This document shows, one piece after another, positions 1-64,000 of a stretch of DNA of 64,000 nt. The translations under genes were made by a program, and so were the position numbers. The notes under the pieces were generated by a model, which searched no databases, was not told where the DNA came from, and saw only the letters and a list, made by a program, of their open reading frames with translations. Within the stretch, counting starts at the first letter, position 1, and each line of letters begins with the position of its first letter. Source of the stretch: Bacillota bacterium (GTDB taxonomy: Bacteria > Bacillota > Sulfobacillia > JAJYWN01 > JAJZPE01); NCBI GenBank assembly GCA_021787335.1, contig JAJYMC010000016.1:62001-126000 (forward strand). The letters are read 5' to 3'.

Positions 1-2
1 AC

Positions 3-143
3 CGGCTGGCCGCCAAACGTGGCGAGGCCGGGCTGGCCGCCGGCGACCTGCCGGCGGAACTCCCGGCCGTCATCAGGGAACTCCGCTCGCTTACGGCCCC
101 GCCGGGCGGCGAGCCTCTGAAACCCGAAGGGAGATGGTCTTGA
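3..143 (+). CDS. nnr: NAD(P)H-hydrate dehydratase/epimerase, C-terminal end (partial)
   Basis: Only the last 46 codons lie in the window and the gene begins upstream. The tail, with AGLAAGDLPAELPAVIREL, fits the C-terminus of the ADP-dependent NAD(P)H-hydrate dehydratase domain, where a conserved A-x-D segment is followed by LP and a short helix. The enzyme repairs hydrated NAD(P)H. The TGA stop overlaps the next gene's ATG (TGATG), so the two are probably translationally coupled. A position just before a LolA-like lipoprotein and alr is common in Bacillota. The call rests on a short tail and on context. Confidence 0.6.
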   Translation, partial: RLAAKRGEAGLAAGDLPAELPAVIRELRSLTAPPGGEPLKPEGRWS

Positions 144-1207
144 TGAGGCGTTCGACCGCGACTCGCAACGTCCTTGCGGCCGTCTCGCTCGGCGTCTTCC
201 TGTCCGTGGCCGTGAGCGGGTGCGGCGCGCCGGCGGCGCCCCAGATCGTCGGGCAGATGACCGCGGCCTTCGAGAAGCTCACCGACTACCAGGCCACCCT
301 GGACCTGAAGTACACCCTGGCCGGCCAGGACCAAACGGTCGAGATCAAGCAGTCCTTCAAGAAGCCGAATCGCCACCGCTTGGAATTCCTGGCCCCGGCC
401 GAACTCAAGGGACAGCTGACCGTGTTCGATGGGGAGACGATGTGGACATACAGCCCGCTGGACAAGGAGGTCCTCGTCTTCGACCAGGCCGGTGAGGAGG
501 TCGTCGGTCAGGACCAGCGTTCGCTCATCTCCGGGGTCCTCGATTCGGTGAGGTCGGCCGAGTCCGTCAAGGCGACCGGGCGCGGCCGCATCGAAGGCCG
601 TTCCGCCTACATCCTCGAGGTCACCCCATCGACGCCGAAGGGCGACGATCTCGTCAGCCTCCTGAAGGTCTGGGTCGACGGCGCGACCTGGCTGCCCCTG
701 AAGGTCGAAGCCTACAACGGCGCCGGCAAGGTGGTCTCGTCGGCCCTCTACAAGGACGTCAAGGTGAACTCGGGCCTGGCCGACGACCTCTTCAAGTTCA
801 CGCCGCCACAGGGGACCATGGTCACCCAGGGCGGGGCGCTGCCTGAGGTCGTCACCCTCGAAGAGGCCAGGAGCGCCGCCGGCTTCGGGCTGAAGCAGCC
901 GACCTATCTGCCGGCCGGCCTCTCACTGATGCAGGTGAGCCGCGTCGGTTCCGGGGCCGACCTGACCATCGTCTTCGATTACGGAAACGGCGAGGACTCG
1001 AGCCTGACCATCAGCGAGAACAAGGCCATCGCTGGGGCCACGACCATGCCCGGGACGAAACCGACCGACCTTGGGGGCCTCTCGGCCGACGTCATCCAGA
1101 GTGACGAGTTCTCCATCGTCCATTGGGTGGTCGGCGGCATCGAGGTCTCGATGACCAGTAACCTGCCTCTCGACGAACTGGGCAAGGTCGCCCGGTCGAT
1201 CCGTTGA
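143..1207 (+). CDS. LolA/YdcC-like lipoprotein with C-terminal DUF4367-like domain
   Basis: This 354-residue protein starts with a lipoprotein signal (basic MRRSTATR, hydrophobic core, lipobox VSGC), so it should be anchored outside the cytoplasmic membrane. Residues about 35-240 resemble the LolA/outer-membrane-lipoprotein-sorting fold, with the [10 protein letters not shown] strand typical of the family. The last ~100 residues resemble DUF4367 domains of sporulation-related lipoproteins. An upstream in-frame ATG at 134 directly abuts the AAGGGAG ribosome site, so the ATG at 143, overlapping the nnr stop, is preferred. In Bacillus the similar ydcC also precedes alanine racemase. A single-membrane host has no Lol export, so the role is unknown; envelope or sporulation is likely. 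Confidence 0.75.
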
Positions 1208-1262
1208 ACGGGTGGGCCTCACCGCGAAGAGAATCCACGCACGCGGGGGGACGTCAGTCGTG

Positions 1263-2441
1263 ATGGAGCGCACGGACGGGCGGCCGAATCGACCGGCCTG
1301 GGCTGAGGTCGACCTCGGAGCCATCGCCCATAACGTCAAAGAACTCATCCGGGTCAAGGACCCGCGGGCCAGGTTCATGGCTGTCGTCAAGGCTAACGGC
1401 TACGGCCACGGCGCCGTCCCGGTGGCCAGGACGGCCCTCGCCGCCGGGGCCGAGTGGCTCGGCGTCGCCATTCTGGCCGAGGCCCTGGAACTGCGGCGGG
1501 CCGGGCTCGCCGGGCCGGTCCTCGTCCTGGGCTTCACGCCGCGGGAGCAATCGGACACGGTCGTGGCCAACGACGTCAGCCAGTCGGTCTACACCGTCGA
1601 AGCCGCCCACGCACTGTCCGACGCCGCGGCCCGCGCCGGCCGGCCGGCCAGGGTCCACCTGAAGGTGGACACCGGCATGGGCCGTCTGGGCGTGACGCCC
1701 GACGAGGCCGGGATGGCCGTCGCCCGGGCCATCGCCGGGCTGCCCGGCCTGGTCCTCGAGGGCGTCTTCACCCACTTCGCCACGGCCGACGCCGCGGACA
1801 AGGGCTACGCGCGGGCGCAGTTCGGGCGTTTCACGGCCTTCCTCGCCCGTCTCGAGGCGGCCGGATTGCGCTTCGGTCTTCGTCACGCGGCCAATAGCGC
1901 CGCCCTCATCGAACTCCCCGAGACCCACCTGGACCTTGTCCGGGCGGGCATCGCCATGTATGGGCTCTATCCGTCTGATGAGGTCGAGCGGCGGGTCGAC
2001 CTGCGGCCGGCCATGTCCCTCAAGGCCCGGGTGGCCCACGTCAAGGAGGTGCCGGCCGGGACGGGCGTCAGCTATGGCCGGATCTTCGTCACCGGCCGCC
2101 CCTCGGTCATCGCCACGTTGCCCCTCGGCTACGCCGACGGGTATCCGCGGTCGCTCTCCTCGCGCGGGGTCGTCCTCGTCCGCGGGCGGCGGGCCCCCAT
2201 CGTCGGCCGCGTCTGCATGGATCAGTGCATGGCCGACGTGACCGGCATCCCCGGGGTCGCCCCGGGCGACGAGGTCGTCCTCATGGGCCGGCAGGGCGGA
2301 GAGGCCGTCACCGCCGACGACCTGGCGCGGCTCGAGGGGACCATCAACTACGAAGTGGTCTGCGACGTCACGGCCCGTGTCCCGCGGGTCTATTCCCCGA
2401 TCGGCGAGGATTCCCCGGCCGATTCGAACGAGGAAGGGTGA
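1263..2441 (+). CDS. alr: Alanine racemase
   Basis: PLP-dependent fold-type III racemase that converts L- to D-alanine for peptidoglycan and spore-germinant metabolism. The PLP lysine is K43 in [11 protein letters not shown]. The second catalytic residue is Y271 in [18 protein letters not shown] and the C-terminal [12 protein letters not shown] segment also match the family. The length of 392 residues is normal. GTG at 1260 or ATG at 1263 follows the GGGGGGA site at 1245-1251, and a longer in-frame start at 1212 has no ribosome site. It is followed within a few bases by a PLP desulfhydrase, opening a run of D-amino acid and peptide enzymes. Confidence 0.95.
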
Positions 2442-2446
2442 GAACG

Positions 2447-3469
2447 TTGGATGACATGGAACGACTGCGCGGGATGCCGCGGGCTCCCATGGCCGTCCTG
2501 CCGACGCCTCTCGAGGAGGCGCCACGGATGGCCCGGGCCATCGCCGGCGACCGCGCCCCGCGACTCTATCTGAAACGCGACGACCTGACCGGGCTGGCCA
2601 CCGGCGGCAACAAGACGCGGAAGCTGGAATACCTGGTGGCCGACGCCATCCGGCAGGGCTGCGACACCCTCATCACCACCGGCGCCGCCCAGTCCAACCA
2701 CGCCCGGCAGACGGCCGCGGCCGGGGCCAGGTACGGGCTGAAGGTCATCCTCGTCCTCGAAGGGCATGACCCCGGGGAGCCGCAGGGCAACCACCTCCTC
2801 GACGTCATCCTGGGGGCGGAGGTCCGCTTCGCCGGGGTCGAGGACGACGAGGCCGTCTGGGAGCAGATCGTCGCCCTCGGCGATGAGCTGGCCAGGCAAG
2901 GGCACAGGGCCTATCTCATCCCGGTCGGCGGCTCGGTCCCCGTCGGGGCCCTGGGTTACGCGACGGCCGTCCTGGAACTGGCCGAGCAGGCGAAGGCAAT
3001 CGGCATCCGCAAGGCCGACATCTACATCGCCAGCGGCTCGGCCGGCACCCAGGGCGGCGTGGAGCTCGGCCTGCGGCTGGCCCGCCGGCAGGGCTTCGAC
3101 GGCCACTGCTACGGGGTCAGCGTCAGCCACCGCTCGCGGGAGATCGCCGAGGAGTCGGCCCGCATCGCCAACGGGACGGCCGAACTCATCGGCTCCGACC
3201 TGCGGCTCTCGCCTGACGAGATTGATGTCCTCGACCAGTACGTCGGCCCGGGTTACGCCGTGGCCACGCCGGGGGGCGTCGAGGCCATCGAGCTCCTGGC
3301 GCGGTCGGAGGGGGTCCTCCTGGACCCGGTGTACACCGGCAAGGCCATGGCCGGGCTCATCGATCAGATCCGCCAGGGACGTTACGGCCCGGGTGAGCCG
3401 GTCATCTTCTGGCACACCGGCGGTGTCCCGGCCCTCTTCGTCTACGCCGAGGAGTTCACCAGGAAATAA
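2447..3469 (+). CDS. D-cysteine desulfhydrase / ACC deaminase family PLP enzyme
   Basis: Fold-type II PLP enzyme (COG2515, tryptophan synthase beta superfamily) of 340 residues. GGNKTRKLEYL carries the PLP lysine, SNHARQTAAA is the substrate loop and SGSAGTQGG the phosphate-binding loop. Members are D-cysteine desulfhydrases or 1-aminocyclopropane-1-carboxylate deaminases. The neighbouring racemase and D-aminopeptidases favour D-cysteine or another D-amino acid, but the sequence alone does not decide. TTG at 2447 is chosen because AGGAAGGG at 2431-2438 lies at ideal spacing; ATG at 2456 is the alternative. The reading frame also stays open far into alr, and that part is not used. Confidence 0.85.
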   Translation: MDDMERLRGMPRAPMAVLPTPLEEAPRMARAIAGDRAPRLYLKRDDLTGLATGGNKTRKLEYLVADAIRQGCDTLITTGAAQSNHARQTAAAGARYGLKVILVLEGHDPGEPQGNHLLDVILGAEVRFAGVEDDEAVWEQIVALGDELARQGHRAYLIPVGGSVPVGALGYATAVLELAEQAKAIGIRKADIYIASGSAGTQGGVELGLRLARRQGFDGHCYGVSVSHRSREIAEESARIANGTAELIGSDLRLSPDEIDVLDQYVGPGYAVATPGGVEAIELLARSEGVLLDPVYTGKAMAGLIDQIRQGRYGPGEPVIFWHTGGVPALFVYAEEFTRK

Positions 3470-3490
3470 GGGGAGGAACCATTCACAGAC

Positions 3491-4222
3491 ATGGGCCCGA
3501 TCATCGGCATCAACGCGGCGCTGGAATTCGAGCTGGTCAACCGCAACACCCTTTCCACCGAATACACCCTGGGCGTCGAACGCGGCGGCGGGGTGCCGGT
3601 CATCATCCCGCTGCTCGGCAGCATGGATGTGGCCCGGGACCTTCTCGGCGCCCTCGACGGGCTGCTCGTCACGGGCGGGCCGGACCTGGACCCGGTCCAC
3701 TTCGGCGAGGCGCCCCATCAGAAGCTGGGCAAGATCGCGCCTGAGCGGGACCTGGTCGAGTTGACCATGACCAGGCTCGCCCTCGAACGGGGCGTGCCGG
3801 TCCTTGGCATCTGCCGCGGCATCCAGGTCCTCAACGTGGCCGCCGGCGGCACACTCATCCAGGACATCCCGGCCCAGACGAAGGGCTTCATCAAGCACTA
3901 CCAGGACGCGCCGCGCTGGTACGGGACGCACGACATCAAGTCACGACCAGGTCGCTTCACGGACTTCATGGGGGTCAAGGAACTCAGGGTCAACAGCTTC
4001 CACCATCAGGCGGTCAAGGACGTGGCCCCGGGCTTCGTGGTCACGGCCGAGGCCCCGGACGGGATCATCGAGGTCATCGAGTCGACCGAGCATCCCTTCG
4101 CGATCGGCCTCCAGTTCCATCCGGAGTGCATGTGGAGCCGGGACCCGGTCTTCGAGCGGCCCTTCAGGGCTCTGGTCGAGGCGGCCGCCGCCTACCGGTC
4201 GCGGGCCGGCGGGCGACGCTGA
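3491..4222 (+). CDS. Gamma-glutamyl-gamma-aminobutyrate hydrolase family protein (class I amidotransferase fold)
   Basis: The 243-residue protein has the peptidase C26/PuuD layout: GLLVTGGPDLDP (oxyanion region), the nucleophile cysteine in LGICRGIQVLN and the QFHPE catalytic His-Glu pair near the C-terminus. Such enzymes release glutamate or glutamine from gamma-glutamyl compounds in the cytoplasm. It lies 21 bp after the desulfhydrase, and its TGA overlaps the ATG of the next gene. The substrate is uncertain; gamma-D-glutamyl peptides would suit this neighbourhood, but that is inference. Confidence 0.85.
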   Translation: MGPIIGINAALEFELVNRNTLSTEYTLGVERGGGVPVIIPLLGSMDVARDLLGALDGLLVTGGPDLDPVHFGEAPHQKLGKIAPERDLVELTMTRLALERGVPVLGICRGIQVLNVAAGGTLIQDIPAQTKGFIKHYQDAPRWYGTHDIKSRPGRFTDFMGVKELRVNSFHHQAVKDVAPGFVVTAEAPDGIIEVIESTEHPFAIGLQFHPECMWSRDPVFERPFRALVEAAAAYRSRAGGRR

Positions 4223-5361
4223 TGCGGGCCAGGGCTCGGGACAGCGGGGTAGTGATCGGGCGCCTGGAGCCGGGACCCCTGAACGCCATCACCGACATCC
4301 CGGGGGTGCTGGTCGGGCAGACCACGGTCATCGCCGGCGACGGCCCGCTCGTGCCCGGGCACGGCCCGGCGCGGACGGGCGTCACGGCCATCCGCCCGCA
4401 TCCGGGCAACCTCTTCCGTGACAAAGTCGCCGGCGCGGCCTTCGTCCTCAACGGCTTCGGCAAGACCATCGGTCTGCCGCAGGTGGCCGAACTGGGCACC
4501 ATCGAGACGCCCATCCTCCTGACGAACACGCTGAACGTCGGCCTCTGCGCCGACGCCCTGGTCGGGTACATGCTGTCCGAGGACCCCGGCATCGGGGTCA
4601 CGGCCGGCACGGTCAACCCCGTCGTCGGGGAGTGCAACGACGGCTACCTCAACGACATCCGCGGTCGCCACGTCCGGGCCGAGCACGTCTTGGCCGCCCT
4701 TCGCGGGGCGGAGAGCGGCCCGGTCCAGGAAGGCGCGGTCGGGGCCGGCACCGGGATGTCCTGCTTCGGCTGGAAGGGCGGGGTCGGGACGGCCTCGCGT
4801 CGCGTCAAGGCCCACACCGTCGGCGTTCTCGTCGTCACCAACTTCGGACGACCGCACGAGCTGACCATCGACGGGGTTCACGTCGGGCGGGAGCTGACGC
4901 CGCCGGGCGCCCCCGGACCGTCGAACGGCGCCGAGCCGCCACGCGCGACGGAAGCGCCGGCTGGTTCCATCATGATCGTCGTCGGCACAGACGCGCCAGT
5001 GGATTCGCGGCAACTCGGGCGACTCTGCCGCCGGGCGGCCTTCGGCTTGGCCAACACCGGCTCGACCATCGGTCACGGGAGCGGCGACTTCATCATCGCC
5101 TTCACGAGCGGCACCCGCGAGCCGGCCGGCGACGGCGAGTTCATCGACCGGACTCTTCTCCGCGACGACGGTCGGACGATGGCCGGGCTCTTCACCGCCG
5201 CCGTCGAGGCCACCGAGGAGGCCATCATCGACTCGCTCTTCACGGCCGAGACGGTGACTGGCCGCGACGGCCATCGCCGCGAGGCCCTGCCTGTCGATGA
5301 AGTCCTGCGGTTGATGGACGGGGTCGGCCGGGTCGGCCGGGCGCCGCGGCGGGGTCGCTGA
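4222..5361 (+). CDS. P1/S58 family peptidase (DmpA-type aminopeptidase)
   Basis: The 379-residue protein belongs to the DmpA/ornithine acetyltransferase-like Ntn hydrolases. DmpA is made as a precursor that cleaves itself before the nucleophilic serine. Here the junction is Gly248-Ser249 in EAPAGSIMIVVGTDAP. The upstream GVTAIRPHPGNLF, LTNTLNVG and GTVNPVVGECNDGYLND segments are typical of the family. Characterised members release N-terminal residues from peptides, including D-residues. ATG at 4222 overlaps the preceding TGA, so translation is coupled. A D-peptide or beta-peptide substrate is inferred. Confidence 0.9.
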   Translation: MRARARDSGVVIGRLEPGPLNAITDIPGVLVGQTTVIAGDGPLVPGHGPARTGVTAIRPHPGNLFRDKVAGAAFVLNGFGKTIGLPQVAELGTIETPILLTNTLNVGLCADALVGYMLSEDPGIGVTAGTVNPVVGECNDGYLNDIRGRHVRAEHVLAALRGAESGPVQEGAVGAGTGMSCFGWKGGVGTASRRVKAHTVGVLVVTNFGRPHELTIDGVHVGRELTPPGAPGPSNGAEPPRATEAPAGSIMIVVGTDAPVDSRQLGRLCRRAAFGLANTGSTIGHGSGDFIIAFTSGTREPAGDGEFIDRTLLRDDGRTMAGLFTAAVEATEEAIIDSLFTAETVTGRDGHRREALPVDEVLRLMDGVGRVGRAPRRGR

Positions 5362-5362
5362 C

Positions 5363-6001
5363 ATGCTTGACCTCAGGCCATTGGCCCCGGGTGGCCGCGT
5401 CAGCACCGGACTTCTGGGCTGGTATGCCGGGCGGCTCGTCTTTGCCACCAGCCGGCGCCAGTACTGGGAGCTTGATGCGAACGGCCGACCGCTGGTGGGT
5501 CTCATCGGCGTCGGCGGCGGCCAGGAGTCCGGCGAATCCCTGCCCGACGCCGTCCGTCGCGAGGCCATCGAGGAGACCGGCTCCCCGGTCGAACTCATCC
5601 CGGCCGGCGGCACCATCGTCTGCTTCGAGGGCGGCCGCCTCGAGGGGTGGCCGGCCCAGACCGATGAACCGACCCCGGTGCTGGTCTGGCAGCGGGTCAT
5701 CCGGTGGCTGGAGGACGGCGGGGGTCCCCGGCCTCTGGCCTATGCCACCGCGGTCTACGAAGGGCGGTTCCTGAAGGAACCTTCCCCGGCCGCCGAGACC
5801 CCGGGCCTCGTCTTCCTTACCGAGGATCAGTTGCTCTCCCTGCCGACCGGTCCGCGGCCGCTGGCCGAACTGGTCGCGGAAGGAGCCACAGTCCGCTGGC
5901 CGGAAGCGCCGGAGGGAGGCCTCGTCAACCTCTCCGGCTCAGCCCACTTCCTTGCCCGCCACTGGTTCGAGCTCAAGCGAGGCCGGAACTCGGATCGCTG
6001 A
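5363..6001 (+). CDS. Nudix hydrolase
   Basis: This 212-residue protein has a complete Nudix box, G-x5-E-x7-REUxEExGU, around residues 52-75 (GGQESGE then REAIEETGS). Nudix enzymes hydrolyse a nucleoside diphosphate linked to another group using Mg2+ bound by the REUxEE glutamates. It starts one base after the preceding stop, with no strong ribosome site, so it may depend on coupling. The C-terminal ~80 residues lie outside the core fold and give no clue to the substrate. Confidence 0.8.
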   Translation: MLDLRPLAPGGRVSTGLLGWYAGRLVFATSRRQYWELDANGRPLVGLIGVGGGQESGESLPDAVRREAIEETGSPVELIPAGGTIVCFEGGRLEGWPAQTDEPTPVLVWQRVIRWLEDGGGPRPLAYATAVYEGRFLKEPSPAAETPGLVFLTEDQLLSLPTGPRPLAELVAEGATVRWPEAPEGGLVNLSGSAHFLARHWFELKRGRNSDR

Positions 6002-6045
6002 AAGCCTGCACGCACCCGCATCACTCCAGGAGGCGCAGCATCCAC

Positions 6046-7053
6046 TTGTCCACCATCATCGCTCACGTCACGCGGGGCCCGCTCGTCGAGTGCATCCACC
6101 GCGGCGACATCGCCGTGGTCGACCCCGAGGGGCGGCTCATCGCCCACGCCGGCGACCCCGATAAGGTCACCTTCATGCGGTCGTCGGCCAAGCCGATCCA
6201 GGCCCTGAACGTGGTCCTCTCGGGGGCCGCCGACCACTTCGGCCTCGACGACCGGGAGCTGGCCATCACCTGCGCCTCGCACGACGCCGAGGACCAGCAC
6301 GTGAACACCGTCCTGTCTGTCCTGACGAAGCTCGGGCTGGACGAAAGCGCGCTCCTCTGCGGGGTCCACGCCCCGGTCAACCGTGAGGCCGCGCGGGCCC
6401 TGGTGGTCGCCGGCAAGAAAGCGAGCCCGGTCCACAACAACTGCTCGGGCAAGCATTCGGGGATGCTCGCCGTGGCCCGGCAGCTGGGTGCGCCCCTCGA
6501 CAACTACCTCGCCCTCGACCACCCCGTCCAGCGAATGAGCCTGGCGATGGTGGCCGAGTTCGCCGGGGTCGACCCGAAGAGCGTCATCGTCGGCGTCGAC
6601 GGCTGCGGCGTGCCCGTCTTCGGTCTGCCCGCGCGGGCCATGGCTCGAGCCTTCGCCCGCCTCAGCGCCCCCGAGGTCCTGCGGCCGGAGCTGGCCGCGG
6701 CCGTGCGGCGGGTGACGGCGACGATGCAAAAGAACCCGGCCCTCATCGAAGGGACCGGGCGTTTCACGTCGCGTCTCATCGAGGTTGGGGCCGGGCGGCT
6801 GGTCGCCAAGAGCGGGGCCGAGGGCGTCTTCTGCGTCGGCTCCCTTCAGAAGAAGCTGGGCCTGGCGGCCAAGTGCGAGGACGGCGACATGCGCCCGCTC
6901 CCGCCGGCGGTCTTGAAGGCTCTGTCCGACCTCAGCGTCATCAGTCCCGATGACCTGGCCGTGCTGGCCGCCTTCGCCCGGCCGGCGGTCAGGAACAACC
7001 GCGGGGAGCGGGTCGGCGAGGTCATCGCCGTGGTCGACCTGGTCCGCGACTAG
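6046..7053 (+). CDS. Asparaginase II family protein (COG4448)
   Basis: The 335-residue protein matches the asparaginase II family typified by Rhizobium AnsA, which is unrelated to the E. coli enzymes. Supporting segments are MRSSAKPIQALN near residue 45, NNCSGKHSGMLA near 135, GVDGCGVPVFG near 180 and a Gly-rich C-terminal half. The expected reaction is hydrolysis of L-asparagine to aspartate and ammonia. TTG at 6046 follows CCAGGAGG by a good distance and is preferred; the frame extends much further upstream through the Nudix gene without another supported start. It is co-directional with the amide and peptide hydrolases around it. Confidence 0.85.
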   Translation: MSTIIAHVTRGPLVECIHRGDIAVVDPEGRLIAHAGDPDKVTFMRSSAKPIQALNVVLSGAADHFGLDDRELAITCASHDAEDQHVNTVLSVLTKLGLDESALLCGVHAPVNREAARALVVAGKKASPVHNNCSGKHSGMLAVARQLGAPLDNYLALDHPVQRMSLAMVAEFAGVDPKSVIVGVDGCGVPVFGLPARAMARAFARLSAPEVLRPELAAAVRRVTATMQKNPALIEGTGRFTSRLIEVGAGRLVAKSGAEGVFCVGSLQKKLGLAAKCEDGDMRPLPPAVLKALSDLSVISPDDLAVLAAFARPAVRNNRGERVGEVIAVVDLVRD

Positions 7054-7108
7054 ACGCGGCGGTCCCGGAGTCGCTGGCCAATCCTGAATTCGTGGGGAGG
7101 GGTGTCCG

Positions 7109-7933
7109 GTGCGGGTCTTCATCTCGGCCGACATCGAGGGCATCAGCGGGGTCGTCGACGGCAGCCAGACGTCGGAGCAAGGGTTTGACTACGGACGGGC
7201 CCGCCGCCTGATGACCGGCGAGGTCAACGCGGCCGTCGAGGGCGCCCTGGCGGCCGGGGCGACCGAGGTCGTCGTCAACGACTCCCACGGCTCGATGCGG
7301 AACATCCTCATCGAGGAGTTGCATCCCGAGGCCAAGCTCATCACCGGCGGCCCCAAGCCGCTGACGATGATGGAGGGCATCGACGGAGGCTTCGACGCCG
7401 CCTTCTTTGTCGGCTATCACGCCCGGGCGGGCACCCGCGGTGTCCTCAACCACACCATCTCGGGCAAGGTCGTCGCCGGCATCAGCCTGAACGGCCGGAC
7501 CTACGGCGAGTGCGGGGTCAACGCCGCGCTGGCGGGCCGCTTCGGCGTGCCGGTGGTCCTCGTCACCGGGGACTCGATGACGGCCGCGGAGGCCCAGTCG
7601 GTCCTGCCGGGCGTGCGCACGGTGGCGGTGAAGGAGCAGCGGGCCCGGCTCGCGGCGCGTTGCCTGCAGCCGGAGAAGGCCCGCCACCTCATCCGCGCGG
7701 CGGCCGCGGAGGCGGTACGCGTGGCCGTGCCGAACGGCGAGGTCAAGCCGATGGTCGTCGGCACCCCGGCGGTCTTCGAGATCCGCTTTCACAACACAGG
7801 CATGGCCGACATGGCCGAACTGGTGCCCGGGGCGCGGCGGGTCGACGACCTGACCCTGTCCTTCGGCCACGACGATCTCATCGTCGCCTTCCGGGCCCTC
7901 AGGGCCATGATCTACCTCGCCGGGGTCATCTGA
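7109..7933 (+). CDS. dppA: M55 family D-aminopeptidase (DppA-like)
   Basis: The 274-residue protein aligns with Bacillus DppA, a zinc D-aminopeptidase that releases D-alanine from D-Ala-D-Ala and similar peptides. Predicted zinc ligands are present: D8 and E10 in SADIEG, H60 in NDSHGS, H104 in GYHARAG and E134 in YGECG. H115 in VLNHT is also conserved. The family forms a decameric cytoplasmic barrel. GTG at 7109 is set by GGGGAGGGG eight bases upstream. Together with alr and the DmpA-type gene it suggests salvage of D-amino acid peptides from wall turnover. Confidence 0.9.
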   Translation: MRVFISADIEGISGVVDGSQTSEQGFDYGRARRLMTGEVNAAVEGALAAGATEVVVNDSHGSMRNILIEELHPEAKLITGGPKPLTMMEGIDGGFDAAFFVGYHARAGTRGVLNHTISGKVVAGISLNGRTYGECGVNAALAGRFGVPVVLVTGDSMTAAEAQSVLPGVRTVAVKEQRARLAARCLQPEKARHLIRAAAAEAVRVAVPNGEVKPMVVGTPAVFEIRFHNTGMADMAELVPGARRVDDLTLSFGHDDLIVAFRALRAMIYLAGVI

Positions 7934-7953
7934 CATCCCGCCGGGGTCGCCTG

Positions 7954-8033
7954 ATACCGGGTATTAGGACCAAGTAGAAGGATGAAGCGGGCATGCCCGC
8001 GAAATGTGAAGCGAAGGCGCGAGGGGCATGCCC
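7954..8033 (+). promoter_or_regulatory. Possible operator region: two GGGCATGCCC palindromes and ATACC-G-GGTAT
   Basis: The 129-bp gap before the DUF4438 gene holds ATACCGGGTAT (7954-7964, perfect dyad around one base). It also holds two identical 10-bp palindromes GGGCATGCCC, at 7989-7998 (within a 14-bp perfect palindrome at 7987-8000) and at 8024-8033. Their centres are 35 bp apart. Paired palindromes next to a gene start often bind a dimeric regulator. No regulator gene is in the window, and palindromes of G and C can arise by chance in this genome. Confidence 0.35.
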
Positions 8034-8062
8034 TTGAAAGCCATAAGGGAGGACGATTCGCG

Positions 8063-8926
8063 ATGTTACGGACGAACAAGGACCGTCTGGTGATGGTTTC
8101 GGTGATGGGTCAGGTCTCGGCGCCGGGCGTGCGCGCGCCGTACCGCGTGGGCTATGACGGCGTGGCCAGGGTCGGACCCGGCACCGGCGGCATCACGTAC
8201 AACGTGCGGGTCGGCGACCCGGCCTTGGGCTGGGCCGGCGACCACGTCGAGCCCGGCGTCAGCTCGAAGGACTCGGATGAGAGCGCCAACGGCGGCTACA
8301 ACACCCTGTCGTGCGTGGGCAACCGGGCCTACGTCGTCTCCGGCGAGGCCAAGGGCTCGGTCGGTGTCGTCACCGGTAAGCACGGCGGCATCGAGCACGT
8401 CCTCATCGATTTCGCCCCCGAGGTCCTGGAGAAAATGGTCATCGGGGATAAGATCCAGGTGCGTGCCTATGGCCTGGGCCTCGAGCTGCTCGACTTCCCC
8501 GGCGTCAAGGCGATGAGCCTCGACCCCGGCCTGCTCGACCGGATGGGCGCCGAGGCCGCCCGCGGGAAGCTGCGCGTGCCCGTGGCCGCCATCGTCCCGC
8601 CCGAGTTCATGGGTTCCGGGCTCGGCTCCCAGACCGCCGAGCGCGGCGACTATGACATCACCACCCAGGACCGGGCGGCGCTCAAGGAGGCCGGGCTGGA
8701 CGACATCCATCTCGGGGACATCGTTGCCATCCGCGATCATTCTTCGTTTTACGGCCGCAGCTATCAGCGGGGGGCGATGATCATCGGGGTCGTCGTCCAC
8801 TGCGACTCGAACATCTCCGGGCACGGCCCCGGCGTCACCTCGCTGCTCACGAGCAAGGACGGCTCCATCGAGCCGGTGGTCGTCCCCGGGTCCAACATCG
8901 CGAAGTATCTGGGCCTAAGGGCATAG
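8063..8926 (+). CDS. DUF4438 domain-containing protein
   Basis: The 287-residue protein fits the DUF4438 family (function unknown). Recognisable segments are VGYDGVARVGPGTGGITYNV and GGYNTLSCVGNRA near the N-terminus, then a Gly-rich C-terminal half with GRSYQRGAMIIG and HGPGVTSLL. There is no signal peptide or membrane segment, so it should be cytoplasmic. ATG at 8063 follows AAGGGAGGA by nine bases. A longer frame from 7982 lacks a ribosome site and runs through the palindromic region. The M20 amidohydrolase gene follows within 12 bp, so the two are likely co-expressed. Confidence 0.8.
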   Translation: MLRTNKDRLVMVSVMGQVSAPGVRAPYRVGYDGVARVGPGTGGITYNVRVGDPALGWAGDHVEPGVSSKDSDESANGGYNTLSCVGNRAYVVSGEAKGSVGVVTGKHGGIEHVLIDFAPEVLEKMVIGDKIQVRAYGLGLELLDFPGVKAMSLDPGLLDRMGAEAARGKLRVPVAAIVPPEFMGSGLGSQTAERGDYDITTQDRAALKEAGLDDIHLGDIVAIRDHSSFYGRSYQRGAMIIGVVVHCDSNISGHGPGVTSLLTSKDGSIEPVVVPGSNIAKYLGLRA

Positions 8927-8937
8927 GAGGACAGCGC

Positions 8938-10155
8938 ATGGCCAAGGGAACTGGTTCAGAGGTCAGCCTCAAGGAGATCATCGAGGCCGCCCACAACCTC
9001 AAGGGGCGGCTCGTCGAGTGGCGGCGGGACTTCCACGAGCACCCCGAGCTGGGGATGGAGGAGAGGCGGACGGCGGGTATCGTCGCCGACCACCTCCGTT
9101 CGCTCGGGATCGAGGTCAGGACCGGCTTCGGCGGCACCACGGCTGTCGTCGGTCTGCTCAAGGGGGCCAGTCCGGGGCCGACCATCGCCCTCCGGGCGGA
9201 CATGGACGCCCTCCCCATCCAGGAGGAGAACCAGGTCCCATACGCCTCCAAGACGCCGGGCCAGATGCACGCCTGCGGCCACGACTCGCACGTGACCATG
9301 CTCCTTGGCGCGGCCACGGCCCTGGCCGGTTTCCGCGAACGTCTGGCCGGCCAGGTCAAGTTCTTCTTCCAGCCGGCCGAGGAGGGGCCCGGTGGGGCCC
9401 AGCCGATGATCGCGGCCGGGGCGATGGAGGACCCCAAGGTCGACGGGGTCGTCGGCCTCCACGTCGCCAGCGAAATGAACGTGGGCGAGATCGGCGTCGT
9501 CCCCGGCGCCGACTCGGCCAGCCCGGACAGTTTCTCCATCCGCATCGTCGGCCGTGGCGGGCACGCCGCGCACCCGGACCAGGGCGTCGACGCCATCGCC
9601 GTGGCCGCCCAGGTCATCACGGCCCTGCAGACCGTCGTCTCGCGGGAGATCTACCCGCTGCAACCGGTGGTCGTCACCGTCGGGACCATCCACGGCGGTT
9701 TCCGGAACAATGTCCTGGCCGGCGAGGTAACGATGACCGGGACCATCCGGACCCTCAACGCGGACGTCCGGGACCAGGCTCAGGCCGCCGTCGGGCGCAT
9801 CGTCAAGGGCATCGCCGAGGCCATGCGGGCCACGGTCGAGGTCGACTTCAGCCGGGGTTACCCCTCGTTCTCCAGCGACCCGTCGATGTACCGGCTGGTC
9901 CGTCAGGCGGCCGTCGACGTCGTCGGACCGGAACGCATCCACGACCTCGACCCGACCATGGGTGGCGAGGACTTCGCCTACTACTGCCAGAAGGCCCCCG
10001 GGACCATGTTCCGGGTCGGCGGGCGCAACGCCGCCAAGGGCTTCACGAATCCGTTGCACCACCCACGCTTCGACCTAGACGAAGACGCCCTGCCCATCGG
10101 GGTGGCCGTCCTTGTCCGCGGCGCACTATCGTTCCTTAGCGGGGGAGAAGCTTGA
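8938..10155 (+). CDS. M20 family metallo-amidohydrolase (N-acyl amino acid / hippurate hydrolase type)
   Basis: The 405-residue protein is an M20D peptidase. ALRADMDALPI carries a metal aspartate, MHACGHDSHVTMLLGAA the metal histidines and general region, and QPAEEGPGGA the catalytic glutamates. GGHAAHPDQGVDAI belongs to the lid/dimerisation domain, and a terminal metal histidine lies in NPLHHPRFDLDE. Such enzymes remove acyl groups from amino acids or split aminoacyl amides. AGGAGGA spans the DUF4438 stop and sets the ATG at 8938. The TGA overlaps the TTG start of the next gene. The exact substrate is open. Confidence 0.9.
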   Translation: MAKGTGSEVSLKEIIEAAHNLKGRLVEWRRDFHEHPELGMEERRTAGIVADHLRSLGIEVRTGFGGTTAVVGLLKGASPGPTIALRADMDALPIQEENQVPYASKTPGQMHACGHDSHVTMLLGAATALAGFRERLAGQVKFFFQPAEEGPGGAQPMIAAGAMEDPKVDGVVGLHVASEMNVGEIGVVPGADSASPDSFSIRIVGRGGHAAHPDQGVDAIAVAAQVITALQTVVSREIYPLQPVVVTVGTIHGGFRNNVLAGEVTMTGTIRTLNADVRDQAQAAVGRIVKGIAEAMRATVEVDFSRGYPSFSSDPSMYRLVRQAAVDVVGPERIHDLDPTMGGEDFAYYCQKAPGTMFRVGGRNAAKGFTNPLHHPRFDLDEDALPIGVAVLVRGALSFLSGGEA

Positions 10156-10760
10156 ACCAGTCGCGCCATCAGGAGAAGGGAAGCCTGCTCCTGTCCTTCG
10201 CCGCCGTCGTCGCCGCCGTCATCCTGCTCTTGGCCCTGGTGTCGCTGGGGGTCGCCCGCCTCGCCGGGGCCGGCCGGCCCGCCGGTCAGACCGTCTCCGG
10301 GGGTGGCCTGACCTCCCCGGGTACTTCGGCCGGGGGCTCTCTATCGGGCGCGCCCGGCGGGGGCCCGGAGAGCCTTCCGGTCGAGGTCGCCGTCGCCGTC
10401 GAGCCGTCCAGGCTCAGTCCCGGCCAGGCCACCACGCTGACCCTGTCCGTCCGGAACCTCACCGGAGAGGCCGTCACGGCGGCCTTCAAGACCTCGCTGG
10501 AGGCCGACTTCACCGTGGAGTCGGGTGGCCGCGTCGTCTGGCAATGGTCGCGGTCCCAGGAGGTCAAGCTGGCGGACGGTCAGGTGGTCATCGGTCCCGG
10601 TCAGACGATAAGCTTCAAGGCCGTCTGGGACGGACGCGACGACTCCGGCCGGGACCTGCCGATCGGCGACTACGCCGTCAAGGGCATCTTCCTCGGCCAG
10701 CTGGCCGGCCGGACATTGCCGCTCATCACCGGCCCGGCGGCGGTCGTCGTCACGCCGTGA
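10152..10760 (+). CDS. Membrane-anchored BsuPI-like (intracellular proteinase inhibitor family) protein
   Basis: The 202-residue protein has one N-terminal membrane helix (about residues 10-38), a Gly/Ser/Pro-rich linker (40-70) and an Ig-like beta domain resembling the BsuPI/IPI family. Family features are the VEPSRLSPGQATTLTLSVRN opening, the VWQWSRSQ strand and the WDGRDDSGRDLPIGDYAV segment. BsuPI inhibits an intracellular protease in Bacillus, but most anchored, exported relatives have no known role. The TTG start overlaps the M20 gene's TGA. I infer an extracytoplasmic protein; inhibitor activity is not shown. Confidence 0.7.
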   Translation: MNQSRHQEKGSLLLSFAAVVAAVILLLALVSLGVARLAGAGRPAGQTVSGGGLTSPGTSAGGSLSGAPGGGPESLPVEVAVAVEPSRLSPGQATTLTLSVRNLTGEAVTAAFKTSLEADFTVESGGRVVWQWSRSQEVKLADGQVVIGPGQTISFKAVWDGRDDSGRDLPIGDYAVKGIFLGQLAGRTLPLITGPAAVVVTP

Positions 10761-10838
10761 CACCGCCTGGGGTCAGAAGGTTTTTCCGCGCCTCGCCCCG
10801 AATATTGAGAATCCGTCTTCATGGGAGGAGGTTCCGCG

Positions 10839-11492
10839 GTGCCCATCAGGCCGGCTAAAGATGGTTCCAAGCCGAATCAGAGGGTCGACCGGGCTCCGTC
10901 CAAACCGCTGCGGCCGAGACCGGCCAGACGGGGGACGGCGGCCACGTTCGATCGCGGCCCGGAGAAGCCGAAACCGGCGCCCAAGCCGCCGGTCCCGGCC
11001 AGGCCGCCCGAGCCCGAGGAGGAGGTCCTCCTCAAGTGGTCGGTCCACCTGGCGCGCCAGAACCCGCGGCGGACCCTGCTGACCGCCCTCGGGGTGATGG
11101 GCACGCTGGTGGTGGTCCTCCTGGCTGGTCTGGGCCTGTGGTGGGCGATCATTACCCTGATCATCATCATCGGCTCCATCTCGGCCTGGATCTTCCCCAT
11201 CCACTACGTGCTGACTAACAAGGGTATCAAGCAGTACAATTTCCTCTCCCGCGAGGAACGCTCGTGGCTGAGGTTCACCGACTACGTCATCTATGACGAC
11301 GCGGTTCAGGTGGCTTATGACCAGAGGACCCTCCGAGGTCGTATTCTCAAGGGTCTGATGCTTTATTTCGGCCCCGATAATCGGGAGCAGATCATCCAGG
11401 TGGTCAAGGACAATGTCGTCACCGAGGCGGACCTGGCGGCCCTCGAGGACGACGAGGACGACGAACTCGAAGACGACGAGCTCGACGATTAG
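10839..11492 (+). CDS. Two-helix membrane protein with bacterial PH-like domain (function unknown)
   Basis: This 217-residue protein has a basic, Pro-rich N-terminal tail (residues 1-60), two closely spaced hydrophobic helices (about 80-125), then a domain beginning IHYVLTNKGIKQYNF. That start is typical of bacterial PH/YdbS-like domains that follow a helix pair. It ends in a very acidic tail (EDDEDDELEDDELDD). GTG at 10839 is chosen because GGGAGGAGG lies seven bases upstream. Function is unknown. It stands alone between the hydrolase run and the DUF6754 operon, 472 bp upstream of the latter. Confidence 0.6.
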   Translation: MPIRPAKDGSKPNQRVDRAPSKPLRPRPARRGTAATFDRGPEKPKPAPKPPVPARPPEPEEEVLLKWSVHLARQNPRRTLLTALGVMGTLVVVLLAGLGLWWAIITLIIIIGSISAWIFPIHYVLTNKGIKQYNFLSREERSWLRFTDYVIYDDAVQVAYDQRTLRGRILKGLMLYFGPDNREQIIQVVKDNVVTEADLAALEDDEDDELEDDELDD

Positions 11493-11538
11493 GCGAAATT
11501 GGCAGAAGACTTCCCACCGTTTTCTTCAGCAGTCCAGA

Positions 11539-11565
11539 AGGAGTTCTGTTTTTCAGTGGCGAAAT
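11539..11565 (+). promoter_or_regulatory. Sigma-H-like promoter
   Basis: AGGAGTT, 12 bases, then GGCGAAAT fits the Bacillus sigma-H pattern AGGAwWW-N11/12-RnnGAAT with small deviations (GAAA for GAAT). It lies about 400 bp ahead of the DUF6754 gene. The same bases overlap a weak CAGAA/TTCTG hairpin followed by T5, so a weak terminator of the previous gene is the alternative reading. Confidence 0.35.
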
Positions 11566-11823
11566 AGCTCCAAGTCTTAAGAACAATCCATCCCTTTCTC
11601 CGTCGTAAACGGGCTATCCAGGCAGAAAGCCGCCGTCCAGGCGGCCGACGTTACCCAACATAAGTTAGAGCTTGGTTCGTTTTGAGTCTCAACCAACGAA
11701 TAAAGACTAACTTGGGGCGCCCTCCCGTTTACAGGGGGCAGTATCCACCCAAGGTTAGTCGAACCTTGGGTCTTCTTGTCATTAAGCCTTGTCCATTGGC
11801 ACTGGAAGAGGCAGCCGGTCATA

Positions 11824-11853
11824 TTGACAGTTAGTGCCCAATAGCCTTATATT
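11824..11853 (+). promoter_or_regulatory. Sigma-A promoter of the DUF6754 operon
   Basis: A perfect -35 hexamer TTGACA (11824-11829) is followed after 18 bp by TATATT (11848-11853); the register TTATAT gives a 17-bp spacer. It would start transcription about 105 bp upstream of the first gene, giving a leader that contains the 12-bp direct repeat and a CGCAGC/GCTGCG hairpin. Confidence 0.7.
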
Positions 11854-11964
11854 GAGAACAATATTTTTCAAAGATTAACATCTTCGCAGCGTGCCATCGG
11901 TCCGCTGCGAGTCTGAGATAGAGTCTGAGATAGAGTTCGAAGCGGAGAGGAGGTGCATACAACA

Positions 11965-12780
11965 ATGCTTCTTGCCGCTGAAGCTGCAAAGCCGTACCTT
12001 GGCGTCTTCGCTGAGGGGAAGTTCGCGCAGTTTGTTCTGATGCTGGTTTTTGCGTTCATCGTCTGGTTCATGGTGACCAGGGCCAAGGCGGGCATGAAGG
12101 TCCCTGAGATCCGCAAGATCAACGGGCTCGAGGCGCTCGACGAGGCCATCGGCCGCGCTACTGAAATGGGCCGCCCGGTCCACTTCACCCCCGGCCTCGG
12201 TGGCGTCGGCAACCCGATGACCTTCGCCGCCTTCGGTTTTCTCGGTTACGTCGCCAAGCTGTGCGCGAAGTACGACACCCGGCTGATCCAGACGAACGCG
12301 GACTACGTCGTCCTCGCCATCAACGAGGAAATCATCCGGCAGGCCTACCTCGAGGCTGGCCGCCCGGACGCCTTCAACAGCGACGACGTCCAGTTCATGT
12401 CCGATCAGCAGTTCGCGTACGCCGCCAACGTCATGAACATGTTCCAGAAGGATAAGCCGGCGGCGAACATCATGATGGGGGCCTTCTGGGCCGAGTCATT
12501 GATCTTCGCTGAAACCGCGTCCTTCGTCGGCGCCATCCAGATTGCCGGTACCGCGGCTACCGCCCAGCTTCCGTTCTTCATCACGGCTTGCGACTACACC
12601 CTGATCGGTGAGGAGATCTACGCCGCGTCGGCCTACCTGTCCAAGGAGCCGGTGCTGTACGGGTCTCTCGTCGGCCAGGACTGGGCCAAGATCTTCGTCT
12701 TCGCCCTGATCCTCGTCGGCACGGTCATCGCCAACTTCCAGGCGAAGGGGAACTGGCTCACCAGCATCCTCAAGAAGTAG
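11965..12780 (+). CDS. DUF6754 domain-containing membrane protein
   Basis: This 271-residue protein has an N-terminal membrane helix (about residues 17-38) and a soluble stretch with GRPVHFTPGLGGVGNP, which I associate with DUF6754 (function unknown). A hydrophobic Ala-rich region (about 165-215) contains SLIFAETASFVGAIQIAGTA, and a final helix lies at about 247-265. ATG at 11965 follows GGAGAGGAGGTG. It is the first gene of four membrane-protein genes, each with its own strong ribosome site, ending at a terminator just before the first GlmL-like gene. I infer a subunit of a membrane complex. Confidence 0.7.
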   Translation: MLLAAEAAKPYLGVFAEGKFAQFVLMLVFAFIVWFMVTRAKAGMKVPEIRKINGLEALDEAIGRATEMGRPVHFTPGLGGVGNPMTFAAFGFLGYVAKLCAKYDTRLIQTNADYVVLAINEEIIRQAYLEAGRPDAFNSDDVQFMSDQQFAYAANVMNMFQKDKPAANIMMGAFWAESLIFAETASFVGAIQIAGTAATAQLPFFITACDYTLIGEEIYAASAYLSKEPVLYGSLVGQDWAKIFVFALILVGTVIANFQAKGNWLTSILKK

Positions 12781-12838
12781 GCCGCAAGGATGAAGTCCGG
12801 ACGGTATCCCATTCTACCGGCAAAGGAGGTGCCTTCAG

Positions 12839-13465
12839 TTGCGTAAGGAACTGCCCATGATTCTGACCGTTCTGTCAGGTCTGGTGGTCATCTTCTCCCG
12901 CTACTTCCACTATGGGATGCAGTTGGGATTGATGGACACCCTCGACAAGTGGTACCTGGTGTCTTCGTCCTTCGCCATCCTGCTCGGTATCGTCAACCTG
13001 GTCAAGATTCACTGGGGCTACATCCGTCGCCGCAAGGAAGGCTGGTGGAACAGCATCGTGCTGCTCCTCTGCCTCTTCGGTTACGGTATCCTCACGGTCC
13101 AGCAGACCGTTGACGGCCCGCAGGCGGCCTGGATCTTCAACAACATCATCACCCCGGGCGACTCGACCATGTTCGCCCTGATCGCCTTCTTCATCGCGTC
13201 GGCCGCGTATCGCGCCTTCCGCGTGCGCACCAAGGAAGCGACCGTCCTGCTCGTCGCGGCGGTCATCGTCCTCCTTGGCAAGGCCCCCATCGGCGATGCC
13301 CTCATCAACGGGTGGGGCAACGTCGCCGACTGGATCCTGAAAGTCCCGAACACCGGTGGGTTCCGGGCCATCATCATCGGCGCGGCCGTCGGTGCTTTCG
13401 CGACCGGTTTCCGGATCCTCCTCGGTCTGGAGCGTGCCCACCTCGGCGGCAGCGGGACCAAGTAA
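12839..13465 (+). CDS. Polytopic membrane protein of the DUF6754 operon, unknown function
   Basis: The 208-residue product is very hydrophobic, with about six predicted helices (roughly residues 7-25, 40-58, 72-90, 108-126, 134-152, 168-190). A basic cytoplasmic loop, YIRRRKEGWW, lies near residue 65. No family was recognised. TTG at 12839 sits seven bases after AAAGGAGGTG, an excellent ribosome site, so the rare start is well supported. It lies between the DUF6754 gene and a two-helix extracytoplasmic protein. Confidence 0.6.
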   Translation: MRKELPMILTVLSGLVVIFSRYFHYGMQLGLMDTLDKWYLVSSSFAILLGIVNLVKIHWGYIRRRKEGWWNSIVLLLCLFGYGILTVQQTVDGPQAAWIFNNIITPGDSTMFALIAFFIASAAYRAFRVRTKEATVLLVAAVIVLLGKAPIGDALINGWGNVADWILKVPNTGGFRAIIIGAAVGAFATGFRILLGLERAHLGGSGTK

Positions 13466-13492
13466 ACTCGTTCGGGAAGGAGGTGTTCGCTA

Positions 13493-14317
13493 GTGTTTGA
13501 ACGGCTGCAAGTCATCGACCGACGGATAATCTACGTCCTCTTGATCTTGGTCATCGCCCTCGCCCTTCTGAAGCCGATCGGTCTCCCGGTCAAGGTGGGC
13601 CCGATGACCCAAAAGATGTATGACACCATCGACGCGCTGCCGGCCGGTTCGGTGCTGTGGCTCGGCATGGACCTCGCCGTCTCGACCAAGGCCGAGCAGT
13701 ACCCGATGGTCAGCGTCCTTCTGGATCATGCCTTTCGGAAGAACCTGAAGGTCGTTTCGTTCGCCATGTGGCCCAACGGCGGCCAGATCTTCGATACGTT
13801 GGTCGCCCCGGTGGCGAAGAAGTACAACAAGCAGAACGGTACTGACTACCTGAACATCGGCTACAAGCCGGGTGGTAACGTCGCCCTCCGGGCCATGGTG
13901 ACCGACATCAATACCGCGGCCGCGGGCGTCGACCAGAACGGCCAGCCGCTGGCCAATACCCAACTTGGTCAGCAGGTCAAGAAACTGACCAAGGACTATG
14001 TCTCCTTCATCGTCGACGTGGCGGCCGGCGACCCCGGGACCACCGATTACCTGAACTACGTGAGCACGCCGGAGAAGATTCCGATGGCGACCGCCGTGGT
14101 CAACGTGTCGGTCCCGGGCGAGATGCCTTACGTCCAGTCCGGTCAATACCAGGGTCTGATGGGTGGACTTCGCGGCGCGGCTGAGTACGAGATCATGGCC
14201 AAGGCCCCCGGCAAGGCGGCCTCGGGTATGGACTCCCAGTCTCTCGGCGCGGCCCTCGTCGTCCTCTTCATCATCTTTGGCAACGTCGGCTATCTTACTA
14301 GCCGCGGGAAGAAATAA
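13493..14317 (+). CDS. Bitopic membrane protein of the DUF6754 operon, unknown function
   Basis: The 274-residue protein has a hydrophobic helix at residues 13-33 (IIYVLLILVIALALLKPIG) and another near the C-terminus (about 247-266). The ~210-residue domain between them should face outside if the first helix is N-in. That domain has alternating alpha/beta character (SVLWLGMDLAVS, LKVVSFAMWPNGGQIF), and no family was recognised. GTG at 13493 is set by GGAAGGAGGTG. Its mid-operon position suggests it is the extracytoplasmic part of the putative complex. Confidence 0.6.
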   Translation: MFERLQVIDRRIIYVLLILVIALALLKPIGLPVKVGPMTQKMYDTIDALPAGSVLWLGMDLAVSTKAEQYPMVSVLLDHAFRKNLKVVSFAMWPNGGQIFDTLVAPVAKKYNKQNGTDYLNIGYKPGGNVALRAMVTDINTAAAGVDQNGQPLANTQLGQQVKKLTKDYVSFIVDVAAGDPGTTDYLNYVSTPEKIPMATAVVNVSVPGEMPYVQSGQYQGLMGGLRGAAEYEIMAKAPGKAASGMDSQSLGAALVVLFIIFGNVGYLTSRGKK

Positions 14318-14373
14318 CACGGGGTGTCTAGGCACCCGTTCTCCTTAAGCCCTAAGGAGGAGGTGAAAAAGGA

Positions 14374-15006
14374 TTGGGCGCTAACATCTTTGACCCGGCA
14401 AACCTGACCGGCGCCATCATGACGCTGGCGGTCCTGACCTTCTTGATCAAGGATAACCCCGTGTTCGACCTTTTCCAGAATGGGTTCGTGGGGTTATACT
14501 TCGCCTACTCGATCGGCCTGACGTACCATTCCTACATCCGGCCGACCATCGTCGACGACATCGCCAAGAAGGGGCAGTATAGCTACATCATCCCCGTCGT
14601 TCTGGGGCTCTTGGTGTACTTCATGTTCGTCCCCTCCCTCAACTGGATCGCTCGGTATCCGATGTCGTTCTGGGTAGGGTACGGCGCTGGGTACATCCTG
14701 GCCTTCCAGCCGGGTTCGCTGATGCCGCAGATTTACAACACGTTCATCAAGTTCTACGGGAAGGCCTCCTTCCTGGACAACTTGAACGCCATCCTGTTGT
14801 TCATCTCGGTCGTCACGGCCCTGGCGTACTTCTTCTTCACGGTGCGCAAGCAGGGTACGGCGGTTGGGTTCGCGGCCGAGACCGGCCGCTGGGTGATCAT
14901 GATCGCCCTCGGCGCCGCGTTCGGCAGTACCGTCCTCTACCGTATCACGCTGTTCGTCGGCCGGATGCAGTTCCTGCTCGGCGACTGGTTGGGCATCCTG
15001 AAGTAA
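14374..15006 (+). CDS. Polytopic membrane protein closing the DUF6754 operon, unknown function
   Basis: A 210-residue hydrophobic protein with about six helices, among them AIMTLAVLTFLI near the N-terminus, YIIPVVLGLLVYFMFV at the centre and LLFISVVTALAYFFF in the second half. No domain was recognised. TTG at 14374 follows AAGGAGGAGGTG. A strong hairpin terminator starts 60 bp after the stop, which marks the end of this four-gene operon and separates it from the GlmL-like gene. Confidence 0.6.
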   Translation: MGANIFDPANLTGAIMTLAVLTFLIKDNPVFDLFQNGFVGLYFAYSIGLTYHSYIRPTIVDDIAKKGQYSYIIPVVLGLLVYFMFVPSLNWIARYPMSFWVGYGAGYILAFQPGSLMPQIYNTFIKFYGKASFLDNLNAILLFISVVTALAYFFFTVRKQGTAVGFAAETGRWVIMIALGAAFGSTVLYRITLFVGRMQFLLGDWLGILK

Positions 15007-15065
15007 TCCTGGGCGGCCTGACCAACCAACACGGATAGGATTACGGATTCGCGTCGAAAGAGAGG

Positions 15066-15093
15066 AAAAGCCCACTCGTTCGAGTGGGCTTTT
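15066..15093 (+). terminator. Strong intrinsic terminator, probably bidirectional
   Basis: AAAAGCCCACTCG and CGAGTGGGCTTTT form a perfect 13-bp stem with a 2-base loop (or an 8-bp GC stem with a tetraloop), ending in TTTT. It ends the four-gene membrane operon. Confidence 0.9.
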
Positions 15094-15208
15094 ACTCTAA
15101 TCCCTAAACTAAACTGGTGGGACCATTCCTCCCTGACGCTGCAGCGAGACGGAGTTATGACCATGTCAGGCGGACCGGTCGCGCGGGGAGACTCGAAGGA
15201 GGTATCAG

Positions 15209-17125
15209 ATGTCCGGGGAAGGCAGGGCTATCGAGTCAATCCTGGCCACTGACGTCGGTAGTACGACGACCAAAGCCATTCTCATCGAAAAGAAGGGCGA
15301 CGAGTATCGCCTGATCACCCGCGGGGAGATGCCGACCACGGTCGAAGCGCCGTGGGAGAACGTCATGATCGGCGTCCGCAAGTCCATTCGCCGCGTGGAA
15401 GAACTCATTCAACGGCCGTTGCTCGACGACACAGGGCACCTGATCCGGCCCAAGCAGGGGGACAAGGGCGTCGATTATTACGTCTCCACCAGCAGCGCCG
15501 GCGGCGGTCTGCAGATGATGGTCGCCGGCTTGGTCTCCAGCATCAGCGCCTCCAGCGCCCACCGCGCGGCGCTCGGCGCGGGCGCGGTCGTCCTTGACGT
15601 CGTCGCCGTGGACGACGGGCGGTCGACCTCGGAGCAGATTACCCGGATCACTGAACTGCGCCCGGACATCATCCTCATGTCGGGCGGGGTCGACGGTGGC
15701 TCGGTGGCCTACATCGCGGCCATCGCCGAGACCATCGTGCAGGCCAGCCCGCAACCGCGGTTCGGGGCCACCTTCAAGTTGCCCCTGGTCTACGCGGGGA
15801 ACAAGGACGCCCAGGACATGATCCAGTCCATCGCCGAGAAGGAACTCGAAGTCCATCTGGTCGAGAACCTCCGGCCGCGGCACGACCTGGAGAACCTTGG
15901 GCCCGCCCGCGAGTCAATCCATGACCTGTTCATGAACCACGTCATGGCCCAGGCTCCCGGATACGGTGAGCTGATGAAGTGGGTCGACGTGACCATCATG
16001 CCGACGCCTGGTGCGGTCGGCAGCATCATCATGGTCATGGCCAAACAATACAAGCAGAACATCGTCGGGGTTGACATCGGTGGGGCCACGACCGACGTCT
16101 TCTCCGATTTCGAAGGGACCTTCACCCGGACCGTCAGCGCCAACCTGGGGATGAGTTACAGCGTCTGCAACGTCCTCGAGGAGGCCGGGTTCGAGAACAT
16201 CCGGCGGTGGCTGCCGTTCGAGGTCGACGAGGAAGGGCTGTCCGACTGGATCTCCAACAAGATGGTCCGGCCGACGACCATTCCGCAGACCCTCGACAAG
16301 CTCATCGTCGAGCAGGCCATCTCCCGCGAGGCCCTGCGGCTCTCGTTCGCTCATCATAAGAGTCTGGCCCGCAAGGTCGAGGCTCAGGAGATCCTGGCCG
16401 GCTGGCGGACCCAGTCCAAGTGGACCAAGGCCGCCGGCGAAGAAGTCATCGAGATGATGAAGCTCAACATGCTCGTCGGTTCGGGCGGCGTGCTCTCCCA
16501 CGCCCCGCGGCGCGAGCAGGCGGCCCTGATGCTGATGGACTCCTTCGTCCCGGAAGGCGTCACCCAGTTGGCCGTCGACTCCATCTTCATGATGCCGCAC
16601 CTGGGCGTGCTGGCGTCGACCCACCCGGAGATCGCCGCCGAGGTCTTCGACAAGGACTGCCTGGTCCGCCTCGGCACCTGCGTGGCACCGTCCGGCAAGG
16701 CCCGCGACGGGCAGGTGATCGGGACGATCAAGATAACCATGCCCGACGGGCAGGTCATCGACGATAAGATGCTTTACGGCGATATGAAGCGCTACCCGCT
16801 CCCGGTCGGCACCATCGCCAAGGCCGAGATTCAACCGAGCGGGGCCTTCGACCTGGGTGAGGGGAAGGGCAAGAAGGTCGAGGCCGAGCTCCACGGCGGC
16901 CTGGTCGGGATCGTCATCGACGGCCGCGGCCGGCCTCTGGAGCTGCCCCAGAACGACAAGGAGCGCGTGGCCAAGCTGATCAAGTGGATCGAGACACTGA
17001 ACGTCTATCCGATGGACTTCATCCGGAAGTACCAGGCGGAGAGCCCGGTTGCGACGAAGACCGCGGCCGGCGCGGAGAAGGGGGGCGAGCGGGGTGGCCT
17101 ATTCGGTCGGTTCGGCCGGAAGTAA
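15209..17125 (+). CDS. GlmL-like ATPase, copy 1 (glutamate mutase L family, actin-like fold)
   Basis: The 638-residue protein belongs to the family of GlmL/MutL, whose founding member is encoded with B12-dependent glutamate mutase. All expected ASKHA nucleotide motifs are intact: phosphate 1 DVGSTTTK (D15-K22), phosphate 2 VDIGGATTD (D289 onward) and the adenosine loop VGSGGVLSHAP (G424 region). A STSSAGGGLQMMVAGLV segment near residue 100 is highly conserved with copy 2. ATG at 15209 follows GAAGGAGG. Its end overlaps the partner gene by 32 bases. There is no mutase gene in the window, so reactivation of a mutase is doubtful and another client is likely. Confidence 0.85.
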   Translation: MSGEGRAIESILATDVGSTTTKAILIEKKGDEYRLITRGEMPTTVEAPWENVMIGVRKSIRRVEELIQRPLLDDTGHLIRPKQGDKGVDYYVSTSSAGGGLQMMVAGLVSSISASSAHRAALGAGAVVLDVVAVDDGRSTSEQITRITELRPDIILMSGGVDGGSVAYIAAIAETIVQASPQPRFGATFKLPLVYAGNKDAQDMIQSIAEKELEVHLVENLRPRHDLENLGPARESIHDLFMNHVMAQAPGYGELMKWVDVTIMPTPGAVGSIIMVMAKQYKQNIVGVDIGGATTDVFSDFEGTFTRTVSANLGMSYSVCNVLEEAGFENIRRWLPFEVDEEGLSDWISNKMVRPTTIPQTLDKLIVEQAISREALRLSFAHHKSLARKVEAQEILAGWRTQSKWTKAAGEEVIEMMKLNMLVGSGGVLSHAPRREQAALMLMDSFVPEGVTQLAVDSIFMMPHLGVLASTHPEIAAEVFDKDCLVRLGTCVAPSGKARDGQVIGTIKITMPDGQVIDDKMLYGDMKRYPLPVGTIAKAEIQPSGAFDLGEGKGKKVEAELHGGLVGIVIDGRGRPLELPQNDKERVAKLIKWIETLNVYPMDFIRKYQAESPVATKTAAGAEKGGERGGLFGRFGRK

Positions 17126-18461
17126 CGGCGAGAAGCGCTATCCGGTGGCCATGGTCCGAAAGGTCCGCAAGCTGCCCCTGCCCGGCGAGGTCCTGGCGGA
17201 GGTCGGGGATCAGATCGATCCCGAGACCATCGTCGCCAAGATCAGCCTGAAGCCGGGCATCCCCTGGGTCGTCCCGGTGGCCCGGCTGGTCGGCATCGAG
17301 CCGGCCGCCCTGCCGGCGGCCATGATGCGCAAGGTCGGGGACCGGGTCAAGACCAAGGAGATCATCGCCCGCGCTGAAAAGGGCATCTACGGCCGTAAGG
17401 AGTACGAAGCCCCGACCGACGGGGTCATCGAGGACATCTCCGAGAAGTCCGGCCGGGTCGTCATCCGTGAGGAGTTCGGCAAGGAGGAGCCTCCGGTCAG
17501 CTTTGACGCTGCCTTCGAGCTCGGCTGCAAGCCGCGGGATCTCTCTAAGTTCATGATCAAGAAGATCGGGGACGAGGTCAAGCGCGGCCAGTTCGTCGCC
17601 AAGAAAGGCGAGGCCCAGGCCTTCTTCACGAAGACCGCCCGGACGCCCATCTCGGGCATCATCGCCGAGGTCAACGATCAGACCGGCTATGTCACCATCG
17701 CCCGGCCGTTCAAGGAAGTCGTGGTCAAGGGTTACATCAAGGGGGTCGCCCGGGAGATCGTGCCGGCCCGCGGCGTCGTCGTCGAGGCCCCAGCGGTCCG
17801 GCTGACGGGCATCTTCGGCGTCGGCCGGGAGACCCACGGCGACCTGAAGATCCTCTGCCAGAAATCTGACCAGACCCTGACCGACGACATGATCACCTCC
17901 GAATGCGAGGGCAAGATCGTCGTCGGCGGTGCCTTCGCCACCAACGAAGCGCTGAAGAAGGCGGTCGAGGTGGGCGCCAAGGGCGTCATCACCGGGACGG
18001 CCAGTTACCTGAACATCGTCAAGTCGCTGGGCGTCAAGCTGGGCGTGGGCATCACCGGGCAGGAGGACATCCCGACCACGGTCATCCTCCTCGAGGGCTT
18101 CGGCCATCTGGCCATGCACGAGGAAGCCTTCAACGTGCTCAAGAGCCTGGAAGGCCGCCATGCTTCGATCAACGGCGCCACCCAGATCCGCGCCGGAGCC
18201 ATCCGGCCCGAGGTCGTCGTGCCCTTCAGCGACTGGACCGGTGAGATCACCGAGGCCAAGGTGATCGACGAGGACCTCAGCGTTGGTCAGGCCGTCCGGG
18301 TCATCAACGCCCCGTACTTCGGCGAACTGGGCCGGATCACGGCCATCCCGCGTGAGCCGGTGGTCGTCGAGACCGAAGCCAAGGTGCCGGTGGTCGAGGT
18401 CGAGCTGGCCTCGAACAACCAGCGGGTGGTCGTCCCGCGGGCCAACGTCGAGGTGTTCTGA
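17094..18461 (+). CDS. Partner of GlmL-like copy 1: tandem barrel-sandwich domains, swivel-like and KOW-like domain
   Basis: The 455-residue soluble protein has two lipoyl/barrel-sandwich-like units. The first is about residues 20-150, starting KVRKLPLPGEVLAEVGDQI. The second is about 160-220, with KKIGDEVKRGQFVAKKGE. A beta-barrel segment follows, then a domain starting GKIVVGGAFATNEALKKA at residue 273, and a KOW-like end (PYFGELGRITAI and VPRANVEVF). No lipoylation DK motif is obvious. GTG at 17094 lies eight bases after AAGGGGGG and overlaps the GlmL-like gene, implying coupled synthesis. Relative to copy 2 it carries about 82 extra N-terminal residues, one extra barrel-sandwich unit. Function unknown. 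Confidence 0.6.
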   Translation: MAYSVGSAGSNGEKRYPVAMVRKVRKLPLPGEVLAEVGDQIDPETIVAKISLKPGIPWVVPVARLVGIEPAALPAAMMRKVGDRVKTKEIIARAEKGIYGRKEYEAPTDGVIEDISEKSGRVVIREEFGKEEPPVSFDAAFELGCKPRDLSKFMIKKIGDEVKRGQFVAKKGEAQAFFTKTARTPISGIIAEVNDQTGYVTIARPFKEVVVKGYIKGVAREIVPARGVVVEAPAVRLTGIFGVGRETHGDLKILCQKSDQTLTDDMITSECEGKIVVGGAFATNEALKKAVEVGAKGVITGTASYLNIVKSLGVKLGVGITGQEDIPTTVILLEGFGHLAMHEEAFNVLKSLEGRHASINGATQIRAGAIRPEVVVPFSDWTGEITEAKVIDEDLSVGQAVRVINAPYFGELGRITAIPREPVVVETEAKVPVVEVELASNNQRVVVPRANVEVF

Positions 18462-18513
18462 CCGGGAAAGGGTCGCGGCGGGGTGTCCCCCCCCCCACCG
18501 CGCCTCAGACGAA

Positions 18514-18538
18514 GAAGACCGCCTTTGCGGCGGTCTTC
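18514..18538. terminator. Hairpin between convergent genes
   Basis: GAAGACCGCC and GGCGGTCTTC form a perfect 10-bp stem with a 5-base loop between the first partner gene and the convergent lipoprotein gene. There is no clear T-tract on either strand, so termination strength is uncertain. A run of ten C at 18487-18496 precedes it. Confidence 0.6.
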
Positions 18539-18574
18539 ACCTTGACTCCTCAGGGGGTCATGACCTTCAGGGGA

Positions 18575-18973
18575 CTAGTAGTTGCCCAGCCGCCATCCCT
18601 GGCCGCTGTCGATGATGAATCCGTACTGTTTGGTCTCTGACGTTTCGGCGTCGTTCCCCTTCTTGCGGTACACGGTAGCGGTGATGACGGTGCTGGTCGC
18701 CCCGTGGTACTCGACGTTCTTTATCTCGTAACGGACGACCGGCCCTTTCGACTCGGCCTCGGCCTTCAACGCCTTGGCGAAGTCGTCGGACGTTATCTCG
18801 CCCTTGACCCTCGTCGTGAACTGCGCGTACGCCGTTGTGTAGTCTCCCTTGACCATCGCGTCCATGTAGGTCTGGAAGATGGTCTTGGCATCCTTGCCGC
18901 CACAACCGGCGGCCAGGGCCGTGGTCAGGATGAGGATGATGACCAGAGCGCTTCCCAAGAGCCTCCTGCGCAT
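18575..18973 (-). CDS. Small lipoprotein with DUF4878/NTF2-like domain
   Basis: The 132-residue protein starts MRRRLLGSALVIILILTT and has a lipobox ALAAGC, so it should be a lipid-anchored extracytoplasmic protein. Residues about 28-130 (TIFQTYMDAMVKGDYTTAYA, ending GQGWRLGNY) fit the NTF2-like/DUF4878 pattern of small lipoproteins, whose role is mostly unknown. The ATG at 18973 is set by AAAGGAGGTG; an upstream in-frame ATG has no ribosome site. It is the only gene on this strand between the two GlmL-like modules. Confidence 0.7.
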   Translation of the reverse strand: MRRRLLGSALVIILILTTALAAGCGGKDAKTIFQTYMDAMVKGDYTTAYAQFTTRVKGEITSDDFAKALKAEAESKGPVVRYEIKNVEYHGATSTVITATVYRKKGNDAETSETKQYGFIIDSGQGWRLGNY

Positions 18974-19018
18974 CGGTAGCACCTCCTTTCGCAGACTGGC
19001 CTGAATTTTGTTAGACAA

Positions 19019-19043
19019 ATTCGAGTCACCGGCCCCTTTTCCT
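19019..19043 (-). promoter_or_regulatory. Sigma-H-like promoter of the small lipoprotein gene
   Basis: On the minus strand AGGAAAA, 11 bases, then CTCGAAT closely fits AGGAwWW-N11/12-RnnGAAT (C instead of purine at the first -10 position). It lies about 45 bp upstream of the ATG, a plausible distance for the transcription start. Confidence 0.5.
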
Positions 19044-19134
19044 GCTGGAATCATCGCCGTTTTCTGATTTTAGATTATCGCCGACCCCCCGGTGAGATGC
19101 TTACTTGGAAGTATGCACTCACGGAGGGATGCAT

Positions 19135-19287
19135 GTGAGCAAGGAGAAGCGCCCCGGCCCGTTCGACCCCCCGGAGCAGCCGATCTATGACAGGGAGATC
19201 GAGGACGCGGCCCGCCCGGGAGGAAGGCGAGGAGAAAGCGAAGGCAAGGCAAGAGAGGCAGAACAAAAAAGGCGGGTGGTAAAGTGA
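19135..19287 (+). CDS. Small charged protein coupled to the next gene, unknown
   Basis: A 50-residue polar protein (starts MSKEKRPGPFDPPEQPIYD, ends in a Glu/Lys/Arg-rich tail) with no membrane segment or recognised family. GTG at 19135 lies six bases after GGAGGG; an ATG at 19129 would touch the ribosome site. The TGA overlaps the GTG of the following gene (GTGA), a common sign of a real, translationally coupled gene pair. Confidence 0.5.
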   Translation: MSKEKRPGPFDPPEQPIYDREIEDAARPGGRRGESEGKAREAEQKRRVVK

Positions 19288-19802
19288 GCACCTCAGACTT
19301 TGACATCACGCCCGAACGACGCGACGAAATGATTGAATGGACGGCCCAGCAGATTCACAAGCGCGGGTTGACCACGCCGGCCGTCTTCTTCATCGAGATG
19401 AACCGACCCATCAGCTATGTCGGAAGCCAGGCGGTCCACTTCTTTTCGCCCTTCGTCAACGCCATCTTTGACAGCAAGCTGGCCACCGAGGTCGGGCACC
19501 TGATGTCGGACCGGAAGAACATCGACCGGCTCATCGACCGCCTCGAGGAACTGACCAGAGAGCAAGAGGCCGCCGAACGCAAGGCCCGCAAGAAGGCCAA
19601 GCAGGAAGCGGGCAAGGCGACCGCCGGAGAGGTCTCGCCGGAGGCCCAGGCCCTGGCCGAGGCGGCTGAACGGAGCGGGGTCGACCTCGGCGCCGGGCCG
19701 GCTCCCGAGGACGCGGCCAAGGGCGCCGAGACCGACGCGACCGAGCAGCCCAAGAAGGGCGGGTTCCTGGGCTCGGTCGGGAAGTTCCTGAAGCGGAAGT
19801 AG
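19284..19802 (+). CDS. Conserved-looking 172-residue protein, unknown function
   Basis: Residues 1-70 are mixed hydrophobic and amphipathic (KRGLTTPAVFFIEMNRPISY, VGSQAVHFFSPFVNAIF) and could bind a membrane or a partner. Residues about 75-115 form a Glu/Lys/Ala-rich likely coiled coil. The remainder is Ala/Pro/acid-rich, ending in a basic amphipathic motif GGFLGSVGKFLKRK. No family was recognised. It starts by GTGA overlap with the small gene before it and lies 150 bp upstream of the second GlmL-like gene, so an accessory role in that module is possible but unproven. Confidence 0.5.
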   Translation: MSTSDFDITPERRDEMIEWTAQQIHKRGLTTPAVFFIEMNRPISYVGSQAVHFFSPFVNAIFDSKLATEVGHLMSDRKNIDRLIDRLEELTREQEAAERKARKKAKQEAGKATAGEVSPEAQALAEAAERSGVDLGAGPAPEDAAKGAETDATEQPKKGGFLGSVGKFLKRK

Positions 19803-19850
19803 CCGGCGGCAGCCCCATCCCGCGGCTGTATAACCTCTGAACGTTGCACG

Positions 19851-19875
19851 GGCCCGCCCGCACCGGGGGTGGGCC
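19851..19875 (+). terminator. Weak hairpin terminator
   Basis: GGCCCGCCC and GGGTGGGCC pair with one internal mismatch and are followed by ATGTTTT. It probably ends the coupled small-gene pair before the promoter of the second GlmL-like gene. Confidence 0.4.
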
Positions 19876-19884
19876 ATGTTTTGC

Positions 19885-19909
19885 AGGTATTCCGAAAAGC
19901 GTAGCGAAT
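19885..19909 (+). promoter_or_regulatory. Sigma-H-like promoter of the second GlmL-like module
   Basis: AGGTATT, exactly 12 bases, then GCGAAT matches the sigma-H pattern with one deviation (T for A in AGGA). It is 44 bp upstream of the ATG at 19953, just beyond the weak hairpin, and is the best candidate promoter for the glmL-like-2/partner-2 pair. Confidence 0.5.
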
Positions 19910-19952
19910 ATATCTGTTCGTCCTTGTTGGTTACATAAAGAGGAGGAAGGCC

Positions 19953-21821
19953 ATGTCTGAGAACAGTCATGGGGCCAAGTACAACCTGGACCGGGAGATC
20001 AACTCCATCCTTGCCACCGACTGCGGGAGCACGACGACCAAAGCCATCCTCATCGAGAAGGTGGACGGCGAGTACCGGCTGATCGTCCGCGGCGAAGCCC
20101 CGACGACCGTGGAGAAGCCGTTTGAAGACGTCACCGCCGGTGCCCGGAACGCCATCCGGGAGATCGAGGAGCTCACCGGCAAGCGGTTCCTCGACGACAA
20201 GGGCGTCATCAACCCGCGCCGTCCCGACGGTTCGGGCGTTGACATCTACCTGTCGACGTCGAGCGCCGGCGGCGGCCTTCAGATGATGGTCGCCGGCGTG
20301 GTCAAGATCATGAGCGCCGAGAGCGCGCAGCGGGCCGCCCTCGGGGCCGGGGCCATCGTCATGGACGTCATCTCCATCGACGATGGGCGCCTTCCGTATC
20401 AGCGCATCCAGCGCATCCGGCACCTCAGGCCGGACATGATCCTCCTCTCCGGCGGCATCGACGGCGGGACGATGTCCCACGTCGCCCAGATCGCCGAGCT
20501 CATCTCCGCCGCCGAGCCCAAGCCGCGCTTGGGCATCGGCTTCAAGCTGCCGATCATCTACGCGGGCAACAAGGACGCCCGCGGCTATGTGTCCAAGATC
20601 CTCGGCGAGAAGACCGACCTCCGGATGGTCGACAACATCCGTCCGGTGCTGGAGAGGGAGGTTCTCGGGCCGGCCCGCGAGGAGATCCACAACCTCTTCA
20701 TGGAGCACGTCATGGCCCAGGCCCCCGGCTACGACAAGCTGATGAAATGGACGCCGGTGCCGATCATGCCCACCCCGGGTGCCGTCGGCCTCGGCATGCA
20801 GAACGCGGCCAAGGAACACAAGATGTCGGTCATCGGCGTGGACATCGGCGGCGCCACCACCGACGTCTTCTCGGTCTTCGGCGAGGAGTACGAACTGTTC
20901 AACCGGACCGTCTCGGCCAACCTCGGGATGAGCTATTCCATCTGCAACGTGCTCCTCGAGTCCGGGGTGGCCAACATCATGCGCTGGGTCCCCTTCAGCA
21001 TCGACGAGGCCGACCTGCGCAACCGCATCCGGAACAAGATGATCCGGCCGACGACCATCCCGCAGACTCTTGACGAGTTGGTCATCGAGCAGGCCATCTC
21101 CCGCGAGGCCCTGCGCCTGGCGTTCATCCACCACAAGAGCCTGGCCGTCGGCCTCCGCGGCATCCAGCAAATCCGCGACATCGGCGCGGCCTTCGAACAG
21201 TCCATGACCGGCCAGTCCCACATCGACCTGATGAAGCTGGGGATGCTCATCGGCTCGGGCGGCGTCCTCTCGCATGCCCCGCGCCGCGTCCAGTCGGCCC
21301 TGATGATGCTGGACGCCTTCCAGCCGGAGGGCCTGACCCAACTGGCGGTCGACTCCATCTTCATGATGCCGCAACTGGGCGTCCTCTCGACCGTCCACCC
21401 GCAGGCTTCGGCCCAGGTCTTCGACCGCGACTGCCTGATTCGCCTGGGGACGGCCATCGCCCCGGTCGGCCCGGGCAGGGAGGGCGAGCACTCCGTCATC
21501 GTCAGGGGCACCCTGCCCGACGGCCGCGAGGTCAACGAGGAAGTCAAGTACGGCCAGATGCGCCTCATCCCCCTGGGCGAGGGCCAGACGGCCGAGTTCC
21601 ACATCCAGCCGGCTCGCAGCTTCGACGTGGGCGCCGGCAAGGGCAAGGCCATCACCCAAAAGCTCCTGGGTGGGGTCGTCGGCGTGATCGTCGACGCCCG
21701 CGGCCGCCAGCCCTTCGGGCTGCCCGTGGACAAGGCGACCCGGATCAAGAAGCTCCTCGAGTGGATCGAAAGCCTCGACGTGTACCCGCGCGAAGTCCTG
21801 GCGCGGTACAGCGCGAAGTAG
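19953..21821 (+). CDS. GlmL-like ATPase, copy 2 (glutamate mutase L family)
   Basis: A 622-residue close paralogue of copy 1; long stretches such as STSSAGGGLQMMVAG and IRPTTIPQTLDELVIEQAIS are nearly identical. Nucleotide motifs are intact: DCGSTTTK (D23-K30), VDIGGATTD (D297 onward) and IGSGGVLSHAP. ATG at 19953 follows AGAGGAGGAAGG. The partner gene begins 18 bp later. Tandem retention of two complete ATPases suggests either a heteromeric machine or two client versions. No mutase genes are nearby. Confidence 0.85.
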   Translation: MSENSHGAKYNLDREINSILATDCGSTTTKAILIEKVDGEYRLIVRGEAPTTVEKPFEDVTAGARNAIREIEELTGKRFLDDKGVINPRRPDGSGVDIYLSTSSAGGGLQMMVAGVVKIMSAESAQRAALGAGAIVMDVISIDDGRLPYQRIQRIRHLRPDMILLSGGIDGGTMSHVAQIAELISAAEPKPRLGIGFKLPIIYAGNKDARGYVSKILGEKTDLRMVDNIRPVLEREVLGPAREEIHNLFMEHVMAQAPGYDKLMKWTPVPIMPTPGAVGLGMQNAAKEHKMSVIGVDIGGATTDVFSVFGEEYELFNRTVSANLGMSYSICNVLLESGVANIMRWVPFSIDEADLRNRIRNKMIRPTTIPQTLDELVIEQAISREALRLAFIHHKSLAVGLRGIQQIRDIGAAFEQSMTGQSHIDLMKLGMLIGSGGVLSHAPRRVQSALMMLDAFQPEGLTQLAVDSIFMMPQLGVLSTVHPQASAQVFDRDCLIRLGTAIAPVGPGREGEHSVIVRGTLPDGREVNEEVKYGQMRLIPLGEGQTAEFHIQPARSFDVGAGKGKAITQKLLGGVVGVIVDARGRQPFGLPVDKATRIKKLLEWIESLDVYPREVLARYSAK

Positions 21822-21839
21822 GGGGAGGTAGAGACAGCC

Positions 21840-22961
21840 ATGGCGCATGCCTACACACCCGGCCTGAAGGTCACCGAACAGACCACCATCCAGAAGGTCC
21901 GGCGCCTGCCGCTCCTCGGCGATGTGCTGGTCAAGGTGGGTGACATGGTCAACCCGGACGACGTGGTGGCCAAGACGGACCTCCCCGGGAACCCGATGTC
22001 CATGAACGTCGCCCACGACCTCGCCTGTGAGCCCGAGGATGTCCCTCTCCACATGCTGAAGAAGCAGGGCGACAAGATCACCAAGGGCGAGGTCATCGCC
22101 AAAGCGTCATCCTTCTTCGGCCTGTCCAAGAAGGAGCTGAAGGCCCCCATCGACGGGTCGGTCGAGCTCATCTCGGGCGTCACCGGCCAGGTCACCCTGC
22201 GCGAGCCGCCCATCCCGGTCCAGATCAAGGCCTACATAAGGGGCAAGGTCGTCGAGATTCTGCCCCGCGAGGGCGTCATCGTCGAGACCACGGCCGCCTT
22301 CATCCAGGGTATCTTCGGCATCGGCGGCGAGGTCCAGGGCCAGATCAAGCTGATCGCCAAGACGCCCAGCGACGTCCTTGACGCTTCGTCCCTGACCCCC
22401 GACTGCAAGGGCAAGATCGTCGTCGGCGGTTCTCTGGTCACCGGGGCCGCTCTGAAGAAGGCCATCGAGGTGGGCGCGGTCGGCCTGGTGGCCGGCGGCA
22501 TCGTCGACGCCGACCTCATCGCCCTCCTGGGCTACGACATCGGCGTGGCCATCACCGGCCACGAGGATATCCCCATCACGGTCATCGTCACCGAGGGCTT
22601 CGGCCAGATAAAGATGGCCGACAAGACCTTCAACCTGTTCAAGAACATCGACGGGGAGGTGGCCTCGATCAACGGCGCCACCCAGATCCGCGCCGGCGTC
22701 ATGCGCCCGGAGATCATCGTCCCCGAGCACAAGCCGGTCGGGCGGCTGGCGGCCGATACGAGCAGCGAGGGCCTGATCCCCGGGACCCCCATCCGGGTCA
22801 TCCGCGAGCCCTACTTCGGCGTCCTGGCCGAGGTCGTCGACCTGCCACCGGAGTTGCAGGTCATCGAGACCGAGGCGAAGGTGCGCATCCTCCGCTGCAA
22901 GCTCGAGGACGGCCGGGTGGTCACCGTACCCCGGGCCAACGTCGAGATCATCGAGGGTTGA
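21840..22961 (+). CDS. Partner of GlmL-like copy 2: barrel-sandwich, swivel-like and KOW-like protein
   Basis: A 373-residue paralogue of the first partner with a single barrel-sandwich unit (RRLPLLGDVLVKVGDMVNPD; MLKKQGDKITKGEVIAKA; APIDGSVELISGVTGQV). A barrel segment RGKVVEILPREGVIVET follows, then the GKIVVGGSLVTGAALKKA domain from residue 191 and a KOW-like end (EPYFGVLAEVVDL, VPRANVEIIEG). The ASINGATQIRAG block is shared with the first partner. It has no signal peptide or membrane helix. Function is unknown; gene order indicates a physical or functional pair with the ATPase. Confidence 0.6.
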   Translation: MAHAYTPGLKVTEQTTIQKVRRLPLLGDVLVKVGDMVNPDDVVAKTDLPGNPMSMNVAHDLACEPEDVPLHMLKKQGDKITKGEVIAKASSFFGLSKKELKAPIDGSVELISGVTGQVTLREPPIPVQIKAYIRGKVVEILPREGVIVETTAAFIQGIFGIGGEVQGQIKLIAKTPSDVLDASSLTPDCKGKIVVGGSLVTGAALKKAIEVGAVGLVAGGIVDADLIALLGYDIGVAITGHEDIPITVIVTEGFGQIKMADKTFNLFKNIDGEVASINGATQIRAGVMRPEIIVPEHKPVGRLAADTSSEGLIPGTPIRVIREPYFGVLAEVVDLPPELQVIETEAKVRILRCKLEDGRVVTVPRANVEIIEG

Positions 22962-22962
22962 C

Positions 22963-23019
22963 AAGGGTGCGGGCAAATCGCCCGCACCTTGCTTAATCGC
23001 CTTAAGCAAATCATTTTTT
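22963..23019 (+). terminator. Double-hairpin terminator
   Basis: GGTGCGGGC/GCCCGCACC (22966-22988) is followed at once by TTGCTTAA/TTAAGCAA (22989-23009) and T6 at 23014-23019. This is a strong composite terminator after the second GlmL-like module. Confidence 0.8.
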
Positions 23020-23042
23020 AAGAAATGAAAGGCGGCCGTTCA

Positions 23043-24200
23043 ATGCTGGCGATCAAGGGAGCCAAGGTCTACACGGTCACGGGCGGGGTCATCGAGAAGG
23101 GCACCGTCCTCATCGACCGCGGCAAGATAGTCAAGGTCGGGGCACGCGTCCCCATCCCTGAGAAATGTGAGGTCATCGACGGGACGGGCAAGGTCCTGAC
23201 CCCGGGCCTCATCGACGCCCACGCCCACGTGGCCATCTGGGAAGAGGGCTTCGGTTGGGAAGGCAATGACGTCAATGAGCTGACCGACCCGGTGACCGCC
23301 CAGGTCCGGGCGATCGACGCCATCAACCCGGAGGACGAGGGTCTGAAGGACGCCGTCGCCGGCGGCGTGACGACCATCTGGTGTGCCCCGGGCAGCGGCA
23401 ACGTCATCGGCGGCGAGGGTGTGACCATGCACACCTACGGCAAGACCATGGACGGCATGGCCCTGCGCTCACCGTGGGGGCTCAAGGCCGCCTTCGGCGA
23501 GAACCCCAAGCGGGTCTACTCGAGCCAGAAGAAGATGCCGTCGACCCGCATGGGGACGGCGGCGGTGTTGCGCGAGGCCCTGACCAAGGCCCAGAACTAC
23601 ATGCGCAAGCTGGACAAGGCGAAGGCCGACCCGGATAAGGCCCCGGATCGGGACCTTAAGATGGAGGCCATCGTCCGCGTCCTGCGGGGCGAGTATCCGC
23701 TGCGGACCCACGCCCACCGGGCCGACGATATCCTCACCGCCCTGCGCATCGCCGAGGAGTTCGGTATCCAGATGACCATCGAGCACTGCACCGAGGGCCA
23801 CAAGATCGCCGATGAACTGGCCAAGCGGGGCATCGCCTGCATCGTCGGGCCGACCTTGAGCCACCGGTCCAAGGTCGAGACCCGCGACCGCAGCCTGAAG
23901 ACCCCGGGCATCCTGGCCAAGGCCGGGGTCAAGGTGGCCCTGATGACCGACCATCCGGTCATCCCGGTCCAGTACCTGACCATCACCGCGGGCATGGCCA
24001 TCCGCGAGGGCATGTCCGAGGAGGACGCCCTCAAGGCCGTGACCATCAACTCCGCCGAGATCTGCGGCGTCGGCAATCGGCTCGGGAGCATCGAGGAGAA
24101 GAAGGACGCCGACCTGGTCCTGTGGACCGGCCACCCGTTCGAGCTGAAGACCTCGGTGGTGGCGACGATCGTCGGCGGGAAGGTTGTCTACAAGGCCTGA
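23043..24200 (+). CDS. Amidohydrolase family protein (imidazolonepropionase-related, COG1228)
   Basis: The 385-residue protein is a metal-dependent TIM-barrel amidohydrolase. Metal-site segments are LIDAHAHV near residue 58, HAHRADD near 222, IEHCTEGH near 242 and LMTDHPV near 303. The N-terminal beta-sandwich strand (LAIKGAKVYTVTGGVIEKG) and C-terminal ADLVLWTGHP are typical. The substrate cannot be read from sequence; a cyclic amide or a dipeptide-like compound is possible. ATG at 23043 follows AAGGCGG; ATG at 23025 is a less supported alternative. It stands alone after the GlmL-like module. Confidence 0.85.
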   Translation: MLAIKGAKVYTVTGGVIEKGTVLIDRGKIVKVGARVPIPEKCEVIDGTGKVLTPGLIDAHAHVAIWEEGFGWEGNDVNELTDPVTAQVRAIDAINPEDEGLKDAVAGGVTTIWCAPGSGNVIGGEGVTMHTYGKTMDGMALRSPWGLKAAFGENPKRVYSSQKKMPSTRMGTAAVLREALTKAQNYMRKLDKAKADPDKAPDRDLKMEAIVRVLRGEYPLRTHAHRADDILTALRIAEEFGIQMTIEHCTEGHKIADELAKRGIACIVGPTLSHRSKVETRDRSLKTPGILAKAGVKVALMTDHPVIPVQYLTITAGMAIREGMSEEDALKAVTINSAEICGVGNRLGSIEEKKDADLVLWTGHPFELKTSVVATIVGGKVVYKA

Positions 24201-24269
24201 GCAGCCGCGCGGGATGTTGGGCGGCGGGAAAGGCCGGGAAATAGGAAGCCAGGAGAAGAATGAAAGCTA

Positions 24270-24301
24270 AGAGCCCGGGCGACGGCTGTCGCTCGGGCTC
24301 T
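24270..24301. terminator. Long GC hairpin between convergent genes
   Basis: AGAGCCCGGGCGAC and GTCGCTCGGGCTCT form a 14-bp stem with one G-T pair and a GGCT loop. It lies between the amidohydrolase gene and the convergent PIN toxin gene and could serve both directions. Confidence 0.75.
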
Positions 24302-24372
24302 GTTGCATCCTCGGGGTTCACACTCCTGATGCCAAACCAGCATAGACCAAGAAGCGGGTCACAGTCGTTCGT

Positions 24373-24849
24373 TCAGGCCTTGCGAGAGGCTGGCAAGAGC
24401 ATACTGGCCAGCTCCAAGGTCATTTCCTTTACGGACCGGATGTCGAGTAGCTCACCGTCACTTCGCCTGATTCCTTTGCCTTTCAGTCGTAAAATGTGTG
24501 GGTCGTTAGAGATAAGATAATCGGCGTTGCCCTCGATGGCAGCATCAACAAACTTGTTATCTTCTTTGTCTTCAATCACCAAACCGTAGCCCTTGGTTAG
24601 GCGAACAAGTACGGTGTCCGGCAATGCCCTGACAAAAAACTTCATCAGGTCAAACAGATCATCCGATGTCATGAGTTCATGATCTACCCCGTAGGCAATC
24701 AGCTTTCGCAGAATCTCATCGATTATAGGCACCGAAAACACGAGTCGGGCTTGCCGGTGTTTGGTCAGCAAGCCCAACAGCGTTCGTTCCTGGCTTTCAG
24801 GGTGAAGAGTACCCAGAATGAAGATGTGGGTATCCAACACGACTTTCAC
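24373..24849 (-). CDS. PIN-domain toxin (COG1569-like ribonuclease)
   Basis: A 158-residue PIN-fold protein. Acidic residues expected at the Mg2+ site are D6 (VVLDTHIF), E45 (IIDEILRKL), D97 (DKEDNKFVD) and D116 (ISNDPH). Such proteins are usually RNA-cleaving toxins. GTG at 24849 overlaps the stop of the upstream 93-residue gene (GTGA), the usual antitoxin-toxin order. The local sequence is clearly lower in GC than its neighbours and codon use differs, suggesting horizontal acquisition. RNA target unknown. Confidence 0.8.
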   Translation of the reverse strand: MKVVLDTHIFILGTLHPESQERTLLGLLTKHRQARLVFSVPIIDEILRKLIAYGVDHELMTSDDLFDLMKFFVRALPDTVLVRLTKGYGLVIEDKEDNKFVDAAIEGNADYLISNDPHILRLKGKGIRRSDGELLDIRSVKEMTLELASMLLPASRKA

Positions 24850-25127
24850 TTCTTGGGCCCTTCCTTGCGGACAGCGACTTTAGCCTTGACGATTAGTGAT
24901 TTCTGGATCGGCCCGGTATCTCTCTGCAGGTATTTCTTAAGTTCAGAGACATTGACCGGATGCTTCTGCCCCCAGCGGTCACCTATGGCAAACAGAGAGT
25001 TGAACGCTCCTGCTAGGTCACTATCCTCAGGCGACTCCCATGCATACGTTACCTCGGTGACAGATGACCCAGGATCGTGAGAACCGACACGGTTTGTTGG
25101 GTGCTCCTTCTGCTTTGTGGCAGGCAT
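24846..25127 (-). CDS. Probable antitoxin of the PIN toxin
   Basis: A 93-residue protein with a basic, polar N-terminus (MPATKQKEHPTNRVGSHDPG), a central SDLAGAFNSLFAIGDRWGQK segment and a basic C-terminal tail. No DNA-binding family was recognised. The antitoxin call rests on size and on the GTGA overlap with the downstream PIN gene. ATG at 25127 is set by AAGGGGGG at good spacing; a longer frame has no ribosome site. Confidence 0.55.
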   Translation of the reverse strand: MPATKQKEHPTNRVGSHDPGSSVTEVTYAWESPEDSDLAGAFNSLFAIGDRWGQKHPVNVSELKKYLQRDTGPIQKSLIVKAKVAVRKEGPKK

Positions 25128-25520
25128 TTGGCGGCCCCCCTTGAGGCGACAAATAAACGCGGGTGTTCGGACCACTCGCCCATCACCACCTTACCATATT
25201 GTGGGTAGCTATGGCAAATATCCCAGGAATGTGGAATTAACCGATACCGGGCACATAGGGATGCGGGAAGTATCATTTGTGCCATTTAGGCCCGGCTATG
25301 CCGATTTTCCGGACTTACAGCCAGACTCTCAACCCCAAACACCCGCTCCAGCCTAGCTTTTACGAAAGCTTACCATATCCATTCGGAGGCTCCCTCGGTG
25401 GTAGGCACTAGCAATTTTAGTAAAATCCTATGTTGTCGTAGAGTTCTTAGAAGGGGGTCCGAAAGCTTGGCCACAGCCGCCGGCCATACCCGTTTCAAGC
25501 CTTTCCCCGACTACGGTCAG
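25128..25520. other. Lower-GC intergenic stretch flanking the toxin-antitoxin pair
   Basis: About 390 bp between the antitoxin start and the end of threonine synthase. It shares the lower GC of the toxin-antitoxin genes and probably holds their promoter (reading leftward). I could not pick a convincing -35/-10 pair. No insertion-sequence ends, long direct repeats or RNA gene were seen. Confidence 0.4.
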
Positions 25521-26735
25521 CTATTTGATGGCCCATCTCAGGTCGTCCAAGCGTACGTCAGCAACCGGGAAATCCGATGGGGCGAACGCCCCAGGGTTCT
25601 TAAGCCCACTGCCGCTCGCGATGAGAACGACCACGTCGCTCGGACCGAGCCGGCCGGCCCCCCGCCATTCCTCGACCGCGGCCAGCGACGCGGCCGACTC
25701 CATCTGGACGAAGAGGCCTTCCCCATGGGCCAGGGCGAGCTGGGCCCGGCGCATGGCCTCGTCGGTCACGGCCGTGGCGGCCCCGCGGCCGGCCCGGGCC
25801 AGGGCTCGGAGGACCCGGTTGCCGCTTGGCGGGAAGGGGTTCTGGATGGCGTGGGCCTCGGTCGCGGGGTGCTCGACGCGGGTGATTCTGGTTTCCCCGC
25901 GGGCGAAGGCCGTGGCGATGGGCGAGCAGCCGGCCGCCTGGACGGCGACCACGGCCGGCTTCGTGGCGATGGCCCGATACTCGGCCATCTCCTCGAATCC
26001 TTTGAGCAGCCCGGCCGTATGGCCGCCGGCGCTGGTCGGGTTGAAGACGTGGGTCGGGGCCAGGCCCAGGCGGGCGAGGTCGCGGACGACCTCGTAACCG
26101 GTGGTCTTCTGGCCCTCGACGCGGAAGGGCTCGTCGGAAACGGCGAAGAAGATGCCCCGCTCGCGCCCGAGAGCCAGGGCTTTGCGATACAGCTCGCTGT
26201 AGTCGCCCTCGACCCGATAGAGCTTGGGCCCATAGACGGCGATGGTGAAGACCTTCTCCGGGCGCAGGTGGGCCGGGACCATGATGTGGCACTCGAGGCC
26301 GGCTCGGGCCGCATAGGCGGCCACCGAGGCGGCCATGTTGCCGCTGGAGACGGTGCCCGCGAGGGTGTAGCCGGTTCGCACGGCCTGGGTCAGGGCCACC
26401 GCCGTGCCGCGGTCCTTGAATGACCCGGTCGGATTGGCCCCTTCATACTTAAGGAAGAGGTTGGGCAGGCCCAGGCGTCGGCCGAGGCGACTCAGGTGGA
26501 CCAGCGGGGTTCCGCCTTCGCCCAGGGAGACGCGTTCGGTCGGGGCGAAGGGGGGCAGCACGGGGGAGAGGTCGCTGAGGATGCCCTGCTGACGGCCCTG
26601 CCCGGCGATGGCCGCGGCGGGATCGATCTCACCCGGGTCGTAGTGGAGCTCGACCGGCTCGCCGCAGCTCGGACAGGGGTGGACGGCCCGGTCGAGCGCA
26701 GCCGAGTAGTCGCAGGCGGTGCAGGCTATCTTCAT
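25521..26735 (-). CDS. thrC: Threonine synthase
   Basis: The 404-residue PLP enzyme converts O-phosphohomoserine to threonine. An N-terminal zinc-ribbon-like part (CTAC near residue 5 and CPSC near 20) precedes the catalytic domain with TPLVHLSRLG, NPTGSFKDRG (PLP lysine), VSSGNMAASVAAYAARAG and, at the C-terminus, LIASGSGLKNP. The zinc ribbon occurs in many archaeal and Firmicute threonine synthases. ATG at 26735 is preferred because CGAAGGAGCG lies just upstream. It is divergent from the uracil-DNA glycosylase gene. A related PLP lyase is possible but less likely. Confidence 0.85.
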   Translation of the reverse strand: MKIACTACDYSAALDRAVHPCPSCGEPVELHYDPGEIDPAAAIAGQGRQQGILSDLSPVLPPFAPTERVSLGEGGTPLVHLSRLGRRLGLPNLFLKYEGANPTGSFKDRGTAVALTQAVRTGYTLAGTVSSGNMAASVAAYAARAGLECHIMVPAHLRPEKVFTIAVYGPKLYRVEGDYSELYRKALALGRERGIFFAVSDEPFRVEGQKTTGYEVVRDLARLGLAPTHVFNPTSAGGHTAGLLKGFEEMAEYRAIATKPAVVAVQAAGCSPIATAFARGETRITRVEHPATEAHAIQNPFPPSGNRVLRALARAGRGAATAVTDEAMRRAQLALAHGEGLFVQMESAASLAAVEEWRGAGRLGPSDVVVLIASGSGLKNPGAFAPSDFPVADVRLDDLRWAIK

Positions 26736-26809
26736 GGGCGTCGCTCCTTCGAATGGAGAGGACTTCGGGGGCGGAGGTGCGAACCATCGTCTCAAAGGGG
26801 GCTTTGGAA

Positions 26810-27649
26810 GTGGCGGGCAAGGACAACACGAAAGGTCCGGAGACGAGCCCGGACCAGGTCTTCTTCGAGTTCGCCCCGCGGCCGCCGGCCCCCGTGGCGG
26901 CCGCGACGGAGCCGACGCCTGCTGTTCAGCCTGAGTTGCCAGGGCAGACGATCATGCCATGGAGCCAGTCGCCATCCCCGACGCCCGCCCAGGCACCGGT
27001 TCGTTCCTTCGCGCTCTCCAAGCCCGCGGCCCCAGCGGCGCCCGCACCTTCACCCTACGATGCCGTGGCCAGCCTCGAAGAGCTGACTCGCCTGGCGGCG
27101 GATTGCCGGGCCTGCGGATTGCGCGCGGGTTGCCGCGGGGTGGTCTTCGGCGAGGGGAACCCAAAGGCCGCGGTGATGCTCATCGGCGAAGGGCCGGGCA
27201 GCACCGAGGATGAGATGGGACGGCCCTTCGTCGGGCCGGCCGGGAAGCTCCTCGACCGCATCCTCGCGTCGGTCGGCTTCGCCCGGGAAGAGGTCTACAT
27301 CGCGAACGTCGTCAAGTGTCGCCCTCCGGGCAACCGCGTCCCTCAGCCCGAGGAGCGCGAGGCCTGCCGGCCCTGGCTGGAGGCTCAGGTGAGGCTGATC
27401 GACCCGCTCTTCCTGGTCCTCCTGGGGGCCTCCGCCGCCCAGGCTCTATTGGACCCGAAGGCCCGCATCACCCAGATTCGCGGGCATTGGCTGGAGCGGT
27501 ACGGCCGCCGCGTCCTGCCCACCTATCATCCGGCCGCTCTGCTCCGCGACGAGACCAAGAAGCGCCCGGTTTGGGAGGACTTCAAGCTGCTGCGGGCCGA
27601 GCACGACAAAGCGGCCGCGGGGCGCGGCCAGCAGCCCCCGGTCGGGTAG
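26810..27649 (+). CDS. Type-4 (Fe-S) uracil-DNA glycosylase with Pro-rich N-terminal extension
   Basis: The catalytic part (about residues 85-265) has the family-4 UDG motifs: GEGPGSTEDEMGRPFVGPAG, NVVKCRPPGNRVPQ and LPTYHPAALLR. Cysteines in CRAC, KCRP and EACRPW match the 4Fe-4S ligands. It removes uracil from deaminated DNA. About 80 residues of Pro/Ala-rich low-complexity sequence precede the domain, longer than usual. GTG at 26810 is chosen because AAAGGGGG lies seven bases upstream; the frame opens at an ATG at 26753 without a ribosome site. Confidence 0.85.
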   Translation: MAGKDNTKGPETSPDQVFFEFAPRPPAPVAAATEPTPAVQPELPGQTIMPWSQSPSPTPAQAPVRSFALSKPAAPAAPAPSPYDAVASLEELTRLAADCRACGLRAGCRGVVFGEGNPKAAVMLIGEGPGSTEDEMGRPFVGPAGKLLDRILASVGFAREEVYIANVVKCRPPGNRVPQPEEREACRPWLEAQVRLIDPLFLVLLGASAAQALLDPKARITQIRGHWLERYGRRVLPTYHPAALLRDETKKRPVWEDFKLLRAEHDKAAAGRGQQPPVG

Positions 27650-27669
27650 CCGGCCGCAAAAGCGAGCGC

Positions 27670-28608
27670 TCAGTACCCGGCGGTCTTGTCGACCACGTTG
27701 AGCAACGGCTCACCGGCCCGGTAGCGCCTCAGGTTCTCGAGGAAGAGGGCGGCCACCCGTTCGTCCTGGCGGGGCGTGCTGGGCGAGTTGTGCGGCGAGA
27801 CGATGACGTTGGGCATATCCCAGAGCGGGCTGTCGGCCGGCAGGGGCTCGTCTTCAAAGACGTCCAGCCCGGCGCCGGCCAGCCGCTTCTCGCGCAGGGC
27901 GGCGATGAGGGCCGCCTCGTCGACGACCGGGCCGCGCCCCACGTTGTAGAAATACGCGTCCGGCTTCATTGCCTGGAACTGCCGCTCGCCGATGAGGTGG
28001 CGGCTTTCCTTCGTCAATGGGATGCAGGCGACGATGTGGTCGGCCGTCGCGAAGAGGTCGGTCAGTCGCTCGAGGGGCCAGGTCTCTACCTCATCCCCGG
28101 GCTTGGGGTTCTTCCGGACGGCGATGACCTTCATCCCGAGGGCCTGGGCCCGCCAGGCGATTTCGTGGCCGAGGCCGCCGTAGCCGACCAGACCAAGGGT
28201 GCCCCCGTTCAGCTCGCGGAGCTTGAGCCGGTTCCATCGGTGTTCGAGCTGCTGGCGCAGGAGGGTCGGCAGGCCGCGCTCAAAGGCCAGCATCATGGCC
28301 GTGACATGCTCGCCGATGGGGATGGCGTGGACCCCGCGCGAGTTGGTCAGGACGGCTGGGGTGGCCGACAGCTCGGGCGAGACCAGGCTGTCGACGCCGG
28401 CCATGAAGACGTGGATCCAGGAGAGCTTGCGGGCCTGGGTCAGAAGCTGCGGGGTCATGATGTTCCCCCAGCCGACGAGGACGTCGGCGTCGCCGATGTT
28501 GGCCTCCAGCTCCTCCTTGGTCGAGCAGGGGACGACCTGGGCCTCCGGGGCCACGGCCTTTATCCGTTCCAGGATGCCGGGCCGGACGCTGAGCGCGATG
28601 ATCTTCAT
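27670..28608 (-). CDS. D-2-hydroxyacid dehydrogenase
   Basis: The 312-residue NAD(P)-dependent enzyme of the SerA/GyaR superfamily has the Rossmann motif GLVGYGGLGHEIA near residue 140. The catalytic Arg lies in VGRGPVVDEAAL, the Glu near the GLDVFEDEPLP segment and the His in SPHNSPSTPRQDER. It should reduce a 2-keto acid (glyoxylate, hydroxypyruvate or similar) reversibly. It converges on the glycosylase gene with a 20-bp gap. The substrate is not determined by the sequence. Confidence 0.85.
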   Translation of the reverse strand: MKIIALSVRPGILERIKAVAPEAQVVPCSTKEELEANIGDADVLVGWGNIMTPQLLTQARKLSWIHVFMAGVDSLVSPELSATPAVLTNSRGVHAIPIGEHVTAMMLAFERGLPTLLRQQLEHRWNRLKLRELNGGTLGLVGYGGLGHEIAWRAQALGMKVIAVRKNPKPGDEVETWPLERLTDLFATADHIVACIPLTKESRHLIGERQFQAMKPDAYFYNVGRGPVVDEAALIAALREKRLAGAGLDVFEDEPLPADSPLWDMPNVIVSPHNSPSTPRQDERVAALFLENLRRYRAGEPLLNVVDKTAGY

Positions 28609-28736
28609 ACCGTTCCTGGTCCCTCCAAGGGCGGCGCATCGTGCCTTTCCGCGCCGAATTGAGTGGGCATTCGTCGCCCGGGCGGCGAATCCTCCCCGCC
28701 CAAGAGGCCGGTCGGGCCGTCGGGCCGGGGGTTGGG

Positions 28737-28762
28737 AGGAAGCGGCCCGCGGCCCACCGAAT
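28737..28762 (+). promoter_or_regulatory. Possible sigma-H-like promoter of the thiL/tsa operon
   Basis: AGGAAGC, 12 bases, ACCGAAT fits the sigma-H pattern and lies 67 bp upstream of the thiL ATG. A CATAAT hexamer at about 28769 could be a sigma-A -10, but it has no good -35. The 220-bp gap from 28609 holds nothing else recognised. Confidence 0.35.
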
Positions 28763-28829
28763 CTATGGGCATAATACAGCGCCGAGGAAGTAATACCGGG
28801 ATTTCCCGGGAAAGAGAGGGGAAGAACCC

Positions 28830-29900
28830 ATGTTGAAAGCCTCGACCGGCGACGGCGAGAGCCTCTCGAACCTCGGCGAACTGGAACTAATCGACCGGAT
28901 ACGGCGGCAGGTCACGGCCAGGGCCCCCATCGGGGCCGGACCCGAGAGCTCGGGAGTGGTCTTCGGCATCGGCGACGACGCCGCGGTGCTACGGTCCACG
29001 CCGGGGCGGTATCTCCTGGCCACCTGCGACATGCTCTTCGAGGGCGTCCATTTCCTGCCGGGGGTCATCCCGCCGTACGACCTGGGCCGCAAGGCCATGG
29101 CCATCAACCTCAGCGACGTGGCGGCGATGGGCGGCGAACCGCGGTTCGTGCTGGTCTCCATAGCCCTGCCGTCATCCACCGAGGCCGAGGCCGTCAGCCG
29201 GCTCTACGAGGGGCTCATCGACGAAGCCGCCGAATACGGGGCGAGAATCGTCGGCGGGGACGTCATCCGCTCGCCCGAAGGTACGGTCATCGACGTCACG
29301 GTCATCGGCGACGTCGATGCGGAGAAACTGGTCACGCGTTCCGGGGCCAGGCCGGGCGACGTTCTCCTGGTGACGGGTCCGCTTGGCGCGGCCGCGGCCG
29401 GCCTCGACGTGCTACAGAACGACAGGCTGCGGGGGGCGGTCGGCGACCAGGTGGCCGAGAAGGCCATCGCCGCCCAGCACCGGCCCATCCCTCGGTTCCG
29501 CGAGGCCCGCCTCTTGGCCGACCTCCGCGCGGTGCGGGCGATGATGGACGTCAGCGACGGCCTCGCCCGCGACGCCGTCACCCTGGCCCGCTCCAGCGGG
29601 GCCGGGGTCCGCCTGCTCTGGGAGCGCGTGCCGGTGGCACCGGTGGCCGAGATCGTGGCCCGGGCGGCCGGACGGGACCCCGTGGAGTACGCCCTCGGCG
29701 GCGGGGAGGACTACGAGCTGCTCCTGGTCGTGGGTATCGAGGACGTCGAGCGGGTCGTCAAGACCCTGGCCGAGACCACCGGACGGGCCCCGATCCAGGT
29801 CGGCGAGGTCATCGAGGCTGAGAAGGGCTTCGTCATGGCCATGCCGGACGGGACGGAGCGGTCCCTGGAGCCGCAGGGCTTCGATCACTTCGTGCACTGA
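28830..29900 (+). CDS. thiL: Thiamine-monophosphate kinase
   Basis: The 356-residue ATP-dependent kinase makes thiamine diphosphate from thiamine monophosphate. Family motifs are present: GIGDDAAVL near residue 47, CDMLFEGVHF, AINLSDVAAMGG, VGGDVIRS, the LVTGPLGAAAAGLDVL phosphate segment, MMDVSDGLARD and GGGEDYELLL. ATG at 28830 follows AGAGGGGAAG. It is the first gene of a run with tsaE, tsaB, rimI and tsaD, a linkage seen in many Bacillota. Confidence 0.95.
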   Translation: MLKASTGDGESLSNLGELELIDRIRRQVTARAPIGAGPESSGVVFGIGDDAAVLRSTPGRYLLATCDMLFEGVHFLPGVIPPYDLGRKAMAINLSDVAAMGGEPRFVLVSIALPSSTEAEAVSRLYEGLIDEAAEYGARIVGGDVIRSPEGTVIDVTVIGDVDAEKLVTRSGARPGDVLLVTGPLGAAAAGLDVLQNDRLRGAVGDQVAEKAIAAQHRPIPRFREARLLADLRAVRAMMDVSDGLARDAVTLARSSGAGVRLLWERVPVAPVAEIVARAAGRDPVEYALGGGEDYELLLVVGIEDVERVVKTLAETTGRAPIQVGEVIEAEKGFVMAMPDGTERSLEPQGFDHFVH

Positions 29901-29959
29901 CCGCCGGTACCGGCGGGCGGGGCACTCATCAAAGAGGAAACCGATCAACGAGGAAGCTC

Positions 29960-30424
29960 ATGAAGCTGAGGACATCATCCCCTGATGAGACGGAGATCTT
30001 CGGCCGCCGGCTCGGTGCGCTCCTGGAGCCGGGCGACGTGGTCTGCCTGAGCGGGCCGCTCGGCGCGGGCAAGACCTGCCTGGCGCGGGGCATCCTGGCC
30101 GGGACCGGCGCGACCGGGCCGGTCTCGAGCCCGACCTTCGTCATCGTCCACGAGCACCCGGGCCGCGTGCCGGCCTACCACATCGACGCCTATCGCCTGG
30201 AATGCGGGGACGACGCGGCCGCCCTTGGCCTCGAGGAGTACCTGCCGGGGGAGGGCGTGGCCGTCGTCGAGTGGCCGGAGAACATCCCCGACTTCATCCC
30301 ACCGGACGCCCTCTGGGTCCGGCTAGACCGCTTGCCCGGCGTCGGGGCCGATGACCGGGACCTGGAGGTGTCGGCCTCCGGGCCGCGCTCCGAACGGCTC
30401 CTCGAGGAGTTGAGCCATAGGTGA
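29960..30424 (+). CDS. tsaE: tRNA t6A biosynthesis ATPase TsaE
   Basis: The 154-residue P-loop protein has Walker A GPLGAGKT near residue 33, SSPTFVIVHEHPG, HIDAYRLE (the conserved D-x-YR) and VVEWPE. TsaE acts with TsaB and TsaD to transfer threonylcarbamoyl to A37 of tRNAs decoding ANN codons. Its TGA overlaps the GTG of tsaB (GTGA), giving translational coupling. The threonylcarbamoyl-AMP synthase gene (tsaC) is not in the window. Confidence 0.95.
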   Translation: MKLRTSSPDETEIFGRRLGALLEPGDVVCLSGPLGAGKTCLARGILAGTGATGPVSSPTFVIVHEHPGRVPAYHIDAYRLECGDDAAALGLEEYLPGEGVAVVEWPENIPDFIPPDALWVRLDRLPGVGADDRDLEVSASGPRSERLLEELSHR

Positions 30425-31167
30425 TCGTCCTTGGCCTGGAGACCGCCACCAATGTCTGCGGCGTGGCCCTGGTGGACGACGACCGCGTCCTCGCCGAGTT
30501 CTCGACCGCCGGCCGCCTGACCCATTCGCAGCGCCTGATGCCGCTGGTCGAGCAGGCCCTGGGCGAGGCCGGGATCGACCGGGGCCGGCTGGACGGGATT
30601 GCCGTCAGCGCCGGGCCGGGTTCGTTCACCGGGCTGCGTATCGGCCTGGCCACGGCCAAGGGCCTCGGGTACGCCCTCGATCGGCCGGTCCTGGCCGTCC
30701 CGACCCTGGACGCCCTGGCCTTCAACGTCTGGGCGTGGCCGGGGTTAATATGCCCGCTCCTCGACGCCCGGAAAGATCAGGTCTACGCGGCCCTGTACCG
30801 CGGCAGTCCGCCTACGGGCGGCCGTTCGCTGCGGCGCCTCGGAGGCTATTGGGCGATGGACCTCGGCGCCCTCCTCGAGCGCCTGAGCGCCTTCAACGAA
30901 GCGGTCCTCTTCCTGGGCGACGCGCTCCCGCGATACGGGCCGGGCATCGCCGAGCGGCTGGGGGCGAAGGCCCATTTCGTCCCGGTCTCGGGCCGCTTCC
31001 CCCGGGCGGCCGCCGTGGCCGAGTTGGGACTCCGGCGGCTGGCCGCCGGGCGGCGTCCCGGAGCCGCGGAGGCCCGTCCCATCTACGTCCGCCAGTCCGA
31101 AGCCGAGGTCAAGGCCAGAGCGCGGGCCAGAGCCCGCCGAGCCGCCACCAACGATGGGAGCAGGTGA
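30421..31167 (+). CDS. tsaB: tRNA t6A biosynthesis protein TsaB
   Basis: The 248-residue inactive ASKHA-fold partner of TsaD has a typical start VLGLETATNVCGVAL, the HSQRLMPLVEQAL segment and the conserved AVSAGPGSFTGLRIGLATAKG. LICPLLDARKDQVYAALY follows. GTG at 30421 overlaps the tsaE stop. The Ala/Arg-rich C-terminal tail is lineage-specific. Confidence 0.95.
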   Translation: MIVLGLETATNVCGVALVDDDRVLAEFSTAGRLTHSQRLMPLVEQALGEAGIDRGRLDGIAVSAGPGSFTGLRIGLATAKGLGYALDRPVLAVPTLDALAFNVWAWPGLICPLLDARKDQVYAALYRGSPPTGGRSLRRLGGYWAMDLGALLERLSAFNEAVLFLGDALPRYGPGIAERLGAKAHFVPVSGRFPRAAAVAELGLRRLAAGRRPGAAEARPIYVRQSEAEVKARARARARRAATNDGSR

Positions 31168-31171
31168 ACCG

Positions 31172-31675
31172 TTGACGGAAGAGATGGCCTCGATGCCGAT
31201 GACCATGGCCGACCTGGATGAGGTGATGGAGGTCGAGCAGGCCTCTTTCACCAGCCCGTGGTCGCGCCAGGCCTTCATCCGCGAGCTGAGCGACAACCTG
31301 TATGCGCACTATATCGTCGCCCGCGTGAACGGCCACGTCGTCGGGTACGCCGGCATGTGGCTGGTCATGGGCGAGGCTCACGTGACCAACATCGCCGTCC
31401 GGCCGGAGCACCGTGGTCGGGGATACGGTGAGACGCTTCTCCGCCGCCTGATGGAATTGGCGGTGACCAGCGAGGCCAACCGGATGACGTTGGAAGTCCG
31501 GAAGAGCAACCTCGTCGCCCAGAAGCTCTACGCCAAACTCGGCTTCACCGCGCAGGGTCTGCGGAAACGGTACTACACCGACACCAACGAGGACGCCATC
31601 ATAATGTGGAACAACGACGTCGCCGGGACCCTCGGGCTGAAGGGCACCGGGGCGAGCGCCGGAGGCCGGTCGTGA
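31172..31675 (+). CDS. rimI: Ribosomal-protein S18-alanine N-acetyltransferase RimI
   Basis: The 167-residue GNAT has the acetyl-CoA loop VRPEHRGRGYGETLLRRLME, then LEVRKSNLVAQKLYAKLGF and the typical RKRYYTDTNEDAIIM end. RimI acetylates the N-terminus of S18 in E. coli, but in this operon context other targets are possible. TTG at 31172, placed by AGCAGGTG, is favoured over an in-frame ATG at 31154 inside tsaB. Its TGA overlaps the tsaD GTG. Confidence 0.9.
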   Translation: MTEEMASMPMTMADLDEVMEVEQASFTSPWSRQAFIRELSDNLYAHYIVARVNGHVVGYAGMWLVMGEAHVTNIAVRPEHRGRGYGETLLRRLMELAVTSEANRMTLEVRKSNLVAQKLYAKLGFTAQGLRKRYYTDTNEDAIIMWNNDVAGTLGLKGTGASAGGRS

Positions 31676-32781
31676 GCGGCCGCGGCGCCGCCACCGCCAC
31701 CGCCACCGCCGGCGACCTCATCCTGGCCATCGAGACATCGTGCGACGAGACCGCGGCGGCCGTCGTCCAGGGCGGCAAGGTCATTCGCGCCAACGTCGTC
31801 GCCTCCCAGGTCGACCTCCATCGCCGGTTCGGCGGGGTGGTCCCGGAGATCGCCTCGCGACGGCATCTGGAGCTGTCCATCCCGGTGGTCGATGAGGCCC
31901 TCGAGCGGGCCGGGGCGGCCCCGGCCGACCTGGCCGCGGTGGCCGTCACCGCCGGCCCGGGCCTCGTCGGGGCCCTGCTCGTCGGCGTCTCGCTGGCCAA
32001 GAGCCTGGCTTTCGGTTGGGGCAAACCGCTGGTCGGGGTCAACCACCTGGAGGGCCACATCTACGCCAACTTCCTGACCGTCGATGAGGACGGCCAGGTC
32101 ATCGGGGACGGGCGACCGCCCGAGTTCCCCTTCCTGTGCCTGGTCGTCTCGGGCGGGCACAGCGACCTCATCTACATCGAGGGCCACGGGCGGCGTCGGT
32201 CCCTGGGCCGGACGCGGGACGACGCGGCCGGCGAGGCCTTCGACAAGGTGGCCCGGGCCATCGGGCTCGGCTACCCGGGCGGACCTCTCCTTGACGCCCT
32301 GGCCCGCGAGGGCGGTGACCCGCTGGCCTTCGACCTGCCCCGGGCCCGGCTGGAGGCGGGGAGCCTCGATTTCAGCTTTTCCGGCCTGAAGACGGCCGTC
32401 GTCCACGTCCTCGAACGGGCCGCCCTGGCCGGGGAAGAGGTCGACCGGGCCGACCTGGCCGCCAGCTTTTCGCAGGCGGTGGCCGACGCGCTGGTCGACA
32501 AGACGCTGGCGGCCGCCAGGGTCACGGGGGCGAGCCGGATCGTCCTCGCCGGCGGCGTGGCCGCCAACTCGACCCTGCGGCGGACGATGCTCGAACGGGC
32601 CGAGGCTGGTGGGCTGACCGTCCGCTTCCCCCCGCTCAAGCTGTGCACGGACAACGCGGCCATGATCGGCGCGGCCGGCTACTTCCGCTATGCCGCCGGC
32701 AGCCGCTCCGGCCTCGACCTCAACGCCGACCCGAACCTGGCTTTCGGGGATCAGGCTGTCGAAGAGTGTCGAGGAAGTTGA
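31672..32781 (+). CDS. tsaD: tRNA N6-adenosine threonylcarbamoyltransferase TsaD
   Basis: The 369-residue catalytic ASKHA subunit of t6A synthesis has LAIETSCDETAAAVV at the N-terminus, HLEGHIYANF with the metal histidines, VSGGHSDLI and TRDDAAGEAFDKVAR. LAGGVAANSTLR and CTDNAAMIGAAG follow near the C-terminus. GTG at 31672 overlaps the rimI stop (GTGA), and the frame upstream of it lies in rimI. A 12-residue Ala/Thr repeat follows the start. The DnaA-box cluster begins just after the stop. Confidence 0.95.
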   Translation: MSGRGAATATATAGDLILAIETSCDETAAAVVQGGKVIRANVVASQVDLHRRFGGVVPEIASRRHLELSIPVVDEALERAGAAPADLAAVAVTAGPGLVGALLVGVSLAKSLAFGWGKPLVGVNHLEGHIYANFLTVDEDGQVIGDGRPPEFPFLCLVVSGGHSDLIYIEGHGRRRSLGRTRDDAAGEAFDKVARAIGLGYPGGPLLDALAREGGDPLAFDLPRARLEAGSLDFSFSGLKTAVVHVLERAALAGEEVDRADLAASFSQAVADALVDKTLAAARVTGASRIVLAGGVAANSTLRRTMLERAEAGGLTVRFPPLKLCTDNAAMIGAAGYFRYAAGSRSGLDLNADPNLAFGDQAVEECRGS

Positions 32782-32803
32782 CCCGGAAAGTCTGGAAGTC
32801 AGT

Positions 32804-32884
32804 TGTGGGTTTCGTGGATAACGGGCAAAAAGACAGTTACGCGCGTTTTGGCCCTGTGGATAAGACTGGGGATAGTGTGGATTA
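32804..32884 (+). promoter_or_regulatory. DnaA-box cluster in an AT-richer gap
   Basis: The gap after tsaD (32782-33010) contains a perfect DnaA box TGTGGATAA at 32855-32863 and one-mismatch boxes CGTGGATAA (32813-32821) and TGTGGATTA (32876-32884). Weaker TGGGGATAG (32867-32875) and TGTGGGTTT (32804-32812) are also present. All have the same orientation. A sigma-A-like pair TTGGCC-17-GATAGT (32848-32876) overlaps the cluster. No dnaA, dnaN or rpmH is nearby, so this is more likely a DnaA-responsive site than the main origin. Confidence 0.55.
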
Positions 32885-33010
32885 TGTTCCCGGTATGCGT
32901 TACGAACAGTTATGTAAACAGAGATTGACCGATTCCGACAGACAGATTCAGCGACTCTTCGCGACTGTTCGACGGGACGGCGCGGAAAGGCGCGGGACGG
33001 GGGACGGGAG

Positions 33011-33589
33011 ATGAAGGGACCAGAGCTGGAGGCCGATGGGCGAGCAGCCGATGGACGCGCGGCCGGTGAAAGACCGGGTGGACGCCGCATCGAGGTCCAC
33101 CGGATTCCGCCCGACGGACGCAACTCTCTGCACCACTGGACGGAGGCGGTCAACCCGCTGCGGGCCGCGGTCCACGTGGCGGCCTTCACGGTCGCCCGCT
33201 ACCTGCCATGGCTCGGGCTCAAGAACGCCATCTACCGCTGGCGCGGGATGACCATTGGGCGCGACGTGGCCTTCGCCTTCTACGCCCTGCCCGACATCTT
33301 CTTCCCCGAACTCATCACGGTCGGCGACAACAGCATCATCGGCTACAACAGCACCATCCTGGCTCACGAGTACCTCATCGACCACTACCGGACGGGCCCC
33401 GTCCGCATCGGTCGCAACGTGGTCATCGGGGCCAACTGCACGGTCCTGCCTGGGGTGACCATCGGCGACGGGGCGGTGGTCTCGGCCATGTCCCTGGTCA
33501 ACCGAGACGTGCCGCCCGGCGCCGTGGTCGGCGGGGTACCGGCCCGGCCGCTACGCAATGGGCCAGGCCGCGACGAGGAGGCATCCTGA
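33011..33589 (+). CDS. Hexapeptide-repeat acyltransferase
   Basis: The 192-residue protein has left-handed beta-helix hexapeptide repeats (TVGDNSIIGYNSTILAHEY; VRIGRNVVIGANCTVLPGVT; IGDGAVVSAMSLV), ending in the GVPARPL motif of acetyl- or succinyl-transferases. HEY supplies a plausible catalytic histidine. About 45 residues of charged sequence precede the domain. The acceptor (sugar, cell-wall or other) is unknown. Its TGA overlaps the ATG of the PAP2 gene, so the two are coupled. Confidence 0.8.
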   Translation: MKGPELEADGRAADGRAAGERPGGRRIEVHRIPPDGRNSLHHWTEAVNPLRAAVHVAAFTVARYLPWLGLKNAIYRWRGMTIGRDVAFAFYALPDIFFPELITVGDNSIIGYNSTILAHEYLIDHYRTGPVRIGRNVVIGANCTVLPGVTIGDGAVVSAMSLVNRDVPPGAVVGGVPARPLRNGPGRDEEAS

Positions 33590-34446
33590 TGGGATTGACG
33601 GTCATCCAGTGGCTTCAGCACTTCTCCACGCCCACCCTGGATTCGGTCTTTCGGGCCTTCAGCGACCTCGGCGGCGAGACGTTCTACATCGCGGCCGTCC
33701 CCATCGTCTTCTGGTGTGTCGATAAGAAGCTGGGGATCCGCCTGGCCTACGTCTTCCTCTTCTCGGCCTGGGCCAACTCCGGGCTGAAGGAGTTCTTCGC
33801 CACGTCGCGGCCGCCGTGGACGGTCGTCCGCAACCTCTACCCTGAATCGGCGTCCGGCTACGCCTTCCCCAGCGGGCACGCCCAGAGCAGCTCGGTCTTC
33901 TGGAGTTACCTGGCCATCCAGTCGCGGACCCGGGTCCTGTCCGTCATCGCCGGGCTGATCATCTTCCTGGTCAGCCTCTCCCGCGTATACCTGGGCGTCC
34001 ATTGGCCCACCGACGTCCTCGGGGGTATCGCCCTCGGCCTGGCCCTGAGTTTCACCTTCTCCTGGCTCACCGGCCTTTTCCGCGGGCGGCGGGCGATGTT
34101 CCCGTTGCGCCTTCTCGGGGGCATCGTCATCCCCCTGGCGATGCTGGCCGTCTACCATGGCCCGGACGGGCCGAAGATCGTCGGCTTCCTCCTTGGGATG
34201 GCCGTCGGCTGGGCCTTCGAGGAGCGCTTCGTCGGCTTCCGACCCGAGGCCGGCCTCGTGGCCCAGGTGGTCAAGGTGCTCGTCGGCCTGGGCGTTCTGG
34301 CCGGCCTGCGGGCGGGCCTGAAGCTGGTCCTGGCCGAAGGCACGTTCTACGACCTGGCCCGCTACTCGATCCTCGGGATCTGGGGCGCCTTCGTGTGGCC
34401 GACCGTCTTCAGCCGCGTCGGCCTGCTCGGCGGCGGCCGGCGATGA
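33589..34446 (+). CDS. PAP2-family membrane phosphatase
   Basis: The 285-residue polytopic protein carries the three-part PAP2 signature: KEFFATSRP near residue 65, PSGHAQS near 95 and SRVYLGVHWPTDVLGG near 130. Multiple helices follow. Family members remove phosphate from lipid phosphates such as undecaprenyl diphosphate or phosphatidic acid at the outer face of the membrane. The C-terminal half is longer than in minimal PAP2 proteins. ATG at 33589 follows GAGGAGG. Its stop overlaps the next gene (ATGA). Confidence 0.85.
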   Translation: MGLTVIQWLQHFSTPTLDSVFRAFSDLGGETFYIAAVPIVFWCVDKKLGIRLAYVFLFSAWANSGLKEFFATSRPPWTVVRNLYPESASGYAFPSGHAQSSSVFWSYLAIQSRTRVLSVIAGLIIFLVSLSRVYLGVHWPTDVLGGIALGLALSFTFSWLTGLFRGRRAMFPLRLLGGIVIPLAMLAVYHGPDGPKIVGFLLGMAVGWAFEERFVGFRPEAGLVAQVVKVLVGLGVLAGLRAGLKLVLAEGTFYDLARYSILGIWGAFVWPTVFSRVGLLGGGRR

Positions 34447-35807
34447 CCGGACCCGACGGAGCCGTCCAGGCCGCCATCGAATGGGGGGCACGGCGTTACG
34501 GCGTCCTTCCGGTGACTTCGGTCTGTGACGTTCGTTGCGTCTTCTGCAGCAACCGGCAGAACCCGCCGGGGGTCCGCACGTACCAGCTCCCGCCGACCAC
34601 GGTCGAACAGACCGTGAGGACGCTGGGGCTGATGGACGACCCGCAACGGATCGTCGTCGGCGAGTCGGTGACCCGCATCGATGAGGGCGAACCGTTCACC
34701 CATCCGGCCCTGCTCGACCTCCTGGCCTTGGCCCGGGAGCGCTTCCCGGAGGCCGTCCTGCAGGTGACCACCAACGGGTCGCTCCTCACCCGCGAGCGCG
34801 TGCGGGCTTTGGCCAAGTTGTCCCCGGTCGAAGTCATCCTGTCGTTGAACAGCGCCCATTCGACCAACCGCCGGCGGCTGATGGGCGACCCGCGCCCGCA
34901 GCGGGCCCTGGCCGCCGCGGACTACCTGGCCGAAGAGGGCGTGCCGTTCCAGGGCAGCGTCGTCGCCATGCCCCACCTCGTCGGTTGGGATGACCCGGCC
35001 CGCGCGGCCCTCTTCCTCGATGAGCGCGGGGCCAGGCTCATCCGGCTGTTCATGCCCGGCTTCACCCGCCAGGCCCCGTCGGAACTGCGTTTCCCGCTTT
35101 CCCTGTGGGACGACCTGGGGCGCCTGGTCGGCCAGTTGGCCCCGTCCCTCCGCGCCCCGCTCCTCCTCGAGCCGCCGCGCCTGACCGACCTCGACGCGCG
35201 CCTCGAGGGCGTGGTCCCGGACAGCCCGGCGGCCCGCGCCGGTCTGCGCCGCGGGGATGTCGTCAAGGCCGTCGACGGCGAGGAGGTCTTCTGCCGGTTT
35301 GACGCCCACGTCTCGGCCACCGAGGCCGGGCCGGCGGAGATCGAGCTGGAGCGGCCGGGCGTCGGCCGCCTGAAGGTCGTCCTCGATAAGCGGCCCGACG
35401 AGCGCCCCGGCTTCGTGGCCCATTACGACATCAACCCGACCCGCCTGCACCGGGCGGCCGGGCTACTCCACGACGGCCCGCGGCCGGCCCTGGTCTTCAC
35501 CTCGAAGCTCGCCGAGACCGTCGTCCGGCTGGCGCTCGAGCGGGTCCTCGAGCCGGCGGCCCGTGAGGGGGTCCGGGTCGTGGCCGTCGAGGACGGCTTC
35601 TTCGGGGGCTCGATCATGACCGCCGGGCTGGCCGTGGTCCAGGATTACCTGGACGCGCTGGCCCGCGAGGAGAAGGGCGGCCGGCCCGCCCCGCGCCTCA
35701 TCCTCATCCCTTGGGAGCCGTGGGACCAGGAGCGGCGGGATCTCACCGGGCGCTCCGTGGACGAGGTGGCGGCGGCCGTCGGTCGCGCCGCGGTCGAGAT
35801 GGTCTGA
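34443..35807 (+). CDS. Radical SAM protein with PDZ domain and DUF512-like C-terminus
   Basis: In this 454-residue protein the N-terminal domain has the 4Fe-4S motif CxxxCxxC at C28, C32 and C35 (VCDVRCVFCSN), then GESVTRIDEGEPFTHP and VTTNGSLLT, typical of a radical SAM barrel. Residues about 240-320 form a PDZ-like unit (GVVPDSPAARAGLRRGDVV, VDGEEV). The C-terminal part (DGFFGGSIMTAGL, RLILIPWEP, DLTGRSVDEV) resembles DUF512. Known DUF512 proteins carry PDZ first and the Fe-S domain after it; here radical SAM leads. Substrate unknown. Confidence 0.75.
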   Translation: MTGPDGAVQAAIEWGARRYGVLPVTSVCDVRCVFCSNRQNPPGVRTYQLPPTTVEQTVRTLGLMDDPQRIVVGESVTRIDEGEPFTHPALLDLLALARERFPEAVLQVTTNGSLLTRERVRALAKLSPVEVILSLNSAHSTNRRRLMGDPRPQRALAAADYLAEEGVPFQGSVVAMPHLVGWDDPARAALFLDERGARLIRLFMPGFTRQAPSELRFPLSLWDDLGRLVGQLAPSLRAPLLLEPPRLTDLDARLEGVVPDSPAARAGLRRGDVVKAVDGEEVFCRFDAHVSATEAGPAEIELERPGVGRLKVVLDKRPDERPGFVAHYDINPTRLHRAAGLLHDGPRPALVFTSKLAETVVRLALERVLEPAAREGVRVVAVEDGFFGGSIMTAGLAVVQDYLDALAREEKGGRPAPRLILIPWEPWDQERRDLTGRSVDEVAAAVGRAAVEMV

Positions 35808-35823
35808 GGGAGAGCCGCGCGGT

Positions 35824-35871
35824 GGGCGGCGGGGACGACAGGGCGGCGGGGACGACAGGGCGGCGGGGACG
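35824..35871 (+). repeat. 17-bp tandem repeat (2.8 copies)
   Basis: Two exact copies of GGGCGGCGGGGACGACA (35824-35840 and 35841-35857) and 14 bases of a third lie between the radical SAM gene and the guaB promoter. The third copy ends 4 bp before the guaB -35 hexamer. Confidence 0.85.
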
Positions 35872-35874
35872 CGG

Positions 35875-35903
35875 TTGAATGGCTGCATGCGTTGTGGTAT
35901 AAT
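35875..35903 (+). promoter_or_regulatory. Sigma-A promoter of guaB
   Basis: TTGAAT (35875-35880), a 17-bp spacer and a perfect TATAAT (35898-35903) lie 40 bp upstream of the guaB ATG. This is one of the clearest promoters in the window and shows that guaB is an independent transcription unit. Confidence 0.9.
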
Positions 35904-35942
35904 GGCAAAAACCCCAGACCGATGGGAAAGGGGACGACCTAG

Positions 35943-37430
<1,488 letters not shown>

Positions 37431-37482
37431 GCCCGCACGGCAGGCGCCCCGGCCGCGACCGGGCCGCTTCACCAAGCCAAAG

Positions 37483-37516
37483 AAGACCCTGTCCGCCACC
37501 CGCGGGCGGGGTCTTT
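37483..37516. terminator. Intrinsic terminator after guaB
   Basis: AAGACCC with CCGCC pairs with GGGCGG and GGGTCTT, followed by TTTTCGTTTT. A second small hairpin GCCCGC/GCGGGC lies at 37541-37559, just ahead of the ABC permease gene. Confidence 0.8.
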
Positions 37517-37581
37517 TCGTTTTCGCCGCCCAGCCGCCATGCCCGCCGTGCGAGCGGGCAGACTAGGCGGGGGGTGAAGAC

Positions 37582-39348
37582 GTGGGTCACGGGCACGGTC
37601 AGGCTCTGGCTTCGGTCAGGAGACAGCTCATGCGCGTCGTCTGGTTCCTGCTCCTGGCCGGGGCGCTCTACTTAATCTACCGGCGGCCGCCGGCCATCTT
37701 CCACGGCGGCCCGCCGAGCCTCCTGGTGGACGCCCGGGCCATCCCTTACTACGCCTCGCTCTCGTTGGCCCGGATGGCCGCGGCCTACGTGCTGGCCCTC
37801 GTCTTCAGCATCGCCTACGGCTACGTCGCCTGGGCCAACCCGCTGGCCCGCCGCTTCCTCCTGCCGCTCCTGGACGTCCTGCAGTCAGTGCCCGTCCTGG
37901 GCTTCTTCCCCGCGGCCGTGTTCTTCTTTGTCGGCCTCTTCCACGGCGGGCGGCTCGGCCTCGAACTGGCCGCGGTCTTCCTCATCTTCACCAGCCAGGC
38001 CTGGAACATCACCTTCGGGGTCTATGAGTCGCTGACGACCATCCCCAGGGACCTCGAGGAGGCGGCGATGGCCTTCAGCCTGGGGCCGGGCCTGCGCTTC
38101 AGCCGTCTGCTCCTCCCGGCGATGGTGCCCAAGCTCGTCTACAACAGCATGCTCTCGTGGGCCGGCGGCTGGTACTTCCTCATCGCCTGCGAGATCATCG
38201 CCCTCGGCCCGGTCAACTTCACCCTCCCCGGCCTGGGCAGCTACCTCATCAACACGGCCCAGGACGGGCGGCTCGACCTGACCATGCTCGGCCTGGGCGC
38301 CCTGGTCCTCCTGATCATCGCCCTCGATTTGCTCCTCTGGCGCCCTCTCGGGGTCTGGGCCAATCGCTTCAAGTACGAGTTGACGGCGGGCGGGCCGGCG
38401 CCGACTTCGCGCCTCCTGACGATGTGGCGGAAGTGGCCGGTGGCCCGCTGGACGACCCTGGCCGGGGTGGCCGTCTGGTCGGCCGGGCGCCGCGTGGCGC
38501 GGGCGGCCCTGGGTCCGCCGCGACGCGGGCTGGGCGCGGCCCGGGCGGTCATCGACCGGCGCTGGCCGGGGTTGCCGGGGCGCCTGGGGTCCGCCGCGAC
38601 CAGGATCGTCGGCTGGCTCATCGTCGCCGGGCTGGGCTACCTCGTGGTCCGGTCAGTCATCGCCCTCGGGGAGCTCCTCCTGCGGCCTTGGCCGATCGAG
38701 GCCCGCGCCATTCCCGCCGGTCTCGGGGCCTCGTTCCTCCGCCTGGCCCTGGCCTATCTCATCTCGCTGGCCTGGACCGTCCCGGTGGCCTACCTCATCG
38801 CCACCAACGAGCGGGCCTATCAGGTCGCCATGCCGGTCTTCGAGGTGCTGGCCTCGGTGCCGGCGACGGCCCTCTTCCCGGTCATCGTCTTCATCATCGC
38901 CGGCCGGAGCGGCGGCATGAACGTGGCCGCGGTCCTGCTGGCCCTCACCGGGATGCAATGGTACCTGCTCTTCAACCTGGTCGCCGTAGCCCAGTCGCTG
39001 CCGGCCGACCTCAAGGAGGCCGCCGCGGCTTACGGCGTCAAGGGCCGGCTATACATGTTCCGGGTCGTCCTGCCGGCCCTCTTCCCGTCGCTGGTGACCG
39101 GGAGCATCACCGCCTGGGGCGGCGGCTGGAACGCCCTCATCATCGCCGAGTATGTGGTCTACAAGGGCCACACCTTCACCGCCTTCGGCATCGGCTCGCT
39201 CCTCGACCGGGCCACCTACAGCTCCGGCAATCTCCAGATGATCTGGCTCTCGCTCATCTCGATGGTCCTGGTCATCGTCACCCTGAACCGCGTCTTCTGG
39301 CGGCCCCTGTATGACCTGGCCGCCAAGCGCTTCAAGATAGAGTACTGA
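37582..39348 (+). CDS. ABC transporter permease with two fused permease domains (NitT/TauT type)
   Basis: The 588-residue protein consists of two homologous permease halves. The first EAA-like loop is DLEEAAMAFSLGPGLRF (near residue 157) and the second DLKEAAAAYGVKGRLYMF (near 475). Each half is surrounded by about six helices. Between them is a basic cytoplasmic linker of ~110 residues. Normal NitT/TauT permeases have one domain of ~260 residues and dimerise, so this is a fused dimer. GTG at 37582 follows GGGGGGTGA. The ATPase follows, but no substrate-binding protein gene is present. Confidence 0.85.
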   Translation: MGHGHGQALASVRRQLMRVVWFLLLAGALYLIYRRPPAIFHGGPPSLLVDARAIPYYASLSLARMAAAYVLALVFSIAYGYVAWANPLARRFLLPLLDVLQSVPVLGFFPAAVFFFVGLFHGGRLGLELAAVFLIFTSQAWNITFGVYESLTTIPRDLEEAAMAFSLGPGLRFSRLLLPAMVPKLVYNSMLSWAGGWYFLIACEIIALGPVNFTLPGLGSYLINTAQDGRLDLTMLGLGALVLLIIALDLLLWRPLGVWANRFKYELTAGGPAPTSRLLTMWRKWPVARWTTLAGVAVWSAGRRVARAALGPPRRGLGAARAVIDRRWPGLPGRLGSAATRIVGWLIVAGLGYLVVRSVIALGELLLRPWPIEARAIPAGLGASFLRLALAYLISLAWTVPVAYLIATNERAYQVAMPVFEVLASVPATALFPVIVFIIAGRSGGMNVAAVLLALTGMQWYLLFNLVAVAQSLPADLKEAAAAYGVKGRLYMFRVVLPALFPSLVTGSITAWGGGWNALIIAEYVVYKGHTFTAFGIGSLLDRATYSSGNLQMIWLSLISMVLVIVTLNRVFWRPLYDLAAKRFKIEY

Positions 39349-39423
39349 CGCCGCTCGACCGGCCGCTCGGGCCCGTCAGCCCGACGAGCCCGTCCAGGCC
39401 GGCCCGCCCCCGAGGTGAAACCG

Positions 39424-40173
39424 TTGGCCCTGCTCGAACTGCACGACGTATGTAAGGTCTATAGCGAGGAAGGCCGGTCGATCACGGTCCTCGACCGGGT
39501 CTCCTTCGACGTGGAGACGGAGCGGTTCGTCTGCCTCGTGGGCCCGTCCGGCTGCGGTAAGAGCACGCTGCTCAGGATGATCGCCGGGCTCGACCAGCCG
39601 ACCTCGGGCCAGATCCTCTACGACGGGCGGCCCGTGGTCGGGGTCAACCCGCACATCGCCGTGGTCTTCCAGTCCTTCGCCCTCTTCCCGTGGCTGACCG
39701 TGTCGCAGAACGTGGAGCTTGGGCTGGAATCGCGCGGGGTCGACCCCAAGACGCGCAAGGGCCTGGCCGATAAGTATATCGACCAGGTCGGGCTGGACGG
39801 TTTCGAGGAGGCCTACCCGCGCGAGCTCTCGGGCGGCATGAAGCAGCGCGTCGGCATCGCCCGGGCCCTGGCCGTCGAGCCGCGGCTCCTCTGCATGGAC
39901 GAACCGTTCTCGGCCCTCGACGCCCTGACCGCCCAGAACCTCCGGGAGGAGGTCCTGTCCCTCTGGGAGGACCAGAACCTCAAGGTCAGCTCGATCGTCA
40001 TGGTCACCCACGGCATCGAGGAGGCCGTCTTCATGGCCGACCGCATCGTCGCCTTCTCGGCGCGGCCGGGCCGGGTCATCAGCATCGTCCCGGTGGACCT
40101 GCCGCGTCCGCGCAACCGCAAGGACGAGGCCTTTCTGCGCCTGACCGACCAGGTATACTCGCTCATCGTCTAG
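39424..40173 (+). CDS. ABC transporter ATP-binding protein (NitT/TauT type)
   Basis: The 249-residue protein has Walker A GPSGCGKST near residue 43, Q-loop VFQSFALFPWLTV, signature LSGGMKQRV, Walker B LLCMDEPFSALD and the switch VTHGIEEA. It resembles TauB/SsuB-type ATPases. TTG at 39424 is spaced correctly from GAGGTGA, while an in-frame GTG at 39415 overlaps that site. It works with the preceding two-domain permease; the transported compound is unknown. Confidence 0.9.
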   Translation: MALLELHDVCKVYSEEGRSITVLDRVSFDVETERFVCLVGPSGCGKSTLLRMIAGLDQPTSGQILYDGRPVVGVNPHIAVVFQSFALFPWLTVSQNVELGLESRGVDPKTRKGLADKYIDQVGLDGFEEAYPRELSGGMKQRVGIARALAVEPRLLCMDEPFSALDALTAQNLREEVLSLWEDQNLKVSSIVMVTHGIEEAVFMADRIVAFSARPGRVISIVPVDLPRPRNRKDEAFLRLTDQVYSLIV

Positions 40174-40193
40174 AGACCGGGAGGGAAACGCCC

Positions 40194-40673
40194 GTGGAAC
40201 TCATCCTATTGCCGAACGTGGGCCTGTCCGAGGTGATGGGCTTCCTCGAACTCCTCGAGGACGCCGGGGGACGCGAGGACGTCTTCCGCGTGTCTCAGTC
40301 CCTCAACCTGGAGCTCGACGACATCCTCCCGGTCATCGAGGCCGGAGAACTGCTCGGCCTGCTCGTCGCGGAGAAGGGCGACGTCACGCTGACCGCTATC
40401 GGACGCGGCTTCCTGGACGCCGACGTCAACCACCGGAAGAAGATACTGGCCGGTCGGTTGACCGGCCTGGGCATCTTCGAGCGGGTCCTGGCCATCCTCC
40501 GCGAGCACCGCAACGGGCGTGCCCCCAGATGGCTGTTCATCGATGAGTTCTCCGAGCACGTGCCGGACGAGGAGGCCGCGCGGCTGGTGAAGACGGTCAT
40601 CGACTGGGGGCGCTACGCCGAGCTCATCGGCTACAGCCCCGAGACCGAGGAGGTGTACCTGGACCAGGGCTAG
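40194..40673 (+). CDS. AAA-associated (AAA_assoc_C-like) protein of the ABC system
   Basis: The 159-residue protein resembles the AAA-associated C-terminal domain that in several nitrate/sulfonate-type ABC ATPases is fused to the ATPase. Here it is a separate gene 20 bp downstream. Segments such as VMGFLELLEDAGGREDVFRV, LNLELDDILPVIEAGELLGL and FLDADVNHRKKIL support this. Its likely role is regulation of the transporter ATPase. It ends convergently with murE, overlapping the murE stop by 4 bases. Confidence 0.7.
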   Translation: MELILLPNVGLSEVMGFLELLEDAGGREDVFRVSQSLNLELDDILPVIEAGELLGLLVAEKGDVTLTAIGRGFLDADVNHRKKILAGRLTGLGIFERVLAILREHRNGRAPRWLFIDEFSEHVPDEEAARLVKTVIDWGRYAELIGYSPETEEVYLDQG

Positions 40674-42247
40674 CGGTCGGGCCGGTGGTCACCCCTGACC
40701 GGCTCGGCCAGGAGCTCGCGGACGACCAGCCGGTCGTCGAACGGGCGCGCCCAGCCGTCGAAGACCTGGGTGGTCTCGTGTCCCTTCCCGGCGATGATGA
40801 CCATGTCGCCCCGACCGGCTCTGGACAGGGCCTCACGGATGGCTTCATAGCGGTCGATGATGACCATGTACTTGTCTTCGAAGCCCGGGTCGATGCCCTT
40901 CTCGATCTCGGCGATGATCGCCGCCGGGTCCTCGGAGTGCGTGTTGTCCGAGGTGATGATGGCGAAGTCGGCCAGGCGCACGGCGATGTCGCCCATATAC
41001 GGCCGCTTGGTACGGTCCTTGTCGCCCTCGCAACCGAAGACGACGATGGTCCGCCCGTGGGGCTGCTCCCTGGCCGCCTCGAGGACCCTCTGGAGGGCGT
41101 CGGGGTTGTGGGCGAAGTCGACCACGACCATGTAGGGCTGGCCGCAGTCGACGATCTCGAAGCGCCCGGGCACGCCGGTCAGAGACTCGACGGCCCGCTT
41201 GACGGCGCCCAGGTCGATGCCGTCGATGAGGGCCACGGCGGCCATGGCCAGAGAGTTGTAGATGTTGAAGCGGCCGGGCAGGCGCGAGGTCACCGGGATC
41301 TCGCCGACCGGCGTGGAGATGACGTAAGAGTTGCCGAAGAGCTGCGGGCGGATGTTCCTGGCGGTGACATCGGCCGGATGACTGAGGCCGAAGGTGACGA
41401 TCTGGGCCCGGGTCGCCTCGGCCATCGCCGAGGCCGAGGGGTCATCGATGTTCAGGACGGCGGCCTTGGGGCCGGGCTTCCGGGCGCCACGCCCGAGGTC
41501 GGCGAAGAGCTTGGACTTGGCGCCGAGGTAGCGCTCGAAGGTCCCGTGGAAGTCGAAGTGATCGCGGGTCACGTTGGTCAGGATGGCCACGTCGAACTCA
41601 CACCCCACGGTCCGTGACAGTTCCAGCGCGTGCGACGAGACCTCCATGGCGACGTGGGTCACGCCGGAGTCGACCATCTGGCGGAGCAGGCGCTGCAGGT
41701 CGGCCGAGTCCGGCGTCGTCCGCTGGGTCTCGAGAAGCCGCCCGGCGATGCGGTTGTAGATGGTCCCGATGAGCCCGGCGGTCTTCCCGGCCGCCGTGAA
41801 CAGGGCCTCGAGGAGGAAGGCCGTGGTCGTCTTGCCGTTGGTCCCGGTCACGCCGACGACCCGCAGGTCGTCGGTGGGGTGGCCGTAGAAGGCGGTCGCC
41901 ATCGCAGCCAGCGCGCGGCGCGAGTCCGTCACCTCGACCCGCGGCAGGGAATGGCTCTGGGCCGACGGGTAGATCGGGTCGTCGCCGATCTCGAAGGCCA
42001 TCCGCAGGGCGACGTCCTCCGGGCTGCCGGGCGGCGCCCGCTGGACGACGACGGCCCTGGCTCCGCGCTCGAAGGCCTCGCCGATGTAGGTGTGGCCGTC
42101 CTTCTTGAAACCATGCACGCAGACAAAGAGGTCCCCCGGGGCGACTTTGCGCGAGTCGTTGGTAATCCCGCTGATCTCGACGCCCATGTCACCGAAAACC
42201 TGCCAGCCATCAGAGCCCATCGCCTGGCACAATTCGGCCAGTCTCAT
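40670..42247 (-). CDS. murE: UDP-N-acetylmuramoyl-tripeptide synthetase (MurE family)
   Basis: A 525-residue Mur ligase with the ATP loop VVGVTGTNGKTTT, TTPDSADLQ, the substrate loop EVSSHALELSR and NVTRDHFDFHGT, and the VFGCEGDKDRTKRP and IIAGKGHE end blocks. MurE adds the third residue to UDP-MurNAc-L-Ala-D-Glu. The amino-acid-specificity motif, DNPR in meso-diaminopimelate enzymes, reads DNTH here (D434-H437, followed by SEDP), so the added residue is uncertain. It is not in a division/cell-wall cluster. ATG at 42247 follows GGGGGG. Confidence 0.85.
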   Translation of the reverse strand: MRLAELCQAMGSDGWQVFGDMGVEISGITNDSRKVAPGDLFVCVHGFKKDGHTYIGEAFERGARAVVVQRAPPGSPEDVALRMAFEIGDDPIYPSAQSHSLPRVEVTDSRRALAAMATAFYGHPTDDLRVVGVTGTNGKTTTAFLLEALFTAAGKTAGLIGTIYNRIAGRLLETQRTTPDSADLQRLLRQMVDSGVTHVAMEVSSHALELSRTVGCEFDVAILTNVTRDHFDFHGTFERYLGAKSKLFADLGRGARKPGPKAAVLNIDDPSASAMAEATRAQIVTFGLSHPADVTARNIRPQLFGNSYVISTPVGEIPVTSRLPGRFNIYNSLAMAAVALIDGIDLGAVKRAVESLTGVPGRFEIVDCGQPYMVVVDFAHNPDALQRVLEAAREQPHGRTIVVFGCEGDKDRTKRPYMGDIAVRLADFAIITSDNTHSEDPAAIIAEIEKGIDPGFEDKYMVIIDRYEAIREALSRAGRGDMVIIAGKGHETTQVFDGWARPFDDRLVVRELLAEPVRGDHRPDR

Positions 42248-42363
42248 GTCGGCAAAGCCCCCCGGGGGAATCCTGCCTTTCGGCAAGATATTATGCCCAC
42301 CGACAGGCTTTATACGGACTGGACAAAGCCCTTCCAAGCTGGCGATAAAGGACGAACAAAGGA

Positions 42364-42396
42364 AAAGACGAGGTCCGCCGTCGGCGCCCCGTCTTT
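42364..42396 (-). terminator. Terminator after tldE
   Basis: AAAGACG-A-GG pairs with CC-CGTCTTT with one bulged A. On the minus strand the hairpin ends in CGTCTTTT CCTTT, so it probably ends the tldD-tldE transcript before murE. Confidence 0.55.
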
Positions 42397-42426
42397 CTGT
42401 CTGCGTTTGTGGCTCTGGAATCAGGC

Positions 42427-43743
42427 TTAGGACTTGGTGCTGATGGACACGCCGTCCAGGGCCAACCAGGGCAGGGTGCCCGACCAGGTGCGGCGGGTCT
42501 CCTTGGAGAAGCCGATGAGCTGCTTGCGAAAGGCCTCGAAGGCGTTGATGGAGAACATGCAGTCCTTGATCCGCCCGGTCAACCGGCCGTCCTCGATCTT
42601 GAAGCCGAGCATGACGTTGCCGTTGACCTCGCCGGCCAGAAGGTTGCCGGCCCAGGCCCCCATCAGCTGGTCGATGAGGACGCCGTCGCGGACGTTCTTG
42701 ATCATCGAGGCCAGCGACTCGCCACCCGGCAGGATGACCAGGTGCCCGAGAGACGGCGACGGCGGCGACTCGAGGCTGCGGCGCCAGCCAGTGCCCGTCG
42801 CCTGCTGACCGAGGGCCTTGGCCGTGCGCCGGTCGTGGTAGAACGAGGTCAGCTGACCGCGGTCGACGAGGGCCAACCGTTGCGTCGGCACCCCCTCATC
42901 GTCGAAGGCCGCTGATGACGCCAGGCCGGACATGGCCGTGTCGTCGTAGAGGCTGAACGATGGGCTGAAGAGGGTCTGCCCCAGCTTGTCGCGCCAGGGC
43001 GAGATGCCGCGCTCGATGGCCTTTCCGTCGAGGCAGGCCTCGAACGGGCCGAGGGCCTGCTCCACGGCGTTGGGGGTGAGGATGGCGGTGAACTTGCCGG
43101 ACTTGATGGCCACGTTGGTCCGCCCCAGCCGGAGGTCGTCGATGACCCGCTGGGTGATCTCCTTCGCGTCCACCTTCAGGCTGCTCAGGGCATCGCCGTG
43201 ATAGACGTCGAGCATGTTCTGACCCTCGACGATATGACCGATGACGAAGAGCTGGTATTCACTGCGGCGGTAGGTCCCGGAGAACCCGGCGCTGGTCATC
43301 ACGCCGACCTCCCGGACCCCGCGGGAGACCTGGACCCCGGCCAGGACCTGAGGGTCGGCGGTGGTCACCGCTTCGACGTAGACGCGGCCGGTCTCGACCA
43401 TCTGTTCGACCGGCACGGCGGCGACTTCAGCGTCGTAGACATCGACTTTGGTGGGTGTGGCCGCGGGGGCGAAGTCGAAGGTGGCCGGAGCCCCGTAGGC
43501 GCTGGCGGCGACGGCGTTGTCGACCAGGGTGTCCCAGTCGCCCTCCTTGTTCGTGGTCGAGAAGCCGATGCGGCCGTTCTTGATGACCCGCAGGGCGACG
43601 CCGAACGTGGAGTTCGTCTGAATCTCCTTCAGCTTGTTGTTCTCGAACGTGACGGGGGTGCTGGAGACCCGCCGCCAGTAGACCTCGGCCGCGTCGGCGG
43701 CCTTTCTCGCTTTGGCGAGCAGTTCTTCGAGGCCGGCGCTCAT
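42427..43743 (-). CDS. tldE: TldE/PmbA subunit of the TldD/E metalloprotease
   Basis: The 438-residue protein is the non-metal subunit of the TldD/TldE heterodimer, which degrades peptides (microcin B17 maturation and CcdA decay in E. coli). It has FENNKLKEIQTN, FGVALRVIKNGRIGFS near the N-terminus and GNLLAGEVNGNVMLGFKIEDG near the C-terminus. It lacks the HExxxH site, as expected. ATG at 43743 follows GGGAGGAG and lies one base after the tldD stop. Confidence 0.9.
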   Translation of the reverse strand: MSAGLEELLAKARKAADAAEVYWRRVSSTPVTFENNKLKEIQTNSTFGVALRVIKNGRIGFSTTNKEGDWDTLVDNAVAASAYGAPATFDFAPAATPTKVDVYDAEVAAVPVEQMVETGRVYVEAVTTADPQVLAGVQVSRGVREVGVMTSAGFSGTYRRSEYQLFVIGHIVEGQNMLDVYHGDALSSLKVDAKEITQRVIDDLRLGRTNVAIKSGKFTAILTPNAVEQALGPFEACLDGKAIERGISPWRDKLGQTLFSPSFSLYDDTAMSGLASSAAFDDEGVPTQRLALVDRGQLTSFYHDRRTAKALGQQATGTGWRRSLESPPSPSLGHLVILPGGESLASMIKNVRDGVLIDQLMGAWAGNLLAGEVNGNVMLGFKIEDGRLTGRIKDCMFSINAFEAFRKQLIGFSKETRRTWSGTLPWLALDGVSISTKS

Positions 43744-43744
43744 G

Positions 43745-45121
43745 TTAACTCCTCCCCCCGATGACGACCTTCTGGATGCGCATGTGCGGGGCCCACTCGC
43801 TGGTGGGCAGGGGCGCCTGAGCTCCCTTGCCGCAGCCACCGCCGGACTCGTGGCTCTCGAAGTCCGACCCGACCAGGTCGATGTTCTTCAGCGTGGTGAA
43901 GACGTTGCCGGTCATTTTGACGTCCCGGACCAGCTCGGCCAGCTGGCCGTTGCGGATCATCCGGGCCTCGCTGGCGGCGAAGGTAAACATCTCCCCGTTG
44001 GTCTCGCCGCCGTAGGCCTTGAGCGCGTAGACCCCGAGCTTGACCCCCTTGAGCATGTCCTCGAAGGTCGACTCGCCGCGCTCGATGCTGGTGAGACGCA
44101 TCCGGCAGATGGGCGGGAAGCGGTAGTCGATGGCCCGGGCGTTGCCGGTCACCCGCTCACCCATCTTGCCGGCCGTCTCCCGCGAGTGGAGCCGGCCGAC
44201 GAGGACGCCTTCCTTGATGAGGTAGGTCTTCTCTGTCGGCACGCCCTCATCGTCGTATTTGAGGTAACCGCGGGCGCCTTCGTCGGTGCCCGTGTCGTAG
44301 ATGTTCAGGATGGGCTCGCCGAACTTGGCCCCGAGGGTCATCACCTTCTGGAGGCTCTTGTCCTCGTACACGTTGTCGCCCTCGGAGAGATGACCGAAGG
44401 CCTCGTGGGCGAAGATGCCCGTCAGGATCGGGTCGGTGATGACGGTGTACTCGCCGCCCTTGATCGGCTCGGCCTTGATCAGGTCGGCCGCGGTCTTGGC
44501 CGCCCGCAGGACCTCGTTCTCGTGGCCGAGGGCCACGCTGAAGCCCTTCGAACCGCCGAAGCCGACCCCGGAGACCTGGGTCAGGGCTCCCTCGACGGCG
44601 ACGGCGGTGATGTTCCCACCGACGTCGACCTTCTCCTGTTCGATGTAGGTCCCTTCGGAGTTGGCGAAGAAGAGCTTGGAGTACTTATCCTGGTAGTTCA
44701 CGGATGAACTCTTGACCGGGTCGCCGAAGCTCAGGACGGCTCGGTTATAGCCCTCGAGGACGCTCATCTTCTTGTCCAGCGGGACCTCGCGCGGGTCGAA
44801 CCCCGGTTTGAGGGCCACGATGTCCTGGATCACCGGGGCCGGGGCCAGTTGGCTGCGCTCGCCGCGGGCCCGCCCGATCAACCGGGCCTGGCGGATGGCC
44901 AGGGCCACCTTCTCGGCGAGGTCTTCGAGCCGATTGAAGGAGACGAAGCCCCACCCGCCATCGACGAGGGCGCGGATGTTCCCGCCATAGACGACCGATT
45001 GCCCGACGTTGTCGAGGGTCGGGCCGCGGAAGACGATGCGGGTGACGTGGCTTTCCTCGAACCGAATCTCAAGGTAGTCGGCGTCCTTGCCGCGGACCGC
45101 CTCGGTGAGCAAGGTTTTCAT
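43745..45121 (-). CDS. tldD: TldD zinc metalloprotease subunit
   Basis: The 458-residue protein has the zinc-binding HEAFGH motif at H239-H243, preceded by DPILTGIFA. The C-terminal region includes GGETNGEMFTFAASEA and the cysteine in GGGCGKGAQAP, close to the usual TldD end. Together with TldE it forms a protease with a hidden active site that digests unfolded or small peptides. A sigma-H-like site lies about 80 bp upstream. Confidence 0.93.
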   Translation of the reverse strand: MKTLLTEAVRGKDADYLEIRFEESHVTRIVFRGPTLDNVGQSVVYGGNIRALVDGGWGFVSFNRLEDLAEKVALAIRQARLIGRARGERSQLAPAPVIQDIVALKPGFDPREVPLDKKMSVLEGYNRAVLSFGDPVKSSSVNYQDKYSKLFFANSEGTYIEQEKVDVGGNITAVAVEGALTQVSGVGFGGSKGFSVALGHENEVLRAAKTAADLIKAEPIKGGEYTVITDPILTGIFAHEAFGHLSEGDNVYEDKSLQKVMTLGAKFGEPILNIYDTGTDEGARGYLKYDDEGVPTEKTYLIKEGVLVGRLHSRETAGKMGERVTGNARAIDYRFPPICRMRLTSIERGESTFEDMLKGVKLGVYALKAYGGETNGEMFTFAASEARMIRNGQLAELVRDVKMTGNVFTTLKNIDLVGSDFESHESGGGCGKGAQAPLPTSEWAPHMRIQKVVIGGRS

Positions 45122-45198
45122 CGGTCAAATGTACCCTCCCTCTTCGTGCCGTCGCCGTGGGCCAGTAACGAGGGCCGGGGAAGCGACGTCCATCCTGA

Positions 45199-45224
45199 GT
45201 TCTGCGGTCGCCCATCCGTTTCCT
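45199..45224 (-). promoter_or_regulatory. Possible sigma-H-like promoter of tldDE
   Basis: On the minus strand AGGAAAC, 12 bases, GCAGAAC resembles AGGAwWW-N12-RnnGAAT with GAAC for GAAT. It is well placed for tldD. Confidence 0.3.
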
Positions 45225-45239
45225 GCCGCCCCTGTTCGG

Positions 45240-45265
45240 AGGACTTCGCCCTCGTGGGTTGAACT
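45240..45265 (+). promoter_or_regulatory. Possible sigma-H-like promoter of the GNAT gene
   Basis: AGGACTT, 12 bases, TTGAACT is a partial match to the sigma-H pattern (T for purine and GAAC for GAAT), 45 bp upstream of the TTG at 45310. It is back-to-back with the tldD candidate. Confidence 0.25.
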
Positions 45266-45309
45266 ATTCATTAATTGCGCCAGTTAGCGGGCGGAAAGGC
45301 GGCGCCAAC

Positions 45310-46251
45310 TTGGGGCTGATTTATAGACGGGCCGCCGAGGCGGACAAGCCGGCCATGCTGGCCCTGGCCGCGGCCATCGACCCCGACGATTACCTGCCCT
45401 GGGTCATCGACGGCTACCTGAAGGAGCGCCCGGGTGGCTTCTATGTGACCGAGGGCGAGGACGGGCGGCTGCTGGCCCTGGCCAGCATCACCTTCATCCG
45501 GCCCGGCCAGGCCTTCCTGCGGGCGATGCGGGTCCACCCCGAAGCCCAGGGGCATGGCGTGGGCACGGAGTTCACCCGCTTTCAGGTCGAGGAGGCGGAG
45601 CGACTTGGGGCACGGGCCGTGCGGCTGTTGACGGCGGAGTCGAATCTGGCCGTTCGCCGCCTGGCCGGCGAGAAGCTCGGGTTCAGGCTGCGCGGGCGGT
45701 GGTCGACATGGTGGGAGAGCCTGTCTCCGACCCTGCCCGCGGATGGCCGTCCCGCCCACGTCCGCGCGGCCACGGCCGATGAAGCGGAGGCCGTCGACGC
45801 CATCTTCCGGGAGAGTCAGGCCCGGTGCGCCTGTCCGGGGGTCTTCGCCGACAGCGAGGAGTTGGCCGAGATGTTCGCCTTCGACCCCGATCCCGCGGCC
45901 AGGCCGCTGGACGAGGCCGTCGCCGCCGGGCACGTGCTGGTCCACGACGGGGACGGCCCCGGGCGCGGGCGGGGCCCCGACGGCCTGGCCATCGTCACGC
46001 CGTCGACGGACTGGGACAACGGGCCCAGCCTGTCCGTCACCTACATGTGGGGCGGCCCGCCGGCGCGCCTCGATTTCCTACGTCACCTGGCCGGCGAGGT
46101 CCGTTCCGCCCGCGTGCGCGGGATCCAGCTCAGCCTGCCGGCCGACCAGACCGAGGCCCTTGAGTCCCTGGAGGTGGCCTGGCACCCCGAGGACCGGAGA
46201 CCGTGGTACGGGCGGCTTTACGAAAAAATCTTTGGCGGTGAGGTTTCCTGA
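45310..46251 (+). CDS. GNAT acetyltransferase, probably two-domain
   Basis: The 313-residue protein has an N-terminal GNAT domain with the acetyl-CoA loop VHPEAQGHGVGTEF and SNLAVRRLAGEKLGF. The C-terminal half (from about residue 150) resembles a second, degenerate GNAT without a clear acetyl-CoA loop. TTG at 45310 is preferred because GAAAGGCGG lies seven bases upstream; TTG at 45259 has no ribosome site. It is 26 bp before the ABC operon and may be its first gene. Substrate unknown. Confidence 0.75.
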   Translation: MGLIYRRAAEADKPAMLALAAAIDPDDYLPWVIDGYLKERPGGFYVTEGEDGRLLALASITFIRPGQAFLRAMRVHPEAQGHGVGTEFTRFQVEEAERLGARAVRLLTAESNLAVRRLAGEKLGFRLRGRWSTWWESLSPTLPADGRPAHVRAATADEAEAVDAIFRESQARCACPGVFADSEELAEMFAFDPDPAARPLDEAVAAGHVLVHDGDGPGRGRGPDGLAIVTPSTDWDNGPSLSVTYMWGGPPARLDFLRHLAGEVRSARVRGIQLSLPADQTEALESLEVAWHPEDRRPWYGRLYEKIFGGEVS

Positions 46252-46277
46252 ATCGGTCAGGTGGTTCACGAGGAAGA

Positions 46278-46886
46278 GTGTCTGGCGGGGCCGGGGAGCT
46301 GGCCCGCGTCCGGCGGGCGGTCTGGCTCAAGCGGGGCGCGGCTCTGGCGGTCCTGGCCGTGGTCGCCGCCATTCCGTGGGCGCGGTTCCACGCCCGCGAA
46401 CGGGCCCTGACCGCCGAGGCGACGGTGCTCGGTGCCGACTCGCCCCTGCGGCCGGCGGCCGACGCACTCATCCGCGGTCTCCTGGCCCGGAACTTCCAGT
46501 CCGTGGTACCGTATTTAATGGGGGATCTGCTGCTCGATGCCCGTCGGGAACTGGCTTACAACTTCCCGGCGAAGCCCGAGGAGGCCGTCAGTCTGGCCAC
46601 GGCGCTCAAGCTCGCCACCGGGGTGGGCCTGGAGCCGGCAGGACCGATCACGACGACCATCGAACGCGGTCCGAGCGGCGGCGCGGGCGCCTCCGGCGGG
46701 CCGGCCTATCTGACCGAGGCCGTGGTCCGGGCGACCTACGTCGTGGACCTGCCGGCCGGGACGCCGCCGGGCCGGCTCTTGGTCGAGGACCGGCTGGGTT
46801 TCCGTTACGACTCGGCCCACCAGCGTTGGCTGTGTTACAGTCTGTCGCGAAGCGCACGGACTGATGAGGGGAGCGAGGGACGTTGA
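46278..46886 (+). CDS. Single-pass membrane protein of ABC cassette 1 (ADSP family)
   Basis: The 202-residue protein has a basic N-terminus and one helix (about residues 15-36), then an extracytoplasmic domain that begins VLGADSPLRPAADALIRG. The same V-L-x-A-D-S-P pattern follows the helix in the protein at 53323, so the two are paralogues, one per ABC cassette. No family was recognised; the size is compatible with an NTF2-like domain. Its stop overlaps the TTG start of the ATPase. An accessory subunit of the exporter is inferred. Confidence 0.6.
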   Translation: MSGGAGELARVRRAVWLKRGAALAVLAVVAAIPWARFHARERALTAEATVLGADSPLRPAADALIRGLLARNFQSVVPYLMGDLLLDARRELAYNFPAKPEEAVSLATALKLATGVGLEPAGPITTTIERGPSGGAGASGGPAYLTEAVVRATYVVDLPAGTPPGRLLVEDRLGFRYDSAHQRWLCYSLSRSARTDEGSEGR

Positions 46887-47686
46887 GGAAGCGGGGAAGA
46901 ACGGCTGACGAGGTCGGCGCCCGAGTGGGGGCCGGGACGGCCGGCGCGGGCGGGGACCTCTTCGCCCCCGGGCCCAATGGTGATGACGCTTACGGCGAGC
47001 CCATCCTGAGGACGGTCCGGTTGAACAAGGCCTTCTTCATGGGCGAGACCATCTACGCCGTCAACGACGTTAACCTGGCCATCGAGGGCGGCGAGTTCGT
47101 CCTCATCACCGGGCCGTCCGGGAGCGGCAAGAGCACCCTCCTGTCCTTGCTCGGCGGGCTTGACCGGCCCATCTCGGGCGAGGTCATCCTCGACGGCCGG
47201 CGTTATTCGCGGCTTAACGAGAACGGGCTGGCCGCCCTGCGCCGCCAGAAGGTCGGTTTCGTCTTTCAGTTCTTCAACCTCATCCCTCACCTGACGGCGA
47301 GGGGGAACGTCATGCTGCCGATGCGCTTCGCCGGCCGCTCCGCCCGCGAGGTCGGGGAGCGGGCCGACGAGCTCCTGGCCCTGGTCGGTCTGACCGACCG
47401 GGCCGGTCACCGCCCCTCGCAGCTTTCCGGCGGCGAGCAGCAGCGCGTGGCCATCGCTCGGGCGCTGGTCAACAAGCCGGCCGTGGTCCTCGCCGACGAA
47501 CCCACCGGGAACCTCGATTCCAAGACGCGGGAGGGCATCGGCGAGATCTTCGGTCGCCTGAACCGCGAGACGGGTCAGACTTTCATCGTCGTCTCCCACG
47601 ACGAGACCTTCAACGGACTGGCCGACCACGTTCTCCACATGGTCGATGGCTGGATCGAGCGGAACGAGGTCCGTTCACGCCATTGA
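46883..47686 (+). CDS. ABC ATP-binding protein, MacB/LolD type (cassette 1)
   Basis: The 267-residue protein has ~45 polar residues and then an ATPase with Walker [11 protein letters not shown]-loop [13 protein letters not shown], signature LSGGEQQRV, Walker [13 protein letters not shown] and switch [16 protein letters not shown] is characteristic of LolD/MacB/FtsE-type ATPases that power mechanotransmission rather than classical import. TTG at 46883 overlaps the previous stop. It pairs with the two FtsX-fold permeases that follow. Confidence 0.9.
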
Positions 47687-47705
47687 AAGGGGCCCTCTGT
47701 CGTCC

Positions 47706-49181
47706 ATGACCTTCTTCCGGTTGGCCTTCACCAATGTAGCGCGGAACCTCGGGCGAAGCGTGCTCTCGGTCATCGCCATGGCCGTGGCCGCCTTCGTCAT
47801 GACCTCGTCGTCCTCGGTCGCCCAGGGCTACCCGCGCGACAGCTTCCTCGCCCAGCGGGCCTTCATCGGCGGCGACATCATCGTCTACCCGGACCAGTAC
47901 CGCCTGGGCGGGCCGACCGCGAGCGGGGCGGGCCCCGCGGATGACCGTCTGACCTACGCCCGCACGGCGGCCGACGCCCTCAACGACCTGCCGGACTTCC
48001 ACCCCGAGCTTCGTGATGAGGGCTATGTCCGCCGCGGACCGGCCCTGCCCAACGTGATCGACCTGCGCCAGGTCCAGCAGCGGCTGTGGGACGAGAAGGC
48101 AGTCAAGCTCATCTACCCGTATTACGCCCTGCCGGGCTTCGCCGGCGGGCCGGGCGGCCAGTCGTCGCCGCTACGCGGGCGGAACACCCTCCTCGACCAG
48201 TCGGTCTGGCACCTCTACGATTACGTCACCGCCGGTCGCTACCTGACCTCGGCCGACGACGGCGAGTTCGTCGCCGTGGTCGACGCGAGGCAGGCCAAGG
48301 AGGGGCGGGACGTCCCGCCGGTCGGCACGTCCATCGAGGTGAGCGTGCCTGCCGTCCGGCATGACCCGGACGGGACCCGGTGGTTCGACTACTCAGCGAT
48401 GAAGAGCTTCCGCTTCAAGGTCATCGGTCAGATCGCCCTGCCGACGCGCCTCCTGGCCTGGCCGACGCCGCCCAACGGCAGCGCCAGCGAGCAGCTCTAC
48501 TGGAGCACGCCGCAGGTGTTCATCCCGGCGGCCACCTTCGAGCAGGTCTACCGCGAGGTCAGCGGGGGCAACCCCTATGAGTTCGAGCAACTGATGGTCA
48601 TCGTCGAGGACCAGAGCTTCATCCGTCAGGCCATGACCGAACTGCGCCGGGCGCTGCCCGAGTACACCGCGGTGACCGTGGCCGACCAGGTGACGATGGC
48701 CGAGGCCCGGGGCCTGCCGGAGAAGGTCTACCAGGCGCCGCCACAGGTGCGCGGCGACCCGAGCCTGCGGGCGCAGGTCGGGGTCCCGATGGACCTCGGC
48801 CCGGCCATGACCCTGCTCCTCTACCTCATCGCGGCGATGATCGTCGCCGCCAACATGGTCCTCCTGGTCACCTCGAGGCGGCAGGAGATCGGCGTCCTGA
48901 GGGCCGTCGGGGCCAAGGGTCGGGACGTCGTCCTGATGATTCTGACCGAGACGGCCGCTCTCAGCCTGGGTGGAGCGCTCATCGGTTTCACCCTCGTCCG
49001 TTTCGCGGCCACCTGGAACCTCCTCTCGAACCGGGTCGGACTGGCCCGTGTCGGCCTCCTGACCCTGACCGACCTGGGCCGGGTGGTCGGCGTGACCCTG
49101 GCCATGGCCGTGGTCTTCGGCCTCTTCCCGGCCTTCCGGATGGCCCGGGTATCGGCCATGGAGGTGCTGCGCAATGAGTAG
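47706..49181 (+). CDS. FtsX/MacB-type permease A (cassette 1)
   Basis: The 491-residue protein has an N-terminal helix (SVLSVIAMAVAAFVMTSSSS), a ~330-residue extracytoplasmic domain and three C-terminal helices with the FtsX signature TSRRQEIGVLRAVGAKGRDV. This is the MacB permease architecture. It is paralogous to the protein at 54480 (similar start and an R-R-Q-E-I-G-x-L-R-A-x-G-A motif). ATG at 47706 is the only plausible start; AAAGGGG is somewhat far upstream. It overlaps the next permease by 8 bases. Confidence 0.85.
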   Translation: MTFFRLAFTNVARNLGRSVLSVIAMAVAAFVMTSSSSVAQGYPRDSFLAQRAFIGGDIIVYPDQYRLGGPTASGAGPADDRLTYARTAADALNDLPDFHPELRDEGYVRRGPALPNVIDLRQVQQRLWDEKAVKLIYPYYALPGFAGGPGGQSSPLRGRNTLLDQSVWHLYDYVTAGRYLTSADDGEFVAVVDARQAKEGRDVPPVGTSIEVSVPAVRHDPDGTRWFDYSAMKSFRFKVIGQIALPTRLLAWPTPPNGSASEQLYWSTPQVFIPAATFEQVYREVSGGNPYEFEQLMVIVEDQSFIRQAMTELRRALPEYTAVTVADQVTMAEARGLPEKVYQAPPQVRGDPSLRAQVGVPMDLGPAMTLLLYLIAAMIVAANMVLLVTSRRQEIGVLRAVGAKGRDVVLMILTETAALSLGGALIGFTLVRFAATWNLLSNRVGLARVGLLTLTDLGRVVGVTLAMAVVFGLFPAFRMARVSAMEVLRNE

Positions 49182-50313
49182 CCCCTCGTTCGAGATGGCC
49201 TGGCGCTACTGGCGGCGCGCCCCCTGGCGGAACCTGATGATGGCCGTCGTCCTGGCCGCGGGCATGGTCGCCTATCTCGTCTATAACGGATACTCGACGG
49301 CGATGGTCCTCCGCTCGCGGGGCGAGACGCGGAGCCTCAGGCTCCCGGCCGCCGCCGCCATCGTCCTCGATCAGGCCGGCGGGGCGGCCCGCGTGCAGCG
49401 GGCGCTGCAGGGCGCGCGCGGGGTCGGGGCGGTGGTCCCGGCCCGCCTCGACGACCTCCTCACGAGCGCCGGCAGCCTGAGCCTCCTGCGTCTGGGACCC
49501 TCGGGGCAAGCTCTCCTTGACGGCCTCAGCCTCGACGGCGCCCGTCCGTCCGGGGCCAACCAGGTCCTTGCCCCAAGGCTCGTCGCCGAGCGGCTGGGCG
49601 GCGTGTCGGCGCTGACCGTCCGCGGGGGCGGCGCGGCCCTGGCCGTGTCCGGGACCTACGATCACTTCTGGGACCTCGGCGACCCGCTCATCGCCGTCGA
49701 GGCCCGCGACCCCGCGGGGGCCAATGTCCTCTTCGCGTTCGGGCCGGCCGGCGCCGGCGGGGAAGAGACCGCTCGGGCGGTGGGCGCCGCCCTTGACGCG
49801 GCGACGGACCTTCCCGGCTACCGTCTCTTCACGGCCGCCACCCCGGACGAGATGGTCGAGCGGCTCGGCGCGGACATCTACCGCCCGGGCGGCCAGGCCG
49901 TGGCGCTGCTCTTCGTGACCATCGCCATTGGCTTCTGGACCCTGCTCCTGTCGGCCTTCCTCGAGCGGCGGCGCGAGGTGGCCGTGCTGAAGACAGTGGG
50001 CCTGTCGAGCGGCGAGATAACGCGGGTCTTCCTCGGCGAGGCGATCCTGACCGGTGTGGCGGGAGCCATCCTCGGTCTGGCCGCCGGTCCGCTGGCGACA
50101 CGGCTACTCTCCCGGGCGCTGGCCCTGCCTCTGGCGGTCAGGCCTGGGAGCCTCATCGCCGGCGTCGTCTACAGCCTCTTCGTGACCCTGGTCTCGGCCC
50201 TCTACCCGCTGGCCCTGGCCGGGCGCGGGACGGTGACCGAGCTGCTCCACGGACAACCAATCCGTTTGTTCTACCAGCGTGTCGGCGGGGCCGACGAATC
50301 GGCGGCCGACTGA
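49174..50313 (+). CDS. FtsX-type permease B (cassette 1)
   Basis: The 379-residue protein has a first helix (LMMAVVLAAGMVAYLVYNGY), a shorter extracytoplasmic domain (~190 residues) and three C-terminal helices with ERRREVAVLKTVGLSSGEI, an FtsX-domain signature. It is smaller than permease A, and the pair likely forms a heterodimer with the cassette 1 ATPase. A similar short permease closes cassette 2. Confidence 0.85.
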   Translation: MSSPSFEMAWRYWRRAPWRNLMMAVVLAAGMVAYLVYNGYSTAMVLRSRGETRSLRLPAAAAIVLDQAGGAARVQRALQGARGVGAVVPARLDDLLTSAGSLSLLRLGPSGQALLDGLSLDGARPSGANQVLAPRLVAERLGGVSALTVRGGGAALAVSGTYDHFWDLGDPLIAVEARDPAGANVLFAFGPAGAGGEETARAVGAALDAATDLPGYRLFTAATPDEMVERLGADIYRPGGQAVALLFVTIAIGFWTLLLSAFLERRREVAVLKTVGLSSGEITRVFLGEAILTGVAGAILGLAAGPLATRLLSRALALPLAVRPGSLIAGVVYSLFVTLVSALYPLALAGRGTVTELLHGQPIRLFYQRVGGADESAAD

Positions 50314-50349
50314 GCCTACCTGATACCTGAGATGTTGGGAGGGACCAGC

Positions 50350-52143
50350 TTGGGCGAGCGTCATGAAGGCGAGGCGGTCCTGGCCATCGAACTGGGCCGG
50401 GCTGTCACCAGGGCAGGCCTCTTCGAGGCCGGCCCGGACGGGTGGAAGCTGACGGCCACGGGGTCGGCGCCGACGACGAGCCAGGCGCCGTGGCGTGATG
50501 CCGGGCTCGGCATCCAGTCGGCCCTGGCCGATCTGACGGTGGGCCTCGGGCGGCCGCTGACCGGTCGCGAGAGAGTCGTCGCCTGCACGCGCGCCTCGGG
50601 CGGGCTGCGGGCGGCCGTCGCCGGGGTCATCCGGACGATGACCGCCGAGAGCGCCTGGCGCGCCGCCCTCAACGCGGGGGCCGAGGTGGTCGACGTCTTC
50701 TCCCTCGACGACCGGCGCCTTCCCGTTCAGCAGGCGATGGACTTCCGCCGCTCGAGCATCGACCTCCTGCTCCTGGCCGGCGGGGTGGACGAGGACCTCT
50801 TCGCCTACGGACGCGGGCATCAGGTCGTCACCGAGGCCGGCACGCTGGCCGGCGCCCTGCCCCCGTCGCGCCTGCGGCCGGGCGCGCCGTTGCCGGTGGT
50901 CTTCGCCGGCAGCGCTGAGGCCCGCGACCTGGTGGCCGAGGCCTTCAAGGGCCGTCCCGCGGCTTTCACGCTGACCGAGAACGTCCGCCCCGACCTGGAC
51001 CGGGAGGTCCTCGAACCGGCCGGCCGGACCCTGGTCGACCTCTACCGCGGCGAACTGCTGGAGTCCTCGGTCTTCCGAGGCTTGGCCGCGTTGAACCCGG
51101 CGCCGCTGGTCCCCACGGGCCTCGCGGTCGGCCAGGCGGTGAAGTCCTTCGCGCTGGCCCACGGCCACGACTCGACGCCGGCCAACGTGCTCGCCGTCGA
51201 CATCGGCGCCGCCGGGGTCGACGTCCACCTGGTCATGTCCGGGACCTATACCCGGTCTTCGACCCGCGGGACACGCCCGCAGAACGAGGCGACCCTGGCC
51301 GCCCGGGTCGCCCGCTGGTTGCCGTACGCCGTGGACCCGGCCAAAGTCCTCGACCACGTGGCCGGCCGGCGGGCCCATCCGGCCGCCGTCGCCGAGACCT
51401 GGCCCGAACTGCTCATGGACCTGGCGGAGGGGCGGGAGGCGATGGCCGTCGCCCTGGAGGCCCATAAGCAGGTCGCCGTGACCCTTCGCGGGATGCCGCG
51501 CCGCCGGACCATCGGCGAGGCCCTCGGCCGGTATCTGTCGGTCGGCGGGCAGACCCTGGTGGACCTGAGCAAGATCGACCACGTCATCGGTACGGGCGGG
51601 CCTCTGGCCGCCTCCCCCCAAGCGGCCATGCTGGCCCTCATTGACGGGCTCCAGCCGGCTGGGATCACCCGGCTATCGCTGGACGCCGACGGCTCCTGGC
51701 CGTGGCGCGGCCTGTTGGGCCTGGCCGGGCTGGACGGCCAGGGCGTGACCCCGCTGGCCCTCGGGACCTGCGTTGCCCCGCCGGCGACGGCGGGCCGGTC
51801 GCGCGAAGGCCGGGTACTGGCCGAGGTGGAAGTGCGGCAGGGTGTGTGGTCATCCACGGTGGCCCTCGTGGCCGGGGAACTGCGGGCCGTCCGTCCGCCG
51901 AAGGCCGGAGCGGCGACGGTCATCATTCGCCCCAAGGGGATGGCCGACTACGGGGCCGGTCCGGCCCGCGCGGTGCAGGCCGAGGTGGAGGCGGGTCGTT
52001 TCGGGGTCATCCTTGACGGCCGCGGCCGGCCCATCGTCATGCCAACCAACGAAGCGCGGCGGCAGGCCCGGGCCAGGGAATGGATGAAAGGCATCGGCGA
52101 CTGGCCCGCGGCGGCCGTCGCCGGCGGAGGTGAGGCCAGATGA
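50350..52143 (+). CDS. GlmL-like protein, copy 3, with degenerate nucleotide-binding motifs
   Basis: The 597-residue protein aligns over its length with copies 1 and 2 (ASGGLRAAVAGVIRTMTAESA, LLLAGGVDE, VLDHVAG; C-terminal VILDGRGRPI). The phosphate 1 motif DxGSTTTK has become ELGRAVTR (E14-R21). Phosphate 2 GGATTD has become GAAGVD (after D284). The adenosine loop is GTGGPLAAS. ATP hydrolysis is therefore doubtful and a pseudo-ATPase role is likely. TTG at 50350 follows GGGAGGGA. The gene lies between two ABC cassettes, with its partner gene overlapping by ATGA. Confidence 0.75.
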   Translation: MGERHEGEAVLAIELGRAVTRAGLFEAGPDGWKLTATGSAPTTSQAPWRDAGLGIQSALADLTVGLGRPLTGRERVVACTRASGGLRAAVAGVIRTMTAESAWRAALNAGAEVVDVFSLDDRRLPVQQAMDFRRSSIDLLLLAGGVDEDLFAYGRGHQVVTEAGTLAGALPPSRLRPGAPLPVVFAGSAEARDLVAEAFKGRPAAFTLTENVRPDLDREVLEPAGRTLVDLYRGELLESSVFRGLAALNPAPLVPTGLAVGQAVKSFALAHGHDSTPANVLAVDIGAAGVDVHLVMSGTYTRSSTRGTRPQNEATLAARVARWLPYAVDPAKVLDHVAGRRAHPAAVAETWPELLMDLAEGREAMAVALEAHKQVAVTLRGMPRRRTIGEALGRYLSVGGQTLVDLSKIDHVIGTGGPLAASPQAAMLALIDGLQPAGITRLSLDADGSWPWRGLLGLAGLDGQGVTPLALGTCVAPPATAGRSREGRVLAEVEVRQGVWSSTVALVAGELRAVRPPKAGAATVIIRPKGMADYGAGPARAVQAEVEAGRFGVILDGRGRPIVMPTNEARRQARAREWMKGIGDWPAAAVAGGGEAR

Positions 52144-53333
52144 AGACGGTCCTTCTTCCCACGCCGGTCTACCGTGGGCGCATCGCCCGGTCGCGCCGCC
52201 TGGACCTGGGCGGCAAGCTCAGTGTCGCGGTGGGCCAGACGGTCACCCCGTCGACCGTCATCGGTCTCAACGGGGATGAGGAACTCCGGCATTTCGTCCG
52301 GGTCGAGGCCGAGAACGGCCGGCTCCTGGCCAAGGTCCTGAAGGCCCCCGGCGACAAGGTCAAGCGGGGCGAGACCATCGCCTATTTCACCTACTTCTTC
52401 GGGCTGGGCTACAAGGAATACACCTCGCCCGTGGACGGCCGCCTCGAGGCCGTCTCCGAGGTCACCGGGACGGTCACCATCAAGCAGGACCCGACCCCGG
52501 TGGCCGCCCTCCTGCCCGGGACGATCGCCGAACGCCGCGAGGACGACGGCGTGACCATCGCCCTTACGGCGACGGTCATCGCCGGGGCCGCCGGCACCGG
52601 CCGGCCGACCTATGGCGAGCTTCTGGTCCTATCCCCCGACGCGGCGGCCCAACCCAAGAGCATCGGCGATGAGGTCAGGCGGCGGGTCGTGGTCATTCCA
52701 GGCCCGGCCGGCCGCGAGCTCATCGCCGTCCTGTTCCGGCGTCGAGCGGCCGGTCTGGTCTGCGGCGGCCTGAGCCGCGCCGCCGCTCTGGAACTGGAAC
52801 AGCAGGTCGCCCGGTTGACCCCCGAGGAGTTCGCGGCCCGCTACTATGACGCCGCCGCCCTCCGGGACGGAGACGGCGAGGCCGTCCCGACCGAGGTCGG
52901 CTTGACCATCGTGGCCGTCGCCGGGTACGGCGATGCGGCCATGCCGTCCGAAGTCCTCGACCTCCTCAGGGCCAACGACGGCCGGGTCGCCTATCTGGAC
53001 GGACGGATGACCGAGGGCGGGGAGGACGTCCGCCCCGAGGTGGTCATCCCCCTGGACGGCGAAGGGGCGGAGGCCGCGGCTCCCCCTACGTCGGCGCCCG
53101 TCGCGTCCGCACCCCCAGCCGCCGGCGCCGAACTCGTCGGTCGCCCGGCCGTGGTCGTCGCCGGTCCGCGCAAAGGGCTACGGGGTCGGGTCGTGGCCAC
53201 TCCGCCCGGCCGGCCGCTGACCCTGGAGACCGGCCTCGTGACCGAGGCCATCGAGATAGAGACCTCGGACGGGGCGCGTCACCTGGTGCCGCGGGCCAAT
53301 GTGGAGGCTTACGGGGACGGCCGTGGAGCCTAG
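52140..53333 (+). CDS. Partner of GlmL-like copy 3, diverged barrel-sandwich/KOW-like protein
   Basis: The 397-residue protein starts with barrel-sandwich-like sequence (RRLDLGGKLSVAVGQTVTPS, VLKAPGDKVKRGETIAYFTYFF, SPVDGRLEAVSEVTGTVTI), corresponding to the other two partners. It ends in a KOW-like block (VVVAGPRKGLRGRVVATPPG, LVPRANVEAYG). The middle GKIVVGG domain is strongly diverged, and an Ala/Pro linker lies at about residues 310-330. ATG overlaps the GlmL-like stop. No enzyme motif was found. Its retention next to a likely inactive ATPase suggests a structural or regulatory pair. Confidence 0.55.
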   Translation: MKTVLLPTPVYRGRIARSRRLDLGGKLSVAVGQTVTPSTVIGLNGDEELRHFVRVEAENGRLLAKVLKAPGDKVKRGETIAYFTYFFGLGYKEYTSPVDGRLEAVSEVTGTVTIKQDPTPVAALLPGTIAERREDDGVTIALTATVIAGAAGTGRPTYGELLVLSPDAAAQPKSIGDEVRRRVVVIPGPAGRELIAVLFRRRAAGLVCGGLSRAAALELEQQVARLTPEEFAARYYDAAALRDGDGEAVPTEVGLTIVAVAGYGDAAMPSEVLDLLRANDGRVAYLDGRMTEGGEDVRPEVVIPLDGEGAEAAAPPTSAPVASAPPAAGAELVGRPAVVVAGPRKGLRGRVVATPPGRPLTLETGLVTEAIEIETSDGARHLVPRANVEAYGDGRGA

Positions 53334-53940
53334 GCCGCCCGTATCCCCCGAGCTACGACAGGTCAGGCGGACCGTCCGGCAGCGCCGGTTGGTCCTCCTG
53401 GCCTTTCTTGCTCTGGGCGTCGTCTGGTTGATCGTCTCCTTCGACCGGGCCGAGGCCCGGAACACCCGGCCCGAGATCGTCCTGGCCGCCGACTCCCCGG
53501 TCTTCGCCAAGGTCCGGGACTTCCTCACCGTCTTCGCCTCCGGTTCGAACGAGAAGTACAGCCGGTACCTGGACGCGGGTCTGATCGGGCAACAGACGGG
53601 GTACTACCGCCAACGGATGGGCTACGTCAAGGTCCTCGGAACCTCTCCCTCCATCGGCGGGCTGGCCACGGTGAGCTCCCTGGAGACGCGCTTCGCCCCT
53701 GGGTTCACCCCGCCTATGAGCGGGTCCGTCCGTGAGGTCCCGGTGCTGGCCGCCTACACGATCACCGTGCAGGCTCCGCCGGCCAAACCCGGGACGGCCG
53801 CGTCCGGTCCCACGGCCATCAGCGCTCACCGCTATGAGGACATCTTCACCGTCACCTACGTCAAGGAAGTCCGGGGCTGGCGGATCACGGACATCCGGCG
53901 GGTCCATGAGGAGGCCGTCGAGACGACCCCGGGCAAGTGA
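53323..53940 (+). CDS. Single-pass membrane protein of ABC cassette 2 (ADSP family)
   Basis: A 205-residue paralogue of the protein at 46278: a helix at about residues 22-42 (LVLLAFLALGVVWLIVSF), then VLAADSPVFAKVRDFL and an extracytoplasmic domain with likely NTF2-like alternation (EDIFTVTYVKEVRGWRITDI). GTG at 53323, with GGGGACG upstream, is preferred and overlaps the partner gene by 11 bases. Function unknown; an accessory exporter subunit is inferred. Confidence 0.6.
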   Translation: MEPRPPVSPELRQVRRTVRQRRLVLLAFLALGVVWLIVSFDRAEARNTRPEIVLAADSPVFAKVRDFLTVFASGSNEKYSRYLDAGLIGQQTGYYRQRMGYVKVLGTSPSIGGLATVSSLETRFAPGFTPPMSGSVREVPVLAAYTITVQAPPAKPGTAASGPTAISAHRYEDIFTVTYVKEVRGWRITDIRRVHEEAVETTPGK

Positions 53941-54026
53941 AAGGGCGATGCGCCCAGGCGTCGCCGTCCGCTCGAAACTTTAGCCTCCACCCTCCGTAAT
54001 ACGGCTTACTAAGGGGGTGGCGTCCG

Positions 54027-54476
54027 ACGAAGGACCCATCGGCCAACCGCGTTTTCACCCATTACGCCATCGTCTTCCTGGCCGCCCTGGCGGCCGGGGA
54101 AGCCCTTCGCGTGGCCTTCGAGCACCTGTTCCCCGGCACGGCGCCGTTTCTCCACTACCTGTTCTACCTCCTGGCCGCCAAGCTCGCCGGGGACGCGGCC
54201 CTCTACCTCGTCGAACGCGGTCGCAAAGAGTGGCTCTACCTCGAGGATTACCTCTTTAACGACGTCCTCCTGGTCTACCGATACGGCTTCTTCCTCATCA
54301 TCGCCCAGGCCTACCTGGCAGGGCACTGGCTCCTGCTCTATTACCCGGCGCTCGGGACCCTGTGGCGCACCTCGGTCCTGGACGCCGCGTTCTATCTCTA
54401 CACCCGCGTGGCCCAGGACCTGGAGCTGGATAAGACCTACCGTCCGGGGCGCCACAGCATCCCGCAGGGGGGTTGA
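54027..54476 (+). CDS. Small polytopic membrane protein, probable ACG start
   Basis: The frame encodes about 149 residues with four likely helices (HYAIVFLAALAAGEAL; YLFYLLAAKLAG; GFFLIIAQAYLA; LLLYYPALGTLW). After an in-frame TAA at 53997 there is no ATG, GTG or TTG until 54111, inside the first helix region. ACG at 54027 lies six bases after AAGGGGGTGG, the only good ribosome site, so an ACG start is proposed. Alternatives are CTG at 54078, truncation to GTG at 54111 (121 residues) or a sequencing indel. No family was recognised. It sits in cassette 2, 3 bp before permease A. Confidence 0.5.
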   Translation, partial: TKDPSANRVFTHYAIVFLAALAAGEALRVAFEHLFPGTAPFLHYLFYLLAAKLAGDAALYLVERGRKEWLYLEDYLFNDVLLVYRYGFFLIIAQAYLAGHWLLLYYPALGTLWRTSVLDAAFYLYTRVAQDLELDKTYRPGRHSIPQGG

Positions 54477-54479
54477 CCC

Positions 54480-55989
54480 GTGGTCGTCCTTCGCCTGGCC
54501 CTGAAGAATGTGCAGAAGAACGCCAACCGCAGCCTTTTGGCCATCCTCGGGATGGCCATCGCCGCGGCCATCATGACCGGGTCCATCTCCATGCGGACAG
54601 GTTACAACAACCTGGCCTTCATCGACTATCGGCGATTCATGCAGGCCGACGTGGTCATCTTCCCGAAGAAGCTGCACGTCGACTCGGACGCCGTCCGCCA
54701 GCGGGCCACCGAGGAATGGTCGACCGTCGACTACCAGCCGACCTTCGGCAGCGACATGCTGTCGCTCGAACCGCGGCTCGCCGAGGAAGGCTTTTTGGCG
54801 CCGCCCGGGGGCGAGCCTGACATCGACCTGGCGGCCTTGCGGAAGGCCCTCGCCGGCCAGCCCAACATCGCCGGCGTCCACCCGCTGTTCGTCGTCCCGG
54901 CCATGCTCTCCGTGCAGACGGAGGGCGAGAAAACCCCGCGCTTCTACCGCGTTCCCGTGCGCGGCGAGGACGTCCTGGCCGCCGAGCGCTGGGGGGGTGG
55001 GCCGCCGATCGTCGACGGCCGGGAACTGTTGCCTTCTGATGATGGTACCGTCTATATGACCCCCAGCCAGGACGCGCTGGTCGACGCCAAGGCTGATGCC
55101 CATCCGTCGGTGCCCCTGGGGTCGGCCCTCAAGCTCTATTTCCCGGCGGTTCGCGGGGAGGAGAACGGCCGCCCGGTCTACGACTGGTCCGACCTCCGGG
55201 TCTTCAGCTTCACGGTCGTCGGCCACTATTCCATGCCCACCGGCCCGGCGCAGCTCTGGACCGAGGACGGCCGGCCGGTAGTCAGCGAGTATGACGGGCG
55301 GGCGATCACCGTCCCGACCTTCTGGGACGCCCCGGACATCATCGTCCCCAGCAAGACCCTGGCTTCGGTCTATCGGCAACTCGGCGGTACCGAGCAGACC
55401 CGGGCCGACCAGGTGGGCATCTCCCTCGACTCGATGTATCTCGCCAAGCAGACCGCGTCGGAGTTGCAGAAGGCCTTCCCCGATTACAGCGTCTACACGG
55501 TGCCGAACCTTATCCGGTTGGCCGGGGAGAATGTTCGCGCCATCCAGACCGCCGACGGCGGCATCCGGTACCAACGCGGCCTCAGCCGGCAGATGGTCTT
55601 GCCGGCCGACCTCTCGCGGACCTTCCTCGCCCTGTCCTTCGCCATCGCCGGCCTGCTCGTGGCGACGAACATGTTCATCCTCGTCGCCCAGCGGCGGCAG
55701 GAGATCGGCATCCTCAGGGCCATCGGGGCGTCCAGCCGTGAGGTCTTCGGCCTCATCCTGGCCGAGGTGGTCGGCCTCTCGGTCGTGGGTGCGCTGGCCG
55801 GTTTCCTGTTCATCCGGCTCGGGGTGACCGTCCTCCTCTTCTTCTCCAAGGTCAGCCTGGCCGAGGCCGGGCTGTCGACCCTGTCGGCCGCGATTCAGGT
55901 CGTCGGCCTGTCGGTCCTGGTGGCCATCCTCTTCGGGCTGCTGCCGGCCTGGGAAGCGGCTCGTTCGACGACTGCGGAGGTGTTGCGCC

Positions 55990-55997
<8 letters not shown>
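54480..55997 (+). CDS. FtsX/MacB-type permease A (cassette 2)
   Basis: The 505-residue protein has an N-terminal helix (LLAILGMAIAAAIMTGSISM), a ~340-residue extracytoplasmic domain and three C-terminal helices with AQRRQEIGILRAIGASSREV. It is a paralogue of permease A in cassette 1. GTG at 54480 starts three bases after the small membrane gene. The stop overlaps the ATPase start by 8 bases. It is likely a mechanotransmitting or lipid/peptide-exporting permease, as in MacB-type systems. Confidence 0.85.
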
Positions 55998-56813
<816 letters not shown>

Positions 56814-56817
<4 letters not shown>

Positions 56818-58097
56818 GCCGTTCGGTGACCCCGTCGGCCGGTCTGCGCAAGGCCCCGGCGCCGGCCCCCGCGCCTTCCCTGTGGCGACGGCTGGCGGCC
56901 GCCGTGAGCCCGGAGAACCTCCGGGCCAACCAGGCCCGGCTCTGGGTGGTCAGACCCCTGGCCTTCAGGTCGCTCAGGGCGCGACGGGCCGGCGGCGCCC
57001 TCATCGCCCTGGCGGTGGGGCTCTCCGTGACCGTCTTCGTCCTCTTCTCGGCCTACTTCGCCGCCACCCAGCAGGCGGTGGCCCGCCGGGTGAAGCCGTT
57101 CGACCTCCCGGGTGATCTCGTCGTTCGGGCGTCGGCCCCCCTCGAGGCCGGTTTCCTGTCCGCCCTCGGCCGTCAGGCCGACGTCCGGGCCGTGACGCCG
57201 GCTGCGTTCGCGAAGATGCTGACGTCGGCCGGCGAGGTCGAGGTCCTGGGGCTTGCCCCGGCCCTCCTCAAGGACGGCGAAGTGACCATGGCCGCCGGCC
57301 GGCCGCCGGCCGGCCCGGATGAGATCATGGTCCCCGCGGCGAGCGCCGCACGGGCCGGGCTCAAGGTCGGCGATGAAGTCACCCTGTCGGTCCTCGAAAG
57401 CGGCCGCCTCGTCAGCAGCCGGGCCGTCCTCGTCGGCCTCGGGCAGAGCCGCTACGGCTATTTCGCCGAGCGGCCGGTGATGACCGCCGAGGCCCTGCAG
57501 GCGGCCTTCGGCCTCAGCGCCAACCTGGCCATCGCCTTCACCGACAACACCTTCAAGGTCCGGCGCTTCATCGAGAACTTCGACCCGGGACCGGCGGGCC
57601 TTCGGGTGGTCACCGCGGACAGTCCGGAGACGGAGGCCAGGGGCCTCGTCGGGGGCGTCTTCTCCTCGGGCCGGCTGGCCATCCTCTTCGTCTATGTCTT
57701 CGCCACCCTCGGCGTCCTGAACATCATCCTCCTCTCCTTCCTGCAACGGAAACGGGCCCTGGGCGTGCTCAAGGCCCTCGGCCTCGACAACGATGACCTC
57801 CAGGCTTACCTGCTCCTCGAGGGCGCGCTGATGGGGGTGGTCGGGCTCGTCGCCGGGCTGGTCGCCTCCGGGATCCTCATCGCGGTCTTCAATCGCTACA
57901 CGACCAGCAGCTTCGCCGCTTCGCCCTGGCCCATGGTCATTGCCGCCGGGCTCAGCCTGGTCGTCCTCTACGCCGCCTCGTGGCTGCCCATCACCCTGAC
58001 CCAACGGGCGTCGGTCAACGCCTTGCTCCAGAACCGCCGGGTCTACCTCGACGCCGACTCGGCCTGCGCTCAGTGCGGGCGCTGCGGCGGGTTCTAG
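56814..58097 (+). CDS. FtsX-type permease B (cassette 2) with Cys-rich tail
   Basis: The 427-residue protein has a polar Ala/Pro N-terminus, a first helix (GALIALAVGLSVTVFVLFSAYF), a short extracytoplasmic domain and C-terminal helices with LQRKRALGVLKALGLDNDDL. It ends ADSACAQCGRCGGF, a CxxCxxC cluster after the last helix. It is the last gene of the operon, before a strong terminator. The tail could bind a metal or an iron-sulfur cluster, which is unusual for this family. Confidence 0.8.
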
Positions 58098-58149
58098 GTC
58101 CGCCGCTCGGCTCGTCTTAGCTTTCCCCAGCTCCCGTGCCCTTGCCTCG

Positions 58150-58180
58150 CCCGGCCGAAGTTCGTCGGCCGGGATTTTTT
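58150..58180 (+). terminator. Strong intrinsic terminator of the ABC/GlmL-like operon
   Basis: CCCGGCCGA/TCGGCCGGG, a 9-bp stem with loop AGTTCG, followed by A and T6. Confidence 0.92.
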
Positions 58181-58262
58181 CGTCCTGAGGGGACGGCGGG
58201 GAGGAGACCGGTCGAGGTCTGGTAAGACATTCCATGGATGGACGTTGAAGGAGGTTTCGCTG

Positions 58263-59508
58263 ATGCGCTTGAACCGTATATCAGTCAGGACCCTCGCTTC
58301 GCTGTTCCTCGTCCTCACGCTCGGGTTCCTATCCTTCGTTCCCAATGGTGGCAGTTCGGTGGCTGGCCAAGTCAGGGGGATCGACAGTGAAAGTCGACTT
58401 CGAGAAGTGGACGGCCGCGGCCGATTTCGTCGGCGCCTTCGACCATGTCAAGGTGGTCGCGGTCGGTGACGGCGCGCTGGCCCTCGACCCGACGGGCGGC
58501 CTGCCCCAGGGCAGCGACACGGCCGGCCTCTACAACGGCGGAGCTTACTACTACGGCTCATTCACGACCGGTTCGCGGACCACGCCGATGCCCTTCGACT
58601 GGGCCGTCCCGTCGTGGAACGCCGAGACGCCGCCGGGCACCTGGATCCAGGCAGAGTTCCGAGTCCAGGTCGACGGCGCCTGGACGAAGTGGTACAACCT
58701 CGGCGTCTGGACCTTTGACACGGGCACGGTCAGCCGGCACAGCGTCAATCTTCAGGGGGACAGGGACGGCTACGTGTCCACCGATACCCTGATGCTGAAA
58801 AAGCCGGCCGCGGCCTACGAGTACCGGATGACCCTTTTCACGCTGGACCCGGCGGTCACCCCGACGGTCAAGCTGATGTCCGCCGTGGCCATGGACACCA
58901 GGGCCACCGATGCGGCCTTCCCGGCGGACACCCGCGTCTGGGGGACCGAACTGGCCGTCCCTGAGCGCTCGCAGATGGACTACCTGCCCGACGGGGCCGG
59001 TTGGTGCAGCCCGACCTCCACCTCGATGGTCATGGCTTACTGGGCCGCCGCCGGCGCCAACCCGACCTGGGATCAGACCGTTCCGACGGTCGCCGAGAAG
59101 TGCTACGACTACGTCTATGATGGTACAGGGAACTGGCCGTTCAACACGGCGGCCGCCGCCGGCTACGGCCTGGAGGCCTTCGTCAGCCGGTTCCAGTCCA
59201 TGAGCCAGGTCGAGCAGTGGGTGAAAGCCGGCGTGCCGGTGGTCATCGGCATCGCTTTCAACAAGGGAGCGCTGACCGGCGCCCCCATCACCTCGACGAA
59301 CGGGCACCTCCTGGTCGTCCGGGGCTTCGACGGTAACGGGAACGTCATCGTCAACGACCCGGCCGCCGACCGGACCCAGGGGGAGGTGGTTCGAATCGTC
59401 TATGACCGACAGGAGCTGACCGACGCCTGGCTCGGGGCCAGCGGCGTCGTCTACATCATCCACCCGGCCGGACATCCGGCTCCGGCTTCGCTGGGCGGTG
59501 GGTGGTGA
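58263..59508 (+). pseudogene. Secreted C39-like cysteine peptidase, frameshifted after the signal peptide
   Basis: ATG at 58263 follows GAAGGAGG and encodes a secretion signal (RTLASLFLVLTLGFLSFVP). The rest is in the next frame, from about 58372 to 59508. Joining the two needs loss of one base, most simply one G of the GGGGG run at 58375-58379, which would give VAGQVRGSTVKVDFEKW. The mature part has an N-terminal beta domain and a C39_2-like peptidase domain with nucleophile cysteine in GAGWCSPTSTSMVMAYW, the catalytic histidine in TNGHLLVVRGFD and the aspartate in VIVNDPA. It could be a sequencing error, a phase-variable gene or a recent pseudogene. Confidence 0.75.
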
Positions 59509-59571
59509 GGGGCCGGCCCGAAGGCGCCCGGCAAGGGTGAGCGCCTGAGGGGTCATTCTGGGGCATAGCGA

Positions 59572-59600
59572 AAGGGCGCATGCGGTGTGCATGCGCCCTT
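59572..59600. terminator. Bidirectional hairpin terminator
   Basis: AAGGGCGCATG and CATGCGCCCTT form a perfect 11-bp stem between the convergent C39-like and SASP-like genes. On the minus strand it is followed by TCGCTATG, on the plus strand by CTCGTTGTT. Confidence 0.7.
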
Positions 59601-59622
59601 CTCGTTGTTCGAGGCGATGTCG

Positions 59623-59964
59623 TCAGCTCTTCGGAGAGGTCTTCTTCCCGGCCCCCGAGGTCGAACCGGCCGATTTCCGACCGGCCTGACCACCGGCGCC
59701 CGTCATCGTCCGGGTCGTCGTCCCGGTCGGCGACGTGCCCGTGCTGGTGCTCACCTGAGCCCCGGCCCCATGGCCCTGGCTGAAGCCGCCTTCGTTGTGG
59801 ACGTTCGACTCAAGCTGGTTGACCTTCTGTTGACTGAGCCGTTTGGTGTCAAGGCCGATCTCGTCGGCCACCTCGTACTGGAAACGGCTCGCGTCGAACG
59901 CGCCGAGATTGCCGGCCGTGGTGATGTTCTCGAAGCCCTTGTAGTTACGGTACTTCTTAGGCAT
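59623..59964 (-). CDS. Protein resembling alpha/beta small acid-soluble spore proteins
   Basis: The 113-residue protein contains DASRFQYEVADEIGLDTK, which resembles the first conserved box of alpha/beta-type SASP (x-D-x-x-K-Y-E-I-A-x-E-x-G). The second SASP box is not clear. A Gln-rich segment and a Ser/Thr/Gly/Lys-rich tail follow (from about residue 65). SASP bind and protect spore DNA. ATG at 59964 is set by GAGGAGGTG. If correct, it is a divergent or extended member. Confidence 0.5.
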   Translation of the reverse strand: MPKKYRNYKGFENITTAGNLGAFDASRFQYEVADEIGLDTKRLSQQKVNQLESNVHNEGGFSQGHGAGAQVSTSTGTSPTGTTTRTMTGAGGQAGRKSAGSTSGAGKKTSPKS

Positions 59965-60050
59965 GCGGTCACCTCCTCGAGTCTATGTTTCCCCAGGAAA
60001 AGCCCCCGATGCTGGGAGTTTTCGTTCGCAAAGGCTCGTCCTGCATGTCT

Positions 60051-60395
60051 TCAACCGTGGATGAAGAAGACGCCGTAACCGCCCGGCGGATAGTTGAACT
60101 GAAGGTTATCACGGGGGCACAGGTAAAGGCACGCGCCGCATTCGAGGCAGCGTTCGGCGTGCACGGCGATGAGCCGGTCGGCCTGGGCCAGAGCGACCGA
60201 CCGGACCTCGGCGGTGTCGATCGGTCCGCCGAGCCATTCGAAGACGCCCGCCGGGCAGACCGTCAGGCACGGCCGGGCGCAGCCGGGGTCGGCGCAGGCC
60301 GCAGGGTCTTTGAAGACGACCTCCGCCGCCGGGGCCGGGCGAAAGACGTCCCGACTGGTCTTGGCCGCCGGATCGGGCCACATTTCGATGCTCAT
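60051..60395 (-). CDS. fixX: Ferredoxin-like protein FixX
   Basis: The 114-residue protein has two Cys-rich regions. CxxxCxxCP-like spacing lies in PGCARPCLTVCPAGVFEW, and RCLECGACLYLCPRDN is a classical 4Fe-4S motif. The C-terminal half fits FixX, which passes electrons with FixC to the quinone pool in the FixABCX bifurcating complex. ATG at 60395 is preferred; a TTG at 60416 is an alternative. It follows fixC by 17 bp. fixA and fixB are not in the window. Confidence 0.85.
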   Translation of the reverse strand: MSIEMWPDPAAKTSRDVFRPAPAAEVVFKDPAACADPGCARPCLTVCPAGVFEWLGGPIDTAEVRSVALAQADRLIAVHAERCLECGACLYLCPRDNLQFNYPPGGYGVFFIHG

Positions 60396-60412
60396 CGACT
60401 CAACGCCCACCT

Positions 60413-61963
60413 TCAATACTCGACCCAGGCGGCCTCGGCCGCCTCGCGGAGCAGCCGCGATAGCGGGGCGACCCGGCGCACCGAGCGAAGGATCCGCCAG
60501 CGCCGCTGGCGCGAGGTCTCAGCGTAGGACATCGCCCCGGCGTGGGCCGCGGCCGCGAGGGCCGACGTGGAAAGATCAAAGACGCGGGGATGTTTCTGTA
60601 GGAAGCCGGCGGCCATCCGGTTGATGCGCAGGTCGCGCCAGGCGAAGGTCCGGCTGAGCAGTTCGGCGTAACTCTTCAGACCCTTGCGGGAGAAATCGCC
60701 GCGCTCCTTGGCGGCGAAGATGGCTTCCGCGGCTGCACTGGCCGAGACCATGGCCGGGACGATGCCGTAGATCCCGTTGCAGAGGCACGCCGTGTCACCC
60801 AGGATCACCGCCCCGTCGTGAACCAGCTTCGGCACATCGTTGAAGCCGGCGTCGGGGATGAGGTGGGCCGAGTACTCGATGGTCTTCGACCCTTCGAGAA
60901 GGCGTCGGAACGATGGGTGAGCCTTGACCCGCTCGAGGAACTGGTTGGGGTTCAGCCCGGCCTTGGCCAGACCGTCAACGGAGGCGCCGACGTTGATCCC
61001 GATGGACTCCCGGTTGGTGTAGATGGAGCCAGTGCCGTTCAGCCCGGCCGACGGGTAGCCGTAGATGCCGATGACCGCGCCCTCGTCGCCCGGGCAGCCG
61101 AGGCGACGGGAGATCTCCTCGGGCGGCAGGGCGAAGGTCTCCTTGACATAGAGGGTCTGGGTCGTGGCTTTGGGCAGCTTCACGTAGCCCGCCCGGTGGC
61201 TGACGATGGGGTTGACGCCCTCGGCGACGACGACCACGTCGGCAAAGAGGTCGCGGGTCTTGCCGGACCCGGTGTCGACCTCGTGGTCGACCCGGACCCC
61301 GACGGCCCGGCCGCCGTTTTTGATCACCTGGTCGACGCGGTAGCCGGAGAGGAGGGTCGCCCCGGCCTGGACGGCCTTCCCGGCCATCCATGGGTCGAGT
61401 CGTGACTTCAAGGCGCTGAGGCGGTTGTATGGCGGCCGCGCAAAAGCCGGCCCGCTGACCCCCATGTTGACCATGCAGTCCTCGGTCAGGAACCAGAATT
61501 CCTGCCGGGTGATGACGCGCTCATAGGGGTGCTCCTCGAAGAGGGCGGGGACAAGTTCGGGGACGGCCCAGAGCCAGGTCTGCACATACAGCGACGCACC
61601 GCCGATGGACTTCGACCCGGGGACCGGTCCACGCTCGATGAGCAGGACGTCGAGCCCTTTGCGAGCCAGCAGATAGGCGGCCGTGTTGCCAGCCGGTCCG
61701 GCGCCGAAGACGACGACGTCGTGGCGGTTCGGGATGGTCCGCGTGGGGTCGTCTTCCTTGGGTTGTGCCCTTGCCTCGGCCGGTCGAGGCTCAGGTTCGG
61801 CCTGGCCCGCGACGGCCGCCGGCCGGCGGCCGCGGGTCCGTTCCGTTAGGTAAGCGAGGAGCGCGCCGGCCCCGGCTTTCGCCGCCCGCAGGGCGAGGCG
61901 ACCGGCCGCCTTTCGCCATTTCCGCTTCCGGCGGCCCTTTGGTGTAGCACGGCGTCGGGCCAT
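60413..61963 (-). CDS. fixC: FixC-like FAD-dependent oxidoreductase with basic N-terminal extension
   Basis: The 516-residue protein is longer than the usual ~430. The FAD motif VVVFGAGPAGNTAAYLL begins only at residue 83 (Gly 87, 89, 92). Residues 1-80 are highly basic, then Ala/Pro-rich (KGRRKRKWRK; RAAKAGAGALLAYLTERT). The rest fits the FixC/ETF-quinone oxidoreductase family (LIERGPVPGSKSIGGASLY, VVVAEGVNPIV, GDTACLCNGIYG). ATG at 61963 follows GGGAGGTG. The extension could attach it to the membrane or a partner. Confidence 0.85.
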   Translation of the reverse strand: MARRRATPKGRRKRKWRKAAGRLALRAAKAGAGALLAYLTERTRGRRPAAVAGQAEPEPRPAEARAQPKEDDPTRTIPNRHDVVVFGAGPAGNTAAYLLARKGLDVLLIERGPVPGSKSIGGASLYVQTWLWAVPELVPALFEEHPYERVITRQEFWFLTEDCMVNMGVSGPAFARPPYNRLSALKSRLDPWMAGKAVQAGATLLSGYRVDQVIKNGGRAVGVRVDHEVDTGSGKTRDLFADVVVVAEGVNPIVSHRAGYVKLPKATTQTLYVKETFALPPEEISRRLGCPGDEGAVIGIYGYPSAGLNGTGSIYTNRESIGINVGASVDGLAKAGLNPNQFLERVKAHPSFRRLLEGSKTIEYSAHLIPDAGFNDVPKLVHDGAVILGDTACLCNGIYGIVPAMVSASAAAEAIFAAKERGDFSRKGLKSYAELLSRTFAWRDLRINRMAAGFLQKHPRVFDLSTSALAAAAHAGAMSYAETSRQRRWRILRSVRRVAPLSRLLREAAEAAWVEY

Positions 61964-62133
61964 GGACGCACCTCCCTTGATTGGCCGATCGCGCGCCGCC
62001 GACGCGCTCCGGTCACGTTTCTATTATGCCATCGGCCGCGGGGCCGCCAAACGCCGAGCCGCGGGCGTGGCTGTGATTATTCCCGAACCAGGCGGCCAAA
62101 CTAGCTTTTAGAGCTAACTGGGAGGGACGTCGG

Positions 62134-62301
62134 ATGCTGATCCGCTATCTGTGGATCGCCGGGGCCGCCGCGGTCGCCGCGTACACGATGGCCTACGCCG
62201 TGAAGACCTGGCACTCCAGGAACCACGCCGGGGCCATCGGGGTGGCCGTCATCGCTCTCCTCGCGGTTCTCCTCCCGGCGGCGGTCCTTTTGCTCCGATG
62301 A
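62134..62301 (+). CDS. 55-residue two-helix membrane protein before gerA
   Basis: The frame encodes 55 residues, starting MLIRYLWIAGAAAVAAYTM and ending in a second helix (VAVIALLAVLLPAAVLLLR), with a polar loop KTWHSRNHAG. ATG at 62134 is six bases after GGGAGGGA, a strong site. The stop is 16 bp before the TTG start of gerA, so the two are probably co-transcribed. No family was recognised. Confidence 0.65.
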   Translation: MLIRYLWIAGAAAVAAYTMAYAVKTWHSRNHAGAIGVAVIALLAVLLPAAVLLLR

Positions 62302-62317
62302 TTTGGGGGCGGCCATC

Positions 62318-64000
62318 TTGGCAAGTCTGAAGAACTTCCTGAACCATCTCTTCCGGCGGACCCAGACGGGGGACAAGCTTTTCTCCCTCGGCGACCGTCC
62401 GCCGGTCCGCTCGGCCGGCGAATCGGGCGGAGGGAAGGGTCAGGGCGGCGCCAAAGGTGGGGGAAAAGGCCGGGACCAGGGCGGGAAGAATTCCCCCCCG
62501 ATGCCGACCGAGCCCATCTCGCCGACCGAACTCTTCGCCCCCGATGGTCCCAAGACGCCCTTGCGGGGCGAGTACGGCGTCAACCTCCACTGGGCGAAAG
62601 AGACCTTCCACAAGGACAAGAACACCGATGTGGTGATAAGGGAGTTCGAAATCGGGACGAAGCCGCCTACGCGGGCCTTCATCCTTTATTTCGACGGGCT
62701 CGTCATCAAGGACGTCATCTGGGAAGCCATCCTTCAACCCCTGATGATCCTATCGGACTTCGATGAGGCCGCCCGCCGGAAGGGCCTTCTGGAATTCATC
62801 GGTCAGCGGCTCCTGCCGTCCGCCAAGTACGACCGGGGGACCGACTACGAGACGGTCATCGACCACGTCCTCACGGGCGAGACGGCCCTGTTCGTCGAGG
62901 GCGACCCATCCGCCCTCCTCCTCGAGACCAAGGGCTGGGAACACCGCGGCGTCGAGCGGGCCCAGAGCGAGATGGTCGTCCGCGGCCCGCTGCAGGGGTT
63001 CACCGAATCCCTGAGGACCAATACCGCCCTCGTCAGGCGGAGCCTGAAGTCCCCGGACCTGGTGGTCGAGGGGCTCAAGATCGGACGGCTGTCCCGCTCC
63101 GACGTGGCCCTCATGTACATCAAGGGCTTTACCAACGATAAACTGGTCGGCGAGGTCAGGCGACGGATCAAGGTCATTGACGTCGACTTCGCCCCGGAGA
63201 GCGGCATCCTCGAGCAGTACATCGAGGACTTCCCGTACACATTCTTCCCTCAGGTCACGGCGACCGAGCGGCCTGACCGCGTCGCGGCCTTCCTGTCCGA
63301 GGGCAACGTGGCCATCCTCGTCGACGACAACCCATGGGCGATAGTCGCCCCGATGACCTTCACGACCTTCTTCCACAGCCCGGAGGACTACTACCTGCGC
63401 TGGCCCTACGCCAACTTCCTCCGGGCCATTCGGTTCATGGCCATCCTGATCACCCTTTTCCTGCCGGCCGCTTACATCGCCGTGACCACCTTCCACCAAG
63501 AGATGATCCCGACCGACCTGATGATGGCCATCGCCGCTTCGCGCCAGGGGGTGCCGTTCCCCGTCTTTCTCGAGGTCATCCTGATGGAAATCGCCTTCGA
63601 ACTCATCCGGGAGGCCGGTGTGCGGATCCCGAGCGTCATCGGACCGACCATCGGCATCGTCGGAGCCATCGTCCTCGGCCAGGCGGCCGTGGCCGCCAAC
63701 ATCGTCAGCCCCATCCTGGTCATCATCATCGCCATCGCCGCCCTGTCTTCGTTCGTCGTCCCGAACTTCTCGGCGTCCTTCGCTATCCGTATCCTCCGCT
63801 TCCCGTTTGAAATCCTGGCCGCCGTCCTCGGGTTCTACGGCATGGCCGCCGGGATGCTCCTCTTGGCCATGCATCTGGCCTCCATCCGGAGCTTCGGGGT
63901 GCCCTATCTTTCCCCGGTGGCGCCGCACCGCGGTCCCTCGGTTGACATCGTCACGCGCGGCCAGATGTGGAAGATGTGGCACCGCCCGTCGTTCCTGCGC
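62318..64000 (+). CDS. GerA-family spore germination protein (partial, runs off the window)
   Basis: Reading from TTG at 62318 (five bases after GGGGGCGG) the frame stays open to the window end, at least 561 codons. After a short N-terminus and a Gly/Lys-rich linker (about residues 28-60) comes a cytoplasmic GerA domain (GTKPPTRAFILYFDGLV, TGETALFVEG, EMVVRGPLQGFTESLRTNTALVRR). The membrane domain follows from about residue 365 (FMAILITLFLPAAYIAVTTF; RIPSVIGPTIGIVGAIVLGQ). GerA subunits form germinant receptors of the spore inner membrane with GerB/GerC proteins, expected just outside the window. This is the strongest evidence for a spore-former. Confidence 0.93.
   Translation, partial: MASLKNFLNHLFRRTQTGDKLFSLGDRPPVRSAGESGGGKGQGGAKGGGKGRDQGGKNSPPMPTEPISPTELFAPDGPKTPLRGEYGVNLHWAKETFHKDKNTDVVIREFEIGTKPPTRAFILYFDGLVIKDVIWEAILQPLMILSDFDEAARRKGLLEFIGQRLLPSAKYDRGTDYETVIDHVLTGETALFVEGDPSALLLETKGWEHRGVERAQSEMVVRGPLQGFTESLRTNTALVRRSLKSPDLVVEGLKIGRLSRSDVALMYIKGFTNDKLVGEVRRRIKVIDVDFAPESGILEQYIEDFPYTFFPQVTATERPDRVAAFLSEGNVAILVDDNPWAIVAPMTFTTFFHSPEDYYLRWPYANFLRAIRFMAILITLFLPAAYIAVTTFHQEMIPTDLMMAIAASRQGVPFPVFLEVILMEIAFELIREAGVRIPSVIGPTIGIVGAIVLGQAAVAANIVSPILVIIIAIAALSSFVVPNFSASFAIRILRFPFEILAAVLGFYGMAAGMLLLAMHLASIRSFGVPYLSPVAPHRGPSVDIVTRGQMWKMWHRPSFLR

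Follow-up and report, generated by a model that had tools for sequence, protein, structure and literature searches.

A widespread module of a MutL-family ATPase, its partner protein and a four-gene membrane cassette, independent of glutamate mutase

Actin-fold ATPases of the MutL family, as a rule extended at their C-terminus, are usually encoded beside a partner protein, and genomes bearing this partner almost always have DUF6754, the head of a fixed cassette of four membrane-protein genes. That the ATPase-partner pair and the membrane cassette belong to one module is well supported, and the pairs occur independently of glutamate mutase; the function of the module is a matter of inference. 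The module, which has no assigned function, is present in many bacterial phyla and in several archaea, and it is apparently undescribed. In the reading that we favour, with a probability of about 0.4, the pairs form the cytosolic part of a glutamate-mutase-independent module in which the cassette is a transporter and the pair energises it.

Gene pairs of the window

The window (the whole stretch of DNA analysed, 64,000 nucleotides) contains three ATPase-partner pairs. Two further pairs are found in the source genome (G000), five in all, and one of them ends some 5 kb before the start of the window. The features of the pairs and their surroundings are as follows.

1212..10155, + strand: island of genes for peptide and amino-acid catabolism, ahead of the cassette
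11953..12780, + strand: DUF6754 protein, first cassette gene (PF20539, E 2.3e-99); transmembrane (TM) helix, Rossmann-like domain, TM helix
12839..13465, + strand: M2, polytopic membrane protein, second cassette gene; 5 hydrophobic segments (mostly 5-6 in the family)
13493..14317, + strand: M3, third cassette gene; two TM helices around a soluble, putatively extracytoplasmic domain
14374..15006, + strand: M4, last of the four cassette genes, encoding a polytopic membrane protein without a Pfam family
15209..17125, + strand: pair 1 MutL-family ATPase (PF13941, E 4.8e-120); intact ATP-site motifs, C-terminal extension
17151..18461, + strand: pair 1 partner (Pfam, profile and fold matches); start at 17151 or 17094, longest open reading frame from 17049
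19284..19802, + strand: SML, small conserved protein; profile matches beside MutL-partner genes
19953..21821, + strand: pair 2 MutL-family ATPase (PF13941, E 4.1e-125); motifs intact
21840..22961, + strand: pair 2 partner, a shorter form without the second barrel-sandwich unit
23025..24200, + strand: amidohydrolase, directly after pair 2 (domain scan)
50332..52143, + strand: pair 3 MutL homologue (PF13941, E 5.7e-56); phosphate motifs degenerate
52140..53333, + strand: pair 3 partner (tree grouping, gene order)

A preliminary description of this DNA had reported three pairs of constant gene order whose genes overlap or nearly touch. Open reading frames and PF13941 matches bear this out, the two genes being separated by 18 bp in pair 2 and overlapping by 4 bp in pair 3. 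The third pair is real, but its reading frame starts at 50332 and not at 50350 as had been given. Across the loci collected, the gap between the MutL and partner genes is at most 30 bp in 56/75, and 20/80 partner loci have no MutL nearby, a contig end being the reason for some of them. The SML profile finds matches in 40/84 loci, those of the window and of its own genome included, and the Pfam scan gave no family for SML at a credible E-value. A simple gene caller missed genes at some loci, and an antisense open reading frame appeared at L111, a cassette of the source genome; family profiles were used instead.

The ATPases and their relation to B12-mutase accessories

The PF13941 MutL domain scores above its cut-off in all three window ATPases. 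Copies 1 and 2 carry the motifs of an active actin-fold ATPase, namely DxGSTTTK, D[IV]GGATTD and the adenosine motif G[ST]GG; the phosphate motifs of pair 1 read DVGSTTTK and DIGGATTD. In copy 3 both phosphate motifs are lost to degeneration (ELGRAVTR and DIGAAGVD) and the adenosine motif GTGG is retained, so that copy 3 is probably inactive as an ATPase. Neither these degenerate motifs nor the two additional pairs of the genome had been noticed in the preliminary description. The alignments excluded genes shorter than the length limits, and a set of long MutL proteins chosen by eye was kept out of the argument.

The best NCBIfam matches of the module ATPases are the GlmL and OR-4 models, and such best scores may have hidden the module. 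Against the GlmL equivalog NF040745 (cut-off 475 bits), the window ATPases score 220.9, 216.3 and 127.6 and the other two pair ATPases of G000 178.5 and 224.7; against NF040744 (OR-4, a GlmL-related ornithine degradation protein; cut-off 600 bits) the pair ATPases reach 108-216 bits. None of the five attains either cut-off. The pair ATPases share the MutL domain with GlmL, and copies 1 and 2 the ATP-site motifs as well, but they differ from it by these scores, by their C-terminal extension, by being encoded with a partner, and by a source genome without a glutamate mutase match. OR-4 also belongs to the MutL family. However, the true OR-4 of G000, its sixth MutL (locus L008; 633 bits versus 600), lies behind OraE in an ornithine mutase operon on a different contig from the window, whereas no mutase was recognised beside the pair ATPases. 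By its score and position, this sixth MutL is a genuine accessory of a B12 mutase, separate from the pairs. The assumption that MutL implies a B12 mutase is corrected here: its presence need not mean one.

The partner protein

The partner had been described as a multi-domain beta protein with barrel-sandwich and KOW domains. Pfam gives an RnfC_N barrel-sandwich match for copy 1 (E 8.7e-7) and, below the cut-off, for copy 2 (0.0018), and no RnfC_N match for copy 3. For KOW, Pfam yields only 0.0089 with copy 1, below the cut-off; this part of the description is substantiated by a profile of 64 partners that matches the SPT5 KOW domain (E 5.9e-6) and by the predicted model of the copy-1 partner (pLDDT 90), whose alignment with KOW domains gives Z 8.2-9.2. 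The model suggests that this partner is built of two barrel-sandwich-like units, a swivelling beta/alpha domain and a KOW domain. SPT5 and NusG act on RNA polymerase, and NusG of T. maritima, which carries an extra insert domain, is the first Foldseek match of the partner. The likeness to these proteins lies in the KOW domain. However, the partner has no NGN domain (at E<=0.1, Pfam finds none in any of the three partners of the window), a swivelling domain lies in between, and the whole-length superposition is poor (rmsd 24). Absences from Foldseek and VIA-align results were not counted as evidence.

The membrane cassette

The operon of four membrane proteins noted earlier beside copies 1 and 2 is real (11953-15006). 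Its first gene is a member of DUF6754 (PF20539; 332 bits versus a cut-off of 27), a Pfam entry without function, and neither name was found in the literature searched. M2, M3 and M4 matched no known family, no credible PDB relatives of M3 or DUF6754 were found by sequence, and no catalytic family was recognised in the cassette proteins. The window members of six module families and of SML included no ABC ATPase according to Pfam and NCBIfam (Pfam only for SML). DUF6754 is followed by M2, M3 and M4 for 27/32 genes, and the same order recurs in 20/20 further regions.

Judged by the charge bias at the first helix, the DUF6754 domain lies inside in 29/32 proteins and the M3 domain outside in 24/24; at the second helix the figures are 22/32 (5 opposed) and 22/24. 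The count leaves aside 3/27 M3 proteins for which fewer than two TM segments were predicted. We infer from this bias that the DUF6754 domain is cytoplasmic and the M3 domain extracytoplasmic. The DUF6754 model (pLDDT 88, pTM 0.80) has a Rossmann-like domain with sirtuin, RCK and dehydrogenase matches (Z 8.5-11.7), and such a domain also fits a regulator or an enzyme. The fold lists are generic Rossmann matches and indicate no function.

Some suspected relationships were discarded. M3 has no profile match to DUF6754 or to the PgsW-like protein of locus L065, and a fibronectin domain suspected by eye in long DUF6754 forms had no Pfam match in the two scanned. A poly-gamma-glutamate link was followed at one locus, L065, with genes that we take to be PgsB/PgsW-like; no MutL lies near it.

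Co-occurrence across genomes

Forty-nine genomes of many phyla, archaea included, were taken from the 80 partner loci, the 49 loci being our own pick. MutL is present in 49/49 of these partner-bearing genomes (two of the matches are short fragments only), DUF6754 in 48/49 and mutase E (GlmE, PF06368) in 0/49. PF06368 has no match in the source genome either, and the profile found 55/179 genomes of the phylum. Among these 179 genomes, DUF6754 is found in 12/13 with the partner versus 2/166 of the others (P 7.5e-16), and partner and mutase E show no association (Fisher P=1). MutL genomes without the partner follow GlmE (39/62 versus 10/117, P 2e-14). Of the 55 PF06368 genomes, 49 were kept in the Fisher tests and six weak ones (E 1e-7 to 1e-5) left out. 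M3 occurs in exactly the 14/179 genomes that have DUF6754; two genomes have DUF6754 without the partner, G019 (78% complete) and G095, the latter by a partial match.

The co-occurrence check proposed in the preliminary description shows that the partner goes with DUF6754 and not with GlmE. Two findings named there as contrary to its proposal did not appear: Pfam and NCBIfam gave no match of the partner to a known subunit or activator of a mutase, and the pairs are not confined to the vicinity of glutamate mutase genes. The claim that no B12 mutase gene lies here agrees with the domain scan, which covered part of the window genes and named none; extended to the genome, it holds for PF06368 but not for B12 aminomutases, since the genome owns the OraE/OR-4 system.

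Copy numbers vary: DUF6754 matches outnumber MutL matches in 24/49 genomes, equal them in 18 and are fewer in 7 (fragments counted), and 36/49 genomes have a single MutL match. G000 has five pairs and three DUF6754 genes, which, together with the excess of MutL in 7/49, argues against simple sharing.

Possible functions of the module

The four membrane proteins would form one complex, with the Rossmann-like DUF6754 domain in the cytoplasm and the M3 domain outside. This complex would most likely be a solute transporter, present in several copies for different substrates. With the partner as its docking piece, the ATPase would sit on the cytoplasmic side and spend ATP on driving or resetting the complex, comparable to the reactivation of the mutase that is ascribed to MutL/GlmL. 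Several cassettes would share one ATPase pair in many genomes. Because M2, M3 and M4 match no known family, what speaks for transport is their topology, the copy number of the cassette and its neighbours. The island upstream of the window cassette encodes alanine racemase, a PALP enzyme, C26, S58, asparaginase II, M55 D-aminopeptidase, DUF4438 and M20. G179 has 12 full cassettes. Near 12 cassettes of one genome, 13/64 genes encode peptidases or amidohydrolases versus 2 (at most about 6)/101 in 14 spaced regions, the categories having been picked after seeing the neighbours. Eight regions from two other genomes (L125-L132, archaeal labels) share no neighbour theme by eye. Near peptidase islands, the substrates would be peptides or amino-acid derivatives.

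The membrane-linked module of an actin-fold ATPase and a beta partner put forward in the preliminary description is supported, except that its copy 3 is probably inactive. Alternatively, the pair could be a specialised chaperone or reactivase of a membrane enzyme formed by the four proteins, with no transporter and with ATP spent on assembly or repair. We consider this somewhat unlikely. MutL is described as a chaperone reactivating glutamate mutase (PMC4682846), and the Rossmann-like domain of DUF6754, with its sirtuin, RCK and dehydrogenase matches, and the frequent single MutL point the same way; however, the many complete paralogous cassettes per genome (12 in G179) and the soluble domains on both faces suit a transporter at least as well, and a catalytic family is missing among the recognised domains. 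Two soluble domains on opposite faces, and a KOW domain related to SPT5/NusG, would also be expected of a signalling or regulatory complex in which M3 senses the outside, DUF6754 relays inside and the MutL-partner pair is an ATP-dependent effector. This is quite unlikely, as the cassette has two extra polytopic subunits and no output domain or regulator recurs by eye beside 20 cassettes, although single regulator genes occur (regions centred on DUF6754 matches: 12/14 of G179, 6/7 of G195 and 2/8 of G219). It is very improbable that the pairs are accessories of another B12-dependent enzyme encoded elsewhere. The MutL family is otherwise mutase-linked, as the OR-4 beside OraE illustrates, and some B12-binding domain exists in 47/49 genomes, but GlmE is absent from all 49, the module genomes G182 and G204 (completeness not given) lack any B12-binding domain at E<=1e-5, the genes conserved nearby encode membrane proteins, and no pair ATPase of G000 reaches the GlmL or OR-4 cut-off.

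ECF and other transporters share an energising ATPase among membrane units. The module resembles them in that one energising module apparently serves several membrane units, but its ATPase is of the actin fold and not an ABC ATPase, and its membrane subunits belong to no known family. A bolder version of the transport reading, which we regard as unlikely, sees in DUF6754-M2-M3-M4 a new kind of primary transporter, occurring in both bacteria and archaea, whose energy would come from a shared MutL and not from an ABC ATPase, with the partner as adaptor and with GlmL as a side branch of a mainly transport-linked family. Should an actin-fold ATPase prove to energise a membrane transporter, ATP would be coupled to transport in a new way; if the pair is a chaperone, membrane complexes join the targets of enzyme reactivation. 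In both cases a testable context is gained for DUF6754 and for three unnamed membrane families.

Copy 3 and the exporter operon

Copy 3 had been placed inside an ABC exporter operon, and FtsX/ABC genes do lie on both of its sides.

46278..50313, + strand: left part of the exporter operon, four genes
46278-46886, + strand: protein with one TM helix (by eye), left part
46883-47686, + strand: LolD/MacB-like ABC ATPase; best matches are LolD models, below their cut-offs
47646-49181 and 49174-50313, + strand: two FtsX-type permeases (FtsX E 2.3e-10 and 6.3e-15)
53299..58097, + strand: right part of the exporter operon, starting with a protein having one TM helix by eye
54480-55997, + strand: ADOP/MacB-like permease, right part
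55990-56817, + strand: ABC ATPase, right part
56814-58097, + strand: weakly FtsX-like permease, right part

This exporter is a system separate from the module. The copy 3 partner clusters with two partners that flank exporter genes, one from L050 and one from L051 (Fermentithermobacillaceae), both upstream of FtsX/ABC genes. The grouping has supports of 100/99 and 100/100 on long branches, in a first tree of 44/99 sequences and a second of 20 from the same 99 together with five added afterwards. It speaks against copy 3 being a functionless, decaying duplicate that lies in the exporter operon by chance, as does the fact that both window frames are open. The loss of the phosphate motifs, the very long branches and a BLAST of 13 regions, in which the copy 3 partner was best against L150, where no exporter was seen, favour decay, which we nonetheless find decidedly improbable. 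In the transport reading, duplicated pairs would have been recruited by other transporters, namely FtsX/LolD-type exporters (copy 3) and an MFS protein (the upstream pair), and copy 3 may retain a scaffold role after losing its phosphate motifs. The order FtsX-ABC-FtsX-MutL-partner is found in L147, L050 and L051; the exporter pair of L147 was dropped as a counterpart of copy 3, its partner grouping with the L009/L045 lineage. The order MFS-MutL-partner is present in L007 and L148.

MutL Genes Linked to Mutases and MutL Genes in Pairs

ORF calls and Pfam searches bear out the three gene pairs first described in the window, each coding for an ATPase of the MutL family (PF13941) and a beta-rich partner protein. 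A MutL search of the whole genome retrieved six genes, five of them followed by a partner gene:

15209-18461 (window): pair 1
19953-22961 (window): pair 2
50332-53333 (window): pair 3
54078-56932 (contig C7, locus L007): pair after an MFS gene
contig C50 (locus L009): pair
L008:3251-11306 (contig C17): ornithine degradation operon with Ord, OrtB, OraE and the sixth MutL (OR-4), all above cut-offs, and next a gene that by eye resembles a racemase

The operon was assigned by applying cut-offs to Ord, OrtB, OraE and OR-4, the latter scoring 633 bits (cut-off 600). This OR-4 protein is the MutL that truly belongs to a B12 mutase in the genome. No pair ATPase of the genome reaches any GlmL-type cut-off. 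Since OR-4 exceeds its cut-off within an ornithine operon and the pair ATPases remain below the GlmL-type ones, the genome separates mutase-linked MutL from paired MutLs. The same split is present in Ca. Fermentithermobacillus carboniphilus, in which an OraE-type mutase (Pfam domains) lies beside a short MutL (L149).

In PMC4682846, MutL is termed a chaperone that reactivates glutamate mutase. Among open-access papers matched by GlmL/MutL wording, none appeared to describe a module of this kind, and the terms sought are absent in any relevant sense from the passages of PMC5898192 consulted. No paper on DUF6754 (PF20539) was found in the open-access literature.

Between pairs 1 and 2, the minus strand codes for a small lipoprotein-like protein (18575-19054) with weak NTF2-like (MecA_N) similarity.

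Co-Occurrence and Distribution

Within the phylum, 179 genomes were searched; the partner was found in 13 (spanning seven families), MutL in 75, DUF6754 in 14, the membrane protein M3 in the same 14, and mutase E (PF06368) in 55, of which the 49 with strong matches were counted as GlmE in Fisher-type comparisons. The proposed membrane link of the pairs holds, DUF6754 being present in 12 of the 13 partner genomes versus 2 of the 166 others (P 7.5e-16; this and the following P values are indicative, because related genomes are not independent). The alternative, that the pairs occur only beside glutamate mutase, is contradicted by the presence of GlmE in 3 of the 13 partner genomes versus 46 of the 166 others (P 1.0); GlmE occurs in 39 of the 62 genomes having MutL without partner versus 10 of 117 (P 2e-14). 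The one partner genome devoid of DUF6754 (G009) carries beside its partner only two MutL pieces, the middle missing, and the full set is present in G159, of the same genus. DUF6754 and M3 without a partner match were found in two genomes, one 78% complete (G019) and the other with only a partial DUF6754 (G095).

A search of genome contigs using three partners as queries yielded at least 589 candidate stretches, at least 528 of which encode relatives. The best 80 partner loci are labelled (MAG labels as given) Bacillota, Zixibacteria, WOR-3, Marinimicrobia, Poribacteria, Planctomycetota, Bdellovibrionales, Armatimonadetes, Fermentibacteria, Bathyarchaeota, Culexarchaeum, and others. In 49 genomes hand-picked from these loci, MutL is always present (twice as short fragments only) and DUF6754 is present in 48 (not in G210). 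A tie to glutamate mutase is disfavoured here too, PF06368 matching none of the 49, in a search in which control genomes also gave no match and with a profile that matched 55 of the 179 phylum genomes.

The partner of L060, a contig labelled Patescibacteria, clusters with archaeal partners, a possible misbinning. In L069, L075, L083 and L109, from Fermentibacteria-type genomes, the MutL-partner genes follow glycine cleavage-like genes (by eye).

Structure of the Partner and ATP-Site Motifs

The partner had been described as a multi-domain beta protein, and the predicted model of copy 1 (pLDDT 90.1, pTM 0.70) agrees, combining barrel-sandwich-like units with a KOW domain and a swivelling beta/alpha domain. 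The swivelling domain (residues 214-359) aligns with UPF0107 AF_0055 (VIA-align; Z 9.6, rmsd 2.7, 111 aligned), with comparable Z for RraA and a rifampin phosphotransferase domain, and the KOW domain (residues 373-436) with A. aeolicus NusG (Z 9.2, rmsd 1.6, 55 aligned). Copies 2 and 3 lack the second barrel-sandwich unit that the partners of copy 1 and of the genome's two extra pairs possess.

ATP-site motifs are retained in the ATPases of copies 1 and 2. GSTTTK and GGATT[DN] are each kept in 76 of 77 aligned MutL proteins, the sole exception to both being copy 3 (ELGRAVTRA, VDIGAAGVDV). Altered motifs also appear in further MutLs, from L147 (DVGNILTK, DVGGSTVD, ASGIPLS), L150 and L154, so copy 3 is not unique.

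In L155:3795-6365 and L157:95-2845 a MutL-type ATPase lies within ORFs of 856-916 aa. That of L155 also carries partner-like similarity and may thus be a MutL-partner fusion.

Pairs beside Exporter and MFS Genes

As initially proposed, copy 3 lies inside an ABC exporter operon (ABC-FtsX-FtsX-MutL-partner, then more FtsX-type and ABC genes). Its partner clusters, on long branches, with a single partner from L050 and a single one from L051 (support 100/99 and 100/100). In these two loci, a MutL fragment and the copy-3-like partner are located one gene upstream of FtsX-ABC-FtsX (the third exporter gene of L051 being a putative FtsX), and a second pair, its MutL motifs intact, stands behind the exporter genes. 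L147 shows the order FtsX-ABC-FtsX-MutL-partner; its partner falls outside the copy 3 group and joins the partners of L009, L045 and the second pairs found in L050 and L051. The exporter association therefore exists in two partner lineages. In a BLAST comparison with 13 fetched regions, the copy 3 partner has its best score with L150, where no exporter was seen. An MFS gene directly precedes the pair in L007:6519-10933 and L148:7639-12276 (MFS similarity, E 1.1e-15). Membrane proteins of three unrelated kinds are thus found next to pairs, which suggests that the pairs serve membrane machinery in a general way.

A protein of 263-289 aa adjoins a divergent MutL or partner in L151, L152, L153, L158 and L159; the one member scanned matched no Pfam family.

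The Membrane Cassette

Profiles were counted in 80 loci, the window and three other loci of the genome, with matches to DUF6754 in 26, M2 in 26, M3 in 27, M4 in 28, SML (a small conserved protein beside the pairs) in 40, MutL in 64 and partner in 83. M2, M3 and M4 follow in that order after 27 of 32 DUF6754 genes, three of the five exceptions being located where the fetched locus ends or close to that point; the complete ordered cassette was present in all 20 further regions fetched around DUF6754 matches. MutL and partner genes overlap or are separated by at most 30 bp in 56 of 75 cases. No MutL was found near the partner in 20 of the 80 loci, some of them explained by contig ends.

The DUF6754 model (pLDDT 88.0, pTM 0.80) shows a Rossmann-like domain between two TM helices. 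Helix-flanking positive charges place this domain inside (helix 1, 29 of 32, one opposed; helix 2, 22 of 32, five opposed) and that of M3 outside (24/24 and 22/24).

A solitary divergent M3 homologue occurs in L112:9570-10487 (contig C50 of the same genome), with no other cassette gene recognised in the fetched region.

We infer that the cassette module is a putative solute transporter. The cassette can be duplicated, with 12 full copies in G179. Across the 49 genomes, DUF6754 matches outnumber those of MutL in 24, equal them in 18 and are fewer in seven (raw totals 132 and 73, fragments and GlmL-type MutLs included), and 36 genomes have a single MutL match. The genome studied here is reversed, its five pairs outnumbering its three DUF6754 genes.

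Upstream of the window cassette (11953-15006), genes for peptidases and amino-acid enzymes form an island. Within about 5 kb around the 12 cassettes of G179, M20, S9, TldD, creatininase or amidohydrolase proteins account for 13 of 64 genes (from family tallies, one protein possibly counted twice), versus two amidohydrolases, and at most about six such genes of 101 (among 25 families listed), in 14 spaced regions (P between 1e-4 and 6e-3, the enzyme classes having been picked after the data were seen).

Follow-up and report, generated by a model that had tools for sequence, protein, structure and literature searches.

Why should a GlmL-like protein whose ATP-binding loops are eroded be encoded among the genes of an ABC exporter? 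The question is raised by the third of three GlmL-like genes (copies 1, 2 and 3) in a 64,000-nucleotide stretch of Bacillota DNA, the whole of which we refer to as the window. A preliminary description, made from the sequence of this stretch, took copy 3 to be a pseudo-ATPase with a regulatory or scaffolding role tied to the MacB/FtsX-type transporters on both sides. Having compared copy 3 with its relatives in other genomes, we lean towards the view that it is a pseudo-ATPase adaptor or regulator from an old clade, docked together with its partner protein on a type VII ABC (MacB/FtsEX-like) transporter. The features on which the argument draws are as follows.

15209..17125, + strand: copy 1, used for comparison, motifs intact.
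19953..21821, + strand: copy 2, used for comparison, motifs intact.
46278..46886, + strand: X202, with one N-terminal TM segment; missing together with copy 3 in a congener.
46883..47686, + strand: ABC ATPase (PF00005) of the upstream transporter.
47646..49181, + strand: FtsX_A permease (PF02687), 511 aa, type VII ABC architecture, about four TM segments.
49174..50313, + strand: FtsX_B permease (PF02687), 379 aa.
50332..52143, + strand: copy 3, a degenerate GlmL/MutL-family (PF13941) protein, with an ASKHA-like domain at about residues 12-480 and a C-terminal extension at about 495-600.
52140..53333, + strand: partner of copy 3, 397 aa, related to the partners of copies 1 and 2; the family loop TGxExxxT/NGATQIRAG is lost.
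53299..53940, + strand: X213, with one N-terminal TM segment; L044 has a weak relative in the corresponding position.
54111..54476, + strand: 121-aa protein with one hydrophobic segment; relatives adjoin MutL-like/partner pairs in other genomes.
54480..58097, + strand: downstream transporter, consisting of FtsX_C (54480-55997), ABC2 (55990-56817) and FtsX_D (56814-58097); present in the congener, which lacks copy 3.

Copy 3 is, as had been described, full length and in an intact frame with its partner retained: it encodes 603 aa from an ATG with zero internal stops, the true start lying 18 bases upstream of the one first assigned (50350), and the start of the partner gene at 52140 overlaps its stop by 4 bases, the two genes being translationally coupled. 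The motif differences, which we read from all three ORFs, are also as given earlier. Phosphate 1 reads LATDVGSTTTK in copy 1, LATDCGSTTTK in copy 2 and LAIELGRAVTR in copy 3 (D to E, S to R, T to A and K to R); phosphate 2 reads VDIGGATTD in copies 1 and 2 as against VDIGAAGVD in copy 3 (G to A, T to G and T to V); and the adenosine motif reads GSGGVLSHAP in copies 1 and 2 as against GTGGPLAASP in copy 3. The intact phosphate-1, phosphate-2 and adenosine motifs that mark an active ASKHA ATPase are accordingly not all present in copy 3. The losses are nevertheless partial, in that the phosphate-2 aspartates D290 and D297 and the adenosine GxGG are kept, so that copy 3 may still be able to bind nucleotide.

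PF13941 (MutL) matches residues 16-453 of copy 3 at 190.6 bits, well over the curated Pfam cut-off of 27, and homology to GlmL/MutL/OR-4 spans about 440 residues. Against the NCBIfam models, which are equivalog or subfamily models with cut-offs of 475, 600 and 204 bits, copy 3 scores 127.6, 108.5 and 91.8 bits and so lies outside GlmL and OR-4 in the strict sense. The predicted structure (pLDDT 85.9, pTM 0.88) has an ASKHA fold as judged by structural match, in agreement with the earlier supposition that the fold is retained; it matches FtsA with a Z of 14.1 (266 aligned, rmsd 4.9), acetone carboxylase with a Z of 13.2, PilM with a Z of 13.0 and diol dehydratase reactivase with a Z of 11.9, and when solved structures were searched by sequence with the copy 3 alignment, no useful relative emerged. 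Hydropathy indicates zero TM segments in copy 3 and zero in its partner.

The degenerate state is old and is common to all 13 members of the clade that we found. A first survey, in which 101 genomes were searched and about 115 regions read, yielded 146 proteins whose motifs form a cline. When the copy 3 alignment was used to search 154 genomes of the class, 13 genomes, at 572-786 bits, stood apart from the remainder, at 540 bits or below; these 13 span nine family groups, and several are Bacillota MAGs, some of them labelled Symbiobacterium or Ca. Fermentithermobacillaceae. The 13 degenerate proteins form one clade with 100% SH-aLRT, and the partners of the same 13 likewise form one clade with a support of 100. 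When the motif columns and the longest branches were removed (42 rows), the clade kept a support of 100/100 for the seven members retained, and with the partner tree this speaks against long-branch attraction as its cause. Two replacements are specific to the clade, N to S at position 194 (13/13) and P to G at position 263 (12/13), these positions being N and P in intact relatives and in OR-4. Among 398 genomes of the phylum, no relative outside the class scored above the level of intact proteins. No intact-motif orthologue of copy 3 was found among the 154 genomes of the class, in the same operon or elsewhere; an orthologue of this kind in the same operon is what the preliminary description had named as evidence against its proposal. 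The frames of the members are intact (573-691 codons) in 13 separate genomes, which rules out a frame or assembly artefact, and the existence of a 13-member clade rules out recent degeneration in this genome alone. All 13 genomes also encode other PF13941 relatives.

Within the clade the phosphate-2 loop, DxGGATTD, is broken in every member (13/13, nine families), which answers the check on conservation across species that the preliminary description had proposed. Phosphate 1 is altered in nearly all of the 13, from mildly, as in the near-normal DCGTAMTK of L041, to severely (QAGTAMSA), and the adenosine GxGG kept in copy 3 is not kept in every other member. The phosphate-loop columns have been lost differently among members, and there is no replacement motif. 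That catalytic residues were lost therefore stands insofar as the phosphate loops are eroded, but it does not stand as a loss specific to catalysis. On the question of whether the clade is SPECIFICALLY degenerate, we took the 103 columns in which intact relatives show conservation of at least 95%, and found that nucleotide-loop columns are retained at 0.47 as compared with 0.57 for the other family-invariant columns (p = 0.13), which does not support the idea that only catalytic residues were lost. Since loss is similar in the two sets of columns, the clade has diverged broadly; it has lost many other conserved residues, and a loss specific to catalysis is not supported.

The main rival to the adaptor reading holds that copy 3 has diverged but can still bind nucleotide, acting as an unusual ATPase or as a nucleotide switch in which the loop changes alter rate or specificity while function is kept. 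Other ASKHA enzymes tolerate variation in their phosphate loops, the D to E change in phosphate 1 is conservative, and G422 is kept along with D290, D297 and GxGG. We nonetheless regard this alternative as unlikely, because the phosphate-1 and phosphate-2 columns vary freely within the clade (SLDGD, GLHGT, DAGAES and others), unlike what is expected under selection for catalysis, and because both GATTD threonines and the aspartates occur together in 0 members. As D290, D297 and GxGG are kept in copy 3, and as L041 keeps DCGTAMTK, residual nucleotide binding or even slow hydrolysis by the clade is possible. To judge from the alignments, copy 3 is probably a scaffold or regulator and not an enzyme.

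The GlmL family is known for its mutase reactivases. MutL itself has been described as a chaperone that reactivates glutamate mutase (PMC4682846). Copy 3 has homology and a predicted ASKHA fold in common with GlmL/MutL and OR-4 (PF13941; NF040745, NF040744; glutamate/ornithine mutase accessory proteins), but it differs from them in falling below every NCBIfam cut-off, in having a partner, in lying in a transporter operon and in its eroded phosphate loops, and from OR-4 also in its C-terminal extension. The genome encodes six PF13941 proteins, not three. One of these, the C17 copy, is a canonical OR-4 (633 bits, cut-off 600) that adjoins the D-ornithine aminomutase OraE; it is without the C-terminal extension that holds D562, R564 and R566, and no partner gene was seen among its neighbours. 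The other five (copies 1-3, the C50 copy and the C7:54141 copy) are well under the strict GlmL/OR-4 cut-offs, and each has a partner gene. It is improbable, then, that copy 3, like GlmL, serves as a chaperone to reactivate a cobalamin-dependent mutase and lies in an exporter operon by accident: its PF13941 relationship and the resemblance of its fold to diol dehydratase reactivase would fit such a role, but the genome has a canonical OR-4 beside OraE elsewhere, copies 1-3 are far under the NCBIfam GlmL cut-offs, and no cobalamin-dependent mutase gene was recognised among the scanned neighbours of copy 3 or of its orthologues.

We note that copies 1 and 2 lie in a conserved operon (window 10821-22961), which comprises a DUF6754 membrane protein, proteins at 12839, 13493 and 14374, a MutL-like protein and its partner, a protein at 19284, and a second MutL-like protein and partner. 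Many genomes of the class have these genes in the same order, and in an unclassified bacterial MAG (L156) a related set includes a longer protein of DUF6754 type. A limited literature search found no reports on DUF6754.

In family f7, the one lineage measured, the degenerate genes are under purifying selection. There, in four genomes each with a degenerate and an intact copy, the pairwise Nei-Gojobori dN/dS is 0.13-0.16 for the degenerate MutL-like genes, 0.10-0.16 for the partners of degenerate copies and 0.09-0.12 for the intact genes of the same genomes; several of the dS values are near saturation, and the least diverged degenerate pair (dS 0.68) gives 0.156. Of the residues conserved in the family, 37 persist in 12 or all 13 members of the clade, among them R308, W329, H378, D451 and the C-terminal D562/R564/R566. 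A reading of copy 3 as a relic, one of a duplicated GlmL-type pair that lost its function and now decays while carried along in the operon, is very improbable in the face of this selection, of these residues and of frames kept intact in nine families with the partner always present, even though the long branches, the broad loss of family-invariant residues and the absence of the whole block from a congener would suit it.

The domain plan of the partner of copy 3 is taken over from the copy 2 partner, whose model (pLDDT 86) together with profile matches gives a barrel-sandwich (RnfC/biotinyl-like) part, a swivelling beta/beta/alpha-like middle and a C-terminal KOW; the middle domain of the copy 2 partner is a modest match to RraA (Z 9.0, 126 aligned, rmsd 3.1). 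Copy 1 has a longer partner (window 17148-18461) than copy 2, apparently with a second barrel-sandwich repeat. The partner is kept in 13/13 members of the clade, and the loop TGxExxxT/NGATQIRAG, common to intact partners, is lost in the partners of the copy 3 clade. Among 130 pairs, loss of the MutL motifs and loss of the partner loop occur together in 17 and are both absent in 111, with one pair showing each loss singly; independent co-losses amount to three events, too few for significance (sign test p = 0.25). Four natural fusions, in which the MutL-like protein and the partner form one ORF of 942-1148 aa (L163:20-2878, L143:1315-4758, L147:6609-9434 and L148:7745-10795), argue that both proteins act in one complex and suggest that the MutL-like protein and its partner form one. 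Milder, independent degeneration with loss of the partner loop was seen in two other lineages (L071:1796-3622/L124:2171-4171 and L113:8276-10120/L117:8188-10041). L113 and L117 (f7) sit in ABC/FtsX operons, and L071 adjoins unrelated housekeeping genes.

Transporter genes do lie on both sides of copy 3, as first reported, in the form of ABC ATPases (PF00005) and FtsX permeases (PF02687). We assigned the type VII ABC class where an ABC_tran ATPase accompanies a permease that has an FtsX domain, about four TM segments and a sizeable extracytoplasmic domain; here PF00005 is found at 46883 and PF02687 at 47646, 49174, 54480 and 56814, with the TM pattern read by hydropathy. Only 18 bases separate the end of FtsX_B from the start of copy 3. 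PADLOC matches at the locus were set aside, as these are generic ABC ATPase matches and weak FtsX-type TM matches. The claim that the operon has been retained is upheld in nearly all of the clade: in 12/13 members an ABC ATPase is encoded on the same strand no more than 3.5 kb away, and in nine FtsX as well. The order ABC-FtsX-FtsX-MutL-partner-X-FtsX-ABC-FtsX is common to the window and to L044, from the same taxonomic order, and the copy 3 gene order was seen again in G003 and L044. The exception is L042 (G017), which has a two-component system in place of an ABC/FtsX neighbour; at L042:11658-14091 a response regulator and a histidine kinase, read from sequence, lie between the intact and degenerate pairs. 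A degenerate and an intact pair share one gene cluster in six genomes (L042, L049, L106, L122, L197 and L198).

Intact relatives also occur in ABC/FtsX operons (24/141), and the link to transporters is therefore independent of degeneration. Some intact relatives adjoin ABC half-transporters or an SBP_bac_5 protein. An intact MutL-like/partner pair lies directly before two ABC genes in L046, L056, L058, L069 and L088 (in L058 and in L069 one of these genes was confirmed to have ABC_membrane and ABC_tran domains), and a MutL-like/partner pair follows an SBP_bac_5 protein in L037, L054 and L084.

A congener, G001, bears on which transporter copy 3 belongs with. In G001 the genes FtsX_C (78% identity), ABC2 (86%) and FtsX_D (69%) come immediately after the GNAT-like gene (window 45259, 70%); X202, the ABC ATPase, FtsX_A, FtsX_B, copy 3, the partner, X213 and the 121-aa gene are all missing as a unit between syntenic flanks. 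Because the block is missing as a unit and the downstream transporter is kept, copy 3 belongs with the upstream ABC-FtsX-FtsX, and the downstream transporter does not need copy 3. The proposed tie to the transporters on both sides is thus upheld for the upstream set and not for the downstream one. Loss of the block in G001 is likelier than its gain in the window, as the block is present in another family of the same order. A C39-like peptidase gene (window 58345-59508) is also missing in G001 despite syntenic flanks.

To return to the adaptor reading, copy 3 and its partner, both cytosolic, would form one complex, as the fusions found elsewhere suggest. From gene order, this complex may dock on the cytoplasmic side of the transporter, where it could serve as a non-hydrolysing, possibly nucleotide-sensing adaptor or regulator in the manner of the cytoplasmic domains of GspL and PilM. 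Type VII ABC systems use ATP hydrolysis in the cytosol to drive work outside the membrane (PMC5985334), and this makes it plausible that a cytosolic adaptor should sense or gate the ABC ATPase. In genomes with an intact pair in the same operon, the degenerate pair may work with its active paralogue. The regulatory or scaffolding role first suggested for copy 3 is thus favoured by an old, conserved and transporter-linked clade, but it is not tied to a loss specific to catalysis, and intact relatives also lie in ABC/FtsX operons.

There are precedents for ASKHA scaffolds in membrane machines; a limited literature search found no report tying GlmL-family proteins to transporters. Ssz1, the Hsp70 relative of the RAC complex, is an ASKHA protein that is said to bind ATP with no need for its hydrolysis and that acts in a stable pair. 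It is thus a partnered ASKHA protein, as we propose for copy 3, and RAC structures are in the copy 3 Foldseek list, but Ssz1 is a ribosome-associated chaperone from an unrelated family. A role like that proposed for copy 3 is played by two ASKHA scaffolds, PilM of type IV pili and the cytoplasmic domain of GspL (EpsL) of type II secretion systems, and the copy 3 model has PilM and FtsA among its best fold matches. GspL is reported to anchor the ATPase of its machine to the membrane (PMC4471445). Unlike these, copy 3 has no demonstrated sequence-family relation to them and no TM segment, and its machine is of the ABC/FtsX kind, not one with a traffic ATPase. The neighbours of copy 3, an ABC ATPase and FtsX-like permeases, are those of type VII ABC systems such as MacB, FtsEX and LolCDE. 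Accessory proteins can be required in such systems, as are SweC/SweD for FtsEX in B. subtilis (PMC6705773). No GlmL-type ASKHA protein was named among type VII ABC cofactors in the limited literature consulted.

We have thus identified a branch of the GlmL family with a dedicated partner that is repeatedly tied to transporters, one clade of which keeps the fold and erodes the ATP loops across nine families. If the adaptor reading is true, an ASKHA-type cytosolic regulator would be added to type VII ABC systems, and the active pair, the degenerate pair and the absence in a congener would provide a natural set for testing non-hydrolysing ASKHA proteins in membrane machines. It is possible, though we advance it only tentatively, that in a Bacillota class extended GlmL-family ASKHA proteins and their barrel-sandwich/swivelling/KOW partners make up an accessory module, cytosolic and so far undescribed, that serves membrane transporters, and that in some type VII ABC operons an active and a degenerate pair gate the exporter as a couple of active ATPase and pseudo-ATPase.
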